This document shows, in pieces, positions 1 through 64,000 of a stretch of DNA of 64,000 nucleotides. Every line of letters begins with the position of its first letter. Within the stretch, counting starts at the first letter, position 1. Both the position numbers and the translations under genes were made by a program. The notes under the pieces are model-generated. The model ran no database searches, had not been told where the DNA came from, and worked only from the letters and a program-made list of their open reading frames with translations. Source of the DNA: Siphonodentalium dalli (taxonomy: Eukaryota > Mollusca > Scaphopoda > Gadilida > Siphonodentaliidae); contig CP136066.1 of the NCBI GenBank assembly GCA_032622095.1, forward strand, positions 198,328,816 through 198,392,815, read 5' to 3'.

Positions 1-469
1 CGGGATCCCGGTAATTTCCTGTTGATACCCAGGCGGGATAAACTATTCCTGATATTTTCCCAGATATTTCCCATTATTTTAAGTGACCAGGATCCTGAAA
101 TACCTTTGATGAACCAAAGAGTCAATAAATGTATTGGATGCAAATGTCCCGTTTCTTGGTTATTATGTTGGTTCCTTTCCCAGAACCAAAGTCCGGAATG
201 GGTATTTTTGGTAACATTGATTCCACGAAACTAATCAAACCACAATTGTACATTTCAAAAGACAAACTAGGCATAATGAGTATACGAGGCAGAATATGTG
301 GGTCAATGGTTGAGCTGTTGATAATGGTCTCTAGTTATCAAATGGTAAAGAGGGTTCACGCTATATGGGGTAAAAAATCCAGAAATTTAATTTCTAAATC
401 ACTCCATGTACCCGGACAGATAATACAGCACAATGTCTCCAGCCGAAATCGTAACAGCTAATACAGCAC
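1..469. other. Unassigned sequence
   Basis: No repeat or gene is recognised. Overlapping + strand open frames of 70 and 110 codons (22-234 and 129-461) exist, but they have no familiar motif and no splice context I can defend. A partial exon cannot be excluded. Confidence 0.4.
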
Positions 470-772
470 CAGGGACGTGGCTAGAGGGTCTCCGTGTTGG
501 GGTGTACACCTTGAAATTTCCAGACCAATCTGTTTACACCCCCTCGCCTTTGAATTTTGGAACTTTCGAACTGGTATATACATAAGTCAAGCTTTCTATG
601 ACACCCCCTAAAACAAAAAGATCCTCGCTAATACTAGTTGGAATAACTAGCAATGAGAACAATTTCAATCTATATGTGGGGTAAATTGTGCCAGGAATGG
701 CATTACCAACTATTGGAAAGTTGGGAGGGGGTAGACACACAAGCCCCCTCTCTCCGTTTCGCCACGCCCCTG
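470..772. mobile_element. hAT-like MITE N2
   Basis: The left end reads CAGGGACGTGGC and the right end GCCACGCCCCTG, giving 12-bp terminal inverted repeats with one mismatch. The flanking 8-mers TACAGCAC and TACAACGC agree at 6 of 8 positions, consistent with a decayed 8-bp target duplication. CAGGG-type ends with an 8-bp duplication are typical of the hAT superfamily. No transposase is present. A related element lies at 39986-40819 and shares the left-end sequence. The 147-codon minus-strand frame that crosses this element is not considered real. Confidence 0.6.
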
Positions 773-1051
773 TACAACGCATTACGATTTCGTATCGCTT
801 TCGCACGTGACCAAACCAATTCCGGAATTCAAAGATCAACGAAATGGAAAGATCTGGAATCGTTTGAGCAGATAAACGAACTACAAAGCGTGTTTTACGG
901 AGTCGATACCATGTGACCTTGGTTAATTCTCCGATACATAACGTGGTTAGTAAATCGACAATGTTCAGTATAATCACATTATTTCGACCAAGACGATCAA
1001 TCTCGGCTGTTATCTGGGGAGGTTATTAAGTGACTCCAGAAAATTATCTAA

Positions 1052-1105
1052 CTAGTCATAATGATCCGATATAGCCGATAGGCAGTTTTGCACACCCCGG
1101 TCTCT

Positions 1106-1164
<59 letters not shown>

Positions 1165-1426
1165 CTCTCCCTCTCTCTCTCTCTCTATCTCTTTATCTCT
1201 CTCATTCTCTCTCCCTCTCCTCTCTCCCTCTCTATATATCTAGCTATCATTCACTCTCTATCTCCCTCCATCTCTCTCCCCTGTCTCTATATATATACCT
1301 AGCTATCATTCACCCTCTTTCTCTCTCCATCTCTCTCTCTCTCTCTCCAAGCAGAGCGTTACTAGTCATAACGATCCGCTGCAGTTTTGCACACCCCATG
1401 CATATCACACCCCACACACACTCTCT

Positions 1427-1462
<36 letters not shown>

Positions 1463-1475
1463 GCTAGCTAGATTT
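1052..1475. repeat. CT microsatellite tract with local duplication
   Basis: Long (CT)n runs occupy about 1108-1350 and 1426-1460. Each is preceded by a related leader (ACTAGTCATAA..GATCCG, then GCAGTTTTGCACACCCC) at 1052-1098 and 1362-1397, so leader plus microsatellite appears to have been duplicated as a block. Confidence 0.85.
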
Positions 1476-2515
1476 CCAGATGTGCCCACTATATAATGCA
1501 AATCTGGTCAATATAGATTTTACTACGTTTTCAGATTTTCGTACAGTTTTTCATCAGAAACCAGTATATTCAATAAGAGACGTTCAATGTGCGCAAATAA
1601 ACATGGGAGTCGCCCAAACAATGACAGGCGACAGCTATAGATAGAAATATTCATTCACTGATCAATTATATTAACTTTGATATGAAAATCTCTTATTAAA
1701 ATGTACTTTTACTGAGTTACTCCCATAAAGTAGATACTCAGACAGGTGTAGCCGAATTTCCCGCATTAGACTGCATAGTCGTTGCTCAAATTGAACCAGC
1801 CGCTCGATTCGTAGTAACATGACTCGTTTTGCTCCTCTAACCATAGTTCCTATAAGCGAATTTCATCATAATTTAATTTGACATCGAATGATTGTGTCAA
1901 TCCTGCGTGACGTCAATTGAACATAATCTCGATTGAACATATCAAAGATATATAGGGAATTACTTCTTCACGCAGCGTATATAGTATGGCCGTGGAATAG
2001 CCTTCCCGATATGATAGTGGAAATAACATATTTGATTGATTTCAAAACAACGATTGACTCTTTCTTCTACCAAAAAAAGTACGAATATGACTGATCATTA
2101 GCACTGTTTGTGACATCTACCAGTATTTATTTAGCAGATTAGTATTCACTTACGAATGTATAATCAATTAATATTAGATCCAAAAGTCGCAAGACTTGTT
2201 CTGCAATAATTGACGATGATAAACTCCAACCGTCAACGTCACAATTTATCAACCAATCAGAATAACTTTTATAACAACCTCTTTCGGGTTCAAATTTTCT
2301 TTTCATCGCGTTGGTCAATTGCTGATTCCGCTCTTTTGTGCAACCAGGAAGTCTCGTGGAGTTTTCTTCAAAAAGTGTGTACACTTGAAAACTTCGACGA
2401 TACCGTATTATAAATTACCCTGCGACGTCACACGTATATAACTACATATATGTTACCTATTCACGACCAAACTCGGCGCTTCGACGCGTCGTTATTAATA
2501 TACACACTGTGAACA
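1476..2515. other. Unassigned AT-rich sequence
   Basis: No repeat family, RNA gene or convincing ORF is seen. Short open frames near 2139-2413 on both strands overlap each other and have no recognisable content. Confidence 0.4.
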
Positions 2516-2758
2516 AATCCCGTAATTGTTTACAGCATAAAGTATACCGGCAGTTATGATACCGCTGGATTCAACCGTAAACTTTACGGTAAATTCCGTA
2601 TATATAATTTTACGGCAAATTCCTACAACAAATAATCCCGTAATACGTTCGGCATAAAGTACCGGCAGCTATGACACTGTTTTAATCAACCGTAAACTTT
2701 ACGGTAAATTCCGTATATATATAATTGAACGGTAAATTCCATAAATTCCTACAGTAAA
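2516..2758. repeat. 115-bp tandem pair
   Basis: Two adjacent copies, about 2516-2630 and 2631-2758, share CCGTAAT..ACAGCATAAAGTA, CCGGCAG and AACCGTAAACTTTACGGTAA. The TTTACGGTAAA core is itself a short palindrome. Related TTTACGGTA and CACGGTAAATTCC words recur at about 6660-6735. Confidence 0.8.
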
Positions 2759-2853
2759 TTGTATTATTTCCCAGTAAGTCTATTTCGGCACAATCTTCCG
2801 TATACAATAGCGATATTTCTGTTAAAAATGTAAATGTTCTGTAAATATCACAA

Positions 2854-2868
2854 CCCCCCCCCCCCCCC
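2854..2868. repeat. Poly-C tract
   Basis: A run of 15 C residues, whose length is likely unreliable in assembly. Similar runs occur at 9282-9296 and 37694-37704, and a poly-G run at 13573-13583. Confidence 0.9.
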
Positions 2869-2984
2869 ATAATCGTGGTTGAAGTTAATTATCTCATAAA
2901 ATTCATTAAACTGTTTATGTCCATGAGGGGAATTTGAGCATCTATTTGGCGAGACACAGTCGAGTCCAATAGATACCATACCCC

Positions 2985-3590
2985 CCGCCTGTACTATAGA
3001 TTTACAATTGCCGTGTTTGAACAGGTGTACAAGGTTATGGGAGGTACACAGGAGGCGTGAAGTGCAATAGACCACTGTATTGTAATAGAGTAGATTATAC
3101 CCGTGTGCTCATTACCGATGGGTGATTGGGTTTGATCAGAACGGTATTCAATATAATACTCCAGCGATTTTGCATGACAACCCAACTAGAAATTGAAATA
3201 CATCTTAAAACTTGAATTGTTGGAACAGACGATAACCATTGATGACATATAACACAATGCACGAACGGTTGCGGCGTACTCACTGAGCGATTATTTAAAG
3301 GATACCGATTACCACTAATACAATTGAACACGGATTACCCATGCACTAGCGATAACATATCAATGAGTGTCTCCGAGGAATATTTTTTTCATTGGTCAAT
3401 CAAGTCACATGTGGTAAACCTATTATTTTATTGGTCACCATGCATATAAACGAGGCGTTACAAGAAGTCGCCTTTTCACTGTAAGAATAAGAGTGGAGGT
3501 CTATGGTAATCGACACCTTCTGTGTGCCCCACATAACCTTGTACACGTGTTCAAACACGGCAATTGTAAATCTATAGTACAGGCCCCAGG
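2985..3590. mobile_element. Fold-back element, about 70-bp arms
   Basis: The sequence beginning CCTGTACTATAGATTTACAA at about 2988 returns as its reverse complement ending about 3583. The two arms (about 2988-3058 and 3511-3583) match over roughly 70 bp with scattered differences and enclose about 450 bp. No coding capacity or clear target duplication is seen, so the class is unknown. Confidence 0.65.
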
Positions 3591-3727
3591 TCGGACATAA
3601 ACAGAAAAATAGAAATTGACACAAATTCCCAATTGATGGACAATCAAATTATGCATGCAATTGTACATTGGTGAAATTGAAGTTAGACATCATTAATAAG
3701 ATCACTGAAATATGACAATTATACTGA

Positions 3728-3877
3728 TACAGTATGCTGAATGATGGGGCATACCTTATAACAGACTACAATACAGGTACAGTATGCTGAATGATGGGGC
3801 ATACCTTATAGCAGACTACAATACAGGTACAGTATGCTGAATTATGGGGCACGCCTTATAGCAGAGCCTGGTACAGG
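3728..3877 (+). repeat. 50-bp tandem triplet
   Basis: Three copies start at 3728, 3778 and 3828 with TACAGTATGCTGAATGATGG. The period is exactly 50 bp and the third copy is the most diverged. Confidence 0.95.
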
Positions 3878-4206
3878 GGGCAATTTCAATCAATATCCAA
3901 AAAACTCTTAAGAGATCAATTTAATGCATGTGAGTACTATTATATCTATAAAAGATAAATCAAAACACAGATATAATTGTGATACGTGATTGAATGATCA
4001 ATTGAACATGTATATACCTACTAACAGCCTTTAGATTCTAAAACATTTATTTCATATGTCATGGTGTGAGCTTTTCAATTCCGAGCAATAATTTTCGACC
4101 ATTCTAAAACACAACGAACCAAGCCTCCCCTTTTAAGTCATAAAGGAACAAAGACTTTAGCTATCACATTTATAACTCAAATTTATGTTAAGGTTAAACA
4201 TTTGAA
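3878..4206. other. Unassigned AT-rich sequence
   Basis: A spacer between two tandem arrays, with no recognised feature. Confidence 0.4.
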
Positions 4207-5370
4207 TTGGCATACTTGTTGGCATACTTGTTGGCATACTTGTTGGCATACTTGTTGGCATACTTGTTACTTGTTGGCATACTTGTTGGCATACTTGTTA
4301 CTTGTTGGCATACTTGTTGGCATACTTGTTGGCATACTTGTTACTTGTTGGCATACTTGTTGGCATACTTGTTACTTGTTGGCATACTTGTTGGCATACT
4401 TGTTGACATACTTGTTGACATACTTGTTGGCATACTTGGCATACTTGTTGGCATACTTGTTGGCATACTTGTTACTTGTTGGCATACTTGTTGGCACACT
4501 TGTTACTTGTTGGCATACTTGTTACTTGTTGGCATACTTGTTGGCATACTTGTTACTTGTTGGCATACTTGTTGGCATACTTGTTACTTGTTGGCATACT
4601 TGTTGGCATACTTGTTACTTGTTGGCATAATTGTTACTCGTTGGCATACTTGTTGGCATACTTGTTGACATACTTGTTGGCATACTTGTTGGCATACTTG
4701 TTACTTGTTGGCATACTTGTTGGCATACATGTTGGCATACTTGTTACTTGTTGGCATACTTGTTGGCATACTTGTTACTTGTTGGCATACTTGTTACTTG
4801 TTGGCATACTTGTTGGCATACTTGTTGGCATACTTGTTACTTGTTGGCATACTTGTTACTTGTTGGCATACTTGTTGGCATACTTGTTGGCATACTTGTT
4901 GGCATACTTGTTGGCATACTTGTTGGCATACTTGTTGGCATACTTGTTACTTGTTGGCATACTTGTTGGCATACTTGTTACTTGTTGGCATACTTGTTGG
5001 CATACTTGTTGGCATACTTGTTACTTGTTGGCATACTTGTTGGCATACTTGTTACTTGTTGGCATACTTGTTGGCATACTTGTTGACATACTTGTTGACA
5101 TACTTGTTGGCATACTTGGCATACTTGTTGGCATACTTGTTGGCATACTTGTTACTTGTTGGCATACTTGTTGGCATACTTGTTACTTGTTGGCATACTT
5201 GTTACTTGTTGGCATACTTGTTACTTGTTGGCATACTTGTTGGCATACTTGTTGACATACTTGTTACTTGTTGGCATACTTGTTGGCATACTTGTTACTT
5301 GTTGGCATACTTGTTGGCATACTTGTTGGCATACTTGTTACTTGTTGGCATACTTGTTGACATACTTGCA
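4207..5370 (+). repeat. 12/19-bp minisatellite TTGGCATACTTG
   Basis: The array is built from a 12-bp unit TTGGCATACTTG and a 19-bp form carrying an extra TTACTTG. Rare variants are TTGACATACTTG and a shortened TTGGCATAC. Neither unit contains a stop in any frame on either strand, so long frames are open throughout; translations give LAYL, WHTC and GILV tetrapeptides and are not evidence of a gene. The stretch 4208-4540 recurs at 4888-5220, offset by 680 bp, with one difference seen (CACACT versus CATACT near 4496). Confidence 0.97.
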
Positions 5371-7290
5371 ATTTCACTTTGTAGTACTTTAATTTTCCAA
5401 CTGCAGTTATTTCATTTTTCCATCCGTTGAACAGTTCTGGGCCTATATTGTCGAATAACACAGAATAGCCTACAATATTAATATGACATTAGAACATAAA
5501 ACACAAACAAACATAAACGCTTTCACCCTTGCACATGCAACCCCACCCTAAAGATGATCCAAGTGCCGGCCTGACCGAATGATAATTGGGATATTTTCAA
5601 GCAGAAACGGTCAAATGTGAAGTATATAATTCGCATCTTTGACATACCAGATCTGCGTTTGGCGACATCTCGATCTGCGGCGTTGATACCCTAAATTATG
5701 GTGGGTACCCACACTTGGACGCATACAGAATATTTGCGAACCGCTCTGCAGACTAGACAATTTTATGGTTAATTAAACATATATTTTTCTATTGATACGC
5801 GCATTATCCGCCATCTATGACTGATAATTATGTTTCAAACGAACTACATAAAGTCAAAAAGTGTCTACTATTTATGATAAAATCGGAAATGAGTCGGAAT
5901 TTCTATTAAATTTATCGGGGTGATACCAAGCTATGGTCGCTATGCCATTGAGGGAACATTCTGCTTTGCGAAATTATGTTTTGAATAGTGGATATCACCA
6001 TTTAACTGGGAGATATATAGCTTCATCTGAGGGAAGGTATGCTCATTTATCAAAACCGCAATTCTCGGGTTTGGTGATACCCTCGGGTTTGGCGATACCA
6101 CGTACACGGGGGTGGTTTACATCTTGTGAAAATCCAATGCTTGTGGTATGTTGATAGCAACTTTATCGGTTCTCGCGTTGTCGAACAGTTTTAATGTCAT
6201 ATACCTTTGTCAATGTCACAAAGTGCATCTATGATCCATGGATAATCTGTGTTTTTATCTCGCGACCATTTTCCCCGTCGTATGCCAACAGCACATGTAT
6301 CAGGAATCGGATCAAACCATGGTCGATCTGGTATCATGCTTGCCATTTCGATACATTTAATCCTTGTCCCAAATGTGATATATTGGAGATAATTTAGACA
6401 CTGTTTACAATCGAACACGTTTAAGATTTCGTAGGATACCAGCGCAGACATATTGGTTGATATAAAATCCGGTTAGACACGCCCGGATATTTACCGGAAC
6501 TAAATAACGGGTAACACTATTTGCGTATTACTTGGATGTATCTGTACTCTTGTCTAAACAAAAGACAATCAAATATAAAATAACAGCAACTTCTTAGTAC
6601 GAGCTATCGTCAGTGGAATCGAGTCTGTGGTGCTTACTTGGTGGTGGTTTTTTCTCGGATCACGGTAAATTCCACCGTAATGGTCGCGTTTGAGAAATTA
6701 GACCACTTTTTTACGGTATTTTCTAACAGTGTATCTATTAACCAAGAAATCGAATTATTACCTGCATAATAAAAAGAGTAGATTAATAGTTTGATCTAAC
6801 ACACGTTAACTCGATATGTGCATTGTTTATATAGCTTCATGTTTGGTGTCCGAATAATACCTCCAATATACTTCCCTTCTTTCGAATGCGCAGCCGAGGG
6901 CGAAATCGCTGATATAGAGCAAGCATTGATCTAAGTTCCAAGAGAGAAGATTGATGATTCGTAATTGTTAACAGTGTTTATCTCCGTCGGTAGCTGACAG
7001 ACCGCACCGGGAACGGCGATAACTCGTGCGCCACTATCAGGAACAACGCCAGAGGGCGTTGCTCCGACAGTGATTCATGTGGTTCCTTATCGTGTTGGCC
7101 TCTTTTGTACCCGTGATTCGTTTCAAACTGCACATGAAGTCGTTGGCCTCTTCTGATCCTTTTGCACCGAGTCAAATATTGAAAACTAGAAGCTAAATGT
7201 GGCAAAACGCTGGTTTGATTCAATACCAACTTAATAATATACACCTAATGCCCTGTATTGGGGTGGAATGGCAAGAACCCCACATCGCTA
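5371..7290. other. Unassigned sequence
   Basis: No repeat array or gene is recognised over 1.9 kb. Short CTCGGGTTTGG.GATACC duplications occur near 6065-6100, and a TTACGGTA-bearing segment at 6660-6735 resembles the 2.5 kb tandem pair. Open frames of 60-90 codons lack known motifs. Confidence 0.4.
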
Positions 7291-9018
7291 GTTCGCTCTG
7301 AGTCAGGAGTAAATCCCTCCATTTTTAAATCCTGGAGTTTATTGTTCGATTATGGAATCGCGCTCGAGTTTATGGCACGGCTCTAATGAATTATGCATTC
7401 CAACAACCCCATACACACCATCCCCTCCGTATGTCGCCCCGTCTCTGTTTGTGATGACGCAATATTAAATCCTTTTATATATGTTTTAATTCTGGGAGTT
7501 AATTGTTCGAGTATGGAATCGCGCTTGAGTTTATGGCATTGCCTTAATGAATTCCGTCTAATTCCACCACACCGCCCCTCCCCATCCGTCTGTCGCCCTG
7601 TCCCTGATTCGATCTGATTCAGTTATAAATGTTTTAATTCCGGGAGTTTATTCTTCGATTATGGAATCGCGATCGCGTTTTTGTCACTGAATTAATGAAT
7701 TCCGCATTCCACCACCCCACCCGTCCGCTCTGACGCAGTTGTAAATCCCTCTATGTTTTAATTCTGAGAGTTAATTGTTCGAGTATGGAATGGCGCTCGC
7801 GTTTAAGGTACGGCTCCATTTAAATCCACCTTTACCATATATATACCCTTCATCACCCCCTCTCGGCATATCTTCACGTCCCTGATTCGCCCCAACGCAG
7901 TTGTAAATCCCTCTATGTTTTAATTCTGGGAGTTTATTGTTCGAGTATGGAATCTCGCTCGCGTTTATGACACTGCTTCAATGAATTCCGTCATCCACAC
8001 CCTCCCCTTCCGCCTGCCCCTACGTCCCTGATTCTCTCTGACGCAGGGGTAAATCCCTCTATGTTTTAATTCCGCGAGTTTATTGTTCGAGTATGGAATG
8101 GCGCTCGCGTTTATGGCACGACTCTAATGAATTCCGCCTTCCACCACCCTCCCCCGCCTGTCCTATACGTCCCTGATTCGCTCTGACGCAGGGGTAAATC
8201 CCTCCATGTTTTAATTCCGCGAGTTTATTGTTCGAGTATGGAATGGCGCTCGCGTTTATGGCACGACTCTAATGAATTCCGCCTTCCACCACCCTCCCCC
8301 GCCTGTCCTATACGTCCCTGATTCGCTCTGACGCAGGGGTAAATCCCTCTATGTTTTAATTCCGCGAGTTTATTGTTCGAGTATGGAATGGCGCTCGCGT
8401 TTATGGCACGACTCTAATGAATTCCGCCTTCCACCACCCTCCCCCGCCTGTCCTATACGTCCATGATTCGCTCTGACGCAGGGGTAAATCCCTCTATGTT
8501 TTAATTCCGCGAGTTTATTGTTCGAGTATGGAATGGCGCTCGCGTTTATGGCACGACTCTAAAGAATTCCGCCTTCCACCACCCTCCCCCGCCTGTCCTA
8601 TACGTCCCTGATTCGCTCTGACGCAGGGGTAAATCCCTCTATGTTTTAATTCCGCGAGTTTATTGTTCGAGTATGGAATGGCGCTCGCATTTATGGCACG
8701 ACTCTAATGAATTCCGCCTTCCACCACCCTCCCCCCGCCTGTCCTATACGTCCCTGATTCGCTCTGACGCAGGGGTAATTCCCTCTATGTTTTAATTCCG
8801 CGAGTTTATTGTTCGAGTATGGAATGGCGCTCGCATTTATGGCACGACTCTAATGAATTCCGCCTTCCACCACCCTCCCCCCGCCTGTCCTATACGTCCC
8901 TGATTCGCTCTGACGCAGGGGTAAATCCCTCTATGTTTTAATTCCGCGAGTTTATTGTTCGAGTATGGAATGGCGCCCGCGTTTATGGCACGACTCTAAT
9001 GAATTCCGCCTTTCACCG
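7291..9018 (+). repeat. 145-bp satellite array, 12 copies
   Basis: Copies begin near 7303, 7454, 7612, 7731, 7886, 8041, 8186, 8331, 8476, 8621, 8767 and 8913, using ACGCAGGGGTAAATCC or its variants as phase mark. Each contains TTTATTGTTCGAGTATGGAA and a C-rich segment. The first five copies vary in length and sequence; copies from 8041 on have a strict 145-146 bp period and are nearly identical. The last copy is cut off near 9018. Confidence 0.97.
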
Positions 9019-9600
9019 ATCAGCGCTCGCGCATGTCGCGGCGTGGCTCTACCTTGATAAGACATTTCTTTAATCAAATATAATCCAATGGGCGGATTAG
9101 GCGGTGATTGAGAACGAATATTCGTCAATAATATCCAGCTTATGACGTGATAACTATCTTATACATGATGCAGGAACAAAACTTATACCAGATGGTGCAT
9201 CGAGATAAAAACAGATACCATGCGCATATCTCGGTTTAGTAATGCACTTATTTCATGATATATTGGGGCCCAATTCCATTACCCCCCCCCCCCCCCTCCG
9301 CCATGGTGCTTAAATATACCATCGTTGTTGCCTACTCAGATAAGAATAATCTCAGCCTATTTCTGGTATGAAATTTCCAACTGATGTTGTGTCTCAAGAT
9401 GGCTATTTACGTCCTTTTGCGAATACCAGCGCAGCCATTTTTTTTTTTTCAAAAGTATATATGTTCTTGAATGATTCATACCGACACTGGCTTTTTCTCA
9501 AATCGCTCGGATTAGCCAAACACCACGAAAATGACAACCTTAGAAAGCATAACAGTACTGGCATCATCTTGCCAGCATCATAACAATTCAGCAGGACCCA
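9019..9600. other. Unassigned sequence with poly-C
   Basis: Contains a 15-bp poly-C run (9282-9296) and a GAAATTTCCAACTGATG motif near 9369 resembling words inside the hAT-like element at 40 kb. A 71-codon open frame at 9368 is not recognised. Confidence 0.35.
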
Positions 9601-9872
9601 CCAATACTATAGCAGACTAGCAGTACCACTTGACCAGGGGTGAATATATCCCATATGGATCCCCAAATAATCAGAAGAATGTACTGCTGAGTATCGTCTG
9701 TTCGTCGCTATAAGGGGCTCGCTATGGGTTAAACAGGACCACTTGACCAGGGGTGAATATATTCCATAGGGATCCTCAAAATAAACAAAAGAATGTACTG
9801 CTGATTATCGTTTGATCGTCGCTATACGGGGGTCGCTATGGGTTAACATGTACCACTTGACCAGGGGTGGAA
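9601..9872 (+). repeat. 113-bp tandem repeat, 2.2 copies
   Basis: ACCACTTGACCAGGGGTG recurs at 9625, 9738 and 9852, followed in the first two copies by shared sequence ending GTCGCTA..CGCTATGGGTTAA. Confidence 0.92.
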
Positions 9873-10550
9873 TTTGTATTAACTCCTTTGCTGTGCCGAC
9901 TTCATCAAACAGATGCCATAAAGTTATTCCGAATATTAGTAGTATGCACTAATTAATAAGAAAGCGAGTACAGTTAATTTCCTTCGAATCCCACTATATG
10001 CATAATTGGATCATGCTGTGCGTGCATGGGGAGTCTGGTGGGAACACTGTCGTTGGCTATCATCTCGGTTAGATATAATTATATCATTCATGTTTGTCGG
10101 CGTGAACCTATGTTAAGACATCAGACTCACACGTATACTTCTCAATACGAAGAAAGTCGTGTTGCTTTCTGACAGAGAACTGCATAGAGTGTCTCATTTG
10201 AAGGTTGTTAGGCTTGGAATTTCCAAGTACCCAACTGCGCCCCTCCCTCTTCGAACATACCGAAATTTAAAATTCCTGGAAATTCCGTTTGCATACATAC
10301 CCCCTTGGAAAAGTTGGCCATGTCAGTCATGTAAACACGATTCTATTACTGCATGCGATCATTTCATTTTGATGATGTCAAAAATAGTATTGCACGATCG
10401 TTTTTCCTGAATTTACAAGAATCTTGTAAAACCTGGTGCTTCGACGGCGTCGAAATCCTTATCCCGGAGACGGAGGATAGCGACCCTGACAGAGCTAGTG
10501 TGTATCTCATTGACTATCGCAGATAAGCCATGTCGGCATGACAAAGGCAT
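9873..10550. other. Unassigned sequence
   Basis: No recognisable feature. An 83-codon + strand frame at 10159-10410 has no known motif. Confidence 0.4.
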
Positions 10551-10663
10551 AGATCCGCATATGATGCCTCCGCCTGTCAGATCCGCGTATGATGCCTCCG
10601 CCTGTCAGATCGCGTATGGTGCCTCCGCCTGTCAGATCCGCGTATGATGCCTCCGCCTGTCAG
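10551..10663 (+). repeat. 28-bp tandem repeat, 4 copies
   Basis: Four head-to-tail copies built on ATGATGCCTCCGCCTGTCAG. The third lacks one base. No unique spacers separate the copies, so this is not a CRISPR array. Confidence 0.95.
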
Positions 10664-11684
10664 GTGTTATATCACGGTGGTGAATCACGTAGTTTCGAGT
10701 TGATGAGTACCACGCATTCACAATGACTGACAAGCTTATCCCTCACTTGTGTCCAAACTCCCAGTTGTTTGCTCTAACATTCTAACCAAAGTTGTCAGTC
10801 GAAGTCAGTTGTCATTCCTATAGATATATGGACTGGTGTATCTCACAAACCTCCGACTGGTAATATTGGTCAGAATGTTATAGAAAACTACTGAATATTT
10901 CCGAACAAATGAGGTATCAACTTGTTTTAAAAATAAACTAGCACATGCTCGTAACAGTCAAAATTATATGTTTTTGCCAGTTCCTCATATATTATGTTTT
11001 TGTGCGTTTGCATTCACTTCGGCCATTTTGAAAGCGTGGTACTCACCAACCTCGAAACCACGTGATTTCCCACCGTGCTTATACAATGTAATATTCAATA
11101 CATAATGCATGCTTACCCCAACGCACACACATGCATGCAATATACAATGTACCTCTAAAATATTTCGACAGAGTTTATTTAACATTACTCGATATCCTCA
11201 GGTTCGTGTAACGCCGCCCCGATAGCCATGCATGTGTTAAACATGCAGTATATATGGAGTGCATACAGCACCTTTGACCTTCGCGTACGGTTACCCCCTC
11301 CCCGCTAAACCCACACCACCTTGTTCAAATCTTTATGGCATTTTGTTTGTTGTGTTAAATTATTCAGGCACTCCAGCGTGAATCTTTTAGACTATAGCAG
11401 ATAACTCATGCACAGGTATACGGGCCGACAATTAACGTAAACATGCACCCTGCTTGGCTCAACATCGATCCGTAACAACATCATTCGGAATTATAATTAC
11501 ATTTCAGGATATTCTTGCACGCGCAGAAACAATGGCAGACGATTGTCACGCATCACAATGGTGACTCGATCACGAGCTACCCATAACCACGTTTCTATTA
11601 TATATCACCGTATGCATATAATGTCTACTTATAGAAGTATATTGACCGATTAGTTGTGGATTCTTTGCTGGGTCTGTCGGCTGT
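10664..11684. other. Unassigned sequence
   Basis: No repeat array or gene recognised. Confidence 0.4.
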
Positions 11685-11736
11685 AGCGTGGATGACACGA
11701 CAACTCTTGTGGCCCGCGCCGAGTGTCATCCACGCT
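11685..11736. repeat. 14-bp perfect hairpin at satellite edge
   Basis: AGCGTGGATGACAC at 11685-11698 is perfectly complemented by GTGTCATCCACGCT at 11723-11736 across a 24-bp GC-rich loop. It lies just before the first monomer of the 135-bp satellite. Confidence 0.8.
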
Positions 11737-11763
11737 TCGTTCAAACTCATCATCGCCACTTTA

Positions 11764-13548
11764 CTGCATTAACAACCACCGACGCGCGTTATCGTGTTGC
11801 GGTTTCATCAGGGACGTGACGACAGGGGTGGGGTAGTTTCTCACTCCCCGCCAGAAGTGGCAGCATGTGGTGTGAGGAGGCCTAGGGACCCATCCCGACT
11901 TTGCATTAACAGCCACCGACGCACGTTATCGTGTGCGTTGTCACCAGGGGCGTTACGGCAGGGGTGATGAAGTTTCTCACCACCCCGACGTAGCGGCATG
12001 ATATGTGAGGAGGCCTGGGGACCCATCCCGACTTTGCATTAACAGCCACCGACGCGCGTTATCATCAGGGACGTGACGACAGGGCTGGGGTATTTTCTCA
12101 CTCCCCGCCAGACGTGGCAGCATTTGGTGTAAGGAGGCCTGGGGACCCATCCCAACTTTGCATTAACAGCCACCGACGCGCGTTATCGTGTTGCGGTTTC
12201 ATCATGGACGTGACCACAGGGCTGATGTAGTTTCTCACCCCCCTCCAAACGTGGCAGCATGTGGTGTGAGGAGGCCTGGGACCCATCCCGACTTGCATTA
12301 ACAACCACCGACGCACGTCATCGTGTGCGGTTTCATCAGGGACGTGACGACAGGGCTGGGGTATTTTCTCACTCCCCGCCAGACGTGGCAGCATTTGGTG
12401 TAAGGAGGCCTGGGGACCCATCCCAACTTTGCATTAACAGCCACCGACGCGCGTTATCGTGTTGCTGTTTCATCAGGGACGTGACCACAGGGCTGATGTA
12501 GTTTCTCACTCCCCCCAGACGTGGCAGCATGTGGTGTGAGGAGGCCTGGGACCCATCCCGACTTGCATTAACAGCCATCGACGCACGCTATCGTGTGCAT
12601 TGTCATCAGGGACGTGACGGCAGGGGTGATGTAGTTTCTCACCACCCCGACGTAGCGGCATGATATGTGAGGAGGCCTGGGGACCCATCCAGACTTTGCA
12701 TTAACAGCCACCGACGCGCGTTATCGTGTTGCGGTTTCATCAGGGACGTGACGACAGGGCTGAGGTATTTTCTCACTCCCCGCCAGACGTGGCAGCATGT
12801 GGTGTGGAGGAGGCCTGGGGACCCATCCCAACTTTGCATTAACAGCCACCGACGCAAGCTATCGTGTTGCGGTTTCATCAGGGACGTGACGACATATGTG
12901 AGGTAGTTTCTCACTCCCCGCCAGACGTGGCAGCATGTGCTGTAAGGAGTCCTGGGGACCCATCCCGACTTTGCATTAACAGCCACCGACGTGCGTTATC
13001 GTGTGCGGTGTCACCAGGGGCGTTACGGCAGGGGTGATGAAGTTTCTCACCACCCCGACGTAGCGGCATGATATGTGAGGAGGCGTGGGGACCCATCCCG
13101 ACTTTGCATTAACAGCCACCGACGTGCGTTATCATCAGGGACGTGACGACAGGGCTGGGGTATTTTCCCACTCCCCGCCAGACGTGGCAGCATTTGGTGT
13201 AAGGAGGCCTGGGGACCCATCCCAACTTTGCATTAACAGCCACCGACGCAAACTATCGTGTTGCGGTTTTATCAGGGACGTGACGACAGGGGTGAGGTAG
13301 TTTCTCACTCCCCGCCAGACGTGGCAGCATGTGGTGTAAGGAGACATGGGGACCCATCCCGACTTGCATTAACAGCCATCGACGCGCGGTATCGTGTTGC
13401 TGTTTCGTCAGGGACGTGACGACAGGCTGAGGTATTTTCTCACTCCCCGCCAGACGTGGCAGCATGTGGTGTGAGGAGGCATGGGGACCCATCCCGACTT
13501 TGTATTAACAGCCACCGACGCGCGTTATCGTGTTGCGTTTTCATCAGG
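11764..13548 (+). repeat. ~135-bp satellite with 8-monomer higher-order period
   Basis: Using GTGGCAGCAT (or GTAGCGGCAT) as phase mark, monomers start near 11857, 11990, 12114, 12251, 12384, 12521, 12652, 12789, 12927, 13060, 13184, 13321 and 13456. Spacings run from 124 to 138 bp. The spacing and variant pattern repeats after eight monomers: the distinctive GTAGCGG monomer followed by a shortened 124-bp monomer is at 11990/12114 and again at 13060/13184, a shift of 1070 bp. Each monomer contains CATCAGGGACGTGACGACAG or a variant. Open frames of up to 115 codons are by-products of the repeat. Confidence 0.95.
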
Positions 13549-13722
13549 AATGGGCGAAATAGGGGGTGAATTGGGGGGGGGGGTTCACATCCCGGATTTG
13601 GTCAAAGTTATAAAGATGTATTCAGGACTCCGTGCCAGTTTGTTTTCTTTTTACTAAGAATCTAATTACTTGTACGTGTATGTATCACCACATACACATA
13701 TACTGCCTATACTGTGTATGAT

Positions 13723-13845
13723 TCTTTATTGTTGTTCTTCGTGAATAACCAAGTCATGAAAATGTTGGGTTCTTCATTTGTTTCCTTATTGTGGGTCTTC
13801 GTGAATAACTAAATCAATGTATACTTGGTTCTTCATTAAAATTGG
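13723..13845 (+). repeat. 60-bp duplicated segment
   Basis: TTATTG followed by TCTTCGTGAATAAC occurs at 13727-13748 and again 60 bp later, each copy ending in GGTTCTTCATT. Confidence 0.8.
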
Positions 13846-14209
13846 TTCTTTATTTCGGTAACATGTATGTTGTGATCTTCGTTTGGTTCTCCTATTAGAT
13901 CATTACTTTTTCACTTGTCCCTTTTATAAAAAAGAAAGGGCCAACCTCGAAGAAAAAATAGTGTGGGCTAGCATCACCAAATTCACCCTCATGAGACCTC
14001 ATTCTGCTTAGGCCTCATTTTCTGGGAATTATCTATAGTATCAAATTAACATTGTTTTAGTTACATTTCCCTCCTAGGATGTTTCTATATCCCCTAATTT
14101 GCAGAAGATAAAATTCATAATTGAGGTGCCCAATGGGTGAACATCACCAACTTCAACTGGGGAACTTCAATCTGATCCTAGGTCTACCATATCAGTTGAC
14201 GGCCTGAGA

Positions 14210-14297
14210 AGAATGAGGTCCCCGGAGGGTGAATTTAGTGCTGTAGCCCGTTATGCGGGATAGCGTCACTAAATTCACCCTATGTGGACCTCATTCT
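14210..14297. repeat. Hairpin with 31-bp arms
   Basis: The arm AGAATGAGGTC..GGGTGAATTTAGTG (14210-14240) is complemented by CACTAAATTCACCC..GACCTCATTCT (14267-14297) with about three mismatches. A third, partial copy in the orientation of the right arm lies at about 13975-14010, suggesting a short mobile or fold-back element. Confidence 0.75.
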
Positions 14298-14299
14298 GC

Positions 14300-15204
14300 A
14301 AATGACAGACCATATAAAATACATGTTGCCGATCTACTTTGTGGATCAGTCTCACTTTCCAATGAAGGAAATTCCCCCAATTGTTCGCAGCTGTCTAAAA
14401 ATATATTATAAACTCATTGCGATTTGGCGATGAACAGATACATTACATTTAGTGAACATTACCAGTCGTATATTAACTTAAATCGAGAACAACATGCACT
14501 AAACATGATATAAAACTATCTTCCCTTACCCCATACCAATCTTGAACATTCCATATTGTATTTGTTTCAGAATTTTTGTTTTGAGTTCAACATTTATCCA
14601 TTTAAATTTTTCTTCTGTGCACCACCAGGAGCTCCACCTAAGTTGCTATAACTTGTGTTCCAATCCCCATTCGTTCATCCTACATTAGTTTGTTATAAAT
14701 AAATTTGTTTGAAATGTATATTTGGAATACTCAATAAAATATGAAGCAATCCTATTGGAACAGAAATGTGAACCAGTTTTCGGTCTCCTGGTGATCCAAA
14801 TGTTTCTGTGTGTACTACGCGTCGGTGGACTTTGGTGCTTTTGTATATATGTTTGCATGTTCCATGTCAGTTCGCGGCTCGCAATAGACTCATTCATTCA
14901 AAAACTATTTCTACGTTCTGACGATTCTGTAGAATAATAAATCGAATCATCCTAACTTTAATGTGTGATCTTCTGAGTCGCTCGGTTAATTAATCGAATC
15001 GACTGGAATTCTAACTGAGCTTTAGTGAATGAACGAAGCAATAAGATATAACGTACTACGGAGAAAACGGATTTCACGCCACGATTCGCGTCTTGTTCAG
15101 GGAACCTCATTTTAATCGATGCGGTTCAATTGTGAAGCTATCTGCAATCAAAGAAGATTCTGTGTTGGGTTATATCCCACAGTCTATCCAACTAAAGCCA
15201 TGTC
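14300..15204. other. Unassigned AT-rich sequence
   Basis: No feature recognised. Opposed ~70-codon frames at 14685-14937 overlap one another and carry no known motif. Confidence 0.4.
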
Positions 15205-15570
15205 TGTGAGCAAACCCCATGCATGCATTATCTCCCCCCGCCCCGTTGGCTCGATAAGACCACTGCCTCTTGATACATTTTTCCCACATTTCGTGAACTT
15301 CATTAATGATCGTATTTATTACACACATATGTGATTTATAAGGATTTATTGGTGAATTAAAAGTGGTAATGTCACACCTGTGAAATAGAAAATTCAATGC
15401 TAAAACAGATAGTCTGTGCAAAATGGCATAGACATACACCACACTACGAAGGAGATTTTCATTCCTTATTTCTTATTCCTTTATATACAGAATGCGGAAC
15501 TTTTCAATAAGCTGGTATCCAGCCGCGGTTACAGAGCCAGAGAGGAACTTCTATTCGGCCATTTCTGGGT
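15205..15570 (+). repeat. Dispersed repeat family A, diverged copy
   Basis: Shares with copies near 28.8, 44.1 and 45.6 kb the order CCATGCA, GATAAGACC.CTGC, CCCACATTT.GTGAACTTC and TATTAAGAT-like words, and further on GTATCCAGCC..GGTTACAGAG. It is much more diverged than the other copies. Confidence 0.45.
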
Positions 15571-16648
15571 TCAAACTTATCAGTTCAACGCATCCGAATA
15601 TATGTTTGCTTCAATTCGGAACTTGGATGGTGTGTTGCTTTGATATAATTCCCGCTTTATTCAATGACTTCATACGTCGGAAATTATATAGATGCCTTCA
15701 CCAATGTTCATACCAAGTTATTAACTGAAAGTAATTGTGATAAATCAATTCAACTGGTGTGTCAAGTAACCGGTATCTCCAAGGGTTATAAAGTCACGAA
15801 CTAATTGACATGAAGCGTGCATTCTGGTTCACATTGGACTCGGGGGATGATAATCGTTGCGGAATGATTCGCCTGGCTAGCTTTGTGACATTGCGTTTTG
15901 TCTACACATCGGCAGCGTTTATATACGACGGGGAATATAATCATCATTGCATATCCATTTAATCAGTTCGTCAGACTTATTTTATTGATATTTCATCGCG
16001 ATTAGACAAAACAACGTGCGGCAGGGTGCTTGGAGTGAGTTGGTGAGGGTGGCTTGGGGTGAGAGTGGCTTGGGTGAGGGTGGGTTTGATGTGGGTGGGG
16101 GAGTTGTCTCACACCTGACTTTGATCAAACTATCAAAAGTTGGAATATTCATATCTGAATGAACGGCAGTTGGACATGTCAGAGCAGATGATCATTCGAG
16201 GACTAACGACCAAAATTCTTTATGCAAATATTGTTGACTTAGTTATATTATTTATTTGTTATTGAATAGCAGCATTCTCAACGACTCGGCCGTTTCAGCT
16301 TCGCAGGGAAATACCTCTCCATAAATCTGCCGCTGCCGGACTGGTTAATATCTTGGTATGAACATCGGTGAAGGCATCTATATAATTTTCGACGTATGAA
16401 GTCATTGAATTAAGCGGGAATTATTTTCTCCATGCGATGGATTAATGCATTGGCTCATTAAGGTTACAAAACTCGGGAAGTTTGAAAATCAAGGGAGGTA
16501 ATTCTAAAATAGTGAAGAACAAGGGAGATAGTCGGATGCGGTATATATAAGAAACGAAATGATGTGGCACTTCCTCTTTGGTCAGCCAATGGTCGCGGTT
16601 GACAGCCATTTTGACAATTAATTGTTCAATGTATTGTATAAAAAGATG
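15571..16648. other. Unassigned sequence
   Basis: A G-rich GGTGAG/GGCTTGGG patch lies at 16030-16100. No gene or repeat family recognised. Confidence 0.4.
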
Positions 16649-16798
16649 ATCTACAACGAGACCACAGTTTATAGCGGAATTTAAAAAAACGAGTCCAGTA
16701 AGTTAGGTCTGCATGGACCGAGCTTTTGGCGAGTTCCAGACCTAATTTACTGGACGAGTTTTGTAAATTCCGATATAAACGGTGGTCGAGTTGTAGAT
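16649..16798. mobile_element. 150-bp hairpin element
   Basis: ATCTACAACGAGACCACAGT at the left end is answered at the right by the complement of ATCTACAACTCGACCACCGT. The arms continue through GCGGAATTT and GTCCAGTAA to a short central loop. The arms are about 63 bp with scattered mismatches, typical of a small fold-back MITE. No target duplication was identified. Confidence 0.75.
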
Positions 16799-17312
16799 TC
16801 TATTTATTACATGATACAAAACCTCGACAAAACATACTTAAATCAACAAATTGGTTGCGAAACTAACAACGGCTTCTATAAGGCATGCGGTGATGTTTCA
16901 CGTGACTATGCGTTGTTTGCCCGCGTAAAGAAATAGTCCCAGATAATTATACAGTATTTAATTCGGCATCAGACACTTCTTTGCGCCGACAGATGCATCG
17001 AAAACGACGTTGATTGCATATTTAATGACATAACTTTTCAAACTCTTCATTCATTATAGTTTGTTGAAAAAATATTGGAAGCCATAGTATTTTGAGACGT
17101 ATCGTACGGAATCTAAACAGACGACATACCGGAAGTCAAAGGTCACCTGGCACTATTTTTTGTTATTAAACGAACGTTTAATTTCACAATTTATAGAATG
17201 GGTTAATTGAATGGAATAAGGGTAGGATCGTGTAATAATATGTTTTATTTTATATATTTTCGTTGTCTATAATGATAGTGGTTTCCTGTTGGAACTTTCA
17301 CCTCGACGGAAT
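16799..17312. other. Unassigned sequence
   Basis: No recognisable feature. Confidence 0.35.
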
Positions 17313-17388
17313 CGTCATTCTATTTGGACGAATAAGTATAATGTTCAGAAGGTTGAGATGATTCCTCCTGATGTTTGGTTTGCGGGTA
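17313..17388 (+). repeat. Direct repeat, copy 1
   Basis: CATTCTATTTGGACGAATAA followed by GTATAATGTTCAGAAGG and GATTCCTCCTGATGTTTG. The second copy is at 17981-18046 and is nearly identical. The 590 bp between them holds only overlapping, unrecognised open frames. Confidence 0.9.
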
Positions 17389-17980
17389 ACGAGTCGAAAC
17401 ATGATATGGCATGCGCTTAGCATGACATATAGTCAGCAAACTGCAACTGATGATGGTCTTATCAAAACATTTTGGCATCTTTTTAACTCATTGGGAGTAA
17501 TTTTCAAAAACCTAGAAATTCTACCTTTGGCATTAAATGAATCTTGTTTTTGTGGGGTACGTTCTAAAACTATTTTCAAAATTCTAATAAACCGCTCCAG
17601 GGTCCAGCTTCCACCTCAAAATTCATGTCATCAGAACGAGGAGCAATTTGTCTGCGAGAAATTGGGACCTTGGTCATCATCATATTTAGCCTTGAATCTT
17701 CTTTAATATGCCTACAGCAGACAACCTCCCCTTTCTTTTGACATCCATACATTTGTGCACCACCTTCATTATGTGGGGAAATTATATGACAGATAGGATG
17801 ACAGCCGTTAATTCTTTCACTATACTTATGTTGACAAACGGAAAGGCCGTAAGGTCCGTCAGCCAGTGCTCCATTCTGACTTTTTACTGTCATTCCGGAG
17901 AGCTAGGTGTGAATTTCGTTGACCAGGACAGATGTGTCACCTGGTCAGGCACCCACTTACCTGTATTGGTTAACCTATAA

Positions 17981-18046
17981 GACATTCTATTTGGACGAAT
18001 GAGTATAATGTTCAGAAGGTTGAGATGATTCCTCCTGATGTTTGAG
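17981..18046 (+). repeat. Direct repeat, copy 2
   Basis: A near-identical partner of 17313-17388 with one substitution in GGACGAATGAG. The pair brackets about 590 bp, consistent with a local duplication or the ends of a larger element. Confidence 0.9.
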
Positions 18047-18254
18047 TTACGATCTGATGTGTTTCGTGTTTGGGATCTACGGATTTGGCTCTAGTTAGCC
18101 GATGGAGTGAAGTTTGTTTCAAAGTCATAATTGCGGCAGGCAACATCATTGCTTGGAAGTTCTTGTCATGCCTAACGAAGTGTCTATATAGTCGACGTAA
18201 CCTCTCGTTAGAGGTTGATACAGCCTCATGGCTTGTGTTAATTATTAATGCCTG

Positions 18255-18840
18255 GAAGTGTCTTGGTGGCTCATGTATCCCGGTCGAGGGATAGTTGCAT
18301 TGTCGGAAAATAATGTGGTTCTTGTGCGAGTCGGAAAGGAATGATCTACAAGTACCTTGGTGGTTCGTGTATCCCATTTGAGAGATTGTAAAATTTAATG
18401 TCGGAAAATAATGTGGTTTGGAGAGGAATTATCTAAAAGTGCTTTGGTGGTTAACCCTTTACCCAACAAACCGGCCAAATAAAGCTTCAACAGCCTAAAT
18501 TATCTTGGGTCTGTCTCAATAAAACCATACAAATATGGATATCATTGGAACCGGCTCCTTGACCACATTGTGATAGTTACAGTTATGCCCTGTGCCAATT
18601 CATTCTCTTATATATGCGAGTCGACCATAGGTCGCCTCGCATATATAAGAGAATGCATTGGCCTAAAAAAATCTGTTTTTGTGTTAAGCCAATGCATGTG
18701 TTAAGCCAATGCATTCTCTTATATATGCGAGGCGACCTATGGTCTACTCGCATATATAAGAGAATGCATTGGCACAGGGCCCTTCTGTTGGGTAAAGGGT
18801 TAATGTATCCCATTTGAGGGATAGTGGTGTCCAATAAATG
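18255..18840 (+). repeat. ~97-bp tandem repeat interrupted by MITE E1
   Basis: CTTGGTGG..CGTGTATCCC-type units begin near 18262 and 18356, and each includes GTCGGAAAATAATGTGG. The third unit is split: its start, CTTTGGTGG, is at 18442-18450 and its continuation, TGTATCCCATTTGAGGGAT, follows the MITE at 18804. Confidence 0.85.
18451..18803. mobile_element. TTAA-flanked MITE E1, copy 1
   Basis: It begins TTAACCCTTTACCCAACA and ends with the complement, TGTTGGGTAAAGGGTTAA. TTAA target duplication with CCC-initial ends is characteristic of the piggyBac superfamily. Two 67-bp palindrome modules sit inside in opposite order at 18595-18661 and 18706-18772. No transposase is present. It interrupts a tandem repeat whose unoccupied copies give the pre-insertion site. 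A second full copy is at 58041-58440 and an end fragment at 31378. Confidence 0.9.
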
Positions 18841-19086
18841 CATCATTAATTTTGTCACATACTCATAAATTTTCGCCATATCTGGTACTATAACACTGAA
18901 CGCTGTCTAGTTGAATGACGATTCTTGTCTTGTTCTTGCAATGTAGTGTGAATAATATTTGCATAAGAAATCTGCTTAAAACTTTTCTACTTCGTCTATT
19001 TGCATGAGTGGAAAGCATTGGCACAGCAATCAACCAAGTGCACTTATTAATAATGGCTAATAATTGTGAGAACATTATGTACTACT

Positions 19087-19350
19087 TTAACCCTTTCATG
19101 ACGGGAGCTGCCATGGTGCAGCATTAAAGATCATGTGCCAGTACATTCGCTTATTTATGCGAGTCTCCCATATATAGGCAGCCTCGTATATATAAGAGAA
19201 TGCACTGGCTTACAACCCTAATGTAAATATTGGGCAAATGAATTCTCTTATATATGCGATGCTCCCACTGGGAGACTCGCTTATATAAGAGAATGCATTG
19301 GTACAGGGTTTTCACAAAAATTCTGGAAGCTCCATTCATGGAAGGGTTTA
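19087..19350. mobile_element. TTAA-flanked MITE E2, copy a
   Basis: It starts TTAACCCTTTCATGACGGGA and ends ATTCATGGAAGGGTTTA, so the right TTAA has become TTTA. It carries two palindrome modules of the CTCCC/GGGAG type, read CCAGTACATTC..ATGCACTGGC and CAAATGAATTC..ATGCATTGGT. The left end has a TGCAGCATTAAAGATCATG segment and the right end has TTTTCACAAAAATTC. Related copies lie at 24.8, 25.96, 26.96, 31.79, 36.67, 41.16 and 62.75 kb. Confidence 0.85.
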
Positions 19351-19385
19351 TAATAGTTAACAATCTGCGAACAATATGTATGAAT

Positions 19386-19796
19386 TTAACCCTTTCAGTG
19401 CCAGGTCCGATTTTTGTATCAACCCATATATCCTGTGCCCATGCATTCTCTTATATATGCGAGTCGACCATAGGTCGCTTCGCATATATAAGAGAATGCA
19501 TTGGCCTAACAATTTTTCATCATTTGTTATTATTTTTTACAATTTTAATAATTTTTTCTTATATTCTTTAACAGACTTATTTTGTAGGTTTTGTGCCAGG
19601 GAATCTTACGTTTTTCATGGGCATCAAAATTATTACTATGAATACTGGGTGATAGTTTTGAATTATAAAATGCCCCTAAGGTTTTATCCAGTTTGTTTTT
19701 AAATTCGCTATAGCATGCTTAAGCATACCCAAAAAAAAAATTAATTTATAATAAATTTTAGGGCCTATTTTACGGCCCAAGCACTGAAAGGGTTAA
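19386..19796. mobile_element. TTAA-flanked MITE E4, copy 1
   Basis: Ends are TTAACCCTTTCAGTGCCAGG and GCACTGAAAGGGTTAA. A single palindrome module lies at 19438-19504. The rest is AT-rich, including CTTACGTTTTTCATGGGCAT. The matching unoccupied site, one TTAA at 20974-20977, lies 1.2 kb away in a duplicated host segment. Copy 2 is at 47923-48413 in the opposite orientation. The 108-codon frame across it is not regarded as coding. Confidence 0.9.
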
Positions 19797-20480
19797 ATGG
19801 AAGGCTGCCACTGCCGGTAGCGAATTGTATGCACTTATAAATGATGTAGATCCTACACCGGTAAGATTAAAGGGGCACTGTAAGCCATTTTCAATAAATT
19901 CCCGCTTTTAACAACGACTTAATATCGATAATATATAGAAACATAAGATATTCTGTAAACCTTCAGGTTAATAGGTTATCTTAAAATTAAAGTTAAGAAT
20001 TTGATATAAATTTAATTTATGGCTGCAGCCATAAGACGTAATCGAATTAATTGACGGAAAGTAGATTGGGCAGCACGTGGCATGCAGGTGGACGTGTAAA
20101 CAATTATGTTGATACGCGGCGTAAACTCAAGCCACTCGCTGACTTGACTGATTATACAATAACCTAAACTAGTATATAATATAACATTTATTTGATACAT
20201 TTTTGCTTGAAAACTGTACTAAAATTACTCGACAACGACAATTTGTATTTTCGCATTCCGGCTAATCTGCCATCCGTAACATTTCTTCGTACTCAGCAGA
20301 CGTTTAAATAATGGAAAACTGGTTACCTTACGGCTCAGTGGATATAGAAACCATCCACAACATTGGAGTACAGTATCCCTTTAAACAAATGTATTATCTG
20401 CTCGAGTGGAATCTGCGGTATTTCTCATGAGAATCATGCATGATTGCAATCTGAAGATTAATGACAATGGCTAAACAATT
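19797..20480 (+). repeat. Host duplicated block 1, interrupted by element I
   Basis: 19797-19870 and 20381-20480 together match 20978-21130: AGCGAATTGTATGCACTTAT, then GGTAAGATTAA, then GCTCGAGTGGAATCTGCGG and GATTAATGACAATG. The gap is filled by the TTAA-flanked element I, and E4 lies immediately upstream at another TTAA of the same block. Confidence 0.88.
19871..20380. mobile_element. TTAA-flanked MITE I
   Basis: Flanked by TTAA at 19867-19870 and 20381-20384. Terminal repeats are AGGGGCACTGTA and TACAGTATCCCT. The 510-bp interior has no coding capacity and lacks the 67-bp palindrome. The host copy at 21047-21050 retains a single TTAA, giving a clean unoccupied site. Its ends resemble those of element T at 54.6 kb. 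Confidence 0.9.
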
Positions 20481-20948
20481 GTGACCCGCCATATAAAATC
20501 CAGTCGTAAGTCGGGATTTTTTTACCCTGTGCCAATGCATTCTCTTATATATGCGAGTCGACCATAGGTCGCCTCGCATATATAAGAGAATGCATTGGCC
20601 TAACATTTTTTTACAATTTTATATACTGTGTTATGTACCAAATTGTGTTTGTTCTAATAATATAAACATTTATATATGAATCTCCATATATGGAGGATAA
20701 TAAAGATATATATATATATATGCTTCTATATATGTGTGGGGCTCCCTGCAGGGTAATGGATGTTTTTTATTTTATGTCCTAAAAATTGTAAGAAAAATTT
20801 ATTTAAAACAAATGATAAAAAATTGTTAGGCCAATGCATTCTCTTATATATGCGAGGCGACCTATGGTCGACTCGCATATATAAGAGAATGCATTGGCAC
20901 AGGGTAAAAAAATGCCGACTTACGATTGGATTTGATATGGCGGGTCAC
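20481..20948. mobile_element. MITE E3, copy a
   Basis: Ends are GTGACCCGCCATATAAAATC and the complementary GGATTTGATATGGCGGGTCAC. Two inverted palindrome modules lie at 20532-20598 and 20831-20897. The centre contains a GGGGCTCCCTGCAGGG motif. The flanking 4-mers AATT and AAGT match at 3 of 4. It lies at the junction between two duplicated host blocks. Three more full copies are at 30.0, 35.8 and 51.8 kb. Confidence 0.88.
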
Positions 20949-20954
20949 AAGTGT

Positions 20955-21130
20955 GCTAACAGTATGTATGACTTTAACGGAAGTCTGCCACTACCTGTAG
21001 CGAATTGTATGCACTTATAAATGATGTCGATCCTTCACCGGTAAGATTAAACGAAGGTAGTATATGCTCGAGTGGAATCTGCGGTATTTCTCATGAAAGT
21101 TGCAATCTAAAGATTAATGACAATGTTAAC
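20955..21130 (+). repeat. Host duplicated block 2, unoccupied
   Basis: The uninterrupted counterpart of 19360-20480. It keeps single TTAA sites at 20974-20977 and 21047-21050, exactly where E4 and element I are inserted in block 1. This makes it an internal reference for the pre-insertion state. Confidence 0.88.
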
Positions 21131-21285
21131 ATAGCGTGTTTCATGTGCAAACGAGTTAATTGCTATAAATCTGCAAGAAAACGCCGCTTCAAATGAGAAT
21201 CAGATGCAATGCTCCGGCTCATGTAAACCAATGATAATTACAGACTCGTTTCGTTATCTTAAGATCGCTGTTGTTGAACTGTTTG

Positions 21286-21500
21286 AAGATCGACACGGGT
21301 TGTGGTCCTGTGTACAGTGCGTAAAGAGTGTGCGATAACCAAGACACTCAACACCGTATTTTTGTGTTGGGGGAGTGATTGTCGGTTATCTACTCAATAC
21401 CGACAGGTTGAGTGGCGACTATTAGCGACACGGGTTGTGGTCCTATGTACGGTGAGGTGCGTAAATAGTGTGCGATAACGAGTACACTCAACACTGACCA
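21286..21500 (+). repeat. ~140-bp direct repeat left of minisatellite
   Basis: CGACACGGGTTGTGGTCCT occurs near 21292 and 21427, each followed by GTGCGTAAA.AGTGTGCGATAAC and ACACTCAACAC. The reverse complement of the GCGTAAA to CAACACC part is found at 22376-22421 on the other side of the minisatellite. Confidence 0.85.
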
Positions 21501-21595
21501 CTTTAGCTGCTTAATTATGGAAATGTAAAGTTCTTCTGAAGAAAACAAAATTATAAAATAATGTAAAATATTCTAAACATTTGTCGGTGTTTTGC

Positions 21596-22290
21596 GGCGG
21601 TTATCAGTGGTTCACGGTGATTCTCAGTGGTTCGCGATTATTCTCAGTGGTTTGTGGTGATTCTCAGTGATTCTCAGTGGTTCGCGATTATTCTCAGTGG
21701 TTTGTGGTGATTCTCAGTGGTTCACGGTGATTCTCAGTGGTTCGCGATTATTCTCAGTGGTTTGTGGTGATTCTCAGTGGTTCACGGTGATTCTCAGTGG
21801 TTCGCGGCGATTCTCAATGATTCACGGTGATTCTCAGTGGTTTGCGACGATTCTCAGTGGTTCGTGGTGATTCTCAGTTGTTCGTGGTGATTCTCAGTGG
21901 TTCGATGTGATTCTCAGTTGTTCAAGGTGAGTCTCAGTGGTTCGTGGTGATTCTCAGTAGTTCACTATGATTCTCATTGGTGCGTTGTGATGTTTAGTGG
22001 TTCGTGGTGATTCTCAGTAGTTCACTATGATTCTCATTGGTTCGTGGCGATTTTCAATGGTTCGTGGTGATGCTCAGTGGTTCATGGTGAGTCTCGGTGG
22101 TTCGTGGTGATTCTCAGTGGTTCTCAGTGGTTCTCAGTGGTTCATGGTGAGTCTCGGTGGTTCGTGGTGATTCTCAGTGGTTCGCGATGATTCCCAGTGG
22201 TTCACGGTGCGTCTCAATGGTTCTCTGTGATTCTCAGGGGTTCACGGTGAGTCTCAGTGATTCTTGGTGAGCCCTGGTCAGTCTCCAGGA
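21596..22290 (+). repeat. 20-bp minisatellite GGTGATTCTCAGTGGTTCAC
   Basis: About 34 copies of a 20-bp unit, with variants at the GTGGTTCGCGATTA positions and degeneration toward the right end (CAGTTG, CAATGG, CAGGGG). A two-unit alternation of GCGATTA and TTGTGGTGA forms is visible at 21600-21780. Confidence 0.96.
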
Positions 22291-22359
22291 TTTATGTTGA
22301 TTCATAGTAATCCACTCCACACAAGTGACCTACAGTGAGCTTTGTTCATATATGGGCCG

Positions 22360-22425
22360 TATGAGGTCCCCCGGTGTTGAGTGTTTTGCGTATCGCACAT
22401 TATTTACGCACTGTATTGCAGCTCG
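22360..22425 (-). repeat. Inverted arm right of minisatellite
   Basis: Its reverse complement, CAGTGCGTAAATAATGTGCG then ATAC and ACACTCAACACC, matches the left-side repeats at about 21315-21356 and 21450-21500. The minisatellite therefore lies between inverted copies, as in a fold-back element with an expanded interior. Confidence 0.75.
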
Positions 22426-23212
22426 TGTACCCTTGTTTTATTAAGTTATCCTAGTTAGACATCTAGCATTCTGGCTCATGCATAATCATGTCGTTTCTCA
22501 TGCGTGTATGATGCTTACACAAAGAGAACATGTACTTAAAGACGAGAAACCTGGTACCATGATTTATTAGTACCGCCATAAACTTATATAATGGGGCGTA
22601 TCTAGATGGGGTCTCATTTAGCACTCGCACTGGGTAAATACGCAAAAACTATAAACGTCTGTAAAAACATCGCCACTGAAATAACAGGGACAAATTGATA
22701 AACTTTGTTCTGGTATTCGTTACTGATAGTTCTCCATGAAATAACAAAAGTTCGCGTGCCGAAACCATTGTTATGTAAACAGAACTGTTACAGTTTGTCA
22801 ACAAACATCGCTGGTCGCGTAGTGCATGTAAGTTCAAATATTGTGTCAGTCTAAATGTGATTTTCAGAGTATGTTTCAATGCATCGACTTTTTCCAAATG
22901 TTTAACGTCAAGTTTTGATTAAACTTTAGTATATAATTGGAAATTGATAAGTAATGCCCCTGTAACAGTAATATTTACTTAACAATTGTTTCATAACGCG
23001 AAACCTCGTTATCGGAGAATAATTCATAATGCAAATAAGAAAGAATTTGATCTAGTTTTACATGGATTTACATGCTTTTATAAAAATATGTCATTTTGCA
23101 TGAACCCTCGTCAAAGGTCTTGTGTCACTTTAAGTGTGAATCATGAGGCTCAAGCATAATGGTATTCGGCGGATGTGGGCTATATTATGCTAAACTTAAA
23201 GATACATAATAT
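22426..23212. other. Unassigned sequence
   Basis: No repeat or gene recognised. Minus-strand frames of 60 and 82 codons are unrecognised. Confidence 0.4.
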
Positions 23213-23364
23213 ACAGTTATCGCCCGCGATTGAGTGAGACACGGGGATTTGTCGCCCGCTCGAGACCTGGAATGTCACCCGAGGGCCGTCAGGCCCGAGG
23301 GTGACATTCCAGGTCGAGAGCGGCGACAAATCCCCGTGTCTCACGAAAACAAGGGTGATAACTG
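23213..23364. repeat. GC-rich 111-bp palindrome with outer arms
   Basis: Inner arms 23234-23287 and 23291-23344 run from GTGAGACACGGGGATTTGTC to a GAGGGCC/GGCCC centre with very few mismatches. Outside them ACAGTTATC (23213-23221) pairs with GATAACTGT (23356-23364). It is clearly richer in GC than its surroundings. Related words (TTATCGCCCGC, GTGACGCACTC) recur unpaired near 24250. Confidence 0.85.
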
Positions 23365-24320
23365 TTTTGTTATCTGACAATGGAGTACACACGAACCTCC
23401 TTAATAGCAGGCATAAATGCGCGCATATATTATTTAAACCAGTTCGAAAAGTTAATTCTATGTTGGAATCATCGCTATTTAGAAAATAAAACATTCATAA
23501 TCTGGATTAATTAACAGACCCGTCATTTGCGCAGATATTCCCCGGTCAGTTTGCTGATTGCATTGTGGAAATCGGTTCACGGAAAGAGGAGTAAAGCAAT
23601 TTCGAAGTTGAGTAGCCATGCAGCGAAATGTTCGTTTTCGTTTCAAATGAGCGTGAAGACGCCGGCAGACGTGTTAATTTCCAGAATGTTAAAATGTGGA
23701 ACTAACACGTTGTAGTAGTGCAAAAAGAAATTGACATCTGTCACAGATCGTTACGCAACATACGGGTATTCTCTGAAGTCTGATGAATGTATTGAAGAAA
23801 AGAAATAATCAATTGATAAACAACAAAGAGTGGCCATTTGACCATTACATAAACGTAGTTGTAACGTATGTACATCGTATGTGCAATTGTCTGCAGCATA
23901 CCAACTACATACTAAGGTTTATCTATTTGTCCCACGGTCTTTATTATTGATATAAAAAGGTCCAATATGATTATTACACCTTAAACAGATATGTGTCTAT
24001 GATAACACCATTATACATAGCGTGCTTTAATTGCAAATAAAAAAACACACAATTATGCAAATTAGCAAACACCACAGTTCGCGGTTGTTATGAAACAGTG
24101 GGGTTTATAAAAACAGTGTGTTTCGAAATTATCAGAGAGCTGTCAGAGAATCTCTGCGCGGTGAGTTCTTCGTAGTTCTATGTTTACTGGTAACAGCTGA
24201 GCGGTCAATAACTGAGACAATGTTACCCTCGAGGGTAATATGGTGATTTATCGCCCGCCATGTGACGCACTCTCAGTCAATCAGAAGAGAGGGAAATGGG
24301 ATGAAGGATAACAATAAGAA
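23365..24320. other. Unassigned sequence
   Basis: A short palindrome TTACCCTCGAGGGTAA lies near 24223-24238. A 62-codon frame at 23527-23715 is unrecognised. Confidence 0.4.
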
Positions 24321-24700
24321 TTAACGCTCCTAAATTACTATCTCTTTGGCATCGGGGGTAAAAAAATATATATTCTTGTCGAGGAACCCACCAATCAAAG
24401 CTCAGAGATATCAGATATCGATTTGTTTAAATCTGTTATTTTTCACCACCTGGAATATTTGGCGGCCTAGCAAATATTCGACGAGCCGACCGACATACTC
24501 TTAAAACCAAATATCGTTGAGCAAAATGTTAATATATAAAACTTTAAAAAAAATGTTATACTTGAGTTAGCTTTATTTTTTGGAAATTAATCGATTCTGA
24601 TAACTAAAGTGTCTTTTGAAGAAATGTTGTTGTTGTTGTTGTTGTTGTTGTAGGAATTTGATCATACAGGGGCCATCGAATCGGATTGTACCTTAAATAC
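24321..24700 (+). repeat. Dispersed repeat family K, copy 1
   Basis: Marked by TTAACGCTC..AAATTACTAT, GTCGAGGAACCCACC, ATCAGATATCGATT, TTAATCGATTCTGATAACT, a (GTT)n run (24624-24651) and CATCGAATCGGATTG. It is about 400 bp, non-coding, with seven further copies or fragments in the window. Confidence 0.85.
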
Positions 24701-24814
24701 ATTCAATTATTATTGCTGCGTTGGTTCCAAATTGATATATCTTTTAATAAAACCCCAAACAATTTTTAGGTCGTATTTAGGTACAAAATATTTTATCCCC
24801 AGGTACATAATATT

Positions 24815-25087
24815 ATATCCATTCCATGACGGGAGCTGTGCTGGTGCAGCATTAAAGATCCTGTGCCAGTGTATTCTCTTTTATATGCGAGTCTCCCATA
24901 GGGAGCCTCGCATATTTTACAGAATGCACTGGCTTACAAGTTCAAGGTAAACATTGTTAGGCCTATGCAGTGTACTTTGTTATATACATTACACGAGGCT
25001 CCCTATGGGAGACTCGCTTATATACGAAACTGCATAGGGACATGGCTTTCGTAAAATTTCAGGAAACTCCTGTCATGGAAGGGTTAA
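24815..25087. mobile_element. MITE E2, copy b
   Basis: The left end, ATTCCATGACGGGAGCTGTG, is degenerate. The right end is CTGTCATGGAAGGGTTAA with intact TTAA. Two palindrome modules with CTCCC/GGGAG tips are present, partly eroded. The element is bracketed by related AGGTCGTATTTA.GTACA segments at about 24770 and 25105. Confidence 0.8.
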
Positions 25088-25165
25088 TATAAACCCCTAA
25101 CAATATAGGTCGTATTTAAGTACATAGATACTAGGGAAAACCTCCCGTGTGCACTTTAGCGCGTG

Positions 25166-25290
25166 ACAAAACATCGACCTCGCCATGTCTGAATGAGATG
25201 CCCACACCTGTTGCGTGAATCGATGTTCATATTCTTATCGACCTGGGACATCTAGTCAATTTAGTTCATTAATAAGACAATAATAATAGA
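25166..25290 (+). repeat. Dispersed repeat family F, copy 1
   Basis: ACATCG.CCTC, GAATGAGAT, CACCTGT..GGT..ATCGATG and GACATCTAG to TTAGTTCATTAA are shared with 26855-26960. The second copy is interrupted by MITE E2d exactly at its TTAGTTCATTAA end. Confidence 0.7.
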
Positions 25291-25468
25291 GACCTTTAGC
25301 AAAATTACGAATACGATTACGGATATGGAAAATATCCTGCCAGTATACGGCCAAAATAGATCTTAACGCGCGCGGTTTCTTATGTGATACGAAATATACC
25401 CCAATCAGTTTAATTGTGTTCAGATTGTCAAGGATGTGCCACCGGTCCTGCTTGAGGACGCTCTAACA

Positions 25469-25498
25469 TTATCCGTGTTGTGTATAACACACGGATAA
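25469..25498. repeat. 30-bp hairpin
   Basis: TTATCCGTGT and ACACGGATAA form a perfect 10-bp stem around a TGTGTATAAC loop. It is isolated in otherwise unassigned sequence (25295-25754). Confidence 0.7.
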
Positions 25499-25754
25499 GA
25501 ACGTGGGATCTGAAAGAGACATACATTACTTTTTCCATCAAATATATGTGTAAATGAATATATATAGTGGGGCATATATGCCGTCTCACCAATTAACCAC
25601 CATAGGTAAATTGCGATGGTGTCCACCTTACTATAGGACAATATATCCTATCCGTAGTCGTAATAGTGATTTTGCGAAAGGTCTCTACTAATGTACAAGA
25701 ACAATTCACACCGAGCATAATTGGTGGAGCATACATGTCATTAATATTAGATAA

Positions 25755-25885
25755 CTAGGGAGCCTCGCATATATAAGAGAATGCACTGCATACAAGGTCA
25801 AGGTAAACATTGTTAGACCAATGTATTCTCTTATATATGCGAGGCTCCCTATGGGAGATTCGCATATATAAGAGCATGTCGTGAC
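25755..25885. mobile_element. MITE E2, internal fragment c
   Basis: Half a palindrome module (GGGAGCCTCGCATATATAAG), the GGTCAAGGTAAACATTGTTAG linker and one full module follow each other. Both element ends are missing. Confidence 0.75.
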
Positions 25886-25960
25886 AAAAAGCCGTTAGTT
25901 ACATCTAACTTGTTTACCATGCACTATCGATGGAAGATATGATATAATGCTCGACGACAG

Positions 25961-26056
25961 TTAACCCTTTCATGAAGGGTGACTCGATTATATAAGAGAA
26001 TACATTGGAACATGGTTTTCGCAATATTTCAGCAAGCTCTAGTCATGGAAGAGTTA
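25961..26056. mobile_element. MITE E2, internally deleted copy
   Basis: TTAACCCTTTCATGA at the left joins directly to the last part of a palindrome module and the normal right end, CTAGTCATGGAAGAGTTAA. Only 96 bp of the ~265 bp element remain. The right TTAA (26053-26056) is also the left flank of the next element, G1. Confidence 0.85.
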
Positions 26057-26492
26057 AAGGCCCACTTAATTTTCGAGTTACCGATTATTTTTTTTATAGT
26101 GCCTTGATATACGGTTTTAATAAATATCTATGCCATAAAATATGATTGAAATGCTATAATTTATCACCAGGTGGAACGTCTGTGTCTCAGAGTAATAGAA
26201 AATAGCTGAAATCATAAAATCATTTCCCCCGTTATGACTCCCACAATGCAACAGAATTCAAACAACAGTTTATTTTCAATGAAAGAGGAATAACTCTATA
26301 TCTAAATATATAGTTATTCCCCTTCCATCGAAAGTAATATACTTCGTGCATAAACTTGAGCACACGACACTTTATCTCAACAAAATCAACATGTCCACAG
26401 TTTCTTTTACACCGGATAAAAATTGATAATACAATGTATTAGAGCTTCCTCTTTCAAATGGTATATCATATATGGCATATTTTTTATATAAT
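26057..26492. mobile_element. TTAA-flanked MITE G, copy 1 (right end lost)
   Basis: It starts AGGCCCACTTAATTTTCGA after TTAA and includes CGTCTGTGTCTCAGA, a GGAATAACTCTATAT..ATAGTTATTCC inner hairpin and TCCTCTTTCAAATGGTATAT. The distal inverted end seen in copies 2 and 3 is missing. Orientation is opposite to copy 2. Confidence 0.85.
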
Positions 26493-26854
26493 TAAGCTAT
26501 AATTGAGTCAACTGCGTCGGATGAATTCTTAACTTACTTAACCAAAGTATATGTGTATATACAAACGCCGCTTACACTTTTTAGTGTGCTTCAGAAAAGA
26601 AACAATCAATAAAATCAACAAAAATTAATAATTTTTAAAATGTTCATTCAAATGTTATCATTTAAGCGGAATTATACTCCAAATTTCTTACATATTCATT
26701 GAAAAACGAAGGAGAAAATCCCGACTTCCGACTTCACGCTTGCATTCGACCTTGGCCTCGGCTTACACTTTTATAGTGTGCCTGGTTTCGAGACGCGCGA
26801 AAATAAGATACTACATCCGGTGTTATTGTCTCCAGTGAGTCAGTAATCCAGCGA
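26493..26854. other. Unassigned sequence
   Basis: Two similar GCTTACACTTTT..AGTGTGC words occur near 26569 and 26762. Nothing else is recognised. Confidence 0.4.
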
Positions 26855-26960
26855 ACGTGCTGACCTAGACATCGTCTTTGAATGAGATTCACCTGTAGGG
26901 TGGATCGATGCTCCTATTATTATCGATATAAGACATCTAGCTGCGATATTAGTTCATTAA
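26855..26960 (+). repeat. Dispersed repeat family F, copy 2
   Basis: Matches 25166-25290 (TGAATGAGAT, GGATCGATG, AGACATCTAG, TTAGTTCATTAA) and stops where E2d begins. Sequence resuming at 28513 does not obviously continue the repeat. Confidence 0.65.
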
Positions 26961-27038
26961 CCGTTACATGAACGGAGCTTACTGAACTTTTCAGAAAACC
27001 ATGTGCTAATGCATATATACTCTTATTTATCGACAATA

Positions 27039-27457
27039 TGTTACACTGGTGTAAATAGGGTTCGGAGTGAATAAAATAGACACTGGGCCCTGATTGGTCA
27101 ATAGCCAGCCTTGTGTGCTTTTCACATAAAAAAATCATCACACCTCTTCCCTATGATTTCCCATAGGTAAAATAACCATTGGCACAGGAATTAACCCTTT
27201 GTAGTGAAGTTTGAATTGTTTGGTGTGGTCTAAAATATGACAGTATTTTTTATGCTGTTCTGACACTAGTTACGAAAACATAAGATTTAAAGGCGAATTC
27301 CCTGCTAGACACACATGATTTTTTGGTGTCAAAAGTTTCCCAAAATGTCAATTTTTCAGATTTAAAGAAAATTTTGGACCCAACATTTATATTGCCAACA
27401 CTATACGCTAAAATGTTAGCACTGAGGCCTATGGAAAACATTTACACCTGTGTAACC
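27039..27457. mobile_element. MITE C, copy 1
   Basis: Ends are (G/T)GTTACACTGGTGTAAAT and ATTTACACCTGTGTAACC, about 18 bp of inverted repeat. The 4-bp flanks AATA at 27035-27038 and 27458-27461 are identical. The 419-bp interior matches copy 2 at 29063 almost throughout but lacks about 36 bp after GAGTGA. It is non-coding. Superfamily is unassigned; a 4-bp duplication fits several eukaryotic groups. Confidence 0.9.
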
Positions 27458-27521
27458 AATAGGGAGCCTCGCATGTATCAGCGAATTAATACATTGGCCT
27501 AGCACTATTTACCTTGACCTT

Positions 27522-28382
27522 CACACGGCACAATTTTGACGATTCCGCGACCAATTTCACGATTCTGCGGCTTGACAACCACGGTGCTACGGCAGTTTAA
27601 CGATTCTTCGACCTTATTATACGTGTTATTTTTGACAAACTTAGATAAAGGGGCTTTTTACAGAATTTGGACGATAAAAATAGGCTACTTCTTGTGTTCA
27701 TTGTGTAGAGTAGATTTTGCAGGTCCACCAGATTGACTCACGGAATACATACGGGGATGAGATCTATACATAAAATGAGTCACAATCGGCTCGGTCAAAT
27801 CGGGACCATCAGATCAAACCGCGAACCGATCCCAAAAGTCATTTCTTGGGCTACAAGTGGACATTAACAGTGCGAAATTTAACACCCAACGTAAGCTTTG
27901 ATAAGCATAAATGTATGATTTGTCAAATTCTTACCCCTGCATGTTGACGCAATATTCGATGAAACTCGACCTAGAAATGCAGTAAAAATTAATGTCAACT
28001 ATTTGGCAACGCCCGGGTTCGACCATGACAACGACGATTGTGCGACTCGTTGAACGGTAATTTTCATTTGTATATATACGACGTATCTGACACTGATCTG
28101 GCAGCTTAGTTCTGCATGTAAGCCCTTGACCTCATAGATCTCATCCATGTATGTTCCGTGAGACAACCTGGTGGACCGGCAAAGTCTATTCTACACAATG
28201 AACACAAGAAGAAGCCCACTTTTATCGTCCAAATTCATTAAAAAAGCCCCTGTATCTAAGTTTGTCATAAAATATCACGTATAATTAGGTCGCAGAATCG
28301 GCAAACTGCCGTAACACCGTGGTTGTCAAGCCGCAGAATCGTGTAATTGGTCGCAGAATCGTCAAATCGATTGTGCCGTGTG
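27522..28382. mobile_element. Long-TIR element D
   Basis: The left end CACACGGCACAATTTTGACG returns inverted at the right, ending TTGTGCCGTGTG. The arms extend about 250 bp (27522-27775 and 28130-28382) with scattered differences and several GATTC.GCG words. The flanking 5-mers are ACCTT and ACATT. The 355-bp middle (27776-28129) has no recognisable coding sequence. No second copy is seen in the window. Confidence 0.88.
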
Positions 28383-28756
28383 ACATTGTAAGCCAGTACA
28401 TTCTCTTTTATATACAAGGCTCCCTATATGGGAGACTCGCATATATAATATAATGTACTGGCACATGATATTTAATGCTGCACCAACGCTGATCCCGTCA
28501 TGAAAGGGTTTATACGATTATAAAAAGATTCATGTCTATAGGACTAAATGAGTCGGACAGTTAACACAATTCGTCGATATCGTAATCCTCGCCAACACAT
28601 ATCAATCGAATTCCGGATTCGTTTCACTCCGATGAAATCCCCCGGACTAATCCGCCGACTTGACGTCACAAACTAGAGAAACGCCCACTTGGGTGAATGA
28701 TTTTCTATAAAGAATAACCCACATGAGATAAGAGCCTGTAGACTGGGTGACAGTCC

Positions 28757-29785
28757 GTTCAAAATCCATGCAGGGATTACCCCCCTTGTTGACCCGGTAA
28801 GACAGCTGCAAGTCTGCAACCGGCGACATTTTACCCACATTTGGTGAACTTCTGTGATATTAAGATGTATTATAAGCGAACAGAGCAACATGTTACCCGT
28901 ATAAGGCACACCAAATGTTGAACAAATGTGTGTAATTTCGTACCAAAAGTTTGGAAAGTCCCACTAGAACTTAATGCACTATATTGCGAAACGGTGTGAT
29001 TTGGTTACCCGATTATTTTATCAACACAAAAGTCTATATAAACGCACATGGACGTCACAACAGGTTACACTGGTGTAAATAAGGTTCCGAGTGACATCTA
29101 GCGGATGCGGGAGGAATATATAGGAGAGAATAAAATAGACACTGGGCCCTGATTGGTCAATAGCCTTGTGTGCTTTTCACATAAAAAAATCATCACACCT
29201 CTTCCCTATGATTTCCCATAGGTAAAATTACCATTGGCACAGGAATTAACCCTTTGTAGTGAAGTTTGAATTTTTTGGTGTGGTCTAAAATATAACTGTA
29301 TTTTTTCATGCGGTTCTGACACTAGTTACGAAAACATAAGATTTAAAGGCGAATTCCCTGCTAGACAGAGATGATTTTTTTGTGTAAAAAGTTTCCCAAA
29401 ATGTCAATTTTTCAGATTTAAAGACAGTTTTGGACCCAACATTTATATTGCCAACACTATACGCTAAAACGTTAGCACTGAGGCCTATGGAAAACATTTA
29501 CACCAGTGTAACCAACAAAACGCATGCAAGTAAAACACACGAGTTCTAATTTGGTGCAATTTTGAAAAGTAGCTTGCGAAAATTGTCAACAACACTACCG
29601 CTCTAATTCTCCATTATGTCATTAGGTTTTTATTGCGGAAATTTTGACTTTGGGGCGATCGATTTTGCCATTTTAGCTGGAAATCCCCGCGATAAATATA
29701 GAACACCACAGATTATATTACCCAGTCGGTTACAGAGTCTGAAGGAATCGTGATGGTGCGCTCTGGTAGAGATTGGGAGACTGGC
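28757..29785 (+). repeat. Dispersed repeat family A, copy 2, split by MITE C
   Basis: 28757-29062 and 29518-29785 together align to 44076-44655: ATGCAGGG.TTACC, ACCGGCGACATTTTACCCAC, GTTTGGAAAGTCCCACTAGA, then TTGGGGCGATCG and CTCTGGTAGAGATTG. The 451-bp interruption is MITE C copy 2. Confidence 0.9.
29063..29513. mobile_element. MITE C, copy 2
   Basis: Ends are GGTTACACTGGTGTAAAT and ATTTACACCAGTGTAACC, perfect over 18 bp. The target duplication is AACA at 29059-29062 and 29514-29517. The equivalent unoccupied sequence in family A copy 3 (near 44367) reads CACGACAACACGC against CACAACAAAACGC here. A 63-codon minus-strand frame is shared with copy 1 but is too short and motif-free to call. 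Confidence 0.93.
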
Positions 29786-30015
29786 GACAGCCCGTTGTCG
29801 CCCCTGGTTAAGTGATCCTGCTAATAATGCTGGTGTGTTGTGTTAATTGATATGGTGTTTGTGGGGCACAACGATGCTGTTGAGAACATAAATTATATCG
29901 TTAATTGTTCTACAAGTTGTCATTTTTGCGGTGTTCCAACCTGACATATAAGGCTGGAAATTGTCCAATTATCGGTCATTTCAGCCCAACAATTTTTACC
30001 AAAAATAGGAAATAT

Positions 30016-30474
30016 GTGACCCGCCATATCAAATCCAGTCGTAAGTCGGGATTTTTTTTACCCTGTGCCAATGCATGCTCTTATATATGCGAGTCCACCA
30101 TAGGTCGCCTCGCATATATAAGAGAATGCATTGGCCTAACAATTTTTTACAATTTTAATAATTTGTTCTTGTATTCTTTAACAATTTTATAATTTCCCCC
30201 ATACAGAGCCCCAGACAAACATGAGCAGACGACACTCTTCTATATGCTTCTATATATGTGTGGGGCTCCCTGCAGGGTAATGGATGTTTTTTATTTTATG
30301 TCCTAAAAATTGTAAGAAACATTTTTTTTTTTTTTAAATGATAAAAAGTTGTTAGGCCAATGCATTCTCTTATATATGCGAGGCGACCTATGGTCGACTC
30401 GCATATATAAGAGAATGCATTGGCACAGGGTAAAAAAAATCCGACTTACGACTGGATTTGATATGGCGGGTCAC
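30016..30474. mobile_element. MITE E3, copy b
   Basis: Full length with GTGACCCGCCATATCAAATC ends. Palindrome modules are at 30068-30134 and 30357-30423, in inverted order. The flanking 4-mers are ATAT on both sides. A poly-T tract interrupts the second half. Confidence 0.9.
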
Positions 30475-30734
30475 ATATATGCTACTGTTGGTCTAAACGT
30501 TACAAAATACCCACTAATTACTGTTGGGAAATCAAACTGTATTGTAACAATTTCAACCTATTTTTGGTGTGGAATTTCCAACTAATGTTTTGTCAGACAT
30601 GAAATTTCAAATTATTGAAAAATTTATCAACCCCCATGCATCCTGCTAGCTAATCTTATATCTCAGATTAACAGATCGCCAATTCACACACGCTGCCGAT
30701 ATGAGGCCTCTCAGTTAACCCGTGCTTTACTAAA

Positions 30735-31125
30735 TACTCATTGATGAGTAGTTACCCCCTTAGGAAATGTTCAGATAATAAGTTTAACCATTTCTACTTA
30801 AGCATCATTGATGAGTAGTTACCCCTTAGGAAATGTTCAGATAATAAGTTCAAACTGTATATACTAAAGCAGTATTGATGAGTAGTTACCACTTAGGAAA
30901 TATTTAGATAATAAGTTCAAACTTTCTATACTAAAGCATCACTGATGACTAGTTACCCCTTGGGAAATGTTCAGATAATAAGTTTAACCCTTTCTATACT
31001 AAAGCATCATTGATGAGTAGTTACCACTTAGGAAGTATTGAGATAATAAGTTCAAACCTTTCTATACTAAATCATCACTGATGAGTAGTTACCCCTTAGG
31101 AAATGTTCAGATAATAAGTTCAGGA
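30735..31125 (+). repeat. ~70-bp tandem repeat, 6 copies
   Basis: Each unit contains CAT.ATTGATGAGTAGTTACC, TTAGGAAATGTTCAGATAAT and AAGTTCAAAC..TTTCTATACTAAAG. Starts are near 30744, 30806, 30876, 30947, 31009 and 31077. Related words (ACTACTCATCAATTAAAGGG, CTTTCTATGCTATTTGG) occur near 56.6 and 60.2-60.8 kb. Confidence 0.92.
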
Positions 31126-31325
31126 AACGACATATAGGTCATTTGTTGAACTTAGTATCTGAGCATTTCCCACCAATGGATATGAATCCTTTCCACTTGT
31201 GTTAGCTTTTAATCTGTCTGTCGTCTGCTTTTATTACCTGGACTTCCCTCCAAATGAATAATAAACCATTCCAGTGTATACTGTTATGACTGGCTGGGAG
31301 AATCCATTCAGTATAGAACGGGTTA
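31126..31325 (+). repeat. Dispersed repeat family L, copy 1
   Basis: TTGTTGAACTTA, CTGTCGTCTGCTT, TTCCCTCCA.ATGAATA and CTGGGAGAATCCA are shared in reverse complement with 60235-60430. In both places the segment adjoins the GATGAGTAGT-type repeat family. Confidence 0.75.
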
Positions 31326-31377
31326 AATGGAGGCATCTCGGTGTTTTACTCGAGCTTCTCATTGCAATTTGGCTTTA

Positions 31378-31472
31378 TTAACCCTTTACCCAACAAACCG
31401 GCCAAAACGGCCAAATAAAGCTGCAACAGCCTAAATTATCTTGGGTCTGTCTCAATAAAACCATACAAATAT
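31378..31472 (+). mobile_element. MITE E1, left-end fragment
   Basis: TTAACCCTTTACCCAACA to CTGTCTCAATAAAACCATAC matches the first 95 bp of E1 and then stops. No palindrome module or right end follows. Confidence 0.9.
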
Positions 31473-31789
31473 GCTTTAACGAAACATAGATCAATATATC
31501 AATTGTTCATTACGTTTTGCAATAAAATTATTATAGGTAGTATATACAACAATTTAGCATTTATCAGTTAGAGGGGTTACAATCCTATATTATGTCATAT
31601 TCAACTGAGGGCATTGTGCTAAAGAATAAAAATAGCGTGCATAATATTAGTCAAATGTACCTAATATAGGAAATTCAGGTGGATTTTACGCCATTTCTCG
31701 ACATAAGTTTTACAATTTACGTTGAAATTCTTGAATCGAAATGTACCGACAATGAACTAAAATTGAAATCAAATGCACTACAAGTTCTG
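31473..31789. other. Unassigned AT-rich sequence
   Basis: Follows the truncated E1 fragment. Nothing recognised. Confidence 0.35.
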
Positions 31790-32044
31790 ACAACTCTTCC
31801 ATGACTGGAGCTTCTTGACATTTTGCGAAAACCCAGTGCCGATTATACATTGTCTTATATATGCGAGTCTCCCATATACGGAGCCTCGCATATATAAGAG
31901 AATACATTGGCCTATAAATATTTACATTGACTCTGTAAGCCAGTGCATTATCTTATGTATGCGAGGATCGCTATGGGAGACTTGCATATATAAGATAGGA
32001 TTTTCGCAAACAAATCAGGAAGCTATAAGTCACGGAAGGGTTAA
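31790..32044. mobile_element. MITE E2, copy e
   Basis: The left end, CTTCCATGACTGGAGCTTCT, has lost its TTAA; the right end is CACGGAAGGGTTAA. The two palindrome modules are partly eroded (tips TCTCCCATATACGGAGC and GATCGCTATGGGAGA). The linker TATTTACATTGACTCTGTAA is intact and serves as an unoccupied comparison for the element D site. Confidence 0.82.
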
Positions 32045-32057
32045 ATACGACCGAGTG

Positions 32058-32215
32058 TCAACTGATTGAACATATTTATTGTGACCCACAAATGTATATA
32101 CAAATTACACATATTATTATAGACATAGATAGTTGTGTGGGCACAGATGATCGGAGCACAAGTTGCGGAACTTATCAGAGATAGGTTCAAAATTTGTGTT
32201 TAAAGTGTATGCTGC
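32058..32215 (+). repeat. Dispersed repeat family H, copy 1
   Basis: TGATTGAACATATTTATTGT followed by GACCCA, then GGGCACA..GATCGGAGCACAAGTTG. Shared with 45264-45395 and, more diverged, with the middle of E6 at about 62893-62965. Confidence 0.75.
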
Positions 32216-32464
32216 ATGCTATAGCTGTTTGGAGTGGCTATGGTCTCGCGGTAGGGGGTAGGGTAACATTTATGAGAACTATAATGGAAATACTAGAATG
32301 CTAAAAGACGACTTTAAAATCGGTTTGTACGACACGTGCATGGTATAAATCATCTTCGAGTTTTATCTACAGCTATGGTTGATTCCATCCACGCTTCAAT
32401 CAATTCGTTTCATCTTGGAAGACTTATTTTGGTGTGACCATGCACTCACAACTTAGTGAGATCA

Positions 32465-32640
32465 GCTTTAGATTTCTCCAATATCCAAAGAATTCTATTT
32501 CTCCAATCTCCAAAGAATTCAATTGATTCCGTGGATGAGCGACATGTAGTGCAAGTAATATCGCGATGTTTTGTTTTGCATGTTATCGTAATCGAGATCG
32601 AATATCGTGATGTGTTTGAGCTGTTATCGTAATCGAGATC
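32465..32640 (+). repeat. Two short tandem duplications
   Basis: CAATATCCAAAGAATTC and CAATCTCCAAAGAATTC form a ~30-bp pair at 32476-32521. GTTATCGTAATCGAGATC with its leader is duplicated at about 32560-32640. Confidence 0.8.
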
Positions 32641-33343
32641 ATTATTCCCTAAAGTAACCCCTTGATTACTGATATGATTCTACGGTTCAGTCATAACGCA
32701 CATTGTTATATTATGTAGTGCTGTTCAACTCATATGAGCATACACATGTAAGACTTAAGGGCTATATTTTTGTTAGGACAATACATTTTTTGTTACCAAT
32801 TTATATTTTGTTGTAGTGTGTGAGGGTATGAGGACATGTCCTGTGTTTAAAAATTATCAGGAGAGCAATTTGAGAGATGAAAACAATTACCCTTGCGTAT
32901 TGCAAAACAATGCGTTCTTGTGTTGCTTGGGCCCTTCGTGATAAAAAAGTATTTCCACCTCTCAAATGTATTAACATCTGTTTCTGAAAAGTTCTTTAAA
33001 ATTTACTTTTCATCGTTTATACTCAACGGTTTTACTGTTTACTTATAAAGAAATTCTTTGGTTAAAATCTTTTAAAATGCTAGATCTTAATAGCATTGTC
33101 AGTCAAACAAATAGAGCTGACCAATAAACAGACCTCTCTCACTATCGCAACATACATGTACTATCCGTGTTCATCGCTTTAATGCAGTTCGGTCAAAAAT
33201 CCGGTTTGCGGTAAGTACACGTCCGCCTTCGTTCTCATTTTTACGCAGTCGAATTCCAAAACAAAATCATAATTATTCAAGGCAATTCTATATTTATTTA
33301 TTTCATCGGTTGGACCAGATATTGAGTCATAGTTACGCTTTAC
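32641..33343. other. Unassigned AT-rich sequence
   Basis: No recognisable feature. Confidence 0.4.
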
Positions 33344-33450
33344 TATAGAGTTATTATATAATGTTGTGTACAGTATGTGTTTTTCTTGTATGAGTCCAGG
33401 TTATGGTGAAAAGTCATATTGGACGAGACGCGTAGTCATATTGGTCGAGT
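33344..33450 (+). repeat. Dispersed repeat family J, single arm
   Basis: GTTGTGTACAGTATG.GTTTTTCTTGTA and GGTGAAAAGTCATATTGGAC match both arms of the hairpin at 49098-49272 and the repeats at 48510-48840. Confidence 0.85.
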
Positions 33451-33499
33451 GTCTAACATGTTCCGCCTCTCAAATTTTAAAAAATTTAGTTCTTAAAGA

Positions 33500-33955
33500 T
33501 GCATAATCAGAATTAACGCTCTCAAATTACTATTTCTTTGGCTTCGGTGGTAACAAATATTTGATTCGAGTCGAAGAACCCACCCATCAAATCTCAAAGT
33601 GATCAGATATCGATCTTTGAAATTTGTTATTTCCCGAGATATGTCTTTTTGGCGGCCTGGCACATATTCGTCAAGCCGACGGTCTCGGACCAAATTGCGG
33701 ATGAAGATGGAAAACTCGAAAACCAAGTGGCTTCGGGAGTTAGATATTTGACAATTCTGCCAGATTTCGTTGAACAAAATGTTGATAGATAACATGTTTT
33801 GGGCAATTTTATACTATAGTTGACTGTGGTTAGCATTACTTTTTGGACAATTAATCGTTTCTGATAACTGAAGCAGCATTTCAAAACATCTCGTTGTTGT
33901 TGTTGGAATCTGATGATATGTGTCATCGAATCGGACTGAGAACCTTTAATATTCT
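33500..33955 (+). repeat. Dispersed repeat family K, copy 2
   Basis: Starts AAGATGCATAATCAGAATTA and runs through TTGATTCGAGTCGAAGAACC, GCCGACGGTCTCGGACC and four GTT units to CATCGAATCGGACTGAG. Open frames of 100-112 codons on the minus strand are also broken in the other copies. Confidence 0.88.
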
Positions 33956-34289
33956 TGAAGATCAACTATTCAGATTCAGGCTAAATCATGGACCACCAAA
34001 TCGCAGCATATATATCAAAACAGATTCAACAGACTTTGTTATATAAACGGCATCCTCCTATTCCATAGCGACAATCATGATAATGTGGATGGGGTCATAT
34101 GTCATTATCAAACGGTTTTAATCTTGCAGGCGCCAATCACTACGATGTTAATTACACACTTGACAAGACTCGTATGCACATTAAAAACTCGTTTCAAACG
34201 AATCGTCTTCCTTGGTTGCGAGTTTCTTGTTCGCGGGATAATCACCGATGTGACATTGAGTACGCCGCGATGGAGCTAAATGATGACCC

Positions 34290-34530
34290 ATTCTATTGAT
34301 CAGCTTAGTTCATGCGAACGAAATATTCGCTATCAATATCAGAAAACAAAATACTTTCATTCCAATAACTCTCCACTCCTCTTGGTCAAGGACAAGAATG
34401 TGTCTGCAATCTAGAGAAAGTCTGAAAAACTCATCAGTTTGTGCGGACGAACAATTCACTATCCATATCAGATACAATTTACTGTTTTCATTCCAACAAC
34501 TCTCCACTCCCCTTTGTTACGGATAAGTTT
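34290..34530 (+). repeat. Repeat family R, block 1
   Basis: Units of about 125 bp share GCGGACGAACAATTC.CTAT, ATCAATATCAGA, TTCATTCCAACAACTCTCCA and GGTCAAGGACAAG. The same unit recurs at 35140-35400 and 36242-36610, separated by a simple-sequence tract, a fold-back element and MITE E3c. Confidence 0.82.
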
Positions 34531-34734
34531 ATGCATGCAAGCCGAGTTAAAGATATATATGCTTTATTCTCTGATCAAAGATATCATATATGGACATTGA
34601 GAACACGAAAATGCATTTTTTTTTTACAAAAGTTGGACGGCAGAACATAAAGGGAGACATCACAAATATACAATATATACATCAACTCAAACCCCAGTTT
34701 TTTCTCTCATACAGCCCGGTGAATTCGTCATCGC

Positions 34735-35105
34735 AATTCTCATCATCATAATAATATTCATCATCATCATTCTCACCCCCATTACGTCATCTTCCTCAAC
34801 ATTGTCATCGCCATCATCATTCTCATCCCCATGACGTCATCTTCATCGCCATTGTCATCGTTATTATCGTCGTCGCATGACCATCATCGTCATCATCATC
34901 ATAATCATCATCACCATATTTTCATCTTCGTCTTCTTCTCGTGATCACCATTATCGTCGTAGTAGTAACCATCGATCATAATCGTCATAATCAATATCAT
35001 AACAGCGTAGTCGTCGCTATATAATAATCATAATAATAATAATAGAAATAATAGAAATAATAATCATCATCATCATTATCATCATCATCATCATCATCAT
35101 CATAA
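34735..35105 (+). repeat. CAT/ATC trinucleotide-rich tract
   Basis: An impure tract dominated by CATCAT and ATAATA triplets, ending in a clean (CAT)n run near 35075-35100. Confidence 0.9.
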
Positions 35106-35139
35106 TCAAGTAGTCTTAATGACCTGATTAATAATATTT

Positions 35140-35400
35140 AATTAATAGGTCGTGGAAACTCATCAATTTGTTCGGACGACAAATTCGCTATCAATATGAT
35201 AAAAATGTACTGTTTTCATTCCAACAACTCTCCCCTCCTCTTGGTCAATGACAAGTAGTGTCTACAAGCCGAGTGGAAGGTCGAGGAAATTTATTAGTCC
35301 CCGCGGACGAACAATTCGCTATTAAAATTAGAAAAAATATATATACTAGTTTCGTTCACATAACCATCCACTCCGCCTGCATGGTCAAGGGCAAGTCTTC
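35140..35400 (+). repeat. Repeat family R, block 2
   Basis: Two further units (GGACGACAAATTCGCTATCA and GGACGAACAATTCGCTATTA) with CATTCCAACAACTCTCC and GGTCAA..CAAG spacers. Confidence 0.8.
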
Positions 35401-35404
35401 TCTG

Positions 35405-35757
35405 TACATAATTGTTTGGGACATCGGTTGGGTTGATGCTGTTTTGGATCGAGTCCCATCCTGTTACTCTTCTATAACAGACTTTCAGTGAAAGACATTC
35501 TACATTTACACGTGGAGCCCGGGCATTCGCACGAACCCCTGAATGTGATTAATCATCTGACATGTCCGCGATTAATCTTTCATGCTTGGGAAAGGCTGCC
35601 CTCTATGTGGAGATACGCAGAGCGTCCATTTGACCAAATCCGGAGAGATACAAGCAAGATAACTCCCGCCCACTATTTATGTTATAGAAGAGTATAACGG
35701 GGCGGGACTCGGTCCAAAACAGCAGCAACCCAACCGATAACCCAAGCTGTTGTGGAA
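35405..35757. mobile_element. Fold-back element S inside family R
   Basis: The left arm contains ATCGGTTGGGTTGATGCTGT, then TTTGGATCGAGTCCC and TACTCTTCTATAACA (35425-35480). The right arm at about 35680-35757 is the complement, ending ACCCAACCGATAACCCAAGC. Arms are ~75 bp and the middle is unremarkable. Confidence 0.82.
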
Positions 35758-35778
35758 CGAGAAGACTTGGTATAATAC

Positions 35779-36237
35779 GTGATCCGCCATATCAAATCCA
35801 GTCGTAAGTCGGGATTTTTTACCCTGTGCCAATGCATTCTCTTATATATGCGAGTCGATCATAGGTCGCCTCGCATATATAAGAGAATGCATTGGCCTAA
35901 TATTTTTTTACAATTTTAATAATTTTTTCTTGTCTTCTTTAACAATTTTATAATTTCACCCACACAGAGCCCCAGAGAAACATGAGCAGACGACACTCTT
36001 CTATGTGCTTCTATATATGTGTGGGGCTGCCTGCAGGGTAATGGATGTTTTTTATTTTATGGTCTAAAAATTGTGCGAAACATTTATTTAAAAAAAAAAT
36101 GATAAAAAAATTGTTAGGCCAATGCATTCTCTTATATATGCGAGGCGACCTATGGTCGACTCGCATATATAAGGGAATACATTGGCACAGGGTAAAAAAA
36201 ATCCCGACTTACGACTGGATTTGATATGGCGGGTCAC
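35779..36237. mobile_element. MITE E3, copy c
   Basis: Ends are GTGATCCGCCATATCAAATC and GATTTGATATGGCGGGTCAC, with a perfect 4-bp flank ATAC on both sides (35775-35778 and 36238-36241). It carries two inverted palindrome modules. It lies just upstream of the third family R block. Confidence 0.92.
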
Positions 36238-36241
36238 ATAC

Positions 36242-36610
36242 ATGGAAACCTAGTGAAATGTCGGGGAAACGTATTAGTCCATGTGGACGAACAATCGCGG
36301 CTATCAATATTAGAAAAAAATATGTGTCATTTTCGTCCCAACTATCAACTCCCTTTTGTAAAATACAATGTCTTGTCTGAATGTTTGTTCAGCTTGGGCC
36401 GTGAGAACAAACTATTCGATATCGATATTGGTCAAGGACAATGGTGTGTCTGAATGAGGAGAGGTCGGAGGAACGTAATACGAGACAGGCAGCGACGCGT
36501 CGACGTTATTACCTTATAATAACATAAAGTGTGCTGATTTCGGTCCAACAACTCTCCACTCCTTTTGGTCAAGGACAAGGATGTGTATGAAAGATCTGAG
36601 ACGCTCATTA
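36242..36610 (+). repeat. Repeat family R, block 3
   Basis: GTGGACGAACAATCG, ATCAATATTAGAAAA and CCAACAACTCTCCACTCCTT with GGTCAAGGACAAGG mark at least two more diverged units. Confidence 0.72.
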
Positions 36611-36671
36611 CCAGACACGCAGGTAGCGTGATAGTATTGTGGTCTGATTAGCCAAAGTTATACAGAGTGGT

Positions 36672-37283
36672 TTAACCCTTCCATGGCTGGAGCTTCTTGT
36701 AATTTTACTACCACGTGGAGCCTCGCATATATAAGAGAATACACCGGCCTTACGATATTTACATTGACCTTGTAAGTCAGAGCATGCTCTAATATATATT
36801 CGAGGCTCCCTATATGCTAGCATATATAAGATAATGCACTGGCACATGATGTTTAAAGGCCCACTTAATTTTCGAACCCCCATATTATATAAAATATATG
36901 TCATATTATATACCATTTGAAAGAGGAAGCTCCAAAACATTGTCAACTTATCCGGTGTAATAAACTGTGCACATGTTGTTTTTGTTGAGTTTCCAACGGG
37001 GGGAATAACTCTATATATTAAAGATAGAGTTATTTCCATTCCATTGAAACAGTTTGAATTATGTTGCATTCTGGGTGCCAGAGGGGGGAAGTCTTCAGCA
37101 TTTTCTATTTATCTGTGTGCATCTTCTGAGACACATATGTTTCAAATAGTGATGAATTATAGTATTTTAATCATATTTTATGGCATAGATTGTTATTAAA
37201 ACCATATATCAAGTCACTATAAAAAAAATAATCGGTGACTCGAAAATTAAGTGGGCCTTACTGCTACATCAGCGCAGGGTTAA
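36672..37283. mobile_element. MITE E2, copy f, interrupted by MITE G
   Basis: The left end is TTAACCCTTCCATGGCTGGA. One eroded and one partial palindrome module follow, then GGCACATGATGTTTAA. There G copy 2 is inserted, and the E2 right end, CTGCTACATCAGCGCAGGGT, resumes after it. The linker TATTTACATTGACCTTGTAA is unoccupied here. Confidence 0.85.
36857..37258. mobile_element. MITE G, copy 2
   Basis: It starts AGGCCCACTTAATTTTCGA after TTAA and ends TCGAAAATTAAGTGGGCCT. The right flank is TACT, so the right TTAA is damaged. It contains GTTTTTGTTGAG, an inner GAATAACTCT..AGAGTTATT hairpin and TCTGAGACACA. The 153-codon minus-strand frame over this region spans two transposons and is rejected as a gene. 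Confidence 0.9.
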
Positions 37284-37337
37284 ATATACCGTCAATTTCT
37301 TGCAAAAGAATGGATTTTCTTCGCCCGGGATATTAAA

Positions 37338-37752
37338 GGTACTCAATCTGATTCGATGGTCCCCATATAACCAGATTCCAACAACAACATTTTTAGAAAT
37401 TCCGCTTCAGTTATCAGAATCGATTAATTGCCCAAAAATAATGCTACCCCCGAAACGTGTTATTTATCAAAATGTTGTTCGACGAAATTTGGCCTTTTAA
37501 TCAACACAAAGCCTCTTGATTTTAGAGGTATCCATCTTAACCCGTAATTTGGTCCGAGACCTTCGGCTCGTCGACTTTTAACTGGGCCACTATTAAGTCT
37601 CGATGGTGAAAATAATAGATTTCAAACATTTATATCTGATCGCTCTGAGCATTGATGTGTGGGTTCCTCGACTCGAATAAAATATTTTGTGTACCCCCCC
37701 CCCCGCCCAATCCAGATAAATAGTAATTGAGGGGCGCTTAATCTGACTATGC
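37338..37752 (-). repeat. Dispersed repeat family K, copy 3 (inverted)
   Basis: Reverse complement of the other copies, from AAGGTACTCAATCTGATTCG through CAACAACAA, GGTTCCTCGACTCGAAT and a poly-C run (37694-37704) to CTTAATCTGACTATGCATCT. Confidence 0.88.
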
Positions 37753-38054
37753 ATCTATAATTTTTTGCGGGACGAATCCATGCAGTTTTTGAATGGGCAC
37801 CAGCAGCAATATGTGTATGCGAGAACCAATATCACGACACTATCGGCTTGTATATCTAGATGGAAGGGAGACCACTCAGACGATTATATGAAAACGTTTA
37901 CCACTAGACGTAGTACACCAGTCAGCAAATGACAAAGTTATCCAGACGCGAGAGATCTGGATATAAACTTGATGAAAAAAAAAATATATGTATTATATTT
38001 TCATCTACTTTTTACGTCAAAATATAAATCATATCCCCACTCCCAGAAGACTGA

Positions 38055-39044
38055 ACATGTTATCCTACTCTCAAGATGCTATCCTACTCTCAAGATGTTA
38101 TCCTTCTCTCAAGATGTTATCATACTCTCAAGATGTTATCCTACTATCAAGATGTTATCATACTCTCAAGATGTTATCCTACCATCAAGATGTTATCCTA
38201 CTCTCAAGATGCTATCCTACTCTCAAGATGTTATCCCACTCTCAAGATGTTATCCTACTCTCAAGATGTTATCCTACTCTCAAGATGCTATCCTACTCTC
38301 AAGATGCTATCCTACTCTCAATATGTTATTCTACTCTCAAGATGTTATCCTACCATCAAGATGTTATCCTCCTACCATCAAGATGTTATCTTACTCTCAA
38401 GATGCTATCCTACTCTCAAGATGTTATCCCACTCTCAAGATGTTATCCTACTCTCAAGATGTTATCCCACTCTCAAGATGTTATCCTACTCTCAAGATGC
38501 TATCCTACTCTCAAGATGTTATCCTACTCTCAAGATGTTATCCTACTCTCAAGATGTTATCTACTCTCAAGATGCTATCCTACTCTCAAGATGCTATCCT
38601 ACTCTCAATATGTTATCCTACTCTCAAGATGTTATCCTACTCTCAAGATGCTATCCTACTCTCAAGATGTTATCCTACCCTCAAGATGTTATCCTACTCT
38701 CAAGATGTTATCCTACTCTCAAGATGTTATCCTACTCTCAAGATGCTATCCTACTCTCAAGATGTTATCCTACCCTCAAGATGTTATCCTACTCTCAATA
38801 TGTTATCCTACTCTCAAGATGTTATCCTACTCTCAAGATGCTATCCTACTCTCAAGATGTTATCCTACCCTCAAGATGTTATCCTACTCTCAAGATGTTA
38901 TCCTACCCTCAAGATGTTATCCTACTCTCAAGATGCTATCCTACTCTCAAGATGTTATCCAACCCTCAAGATGTTATCCTACTCTCAAGATGTTATCCTA
39001 CTCGCAAGATGCTATCCTACTCTCAAGATGCTATCCTACTCTCA
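38055..39044 (+). repeat. 19-bp minisatellite CTCAAGATGTTATCCTACT
   Basis: About 52 head-to-tail copies, with common variants GATGCTATCC, CTACCATC, CTACCCTC, AATATG and CCCACTC. The unit has no stop in any + strand frame, and 19 is not a multiple of three. All three frames therefore read the same 19-residue peptide cycle (SQDVILLSRCYPTLKMLSY) and stay open for 346-402 codons. One frame runs into unrelated sequence up to 39177. There is no independent sign of coding. Confidence 0.97.
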
Positions 39045-39206
39045 GCTCTGCGTCATGACGTCAATGTTTGCGTCATTCAGTATCCTTGCGCGTTATTTAA
39101 AAAAAAATGCTGGTGATATTAGGTATATAACCGTGTGTTTCATTGTGGTCTGGGTTGTAACTAACAAACTGGTATAGAACATATAATAAACACAACAGTC
39201 AACTGT

Positions 39207-39329
39207 TCTGAGTAGGATACGGGTTTTCGCCTCTCGTGAGATGCCAGGTTTATTTTCACTCCGCTACCGCCTCGTGAAACTAATCCTCCGCATCTCACTC
39301 GAGATGAAAAACCGTACGCTACTCAGAAC
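39207..39329. repeat. Hairpin with ~40-bp arms
   Basis: GTTCTGAGTAGGATACGGGT..GTGAGATGC pairs with GCATCTCAC..CGTACGCTACTCAGAAC. It begins 160 bp after the 19-bp array. The loop is about 40 bp. Confidence 0.78.
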
Positions 39330-39985
39330 AATTAACTAGTGTCTATATGTTCACATGCATGGAACACCAATCCAAGAACAAAGCATTATAAAGTCATTAT
39401 ATAGATATAGATAGATATAATTTGTATTGGAACAAATTATCATCAGACGTTTTGTCCCAAATACATGTAAACACATTATTATATCACATTATTCAACATT
39501 ATTGCACCTTTTTAAAAATGATTTGTTAATATGATTTTAATCTGGATTTGTTTTAATTCATTCTCTGACTCCTCGGTCTCGGATATCTAATATAAATCTC
39601 CTCTCCACCAGACTGTAGTCTAAAGATTCTGCGAAAACCTGACATGTCAGTGTTTCTGCTACCTATTCTGGAAGTCCATTTTCCTCACATCTTTTGACAG
39701 CGAGTAAATAGCCCGCGTTTCAGGGTGACCCCGTGTGCATTGCAGTGTATTGATTAAGTCTGAACAGTTTCTCTTCAATCAGGTTGTAATGCCCACGTAA
39801 GTACTTTTAGGTCTCAATATATTTACAAGTAGAAGCCTGTATTTTACAGTTGGCAGATTTAATAAGATTAGCCGATGGGTGAAGCTGTACTTTCGCAGTC
39901 TGAGCAACAAAAGTATTGCTCACCTTTGAACTTTCACGAGCTTATGTCCAACGTACTTTTGGTTTTGTTAAAAAAATACTTCATC
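39330..39985. other. Unassigned AT-rich sequence
   Basis: A short ATAGATATAGATAGATATA run lies near 39402. Nothing else recognised. Confidence 0.4.
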
Positions 39986-40819
39986 CAGGAACGTGGCTAG
40001 AGGGTCTCCGTGGGGGGGGGGGGGTCCACCTTGGGAAATTCCTACTGCATCCCCTTTGAATCAGAATCAAACCAAACACAAGTTTTTCATAATTCTATTT
40101 GCACCCCCCCCCCCTATCCATGCACCCCAGTGTTCAGGCCTAATATCCTATATATTCATAAATAATGGTTCTCTATTCCCGATATGAGAACATTCAGATA
40201 TTTTAACCTGAAAAATTGCATAAATCCTAACATCTATAGTGGTCTAACTCCAGACAAATGCACACGGCTACAGGCAAGAGACCAGAACACACTGGGCTGA
40301 CCATGGTTGTTCGGCCCGGTGTGAGAAAATTTTGAAAACAATACAACAAAATCGCAAATCCTAGCATCTAGACTGGCCTCAACTGAAGCTTTCCTATAGT
40401 GTTGGAATTTCAAACCTCATAATCCCCCTCAGGCTGGAAAAATCTCCAACTGATGAACATTTCAGTTCACAAGTTTCACCAAATGTAGTAAAATATTGTT
40501 TTGTTAAACTAATTAGCAGTTTTGTATTGGCCACGGGGGAGGGACAACGACACACTGGGCCGACCATGGATCGGCCAGGTGTGCGAAAATTTTGAAATTT
40601 GAACAAGAAAATTGCAAAATCCTAGAATCTGGCCTGACTGGCCTCAAGCCTTCCTAGAGTTGGACATTTCAAACCTGACACCCCCACTTAGGTTGGAAAA
40701 TGTCCAACTGATGACAATTCCAATGACAATATTTTGGCAGGTATGAAATTTCCAACTGTTGAAATTTGACCAAAGTTGGGGGTGACACCCACCCCAAACC
40801 CCCTGTCGCCACGTCTCTG
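39986..40819. mobile_element. hAT-like element N1
   Basis: The left end CAGGAACGTGGCTAGAGGG and the right end, whose complement is CAGAGACGTGGCGACAGGGG, form imperfect inverted repeats. The flanking 8-mers ACTTCATC and ACTACAGC match at 6 of 8. The left end is shared with the 303-bp element at 470-772. Inside, 40290-40480 and 40545-40715 are related copies (CTGACCATGG, AATTTTGAAA, CCTAGAATCTGGCC). No transposase ORF is seen. Confidence 0.65.
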
Positions 40820-41161
40820 ACTACAGCAGCTATAATTACCACTAGAAATATACTGCTAGATCATACCATGAATCTCTACTATATATGGCTAACGCCCGTA
40901 TAAATCATATTCCACAAGTACAAAACCTGGGAACAAGTTTGACAGGGAACCTTATATAGTCGAAAAAATAACACGGGGAATATATTTCTTAGATATTATC
41001 TGTTGCTTAATAATGTAATTCACTGTATGTTTTATGTCTTATTCCAGAGCAAAGTCCATATCCACTGGTACTCACACTTGGCATATTGGTAAAGTTCTTG
41101 TTATTACTTCAGGCTAAACAAATCATCCCTCGAATAGAGAAATTTCGAGTACAGTCCCTCT
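40820..41161. other. Unassigned sequence
   Basis: Nothing recognised. Confidence 0.35.
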
Positions 41162-41804
41162 TTAAACCTTTCGTGATTGGAGCTTCCTGAGATTTTGCGA
41201 AAACCATGTGACAATGCATTCTCTTATATATGCGAGTCGACCATATAAGAGAATGCATTGTCAAAGGGTCAAAACAAATTATAATTGTTAAAAATGTAAG
41301 AAAAAATGATAAAAAATTGTTAAAGAATGTAACAAATAATGATAACAATTGTTAAAGAATGTAAAAAATATGATAAAAATTGATAAAGAATGTAAGAAAA
41401 ATTGATAAAAAATGATAAAGAATGTACGAAAAAATGATAAAAAAAATGTTATAGAATGTAAGAAAAAATTATAAAAATGATACAAATTGTTTAATAATGT
41501 AAGAAATAATGATAAAAATGATAAAATTGTGCAAGAATATAAGAAAAAAAATGATAAAAAATGTTATAGAATGTAAGAAAAAGATAAAAATGATCAAATT
41601 TGTTAAAGAATGTAAGAAAATTTTTATAAATAATGATAAAAAATGATAAAAATTGTTAAAGAATGTAAGAAATATTGATATGCCAATGCATTCTCTTATA
41701 TATGCGAGGCGACCTATGGTCGACTCGCATATATAAGAGAATGCATTGGCACATGGTCTTTAATGTTGCGCCAGCGCAGCTCCCGTCATGCACTAAAGGG
41801 TTAA
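41162..41804. mobile_element. MITE E2-type element E5 with internal minisatellite
   Basis: The left end is TTAAACCTTTCGTGATTGGA and the right end GCTCCCGTCATGCACTAAAGGGTTAA in two parts, flanked by TTAA. The first palindrome module is shortened and the second is full, with a CGACC/GGTCG tip rather than the CTCCC/GGGAG tip common in E2. Between them (41283-41675) an AATGATAAAAAATTGTTAAA-type unit is repeated about a dozen times. Confidence 0.85.
41283..41675 (+). repeat. AT-rich ~30-bp minisatellite inside E5
   Basis: Units of roughly 25-35 bp built from GATAAAAA, TTGTTAAAGAATGTAAGAAA. A single similar unit, TTGTAAAAAATTGT or TTAAAGAATATAAGAAAA, sits next to the palindrome module in E4 copy 2, so this looks like an in-place expansion. 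Confidence 0.9.
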
Positions 41805-42420
41805 GATGTATATCGGACACTATGAACCTCTGTATGAACTCGAGTTACGCGAGCCAAGTACATTCGTGCGGGAGGTTTACTTCCAAAATTAATAATATTA
41901 TCATAACACCTGGGAGGGGGAACTCCTTCCCCCAAGCCCCCGGATTAACCAATATAAAGTCTATACCGCCGTGTTTACTATACAGTAATACCACCAATAT
42001 AGAATAACCCATGTACATTACATCGGTATTTATGTTTTACATAAAGTATACCTGGTGCTCTTGTAGTCCAAAGCGCTCTCCCTCTATTTGTCTGTATCTG
42101 CCTCTATATTGCCCCGCATTCCAGCTCCCTCTCTATCTCTTTCTCTCACTCTTTCTCTCCATTTTCCATTCCCATAATACGTTGTTCCCCAATCTGGTTC
42201 TAAGTGGCCATGTCCATGCTCAAATTTATTTCATTGTATCTCTGACATCTGGAACTACCATACCACTATGTCCGTATTTTTGCAATGCAATGATTTATTC
42301 ACATGACAGATGCGTATGGAGATTAACATAACTTATATACAAAAGGCAAAAGGCAAAAGAACATATATATGAGCCCATATATGTGCCACTAGTCATATTT
42401 TTCTTTCGTTATAGCCCTCC

Positions 42421-42424
<4 letters not shown>

Positions 42425-42514
<90 letters not shown>

Positions 42515-42545
42515 CCTCTCCCTCTCCTCTCTCTCTCTCTCTCCC
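42425..42545 (+). repeat. CT microsatellite
   Basis: An almost pure (CT)n tract with occasional CC interruptions. The minus strand reads as a GERERE-type frame and is not coding. Confidence 0.95.
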
Positions 42546-43220
42546 TATTTTAGAAAATTGTAGTAAAGCTGATATGGCCGTGTCAATGGAGCTATGGAGC
42601 GATGCGGATATCTCGCAGGAAACACATTTCTGGTTTTCGCGTATGTATATTCGCGGATGTCTCATTGTCTCACTTTTATGACCGCGTTAATTGCTTTTGA
42701 TATTTAGGTATGAACAAATGGCTGGGCCACTCTTGAAGATTTTATTGCGGGAACATAATGCATAATATAACAGCTAACATTGCTGATAAAGTATGTCTCA
42801 GTTGGAATGTAGGATGAAGATCGTATTGCGAAGTATCGGGTGTGTATTTAATCCGATTAGTATATCTTTCGTCCACATTTAGAGGGTTTCTGGTGTGGTG
42901 AATGAGAAACCTGCAGTAATAAGCCGTGGTTGTAATATTTTGAAGGATTATAGTTGTTTTAACTGAATTCATGAAACCAATATATTTTACATTATAATTT
43001 ATATATATATGCCTAATAATATGATCTGGAGGGCATCACCATTTCTGACTATGGTTTTCTTATATTAGTATTGTTTACTGAATAGTGGGGTTTCGCAACT
43101 CGGGGATAGAGTAACGACTACGATCCTGCAGCTATTCGTATGCATACAGTCATACAATTCATGTAGTGTAAAATAATTAGTTTCGCAAAAAATGACGACT
43201 ATAGGATTACTAAATATGGC
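42546..43220. other. Unassigned sequence
   Basis: Nothing recognised except a short (TA)n run near 43000. Confidence 0.4.
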
Positions 43221-43320
43221 AATGCATGGGTGACCGTGTGTTCAATAATCTGTTATGCAATCGGCCAATGCATGGGTGACCGTGTGTTCAATAATCTGTT
43301 ATTCAATCGGCCAATGCATG
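43221..43320 (+). repeat. 46-bp tandem repeat, 2.2 copies
   Basis: AATGCATGGGTGACCGTGTG recurs at 43221 and 43267, with the start of a third unit at 43313. Confidence 0.95.
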
Positions 43321-44075
43321 ATATATAATAGCTTGACAAGCGATCGCTGTGTGGTACAATAAAACTAATTGCATGAGTGTCAGTATCTTTAAATGAATTT
43401 TTGGGTGCAAAACGGAGAAATTTATATCTTATCCGTTTTGACAATTATGACATCACGTCTGCAGTTAGAACGTGTGCATACTTTGATGAGAACGTGCGCA
43501 AAATGTGTCGACATATTACGCTAAACGTAACCGTAACTCTACACGTGTGTTTCGAAACATCCCTATTACGGATTTTAGTGGCCGAGAGAACGTTGAAAGC
43601 ATTCTACCCTTGCGAGTATTGAGTTCGTCCCCGGTTGATATAATGAGTTTGAATAACCACGCGATTGTATCTGACAACGAAATCGACGTGTTCTGCTGGC
43701 GTTCATGCCTCCGGGTGTTTGACCACATGTATAGCACATGTTTATATTTCCAAACAATAATATCAGAGTATTCACAGCGTATACCATGAGCAATCAAACA
43801 TAAGTGCACAGATCATTGTATTTTAATGTTAATGGAGATATGTCCCATTGCCTCTGAATGTTACTATGTCAACATTTCCCCAATATATATTCCACACTTG
43901 ATAACAAATAATAAGTTTTGAAGTATGCAATTTCTTATTTGCATACACCCCATAAAATTCTTAAGTTCTATCATGACACGATAATTGTCGTATGTATATT
44001 GGTCGTGAAAGGAGGTCCGTGTGGACGAACACGAGTTTCATTGACACCTTTCGTATAATAGAAACCTTCCCCACC
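43321..44075. other. Unassigned sequence
   Basis: Overlapping open frames of 72-97 codons occur on both strands at 43377-43809. None shows a known motif. Weakly possible exon material only. Confidence 0.35.
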
Positions 44076-44655
44076 AAACTCCATGCAGGGTTTACCTCCC
44101 TTGATGACTCGGTAAGACCGCTGCTACCGGCGACATGTTACCCACATTTTGTGGACTTCCGAGCTATTAAGATATATACTGAGTGGACATAGCAATATAC
44201 TTCCGTTATTAAGCGCACAAACTATCGGACAGAATGTGTGTAATTTCGTATCTTAAGTTTGGAAAGTCCCACTAGAACCAAGGAACTATATTGTGAAACG
44301 GTGTGATTTGGTTCTCCGATTATGTTATCATCACAAACGTCTAAACGCACATGAACGACGGTGTCACGACAACACGCATGGCAAGTCAAACACAAGAGTG
44401 AAATTTGCTTCAATTTGGCGAGTATCTTGCGAAAATCGTCAAAAAAAACTACCGCTTTGATTTTCCATTCTGTCATTAAGTTTTTACTGCGGGAATTGTT
44501 CTAAACCGAAATAGGAAATTTTACTTTGGGGCGATCGCTTTCGCCATTTTGACTGGAAAACCCGGCGCTAAATATAGAAACCACAGACGAGTATCCAGCC
44601 GGTATCAGAGTCAGAAAGGAAGTATGATTGGTGCACTCTGGTAGAGATTGCTTTC
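44076..44655 (+). repeat. Dispersed repeat family A, copy 3 (uninterrupted)
   Basis: A ~580-bp copy running from CCATGCAGGGTTTACCTCCC to CTCTGGTAGAGATTG. It provides the unoccupied version of the site where MITE C landed in copy 2. Confidence 0.9.
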
Positions 44656-44683
44656 GACAAAATATAATTGTTACGAATTAGGC

Positions 44684-45180
44684 TCTCGGCTAATATTACA
44701 TAGTGCTGACAGTTCGATATATTCACATAATAACTCTGATTGCCATGAAATCAATTTCATGGTTGTTAGCTATGACTGTTTGTGTAGCTGAAGAGTTTTC
44801 AGCATACAAGCATACAAATACCAGCCTATATAGATGGCGACATATTTACAGGTTGGCCAATACATATGGTCAAAACAGCAGAGCAAATGCATGACTTGTA
44901 TAGTTTGTAAAAAGGATTATCATCGTTATCAACTAATTTTCAAATATATATGAGTCGAATTTCGGTGTTTATGACATTTCCCCAATAAATGTTTACGTCT
45001 AACTCATTTAGTAATATAGAGGTATCGCTTCTCCAAAAGCGTGAAATATGTTATAGGGTATATAGACTCTAGGCTAATATTACATTGCCATGAAATCAAT
45101 TTCACGGTTGTTATCTATATGCCTGCATGTTTGTGTATAGTTGAAGAGTTTACCACGCATGCATACAACAGAGGCGAGTT
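44684..45180 (+). repeat. Repeat family U, two copies
   Basis: GGCTAATATTACAT, then GCCATGAAATCAATTTCA, GGTTGTTA and GAAGAGTTT occur at about 44690-44820 and 45070-45180. A third copy starting AAATCAATTTCACGGTTGTT is at about 46888-46945. Confidence 0.82.
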
Positions 45181-45263
45181 GTTTTCCCACTGAAATGGGA
45201 CTGTTCTCTCTTCTCACAAGAATCTTTTCTCTGCTATATTCATATACATTGTCAAAACTGGCA

Positions 45264-45395
45264 GAATCAATTGATTGAACATATTTATTGTGACCCAATT
45301 ATTACAACATAGTGATACATTAACATATATGTAGACATATTGAATAAGGGTGCACAGGGGATTGAAACACAAGTTGTATAACTTAGAATAGTGCT
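45264..45395 (+). repeat. Dispersed repeat family H, copy 2
   Basis: TTGATTGAACATATTTATTG then TGACCCA, followed after 60 bp by GTGCACAGGGGATTGAAACA, matching copy 1 at 32058. Confidence 0.75.
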
Positions 45396-45604
45396 TCTCC
45401 CTGATTATTACATAAGAAGTTTATGGGTAACGTATTGAATATGTTGAAATTCATGCCGTGTGATTAGAATAATTAATCTGTAGTTCGTCCAAGGATTATA
45501 AAATGTCTCATGGAAAGCTAAGTGTCATCATGGAAGGTAAATTTGAGTTATTAGACGAACTTTGGCTTTACGACTTCTCCCCATTTAACAGTTATCTCAT
45601 TCCA

Positions 45605-45800
45605 AACTCCATGTAGGGTTTACCTCCCTTGAGACTCGGTAAGACCGCTGCTACCGGCGACATTTTACCCACATTTGGTTCACTTCCGCGATATTAAGAT
45701 CTATACTAAGGGAACATAGAAACATTCTGTCCTTATTAAGGTCACAAAATATCTGACATAATGTGTGTAATTTAGTACCACTAGAACCAGGGGAGGGGGT
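45605..45800 (+). repeat. Dispersed repeat family A, copy 4 (truncated)
   Basis: CTCCATGTAGGGTTTACCTC, CGGTAAGACCGCTGCTACCG and GCGATATTAAGATCTATACT match copy 3, ending at about CCACTAGAACC. Confidence 0.88.
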
Positions 45801-46148
45801 GAAAACAAATTACAGGATACAGGGACCGGGTGGGTGTGTGTCCCCGGGCCCGGAATGCAGATGTTTTCTGATGTCATGCAATTTTTTTTCCAAAATTATT
45901 TCTAAGACAAAATCTTAAATGAATTGAAACAATCAGATTCATATAGTAGTGCATGCTATATATAGCATTATACAAGTAAGGGGGGCTCTATATTTTTTTG
46001 TCCACAATTTCTCCCTTTAACAGTTGAAACCATGGGGTGGGTCCGGTTTTTGCCGAGAAAACCAATTGCAATGAAAAAAAATCCATTCTCATCTTTTCTC
46101 ATCGTTTATCATGGCTTTTTTTAACTTATTATACACAGAGGATACCTG
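45801..46148. other. Unassigned sequence
   Basis: A G-rich patch and poly-T runs. No recognised feature. Confidence 0.35.
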
Positions 46149-46296
46149 CGTGTTTTGAGTGAATACCGGAAGTATCTCATGAGTGGTCACAGTGAGATAC
46201 TGGAATCATCACGAGTGGCCTTTATGGCACGAGTGATGATTCCAGTATATCACTGTGACCACGAATGAGGTAATTCCGGTATTCACTCAAAACACG
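46149..46296. mobile_element. 148-bp hairpin element
   Basis: CGTGTTTTGAGTGAATACCG at the left is exactly complemented at the right end. The arms (~70 bp) continue through TGGTCACAGTGA and ACTGGAATCATCAC to a CGAGTGGCCTTTATGGCACG loop, with a few mismatches. The shape is that of a small fold-back MITE. Confidence 0.85.
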
Positions 46297-46695
46297 AAGG
46301 TTTTCTTTTTATTATATGCGCTATTTACTTAAATTGATCGAGGAATTAATTCAAAATCGAACTGATTCCGATTCACATCGGCAATACAATTTCTGCACAA
46401 CAAACAGAGTGACCACGTGGTTCAATAAAATACTGTCGATAACTCAGAATACACCTGAAAATGTCCCAGACGAAGGTGTCTAAAGGGGGGAATGTATTAC
46501 ACCAATATGATACAAATTGCATATTCACTAAATATGTTGCACACAATATCCTGAACTTTTAGGTACATGGGTTACAAATTATAGGAGAAGTTGATTTCAC
46601 TGTTAAGGTACCCAAGTGCATATTCACTCAAAATGTCAAGAAAGGGTCAATAACTCTAAAATAAAAAACATTTTCCGTCAACACAAAACTCGAGT
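46297..46695. other. Unassigned sequence
   Basis: Nothing recognised. Confidence 0.35.
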
Positions 46696-46808
46696 CAGTA
46701 TAATTACCATGAGTGTATTTTGCACTAATCCATGGCTCAAATTCAGTCATTTGTTGCATATATATTCTGTTGAGTATAATAGGAGAAGGTACCATAAATG
46801 GTTCCACA
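46696..46808 (+). mobile_element. MITE T, right-half fragment
   Basis: ATGAGTGTATTTTGCACTAA, CCATGGCTCAAATTCA, TTCTGTTGAGTATAATAGGA and ACCATAAATGG match the right arm of element T at about 54809-54903. Confidence 0.88.
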
Positions 46809-47304
46809 AATAGCCGGAGTTTAATGTAGGGGATACGCCGGGCCAATATAGTCCAGACAATTCGATTGATTCATAACTGGTTTCCCTAAAATCAATTTCA
46901 CGGTTGTTAGCCGTGACTGTTTGCGAAGTTGAAGAGTTAATCGGATGGGTTGCTCCTGCAAACTATTTTACACATGCCGCACACAAAGATAATGAAGGCG
47001 TAGATATAATGATGGCGTAGATATAATAAAGGCGCACTGTTATGTAATTTTCATAGAACACGCGTTTGTCGTCAGGGGAGAGAAACAGCACTGTGACAGC
47101 TAACCATGCACAGATCCGTGGGGACGGGGTAGTCAAAATGTTCAACAGTTGGAAATTTTATGACTGACAAAACATTTGTTGGATTTGGTACACCATTTAT
47201 AAATCGGATTCATGGAGGCACGAACTCGCATGAGTGTTCATTGCTTCAATTATGGTTGCTTCAGAGAGTGACTCCAATTTTCTTTTATCCAATTTCGTGC
47301 TATA

Positions 47305-47755
47305 TTTGAAAGATGCATAATCCGATTAAGAGCCCCACATTTACTATTTATTTGGATTCGAGGATAACAAATATTTTATTCGAGTCGAGGAACCCACCTA
47401 TCAAAGCTCAGAGTTACTAGATATCGATTTTTGAAATCTGTTATTTTTCACCATCGAGACTTAAATGTGGCCCAGTAAAAAGTCGACGAGCCGACGGTCC
47501 CGTACCAAATTGCGGATGAAGATGGATAACTCTAAAATAAAGAGGTTTGTGGCGTTGATAATAAGGTCAAATTTCGTCGAACAACATGTTGATAAATAAC
47601 ACGTTTCGAGTATTACATTTGGGCAATTAATCGATTCTGATAACTGAAGCGGCATTTCTAAAAATGTTGTTGTTGTTTTTGTTGCTGTTGTTGTTGTTGT
47701 TGTTGGAATATGATTATATGGGAACCATCGAATCGGATTGAGTACCTTTAAATAG
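47305..47755 (+). repeat. Dispersed repeat family K, copy 4
   Basis: Runs from AAGATGCATAATCCGATTAA through TCGAGTCGAGGAACCCACC and GACGAGCCGACGGTCCC to a long, impure (GTT)n run (about 47662-47705) and CATCGAATCGGATTGAGTAC. Confidence 0.9.
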
Positions 47756-47922
47756 AAGTTTCAATAAAAAATATAATTGTTCATCGTGCGCTGCCCTTGG
47801 CAATGAGATAACGTAAGCAATATAAACAATATACACATTAAAAATTAATTACATTGGGAAAAGACAATCTTTATACCTAAATCCTATATATATCACCAAG
47901 GGGATTTTACCTTCTTTATGCA

Positions 47923-48413
47923 TTAACCCTTTCAGGGCCAGGGGCCGATCTAATCGGCCCTAATTTACGGTCTGTAAAATCGGCCCTAAAAAAATAAAAA
48001 ATAAAAAATAAATGTTTTTTTTTTTTTTTATTAGATTTGTTTTGGGTTGAATTTTTTTTTTGGTAAGCTTAAGCATGCTGTATCGAATTTAAAAACAAAC
48101 TGGATAAAACCTTAGGCATGTTATAACTCAAAACTATCACCAAATATTCATAGTAATAATTTTGATGCCCATGAAAAACGTAAGATTCCCTGGCACTAAA
48201 CCTACAAAATAAGTCTGTTAAAGAATATAAGAAAAAATTATTAAAATTGTAAAAAATTGTAAAAAATAATAACAAATGATGAAAAATTGTTAGGCCAATG
48301 CATTCTCTTATATATGCGAGGCGACCTATGGTCTACTCGCATATATAAGAGAATGCATTGGCACAGGGTATATGGGTTGATACAAAAATCTGACCTGGCA
48401 CTGAAAGGGTTAA
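47923..48413. mobile_element. TTAA-flanked MITE E4, copy 2
   Basis: Ends are TTAACCCTTTCAGGGCCAGG and GACCTGGCACTGAAAGGGTTAA in two parts, with TTAA on both sides. It is oriented opposite to the copy at 19386. It has one palindrome module near the right end and extra AT-rich runs on the left that make it about 80 bp longer. Confidence 0.9.
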
Positions 48414-48509
48414 CAATATAAATAATTGCAATCTCATATTTTCCACACGGACTTGATCAATATATCATATGGTAATCCTGTATCATTATACCATGGTTGT
48501 ATATATAAC

Positions 48510-48840
48510 ATATTATTATCCATCCCTTAACTAACACCATTTTCGATTGGGCAAAAGCCGCCACGTGGTAGTTCTGGAAAAAGTCATATTGGACTCCCGA
48601 AAGTCATATTGGACTCCCGACTGTACAATATGACTTTTCACCACAACCTGGACTCGTACAAGAAAAACACATACTGTACACAACATTGTATAATAACTTT
48701 ATATTATTATCCATCCCTTAACTAACACCATTTCCGATTGGGCATAAGCCGCCACGTGATAGTTCTGGAAAAAGTCATATTGGACTCCCGAAAGTCACAT
48801 TGGACTCCCGACTGTACAATATCACTTTTTTATTGGGACT
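48510..48840 (+). repeat. Repeat family J, two direct copies
   Basis: CATCCCTTAACTAACACCAT, CGATTGGGCA.AAGCCGCCACGTG and AAGTCATATTGGACTCCCGA occur at about 48522-48640 and 48711-48830. The first copy ends in the ACTCGTACAAGAAAAAC arm sequence. Confidence 0.88.
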
Positions 48841-49097
48841 CCGTGACATCACGAAATAACTCCATTGCGAAATGAATCGGTGAAATTGTGATGCGCGCGC
48901 AACACTGATGGATTTTAGCAGACGTTTCACTTCCGCATTGAGTTTTTTTTCTCACTTCCGTGTTTACTTTTCCAAATCATGCTTTCTGATGATCAATATA
49001 CAGGCTTTTATAGAGAATTAAGTGCCGACAAATACCAAAAATAACCACACAAGTTTTATTCCCAAATTGTGGATAAACATACAGATGGGTAATAAAA

Positions 49098-49272
49098 ATG
49101 TCATTATACAACGTTGTGTACAGTATGAGTTTTTCTTGTACTCGTCCAAGTTGTGGTGAAAAGTCATATTGGACTCGTCACTAGCGTGTCTCGCCAATAT
49201 GACTTTTCACCACAACCTGGACTCGTATAAGAAAAACTCATACTGTACACAACATTGTATAATAACTTTATA
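49098..49272. mobile_element. Family J hairpin element
   Basis: ACAACGTTGTGTACAGTATG..GGTGAAAAGTCATATTGG is followed by its near-complete reverse complement. The arms are about 80 bp around a CTCGTCACTAGCGTGTCTCG loop. Single arms of the same family occur at 33.4 and 48.6 kb. Confidence 0.88.
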
Positions 49273-49521
49273 ATATAGAGATGACGCATATATGCAACAG
49301 AGAAGAGTTAATGTATGGAAACGAGGCTCAGGCAACAAGCCCGAGGGCTTATATGAAGTCTTCCCCTCTTTGGTGGCATTCCCCTTCCCCAATAAATGAG
49401 GGAGGGGTATAGATCAGACGAAAAGTGATGGAAATAAAGGTTTTAGGAGAAATGGAGATATATATAACTAAATTTGAGTTAGGGATGGAAAAAATGGAGA
49501 AGATAGTGTAGGGATAACAGG

Positions 49522-49526
<5 letters not shown>

Positions 49527-49602
<76 letters not shown>

Positions 49603-49613
49603 TATATATATAT
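49527..49613 (+). repeat. GA microsatellite with TA tail
   Basis: A pure (GA)n run to about 49600 followed by ATATATATATATA. The minus-strand serine/leucine frames across it are artefacts. Confidence 0.95.
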
Positions 49614-50785
49614 AGATGGTGAGAAAGTAGAAGACAGGAGGACAATCGAATCGTGATATGATTACGTGGTGGGGGGAGGGGGTCAATAATTGGGTTGTTG
49701 CGTGATAAAAATAATGTTCGTCTATAGTAATATGCACCCCTCATTTATTACTTTAGTTGTTAAATTAACTGTTATATCCTGTTTGCAAGTCAATGATTGC
49801 AATTCGATTGTTTCAATATTTTAGTCTGCTCGTTGCTGAAATTATGGTGTCTTCTTACTTGGGATCAGTGACTGTCATACCACAACAATAACTCCACGTT
49901 ACTACCGAACTCCGATATGTGTACCAATTCACCATTACATCCCGAATTCATTCCGAATTCAACGCACTCATCTTTCTGTTCTTTTATATATATATTGTAA
50001 CCATGCCTATATATGTGTATTATATTTACTCAATATGTGTTTGCTTGTCATCAATGTGTATTATTGTTCTAGTGTTTTGTATTGGTGAGAGGAGGGGAAC
50101 TCTAAGTGTTTGGCACTTGTCCTCCAATCTCCTTTGCTTTAATATGTACCTCGTATGTATGAGCAAATACATATGTTTAAACCAGTAATATTCTTTGTTA
50201 TATTTGTTATCTGCCTGGACCGGGAAGACGGCGACCGTGTCACATCACGGTCCGGATCTGGTGCGTTGTATTCTTTATTTGTCCGTTTGTCCAAGCCCAT
50301 ATGTAATATACAGACTAATACAATGGGCGTGCATTATCCAATACATTATTCATCATCATCACGTGTTTATCGGGGTAACCGCACCTTCGCATGCAGACAT
50401 CAATGACAGCGGAGGATGGAGTGTACACGCATATCTATATTTGTTCACGTTTATGTGGTCTTCACACATAACCGAATCAGAGTTAACACGGTCCTATGCC
50501 AAATTGGCTAATGATCTTCTTCTTTTTTTTCGAAAATGGCTAAAAGAAAATTCATTTGGCCAAACTTTTGTTTGCCCCAAAATCAAAAGTCTAATTTAAT
50601 TTTTAACGAGAGCGACATGAGAATCAAATGTATAGTGTTGTTAATTGATTAGGTGATACAGCTTAATGGATAACAACAGGGTCCACTCATGGCAGTGCAC
50701 TATCAAAAAATGGGCCACCAAATGCAATAAAACAGGAATGAGGATTAACACTAATGATTTCTGTGTATGTCATAACGCTGAATGA
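49614..50785. other. Unassigned sequence
   Basis: Includes a 134-codon + strand frame at 50195-50599 with no recognisable domain, and an ACCGTGTCACATCACGGT hairpin near 50233-50250. No basis for a gene call. Confidence 0.4.
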
Positions 50786-51310
50786 TAGATGGTGGATAGT
50801 GGTATATTGTTAAGTAACAATGGTGGGATTAAACGTACTCAACCCGATAAAACTCCTCTCAATTACTATTTCAATGGCTTCGGGGGTCAAAAATATTTGA
50901 TTCGAGTCGAGGAAGTCACCCATCAAAGCTCAGATTTGTTAGATATCGATTTTAGAAATCTATTATTTTTCATTATCGGGAATACTATCTGGCCCAGAAC
51001 TCAGTCAAAATTACGTTAAAATTACCACTTGATTTTAGAGTTATTCATCCTTGTCTGTTTGAATAGATTTGGAGTACACATCCAGAGCAGATTACGGCAG
51101 TTATTGGTACTCATCTCGAGAACATAACAACTTTGAAAAATCAATATCTAATAACTCTGAGCTTTGTTTGATGGGTTCCTCGACTCGAATCAAATATTTT
51201 TTACCCCCAAAGCCAAAGAAATAGTAATATAGGACCCTCTGATCGGATTGTTGTTGTTGGAATCTGTTGAGATGGGGACCCTCTTTACGGGTTGAGTACC
51301 TTTAAAGAAG
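50786..51310. repeat. Family K copies 5 and 6, head to head
   Basis: A + strand copy (about 50830-51050: TTGATTCGAGTCGAGGAA, TTAGATATCGATTTT) is followed by an inverted copy (about 51115-51240: GGTTCCTCGACTCGAATCAA). A + strand 3' end, TTGTTGTTGGAATCTG, and GAGTACCTTTAAAG then follow. The whole is a rough inverted repeat. Confidence 0.8.
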
Positions 51311-51833
51311 TCTAGACATGGTATTTGAATGTATGGACATAATTATATAGCATGTTAGATGTTAAATAAAAAAGAAAATCATTAATTGTGAGACAAGAAA
51401 ATGAGGATTAAATTTGGTCAAAGAGTTGTTTAATTTGGCTAAATAAAAATCATAATTGGCCAAAACATTTGCCAAAAGATTTTTCGGCCCAGCGTGAAAA
51501 CTGAACCCGAGTAAGATCATATACGCATACATGATCATTTAGAGTAAACAATAGAGTCATCACATTATAGACGAGTTCTGCATGAAACGACCCGGCATTG
51601 TAGCAATACGGTATCTATATATCCGATCATATGATTCGGTTTCAGCAATGATGATCCAATGAAAGTCTCTGATATAACAATAGGTTAATCGAATAAATGT
51701 CTACTCGAGGGAGAAAGTGTGTCAAGACAATATGATTACGACAAAGGGATGTTTCATGTCTTATCGTTTAGCCCTATTATGTCTCAATACAAGATAAGTA
51801 TAACGCTAAACGGATATCCGGTAGCTAATATAT
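51311..51833. other. Unassigned AT-rich sequence
   Basis: Nothing recognised. Confidence 0.4.
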
Positions 51834-52299
51834 GTGACCCGCCATATCAAATCCAGTCGTAAGTCGGGATTTTGTTTTACCCTGTGCCAATGCATTCTCT
51901 TATATATGCGAGTCGACCATAGGTCGCCTCGCATATATAAGAGAATGCATTGGCCTAACACTTTTTTACAATTTTAATCAAAAAAAATTCTTGTATTCTT
52001 TAACAATTTTATAATTTCACCCATACAGAGCCCCAGACAAACATGAGCAGACGACACTCTTCTATATGCTTCTATATATGTGTGGGGCTCCCTGCAGGGT
52101 AATGGATGTTTTTTTTATTTTATGTCCTAAAAATTGTAAGAAACATTTATTTAAAAAAAATGATAAAATATTTTTTAGGCCAATGCATTCTCTTATATAT
52201 GCGAGGCGACCTATGGTCGACTCGCATATATAAGAAAAGGCATTGGCAAAGGGTAAAAAAAATCCCGACTTACGACTGGATTTGATATGGCGGGTCACA
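51834..52299. mobile_element. MITE E3, copy d
   Basis: Full length with GTGACCCGCCATATCAAATC ends and flanks ATAT on both sides. Two inverted palindrome modules are present; the second has lost part of its outer arm (AAGAAAAGGCATTGGCAAAG). Confidence 0.9.
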
Positions 52300-52461
52300 T
52301 ATATGAACGAATGCAGCGGGTGTGTGATGTATGGCTTATCATCTCTGCATATACTGGGCCATAGCACGAAGTTGGTAGTTTTATTGTGGTAGGCGCACAT
52401 GGTTGATCTATCTGGGAAACCTCTCTATACTGCACGTAGAAAACACTGATCACTGGTTGCA

Positions 52462-52580
52462 TTCACTGTGTGTGATTCACAATACCCATCCATAAACAGG
52501 AATCGGGTTACCTTCATTGTGTGTGATTTACAATACCCATCCATAGACAGGAATCAGGTTACCTTCACTGTGCGTGATCC
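52462..52580 (+). repeat. 51-bp tandem repeat, 2.3 copies
   Basis: TTCACTGTGTGTGATT.ACA and ATACCCATCCATA.ACAGGAA recur with starts at 52462, 52513 and 52564. Confidence 0.93.
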
Positions 52581-52673
52581 GGACTTATCGTGATTAAAAC
52601 CAACTTCGCCATTACTGGACGGTCCATGCACCAAACTAGACCACATATTAGGAATTCAGTTAAAGGCCAACTT

Positions 52674-53120
52674 AATTTTCGAACCCCCAGATCACATATA
52701 TAAAATATATGCCACATATGAGGAAGCTCCAAAACAGTGTATTTCAAATTATTCGATGTAATAAACTGTGAACATGTTGTTTTTGTTGAGATATCGACGT
52801 CTGTTCTGTGTTGACGTTTCTGCACAAAGTCGATTATTTTCAACGGAAGGTGAATAACTCTAAATATTTAGATATAGGGTTATTCCCCTTCCATTGCAAA
52901 TAGACTACAGTTTGAATTCTGTTGCATTCTGGGAGCCATAACGGGGGGAATGATTTTATGATTTCAGCTATTTTCTATTACTCTATGGGCACCTTCTGAG
53001 ATATGGACGTTCCAAATGAATTATAGTATTTTAATCATATTTCAAGGCATATATTGTTATTAAAACCGCATATCAAGGCACTATAAAATAATAATCGGTT
53101 GTCGGAAATTAAGTGGGCCT
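52674..53120. mobile_element. TTAA-flanked MITE G, copy 3
   Basis: Both flanking TTAA copies are intact (52670-52673 and 53121-53124). Ends are AGGCCAACTTAATTTTCGA and AAATTAAGTGGGCCT. The interior resembles copies 1 and 2, including the GAATAACTCTAAATATTTAG inner hairpin. This is the best evidence that family G duplicates TTAA. Confidence 0.93.
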
Positions 53121-53204
53121 TTAAAGGCCTCAAAGACCCGCAAAGTGCATATAAATTATTTAAATTTTGCCGGTCAAATAAGAATCAACAGCATGTACTC
53201 GGGG

Positions 53205-53900
53205 ACCAGCCTATATGTTTCACATAGGGAGAAGTGACTTCTCACTACTAGTCACTAGACCAGTACTCAGGAACCAGCCTGAATGATTCAAATTGGGAGA
53301 AGTGACTTCTAACTAGACCGGTACTTATGGACCAGCCTATAGGTTTCACACAGGTGGAAGTGACTTCTCACTAGACCGGTACTCAGGGACCAGCCTATAT
53401 GTTTCACATAGGGAGAAGTGACTTCTCACTAGACCGGTACTCAGGTACCAGCCTATAGGTTTCAAATTGGGAGAAGTGACTTCTCACTAGACCGGTACTT
53501 ATGGACCAGCCTATAGGTTTCACACAGGTGGAAGTGACTTCTCACTAGACCGGTACTCAGGGACCAGCCTATATGTTTCACATAGGGAGAAGTGACTTCT
53601 CACTAGACCGGTACTCAGGTACCAGCCTAGAGGTTTCATATTGGGAGAAGTGACTTCTCACTAGACCGGTACTTATGGACCAGCCTATAGGTTTCACACA
53701 GGGGGAGTGACTTCTCACTAGACCGGTACTCAGGGACCAGCCTATATGTTTCACATAGGGAGAAGTGACTTCTCACTAGACCGGTACTCAAGGACCAGCC
53801 TATATAGAGGTTTCACATATGGAGAAGTGACTTCTCGCTAGACCGGTACTCATGGACCAGCCTAGAGGTTTCGAATGGGAGAAGTGACTTCTCCCTGTTA
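53205..53900 (+). repeat. 58-bp array with trimeric higher-order pattern
   Basis: Twelve units share GACCAGCCTATA.GTTTCA, GAGAAGTGACTTCTC and CACTAGACCGGTACT. From the third unit, three variants alternate in order: ACTTATGGACC..CACACAGGTGG, ACTCAGGGACC..CACATAGGGAG and ACTCAGGTACC..ATTGGGAG. The trimer repeats three times with about 175-bp spacing. GAGAAGTGACTTCTC is a 15-bp palindrome. Confidence 0.95.
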
Positions 53901-54241
53901 TGGTATTAGGGAGAAGTGGATTGTTATCAGGAAGAAGTCATAATGCCTCAAGTTCAATTTACACCCCATCATCACCCTTCTATGATCCAATAAGTATTAT
54001 GCAACACAAGAGCCATTATATACTAACATCATTGTGAGTAAGAACACCATTATAATCAGTAAATATACTGTAAATATGCTGTTGGGACATGGTTGGGACA
54101 CATGCGCACTGGTATATAAGAGAATAGTCACTTCTCCGTGAGGGATACATAGGGAGAAGCAGCACATTTTAGGGAGAAAATGTCTCCCAAGTCGCCATCT
54201 AGGCTGGTTCCTGTCTCCCAAGTCGCCATCTAGGCTGGTCC
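53901..54241. repeat. Right flank of 58-bp array with inverted end motif
   Basis: Scattered GGGAGAAG words continue past the array. CCCAAGTCGCCATCTAGGCT followed by GGT occurs twice (about 54185-54240). AGGCTGGTCC is the reverse complement of the array's GGACCAGCCT, so array and flank may form one larger element with inverted boundaries. Confidence 0.55.
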
Positions 54242-54530
54242 AAGTTTGTACTGTTATAGAACTCCTTGATTATTATATAAATGTTACAAATTTTATGCTG
54301 TATACCCTTTGATCATATTTGTCTGACATCACTGTTTGTAGATATTGTATAGATGTTTAGCATCTTATATCTTATAAATAATGGGTTGTTCTCCCTAATC
54401 TAGTTTGCTGGCGCCGAAACAGGAGTGCAGACACAAATAAGCATCGTGCAGGCTTGGAAATTTATTTCGACGATATTAATTAACAAAAAATTGCTATCGT
54501 AACTTATCTCCTATCATTGGTGCATGATGA
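54242..54530. other. Unassigned AT-rich sequence
   Basis: Nothing recognised. Confidence 0.3.
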
Positions 54531-54578
54531 TATACCGGTATCCAAGAATACAATTGTAATTTATCATTCCAATTTTAA

Positions 54579-54924
54579 AGGGGGACTGTACACTAAATCT
54601 GGCCATTTATGGGACCATCTCCTATTATACTCAACAGAATACATGCAACTAATGAATGAATTTGAGCCATGGATTAGTGCAAAAATACACTTGTGTGCTC
54701 TATGGAAAATGAAAACAACATGATAATTATAATGAGAATGAATTTATGACTCCAGTCATAAATTAATTTTCATTAGAATTACCATTTGTTTGCATCGTTC
54801 ATAGAACACATGAGTGTATTTTGCACTAATCCATGGCTCAAATTCATTCATTTGTTGCATGTATTCTGTTGAGTATAATAGGAGATGGTTCCATAAATGG
54901 CCAGATTTAGTGTAAAGTACCCCT
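54579..54924. mobile_element. TTAA-flanked fold-back MITE T
   Basis: Flanked by TTAA (54575-54578 and 54925-54928). It starts AGGGGGACTGTACACTAAAT and ends with the complement, ATTTAGTGTAAAGTACCCCT. Complementarity continues through CCATTTATGG, ATACTCAACAGAATACATGC and CATGGATTAGTGCAAAA to a GACTCCAGTC centre near 54752, so the whole 346 bp is one hairpin. It sits inside a family P fragment whose intact versions read CCAATTTAAGTTCCG. Its ends resemble element I. Confidence 0.93.
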
Positions 54925-54928
54925 TTAA

Positions 54929-55687
54929 GTTCCGAACCAGAACTATATATATACCTGTGTATGTTCAATACAAACGAGACGACGAAGAAGGTATTCTTGA
55001 ACTCCAAAATCGTTGTCGCTTGGTGCATTACACAGGTATTTTGCACATTAGACCCCACCACCCCAAAGACATGATATAAGAGGTGGGATCTATTGTGCCA
55101 AATACATGTGGGTGCATACCGTGCATTAGTGCATGGAGTGACTTGCTTGTTCTTTGATTGGATATGCCTATATATCATATCAGACACATGATTAATCCAA
55201 TATGTCCATACAATATAAACACCCCACTATTAACGAGTTAACCATTCCAGCACCATTTTAGAACTAATTAAACGTGTAACATATATGTACGTACTGCCAC
55301 GCGTACAATCATGTAACTTCTATATAGAATCTTCAGAATCGAACCCAACATTGGACCAATCGTACATCGTACTGCCCATGTCTCCTGACACACGCGGGAG
55401 ATCGTATATTCTCCACTCTACTCAATGAGGGGCTGGCATCAGTGCGATGTATTTATTACATTATAAATGTTATATGTAACATTATATATTTGTTTATACA
55501 TTAGTCTGTTGATATGATGGTATAGGAACGCAAAATAGTGTATTCATTCTGTGTATCATGTATATATACTGTATATTATGTTCTTTGTTTTACCTGTATC
55601 TCCACGGGCGTAGCCAGATTGGAGATCCATGCATGGCATGAACTGGCAGATGTCTTTAGAGTTTATATCAGTAGAGATTCAAGGCAT
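54929..55687. other. Unassigned sequence
   Basis: Apart from the short family P remnant at the left edge, nothing is recognised. Confidence 0.4.
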
Positions 55688-56055
55688 GATCTTTGGCTTC
55701 GGGGGTAAAAAATATTTGATTCGGGTCGAGGAACCCACACATAAAAGCTCAGAGTGATCAGATACCGATTTTTAAATCTATTATTTATCACCACCTGGAA
55801 TATTTAGTGGCCCAGTAAAATTCGATGAGAAGACTGTCGCGGACCAAATTGCGATTGAAGATGGATAACTCTAAAATCAAGTGGCTTTTTTGGGTCAGAT
55901 ACTTGACAAACCGGCAAAATATCGTTATCGTTATTCATATAATATGTTTTGGGCAATTAATCGATTCTGATAACCGAAGCGGCATAACAAAAAAATTGTG
56001 TAGTTGGAATCTGATGATATGGGGACCATCGAATCGGATGGATTACCTTTAAATA
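55688..56055 (+). repeat. Dispersed repeat family K, copy 7
   Basis: GGCTTCGGGGGTAAAAAATA, TCGGGTCGAGGAACCCACA, GGCAATTAATCGATTCTGAT and GACCATCGAATCGGATGG are present. The (GTT)n run is missing. Confidence 0.88.
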
Positions 56056-58040
56056 GAGAAAGAAACTACCCGTGTAATGGCGCATGAGATCGAAGAACTT
56101 ATCATAGAACGCCCGATCACTGATCGATCACTGGTCGCTCGATGCATCAACGGAATGACTCAGTTGTTCGTCAACTTCATTGATATCTTAACTTAATATC
56201 TGCATGATCATTTCCTAATATTTACACTTCCACAGGCATTCGCGTTGTGGAAAATTAATGCAGGATGTTGGTTGGTAGAAATTACGTCACATGACGTCGC
56301 ACGCTGACCACTACTTGTTTCCAGTTTTGTGAAGACGTAACTTGCAGCGTGCTAACAGAATAACGTTGGGAATGGCTGCTTAATGCTCTTTTAATCTGCC
56401 AATTGACTCGGTTGAGTGTAAATATAAGTAATGGATGTTTATTTTGTTGTGCTCCATAGAGTATTGGTATGTCAAAATGTCAGCCCAACTTTCAGCCATA
56501 TTCTACGGAACGCAAGCAAACCAGTATCCATTTAAGATATGTCATGTGACGTAACTTCGACCAACCAACGTCCTGTATTCATGTTCCACAGCGCGTATGC
56601 ATGTGTGATTGTAAATATTTCAGAAAGGGAACTACTCGTCAATGAGTATTTAGCATAGAAAGGTTAAACACAGGTAACATATCTTACCTTCCGGATGCAC
56701 AGTGACATCCAAGAAAAGGTGTAATTAATTGTTCCAATTTAAGTTCCGGATCAGGAGAAAGAAAACTACCCGTGTATTAACAACACGTGATAACTTCGAC
56801 AAAGAATTTATCGTAGAGCACCCGATCACTAGCTGACCGATGTCGCTCGATACATTAAGGGACTGACTCGGTTGTCCGTTCGTTGGAGATGCATTAGCGG
56901 ACTGACTCGGTTGTTCTTGGATTAGAGATGTCATATAATTTATATCTGATAGACGCTTCGACGTTCTTACATATCGTTTACTGTGAATTCAAAGCAATTT
57001 CTAATCGGAAATGCCTAAAATACAACAGAATGCTCACATTGGAAAAATCACCCACAGTGTGCGTTTGTTTATGCTACTTTTTAAACTTCGAGATTGCCAT
57101 CAGCAAAGAAATTATATCTTACCTTAAGGCGGCATGGCGATATCCAGGAAAAGTATTGTAATTTACTATTCCAATTTAAGTTCCGTAATAAAACTACCCG
57201 TATGTAATCAGGAGAAAGAGACTACCCATGTATTAACACATGAGAACTCCGACGAAGAATTTATCGCAGAGCGCCCTATCACTGACCGATGTCGCTCGAT
57301 GCATTAACGGACTGACTCGGTTGTTAGCTTGATTGGAGAATGATGCCTATAGAATTTATCTCTGACATAGACGCATCACGGTTCTCGCGTATCGTTTATT
57401 GTGAATTCAAAGCAATTTTAAACATATTACACATAATATCTTTACCCTTTCTTACTAAATACTCATTCTTCGCTGATTGGAGGTTCCTAAATTTGAAGGT
57501 GATGTAAAACCCAACAAAATGCCCATATTGGGAAAATTGTGCACGCTACTTTTTCGACATCGATATTGACATCGGCGAATAAATTATACCCACCTTAAGG
57601 CTGCATAGTGATATCCAAGAACGATATTGCAACTTAATCTACCAAATTCAGTTCCGTAACAAAACTAACCGTGTGTATTCGGGAGAAAGTAATTACCCGT
57701 GTGTTAACACATGAGAACTCCGATGAAGAATTTATCGTAGATAAGATTTTTTAGGACTGATAGAACATCGACATCGTCGGTTTTTATAGAATTAATACTA
57801 TTTTTTGTGTGTGCGAAATTCAAAGGTAGGAATGGTGTCCGTTTCATTGGAAAGTTCACTATAATTTGACAAAAATAATAGTGTTTAGAAATTCGGCTTT
57901 CTGTCAGTCACCAGTGATCACTCCAGTGCTAGTTTGGGAGCTATTGTGGTTCAGTAGGTCAGGAGTTGATGCGTCCGAAGTAAAATTATTCAGTAGTTGT
58001 TTTGTCACGAGCCAGAAATTTTTTGGGTTAGTGTTTTGTG

Positions 58041-58440
58041 TTAACCCTTTACCCAACAAACCGGCCAAAACCGGCCAAATAAAGCTTCAACAGCCTAAAA
58101 TATCTTCGGTCTGTCTCAATAGAACCATACAAATATGGATATCATTGGAACCGGCTCCTTGACCACATTGTGATAGTTACAGTTATGCCCCGTGCCAATG
58201 CATTCTCTTATATATGCGAGTCGACCATAGGTCGCCTCGCATATATAAGAGAATGCATTGGCCTAAAAAAAAACCTTTTTTTAACACTTTTTACCATTTT
58301 TTCTTACATTCTTTAACAATTTTATAATTTTTAATGTGTTAAGCCAATTCATTCTCTTATATATGCGAGGCGACCTATGGTCGACTCGCATATATAAGAG
58401 AATGCATTGGCACAGGCCCTTCTGTTGGGTAAAGGGTTAA
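58041..58440. mobile_element. TTAA-flanked MITE E1, copy 2
   Basis: Ends are TTAACCCTTTACCCAACA and TGTTGGGTAAAGGGTTAA, with about 400 bp between the outer bases. Two inverted palindrome modules are present at about 58195-58261 and 58344-58410. It is longer than copy 1 by a CTTACATTCTTTAACAATTT linker between modules and a duplicated CCGGCCAAAA. Confidence 0.93.
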
Positions 58441-58558
58441 ACTGATATCAAGTTTGTTCATGTATGCACTTTTTGTGAACTTTTTTATTAGTTGTATTTC
58501 GCGCTTTCCTGTTGATGTCCCAACTCATCGCGTTTACGTATTTGTTTGCGAAGATTGA

Positions 58559-59885
58559 TTGCATTAACGGACTGACTCGGTTGTTCGTTGATTTGAGATG
58601 TATTAACGGACTGACTCGGTTGTTCGTTGATTTGAGATGTATTAACGGACTGACTCGGTTGTTCGTTGATGCATTAACGGACTGACTCGGTTGTTCGTTG
58701 ATTTGAGATGTATTAACGGACTGACTCGGTTGTTCGTTGATTTGAGATGCATCAACGGACTGACTCGGTTGTTCGTTGATGCACTAACGAACTGACTCTG
58801 TTGTTTGTTGATTGTAGATGCATTACCGGACTGACTCGGTTGTTCGTTGATGCATTAACAGACTGACTCTGTTGTTCGTTGATTTGAGATGCATTAATAG
58901 ACTGACTCGGTTGTTCGTTGACTGGATATGCATTAACGGACTGACGCGATTGTTCGTTGATTTGAGACACATTAACGGACTGACTCAGTTGTTTGTTGAT
59001 TGGAGATACATTAACGGACTGACTCGGTTGTTCGTTGATGCATTAACGGACTGTCTCGGTTGTTCGTTGATTTGGGATACATTAACGGACTGACTCGGTT
59101 GTTTGTTGATGCGTTAGCGGACTGACACGGTTGTTCGTTGATGCATTAACGGACTGTCTCGGTTGTTCGTTGATTTGGGATACATTAACGGACTGACTCG
59201 GTTGTTTTTTTATGCGTTAACGGACTGTCTCGGTTGTTCGCGTTGATTTGAGATACATTAACGGACTGACTCGGTTGTTTGTTGATGCAGTAACGGACTG
59301 ACTCGGTTGTTCGCGTTGATTTGAGATACATTAACGGACTGACTCGGTTGTTTGTTGATGCAGTAACGGACTGACTCGGTTGTTCGTTGATGCGTTAACG
59401 GACTGACTCGGTTGTTCGTTGATTGGAGATGGATTAACGGACTGACTCGGTTATTCGTTGATGCGTTAACGGACTGACTCGGTTGTTCGTTGATTGGAGA
59501 TGGATTAACGGACTGACTCGGTTGTTCGTTGATTGGGAGACGCATTAACGGACTGACTCGGTTGTTCGTTGATTGGAGATGGATTAACGGACTGACTCGG
59601 TTGTTCGTTGATTTGGAGACGCATTAACGGACTGACTCGGTTGTTCGTTGATTGGTGATGGATTAACGGACTGACTCGGTTGTTCGTTGATTTGGAGACG
59701 CATTAACGGACTGACTCGGTTGTTCGTTGATTGGTGATGGATTAACGGACTGACTCGGTTGTTCGTTGATTTGGAGACGCATTAACGGACTGACTCGGTT
59801 ACCCGTTGATTGGAGACGCATTAACGGACTGACTCGGTTGTTCGTTGATGCGTTAACGGACTGACTCGGTTGTTCGTTGATTGCA
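58559..59885 (+). repeat. Minisatellite ACGGACTGACTCGGTTGTTC
   Basis: More than 40 copies of ATTAACGGACTGACTCGGTT then GTTCGTTGAT, joined by short GTTGAT or GATTTGAGATGC linkers, giving steps of roughly 24-40 bp. Toward the right, a two-part alternation with GATTGG.GATGG and GATTTGGAGACGC linkers is regular. Sibling P units carry only one or two copies of the motif. Minus-strand frames reading NEQPSQSVNAS cycles are by-products. Confidence 0.96.
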
Positions 59886-60061
59886 TTGGAGACGCATGTA
59901 GAATGTATCTCTGATAGATGCTTCGATGTTCTCCCATATCGTTTATTGTTACTTCAAAGGATCTTTAAACAGATTCCACACAATGTCTTAATTTTTGTTC
60001 TTCATTGATTGGAGATGCATACAAGATGGGTTAAGACCCTACTGGTGTCAATTTGAAGAGT

Positions 60062-60072
60062 TTGACCCCCCC
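60062..60072. repeat. Poly-C tract
   Basis: Eleven or so C residues, of uncertain length. Confidence 0.85.
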
Positions 60073-60234
60073 CCCTTACGAGCCAGTGCACGCGCTATAT
60101 CTCGCTGACAAAATGAAACTTTGACAGTAAAATATCAGCGATTTACCACTTAAATTCACGAAACACAGTTTTTCCCCTAACCTTCTGCCACCAAAAACCA
60201 CCGAAATGCCCATATATGCGCTGTTTTCTGTTTT

Positions 60235-60430
60235 ACCCTTTCTATGCTATTTGGATTCTCCCATTCAGTTATAAAAGTATACATTTGAATGGTCTACTAT
60301 TCATCTGGAGGGGTGCTCATGGAGAATAAGCAGACGATAGATAATAAACGTAAGTATGAGTCCTGTTTATTGGAGGGAAATGATTATAAAATAAGATCAA
60401 GAAGCGTTTGTTGAACTTACTATATGACCT
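60235..60430 (-). repeat. Dispersed repeat family L, copy 2 (inverted)
   Basis: Reverse complement of 31126-31325, including TGGATTCTCCCATTCAGTTA, TTGAATGGTCTACTATTCAT and AGCAGACGATAGATAATAAA. It directly precedes the left arm of the large inverted repeat. Confidence 0.75.
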
Positions 60431-61273
60431 TAAAGACATATTATGGACTTGTTCGGGTGCGTTAAACTGTTTAGTTGGTATTCAGGCACTATGCCAACTG
60501 GGGGAATGTAGCAATCTACTACACCGCCGAAATCTCAAGCAAATCCACCGTACCACTCCATAGAAAACATAATCTGATCTACGCTCAATTGTAAATATTT
60601 ACTTCTCGATTCGGGACGCAACTATCGGGGGAAAAAGTAACGAAAACGATTTCGCCATCGAGAGTCACTGAATTTAATTAATATATAATAATGACGGTGT
60701 GCGTTGTCAGTTTGGATTTAATATTTGTAAAAATAACTACTTTGAGCAAAAGTATTCTCCATTTCTATTGGATCACCCTACCGGAGTGTTTCACATCACT
60801 TTAATATCAGCTAAAATTTTATGGTGACTACTCATCAATTAAAGGGTTAATCACGAGTAGCATTGCCCCTAGATTCCAAAATAATATCTTACCTTAAGGC
60901 AGCGATATCCAAGAAACCTATATATGTAATTAATTATTCCAATTTAATTTCCTGAACAAAACTACCCGTGTGTAATCATGATAAAGACACTACTCGTGTA
61001 TTAACACATGAGAACTCCGACGAAGAATTTATCGCAGAGCGCCCGATCACTGACCGATGTCGCTCGATGCATTAACGGACTGACTCGGTTGTTCCTTGAT
61101 TGGAGATGCCTATAGAATTTATCTCTGATATATAGACACTTCGATGTTCTCACATATCGTTTACTGTGAATTCAAAGCCGTTCGAAACAGATTCCACGCA
61201 ATTGTTTAAAATGATGTGGAACACTCTTATGTGTGATCGAATGGGTGTGTAAAATCCCCATACAAAGAAATTT

Positions 61274-61570
61274 GATCACATTTCCCCTGTTCTTGAAAAT
61301 TGCAGTGGCAACCCATCAGGCATCGGATCAATTTTAAAAAGCTACTAATTGTCTACAAATGCTACTATAAGCTAGCACTATCCTACCTGGCTGAATTCAG
61401 TGTTGGCACAATATGAACCGGCCTATCCTCTAAGGTCTCGAAATGCGTGCAATCTTGTACTGAACCCCGGTGACCTCAGAACGTGCGGCGATCGAGCATT
61501 TTCGGTAGCTGGGCCATTTCTTTGGAACCAACTACCCATTTGGTATACCCAGGTATATCTAATTTCATAA
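61274..61570 (+). pseudogene. LINE (CR1/L2-like) reverse-transcriptase C-terminal relic
   Basis: Three + strand frames in succession encode the conserved tail that follows the reverse-transcriptase domain in CR1/L2-type non-LTR retrotransposons. 61274-61300 reads DHISPVLEN. 61300 onward reads LQWQPIRHRINFK and later YKCYYKLALSYLAEF. After a second frameshift, 61412-61567 reads YEPAYPLRSRNACN and then GDRAFSVAGPFLWNQLP, ending at TAA 61568-61570. In intact elements these blocks form one uninterrupted C-terminus after the polymerase domain, which acts in target-primed reverse transcription. Here everything upstream is missing (5' truncation) and two frameshifts break the frame, so it is dead. 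It lies between the arms of the large inverted repeat. Clade assignment is from motif memory only. Confidence 0.85.
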
Positions 61571-61944
61571 ATTTTATATCCCAATTGGCAGTAAGCATTC
61601 CTTCTTATGTGTAAATTATAAAGGTTTATTAGAAAACAAATCATAATTAAATATTGTATGGCTTATATACACATGTGAAAATAGCTATGTGTTATACATT
61701 GAAATGTTATACCTGAACTGTTATGCATGTGATCTAAATCTAACTGCATGTATTACAGGGTGACCTACAGCTTGGAATTTTAAATGATTACCTTTACTTT
61801 AAAAATAATTTAATGTATCTACAAAGATAATATAAATATGGATCTGGGGACAAGTTACAAATCACACAACTTGCCCCTCTGTACTATCACAACGGATTGA
61901 ACTGCCTTCTTTTCTTATATCACTGTGCTAATATTTTATAAAAT
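61571..61944 (+). other. Sequence downstream of the LINE relic
   Basis: AT-rich, no ORF. It may include the LINE 3' untranslated region, but no poly-A or short tandem tail is clear. Confidence 0.35.
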
Positions 61945-62105
61945 TACACTAATAAGTCTCGATGATGAAAAATAATAGATTTCAAAAATTTATTTCTAAT
62001 AACTCTGAGCTTTGGTAGGTGGGTTCCTCGACTCGAAGCAAATATTTTTTACCACCCGAATCCAAATAAATAGTAATTGAGGGTAGCTTAATCGGATTAT
62101 GCATC
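61945..62105 (-). repeat. Dispersed repeat family K, copy 8 (inverted fragment)
   Basis: AAGTCTCGATGATGAAAAAT, CTCTGAGCTTTGGTAGGTGG, TTCCTCGACTCGAAGCAAAT and GCTTAATCGGATTATGCATC match the beginning of K in reverse. Confidence 0.9.
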
Positions 62106-62747
62106 TTAAAGTGATGTGAAACACTCCGGAGGGTGATCAAATAGAAATGGAGAATAATCTTGCTAAAAGTAGTTATATTATACAAATATTATATCCAAAT
62201 TGACACGAAACACCATCATTCTTATATATATATATATTAACTAAATAGAGCGACTCTCGAAGGTGAAATCGTTTTCGTTGGTTTATCGCCGGTATAGTTA
62301 CGTCCCGAATCGAGAGGTAAATATTTACAATTGAGCGTAGTTCAGACGATGTTTTCTATGGAGTGTTACGGTCGATTTGCTTGAGATTTCGATGATGTTA
62401 GTATAATTATACATTCCACCAGTTGGCATATATAGAGCGAACCCGAATAAGTCCATAATATATCTTTAAAGAAATTTCTTACATTCAATTATAATTATGC
62501 AACGACTCTCATCAGAAGAACCATTGCGTTTGTTTATCAAAGAAAGTTCGTCCCGTACTGAGGAGTTTTTGTTTACAATTGTTCGCAGTCCAGACGTTCT
62601 GTTTTCTGAAAGTGTACGATCGATCAGTGTGACTGGAATTCTCGATAATCTTATAGTTGAATGCTATCATCTGTCGGTGCGCAAACTGCATGTGTACATA
62701 TACGCACTCATTAGTTTGAATCAACAAAAGAAGTACATAATACGTCC

Positions 62748-63080
62748 TCAACCCTTACATGACTGGAGTTTCTTGAAATTTGCGAAAACCCTGTGTCAAT
62801 GCATTCTCTTATATATGCGAGTCTCCCATATCGATCCTCGCATATATAAGAGAATATGTTGGCCTAACAATATATACCTTGACCTTTTTGTCTAAACATA
62901 TTTTTATTGTAATATAATATTACAAGAGGGATCGGGGCACAAGTTTTGACAACTTACACCCGCCCATCTCCCATTGTAACCATTGCATTCTCTTATATAG
63001 GGAGCCTCGCATATATATATATAAAAGAATGCACTGGGACAAGATTGTAATGCTGCACCAGCGAATCTTGAAAGCGTTAA
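62748..63080. mobile_element. MITE E2-type element E6
   Basis: The left end is TCAACCCTTACATGACTGGA and the right end CCAGCGAATCTTGAAAGCGT followed by TAA. The first palindrome module is nearly complete; the second is shortened (CATTGCATTCTCTTATATAG then GGAGCCTCGC). A family H fragment (about 62893-62965) appears in the linker. Confidence 0.8.
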
Positions 63081-63256
63081 TATCAGTCCGGTGTAATCGA
63101 TGCATGCTTTATCAGAATTCAGAAAGTTCAATGACTCAATCAGTCGAGGTGACACAATTATGTGGTGGTACAACATACATTTGTGTGTAACATGCAGATT
63201 ATAAAGGTGCACATGCGCAGTGTTATATTCATGCAGCATATCTGTTTGTGGTGGCG

Positions 63257-63584
63257 CGCTTAGTAACGCTGAAGGAGTCACTCTGACCACACAAAAAAAG
63301 TGCTGAAGGGTACACAGGTTTTGAAATTTCGTTATAAATGACGTTTAGTTTTCGTATCTGCCATGATTTCTGTTAGAGAATAATTGTTTACGTTCCAATG
63401 AATATTAAAATGTACTGAAAACAAACTGCTAATGCATGGGCGCCATACTTTCAGAAACACAGTTAAAGTACGGGTCTTAGTGCCGATCACAATCCCTGTG
63501 TACCCTTCAGCACATTTTCAAACCCTGTGTATTCTTCAACACTTTTTTTTTGTGAGAGTGACCCCTTCAGCCTTAGTAAGGGGT
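63257..63584. mobile_element. MITE Q
   Basis: CTTAGTAACGCTGAAGGAGT then CACTCT at the left is answered by GAGTGACCCCTTCAGCCTTA then GTAAG at the right. Subterminal GTGCTGAAGGGTACACAGG is complemented by CCTGTGTACCCTTCAGCAC and repeated once more near 63520. About 330 bp, non-coding. No target duplication determined. Confidence 0.8.
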
Positions 63585-63780
63585 GCTGAGCGTGTGCTTC
63601 TCTGTCAAATGAAAATAGTGTATAGGGGTGGGGTGTAATGGGTTTAGGTTCAGTTTTGGGATTGGGGGTAAGTGAAGTAGGAGGGTGAGTTAGAGCATGA
63701 TATCAAGTCTGGTATTCATCGCCTCGGAGTGTTTCTACCATAGTAAGGGCTTCCTTGGTGAAAATCGATAAGTTTGTTAA

Positions 63781-64000
63781 AGGCCCACTTAATTTTCGAG
63801 TCACTGATTATTTTTTTTAGTGCCTTGATATACGGTTTTAATAACAATCTATGCCAGAAAATATGATTAAAATACTATAATTCATCACCCATTTGAAACG
63901 TCTGTGTCTCAGAAGATGCACATATATAGAGGAATAGAAAACAGCTGAAATCATAGAAACATCCCCCCGTTATGGGTCCCAGAATGCAACAGAATTCAAC
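63781..64000. mobile_element. TTAA-flanked MITE G, copy 4, cut by window end
   Basis: TTAA (63777-63780) is followed by AGGCCCACTTAATTTTCGA and sequence matching copy 1 to the end of the window. The right end lies beyond 64000. Confidence 0.92.

Follow-up and report, generated by a model that had tools for sequence, protein, structure and literature searches.

MITE families are usually distinguished by their ends, and each is regarded as the deletion product of one autonomous element. The window analysed here, a stretch of 64,000 nucleotides from the scaphopod Siphonodentalium dalli, contains four short, gene-less mobile families (E1 to E4) that have different ends and the same hairpin-forming core.

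The closest described systems share parts of this anatomy. E1, E2 and E4 resemble piggyBac-like MITEs in their association with TTAA, their CCCTT tips and the lack of any visible coding capacity. Unlike those MITEs, the three families have different ends around one interior, which is also found in E3, whose target duplication is 4 bp long. Short palindromes bound by the transposase are present in piggyBac and piggyBat (PMC11707139), but they are another matter from the shared 67-bp palindrome considered here. The genome contains 128 matches to piggyBac transposase. In the 12 of these loci that were read, representing about five kinds, the module is absent, and end matches span no more than 11–14 bp, except for weak 27-bp hits to the E1 left end. 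One of these kinds (L046, L047) has an end that reads TTAACCCTTTATCTGC.

Helentrons are not known to have terminal inverted repeats or target duplications. In contrast, E1, E3 and E4 possess terminal inverted repeats and E3 also has duplications, which sets them apart from Helitrons and Helentrons. The bivalve HINE/Helentron (Cg_HINE) and pearl-type elements are similar in combining flanks, a palindrome and tandem repeats, and their flanks and centres can enter new combinations (PMC7492417, PMC5139131). However, they are described as having related flanks around unrelated centres, whereas here one centre lies between unrelated flanks. Foldback elements (Tetris) share long inverted repeats, such as the 145 bp of E3a, and MITEs with internal tandem arrays (miDNA4, Xstir) recall the AT-rich array inside E2h; for miDNA4, it has been suggested that a MITE captured a repeat that already existed (PMC12628747). 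All three differ from the present case, in which one subterminal palindrome is common to four families, and these use two kinds of target duplication. The arrangement of one core with several ends was not found in the open-licence papers searched, where sequence strings gave unrelated matches only.

The palindromic module and the elements that carry it

The 67-bp palindrome was said in the preliminary description to occur about 30 times, whole or partial, and a profile search of the window (E < 0.01, merged hits) duly returned 30 loci. With up to two mismatches, its arm, CCAATGCATTCTC, is matched 47 times in the window, whereas 100 shuffles give 1.87 matches on average; with up to three mismatches, GCATTCTCTTATATATGCGAG has 49, against 0. 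In the whole genome (2.23 Gb, nine contigs), the exact arm is present in 345,317 copies and its reversed control in 9. Part of the unit is AT-rich, but these counts refute chance or composition as the source of the similarity between modules. From the exact arm count, the genome is estimated to hold about 170,000 modules, which would make up roughly 0.5% of its 2.2 Gb. Folded as DNA, a single module with its flanks reaches −36.1 kcal/mol (z = −12.6). Rfam had no match in the window, and Pfam, applied to ten selected open reading frames, gave a single match, below threshold, to a family whose function is unknown. Exact scans of a viral collection for the module and the E1, E3 and E4 ends, and of a prokaryote collection for the module, returned nothing.

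Table 1. Elements and fragments of the four families in the window, with the positions of their modules.
Element	Positions	Strand	Features
E1a	18451..18803		TTAA, left end 18455-18587, module 18595-18661, inverted module 18706-18772, short right end, TTAA
E1b	58041..58440		Modules 58195-58261 and 58344-58410, AT-rich tract between
E1 left-end fragment	31378..31473	+	Module-free, about 87 bp of element; runs into other sequence
E2a	19087..19348		A-end and B-end around modules 19138-19208 and 19235-19301, spacer between modules; old tips
E2b	24816..25087		Modules 24866-24932 and 24971-25037; old tips
E2 inner fragment	25756..25884		Lacks both ends; half module 25756-25788 and module 25818-25879, spacer between
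E2 copy	25961..26057		Internal deletion; half a module
E2 copy	26957..28510	-	B-end 26957, A-end 28510; split by two nested insertions; pieces of module at 27445-27487 and 28393-28461; probably one E2 element, from the order of the pieces
E2f	31792..32044	-	Modules 31841-31910 and 31940-32000; old tips
E2g	36672..36856	-	Module pieces 36710-36746 and 36777-36842
E2h	41162..41804	-	E2 ends and young core; AT-rich array 41283-41673 between modules 41211-41261 (its tip deleted) and 41683-41749
E2i	62750..63080	-	Modules 62796-62862 and 62980-63037
E3a	20481..20948		Ends GTGACCCGCC; modules 20532-20598 and 20831-20897 within 145-bp inverted repeat
E3b	30016..30474		Modules 30068-30134 and 30357-30423; duplication ATAT
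E3c	35779..36237		Modules 35829-35895 and 36119-36185; duplication ATAC
E3d	51834..52298		Modules 51887-51953 and 52180-52246; duplication ATAT
E4a	19386..19796	+	TTAA, ends CCCTTTCAGTGCC; single module 19438-19504, then AT-rich tract
E4b	47923..48413	-	Single module 48295-48361, AT-rich tract next; TTAA both sides

As originally reported, modules form an inverted pair in E1, E2 and E3 and occur once per element in E4, and TTAA adjoins E1, E2 and E4 but not E3. It is found on both sides of E1a, E1b, E4a, E4b and E2h, while other E2 copies have it on one side or in a worn form. E3 has instead a 4-bp duplication, which is exact in five of the six copies with both ends readable (ATAT in four, ATAC in one); the sixth has AATT/AAGT, alike at three of four bases. 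E1 is asymmetric, with a left end of 133 bp and a right end of about 20 bp, and the inverted-repeat arms of E3a, 145 nt each, lie within a 468-bp element.

These elements could be regarded as a single family whose ends have diverged, since E1, E2 and E4 share TTAA and CCCTT tips, and the first eight bases are common to E2-A and E4-left. However, the modules of E1, E3 and E4 differ from a common consensus by about 1% (0.61 of 67), whereas the ends are unalignable beyond their first bases, in alignments whose word size would miss weak homology (the likeness of the E2-A and E2-B tips, 17 of 19 bases by eye, was missed). The target duplication of E3 also differs. Common descent as one diverged family is thus most improbable.

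Extent and divergence of the shared core

The interior common to E1 to E4 proved longer than the 67 bp first recognised. The shared unit consists of CCCTGTG, the palindrome, CYTAA and an AT-rich tract, and so extends 7 bp outward and, via CYTAA, inward into the AT-rich tract. Identity across families (27 E1, E3 and E4 modules) is 0.92–1.00 from position −7 inward and 0.30 at −8. CCCTGTG precedes 152,002 of the exact arms in the genome, and TTARG precedes 149,350; together, 87% have the unit's own flanks. The same core boundary is met by six contexts (E1 left, E1 right, E2-A, E2-B, E3 and E4), of which E2-A meets it at CCTGTG/CATGTG. On the inner side, comparisons of the module-adjoining AT-rich tracts of E1, E3, E4 and E2h scored above the best of 60 shuffles in all ten cases. 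Homology outside the module, which the preliminary description would have taken as a sign of one diverged family, therefore exists in CCCTGTG, CYTAA and the AT-rich tract, but does not reach the outer ends. The contrast between a common inside and different ends holds across both TTAA elements and those with 4-bp duplications.

The palindrome exists in two versions. E2 has the old one, with the tip TCTCCCATAGGGAGC, whereas E1, E3, E4 and a single element with E2 ends have the young one, with the tip TCGACCATAGGTCGC. Young-core modules (n = 28, of which 16 are identical) differ by 1.24 positions per 67 bp within families and 1.18 between them (permutation p = 0.63), and mean divergence is 0.57 of 67 in E1 and 0.73 in E3. 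Because copies in different families are as alike as copies in the same family, the core has been copied between elements, one of the possibilities raised at the outset.

Once inside a family, the core hardly changes hands. Genome-wide, the E1 left end stands next to the young tip in 36,554 cases and next to the old tip in two, so the young form is fixed within E1. E2-A adjoins the old tip 4,221 times and the young tip 67 times, including 14 that represent one tandem-duplicated copy. In E2h, the module at 41683-41749 matches the young consensus at all 67 positions, and substitutions number 7/86 in the ends versus 2/118 in the modules (p = 0.037, a modest value from one element).

Maintenance of pairing in each copy was considered, with a mixed outcome. 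Across 23 modules (19 distinct), paired cells (92.2% vs 88.9%) and the covariation score (0.118 vs 0.068) lie beyond all 500 shuffles. Two stricter measures in the same modules fall within the shuffle range: pairs changed on both sides (5 vs 3.7; 109 of 500 shuffles as high) and further pair types (16 vs 15.3; 196 of 500). Paired sites in 22 old modules show 98 one-sided changes, five two-sided changes with pairing kept and one with pairing lost. Since one-sided changes prevail and the stricter measures are at shuffle level, the palindrome decays once inserted. Changes that are symmetric (tip, position 4/64) belong to the source lineages, and few independent events lie behind the two paired tip changes and the paired A/B change.

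Possible origins of the shared core

The core might be a mobile parasite that is still inserting into MITEs, which would place one core in families with unrelated ends. The E3 junctions, TTTA-core-TAAA, allow a TA duplication, and TTAACCCTGTGCCAATGCATTC occurs 327 times at TTAA. Yet solo modules with a target duplication of their own did not appear: all 59 modules in 264 kb sit inside E1 to E4, and the longest direct repeat abutting any of 25 modules is 3 bp. The E1 tip is also all but monomorphic. Six of the 327 TTAA places were read, and five proved to be copies of E1, E2 or E3 altered by deletion, point change or truncation. The sixth, L034, is unclear and was the only solo-core candidate seen. 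An active parasite is consequently very unlikely, and the self-moving part of the original suggestion finds no support.

It is reasonably probable that an older MITE-like core was captured a few times between unrelated transposon ends, and that each chimera was amplified via its own ends. The palindrome is the subterminal part of this core, which comprises CCCTGTG, the palindrome, CYTAA, an AT-rich tract, an inverted copy and CACAGGG; E4 has only one half of it. E2, an old TTAA family, holds the old core form. A later form, its tip changed yet self-complementary and with an AT-rich array between the modules, may have passed from E2-like elements to the others. By whatever molecular route, it would have been captured as a unit, few times, between the ends of two further TTAA types (E1 and E4) and one type whose target duplication is 4 bp long (E3). 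From birth, each chimera would have borne the core, and any transposase recognising its ends could have amplified it, giving rise to the present number of modules. The core would now move as a passenger only, and the young form may enter old E2 copies by rare ectopic conversion. In keeping with chimeras that had the core from the start, core-less E1 and E4, sought with one exact pattern each (which would miss diverged ancestors), gave 7 and 2 places, of which eight keep CCCTGTG or CCCTGTA and the ninth keeps part of the tip, marking all nine as deletion products. On the other side, no clear target duplication marks core insertion at the junctions of E3 or of E1 (ATG-core-CCG), and no free core that could have served as donor was found.

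Alternatively, the core may never have been a unit. In template switching, post-excision gap repair would have copied the ends, taken up abundant palindromic filler of E2 type and rejoined. E1, with its long left end, short right end and filler between, resembles an internal-deletion derivative, and hairpin-mediated deletions are found in these elements. Abortive gap repair is also an accepted source of defective elements (PMC4168063). However, random switch points are not expected at the same base in six contexts, and this origin, while possible, seems unlikely.

A captured core might further act as a portable amplification cassette, such that ends acquiring it become highly successful MITEs whichever transposase acts. 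This is doubtful; if true, the paired hairpins would help excision, replication or escape from silencing, and the shared cassette would account for a roughly simultaneous expansion of E1, E3 and E4 with their two kinds of target duplication.

One interior of known boundary, joined to the ends of different transposons, makes the origin of MITEs by core capture directly testable. It also carries a warning, as repeat libraries clustered by interior would merge elements that are moved by different enzymes.

Abundance and setting of the module

The 67-bp palindrome, hereafter the module, is real and lies far above chance expectation. Near-matches of CCAATGCATTCTC number 47 in the window versus 1.87 expected, a 21-mer of the module has 49 matches versus 0 expected, and a profile search of the window returns 30 module loci, bearing out the count of about 30 in the preliminary description. 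Across the genome (2,226,750,531 bases in nine contigs, presumably eukaryotic given this size and the repeats, with the window at G000:C6:198328816-198392815), the exact 13-base arm occurs 172,766 + 172,551 times (345,317 in total), and its reversed control 7 + 2 times; such word counts are possibly lower bounds for repeats, as very common words may be skipped. Because each module has two arms, this corresponds to approximately 170,000 modules. Among the arm places listed, those at ~735-795 kb and 820-926 kb on another contig, C1, repeat at steps of ~14.6 kb and ~11.2 kb. This spacing suggests large tandem duplications that carry E-type elements and raise the counts. Modules within these blocks are therefore not all independent insertions.

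A survey with a cut-off of E 1e-3 covered the window and 20 evenly spaced stretches that total a further 200 kb. Fifty-nine modules pass in these 264 kb. E2 accounts for 30, all verified individually against E2 end and spacer matches, E1 for 14, E3 for 12, and E4 for 3. All 59 lie inside these four MITE families and none is solo. Genome-wide, CCCTGTG precedes 152,002 of the exact arms and TTARG 149,350 (together 87%), and the remainder probably have point-changed flanks. The sequence TTAACCCTGTGCCAATGCATTC occurs at 327 places genome-wide, and six of these were read. Three are E3 copies, one of them truncated on the left, one is an E1 minus its right end, one belongs to E2, and L034 is the only ambiguous piece. 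Near its position 1500, L034 has a single module of the young type (the form found in E1, E3, and E4) beside TTAA, with no recognised E end at left.

Other repeats and elements in the window
Feature	Position	Remarks
Tandem array	4207-5368	12-bp unit
Tandem array	7876-9017	145-bp unit
Tandem array	12062-13548	137-bp unit
TTAACCCTTTGTAGTGAAG... repeat	27191-27440	between two ends of an E2 copy; 95% identity to next copy; CAGGAA before both
TTAACCCTTTGTAGTGAAG... repeat	29246-29496	
Long inverted repeat	27535-28366	arms 98 and 105 nt; nested in spacer of E2 copy 26957-28510
19-bp repeat ATGTTATCCTACTCTCAAG	38057-39044	~52 copies; all three forward frames open
E2h	41162-41804	E2-ended element with young module
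Tandem array	53252-53893	58-bp unit
Tandem array	58553-59883	39-bp unit

Anatomy of the core and its ends

Read from the outside, the unit comprises CCCTGTG, the palindrome, CYTAA, and an AT-rich tract, and the palindrome has a direction because one constant mismatch adjoins the tip. For 27 young modules of E1, E3, and E4, drawn from window and sample, between-family identity is 0.92 to 1.00 at positions -7 to -1 and drops to 0.30 at -8. In the inner flank, every position of CYTAA except Y (0.40) is common across families at 0.94-1.00, and inward of this, insertions and deletions break the alignment. The AT-rich tracts of E1, E3, E4, and E2h are related, with local matches that score higher than every one of 60 shuffles in all 10 comparisons. 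Since CCCTGTG, CYTAA, and the AT-rich tract are also common, the shared part is a core that is more than a palindrome: the 67-bp unit first described is indeed common to the families, but sharing extends to -7 outward and into the AT-rich tract. E1 and E3 each hold two modules that are inverted copies of each other, and E4 contains a single half of the core. E1 is asymmetric (~133 bp of element left of the core, ~20 bp right), and E3 is symmetric.

E1, E2, and E4 start CCCTT(T) and adjoin TTAA. E3 starts GTGACCCGCC and, as had been suspected, lacks the TTAA; its target duplication is instead 4 bp long and exact for 5 of the 6 copies compared, and a seventh copy (L031) has AAAT at either side by eye. 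At E 0.05 or better, the only matches between outer ends are those of the terminal repeats of E1 and of E4 with their own partners, plus short matches of 8 bases (E2-A, one of the two E2 ends, with E4-left) or 9 bases (E3 with E4-right, and with E3 interior). This comparison overlooked E2-A versus E2-B, and the ends may therefore share weak homology.

Old tips, the form in E2, and young tips are two paired changes apart, while A-side and B-side modules of E2 are one paired change apart. An alignment test for kept pairing had a mixed outcome, and individual copies lose pairing one side at a time (98 paired sites changed on one side vs 5 on both with pairing kept). Symmetry is therefore kept in source lineages, not in inserted copies. 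A symmetric source would fit selection acting there, and equally a template-directed correction in which one arm serves to repair its partner.

Age, exchange, and origin of the core

The 27 full-length modules among the 29 of E1, E3, and E4 were compared jointly with one E2h module (n = 28), excluding a truncated E3 module (L009) and the E4a module (local match 66 bp). Sixteen of the 28 match one consensus exactly, and the mean difference over all 28 is 0.61 of 67. Differences average 1.24 within and 1.18 between families (p = 0.63); in the initial count these averages were 1.74 and 1.70 for 15 modules of the window. The old E2 modules (n = 22) differ from their own consensus at 116 of 1,424 bases (8.1%).

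Exchange of the core after the founding of families is rare. E1-left lies next to a young tip 36,554 times and an old tip 2 times; E2-A lies next to an old tip 4,221 times and a young tip 67 times, 14 of the latter being one repeated copy on C1. E3 ends number 20,012 genome-wide. In E2h, substitutions affect 7 of 86 positions in the ends versus 2 of 118 in the modules (p = 0.037), and on this sequence comparison it is likely a case of core exchange.

E1 and E4 elements without the core were each sought with one pattern, in which 0-30 bases replace it. The E1 pattern occurs at 7 places, of which six retain CCCTGTG or CCCTGTA and one a tip piece; the E4 pattern occurs at two, both with CCCTGTG. 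As all retain core remnants, they are deletions rather than ancestors, and these patterns found no ancestral core-less E1 or E4.

There are 128 piggyBac-type transposase matches in the genome, many without an internal stop. The module was absent from all 12 loci read (about five kinds). Two such loci (L046 and L047) have an end reading TTAACCCTTTATCTGC, which resembles E1, E2, and E4 only in the first bases.

Modular elements with swapped centres are already known (PMC7492417, PMC5139131). A search of open-licence papers (among them PMC12628747, PMC5139131, PMC11707139, PMC7492417, and PMC4168063) turned up no single centre combined with ends that differ in target specificity. The main rival explanation is that template switching in gap repair was the source of the core in the families. 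We prefer capture, because six contexts meet the core at a common boundary, as expected from a captured unit with defined ends. A MITE-like core would have been captured when each family was founded, and each family would then have amplified via its outer ends.
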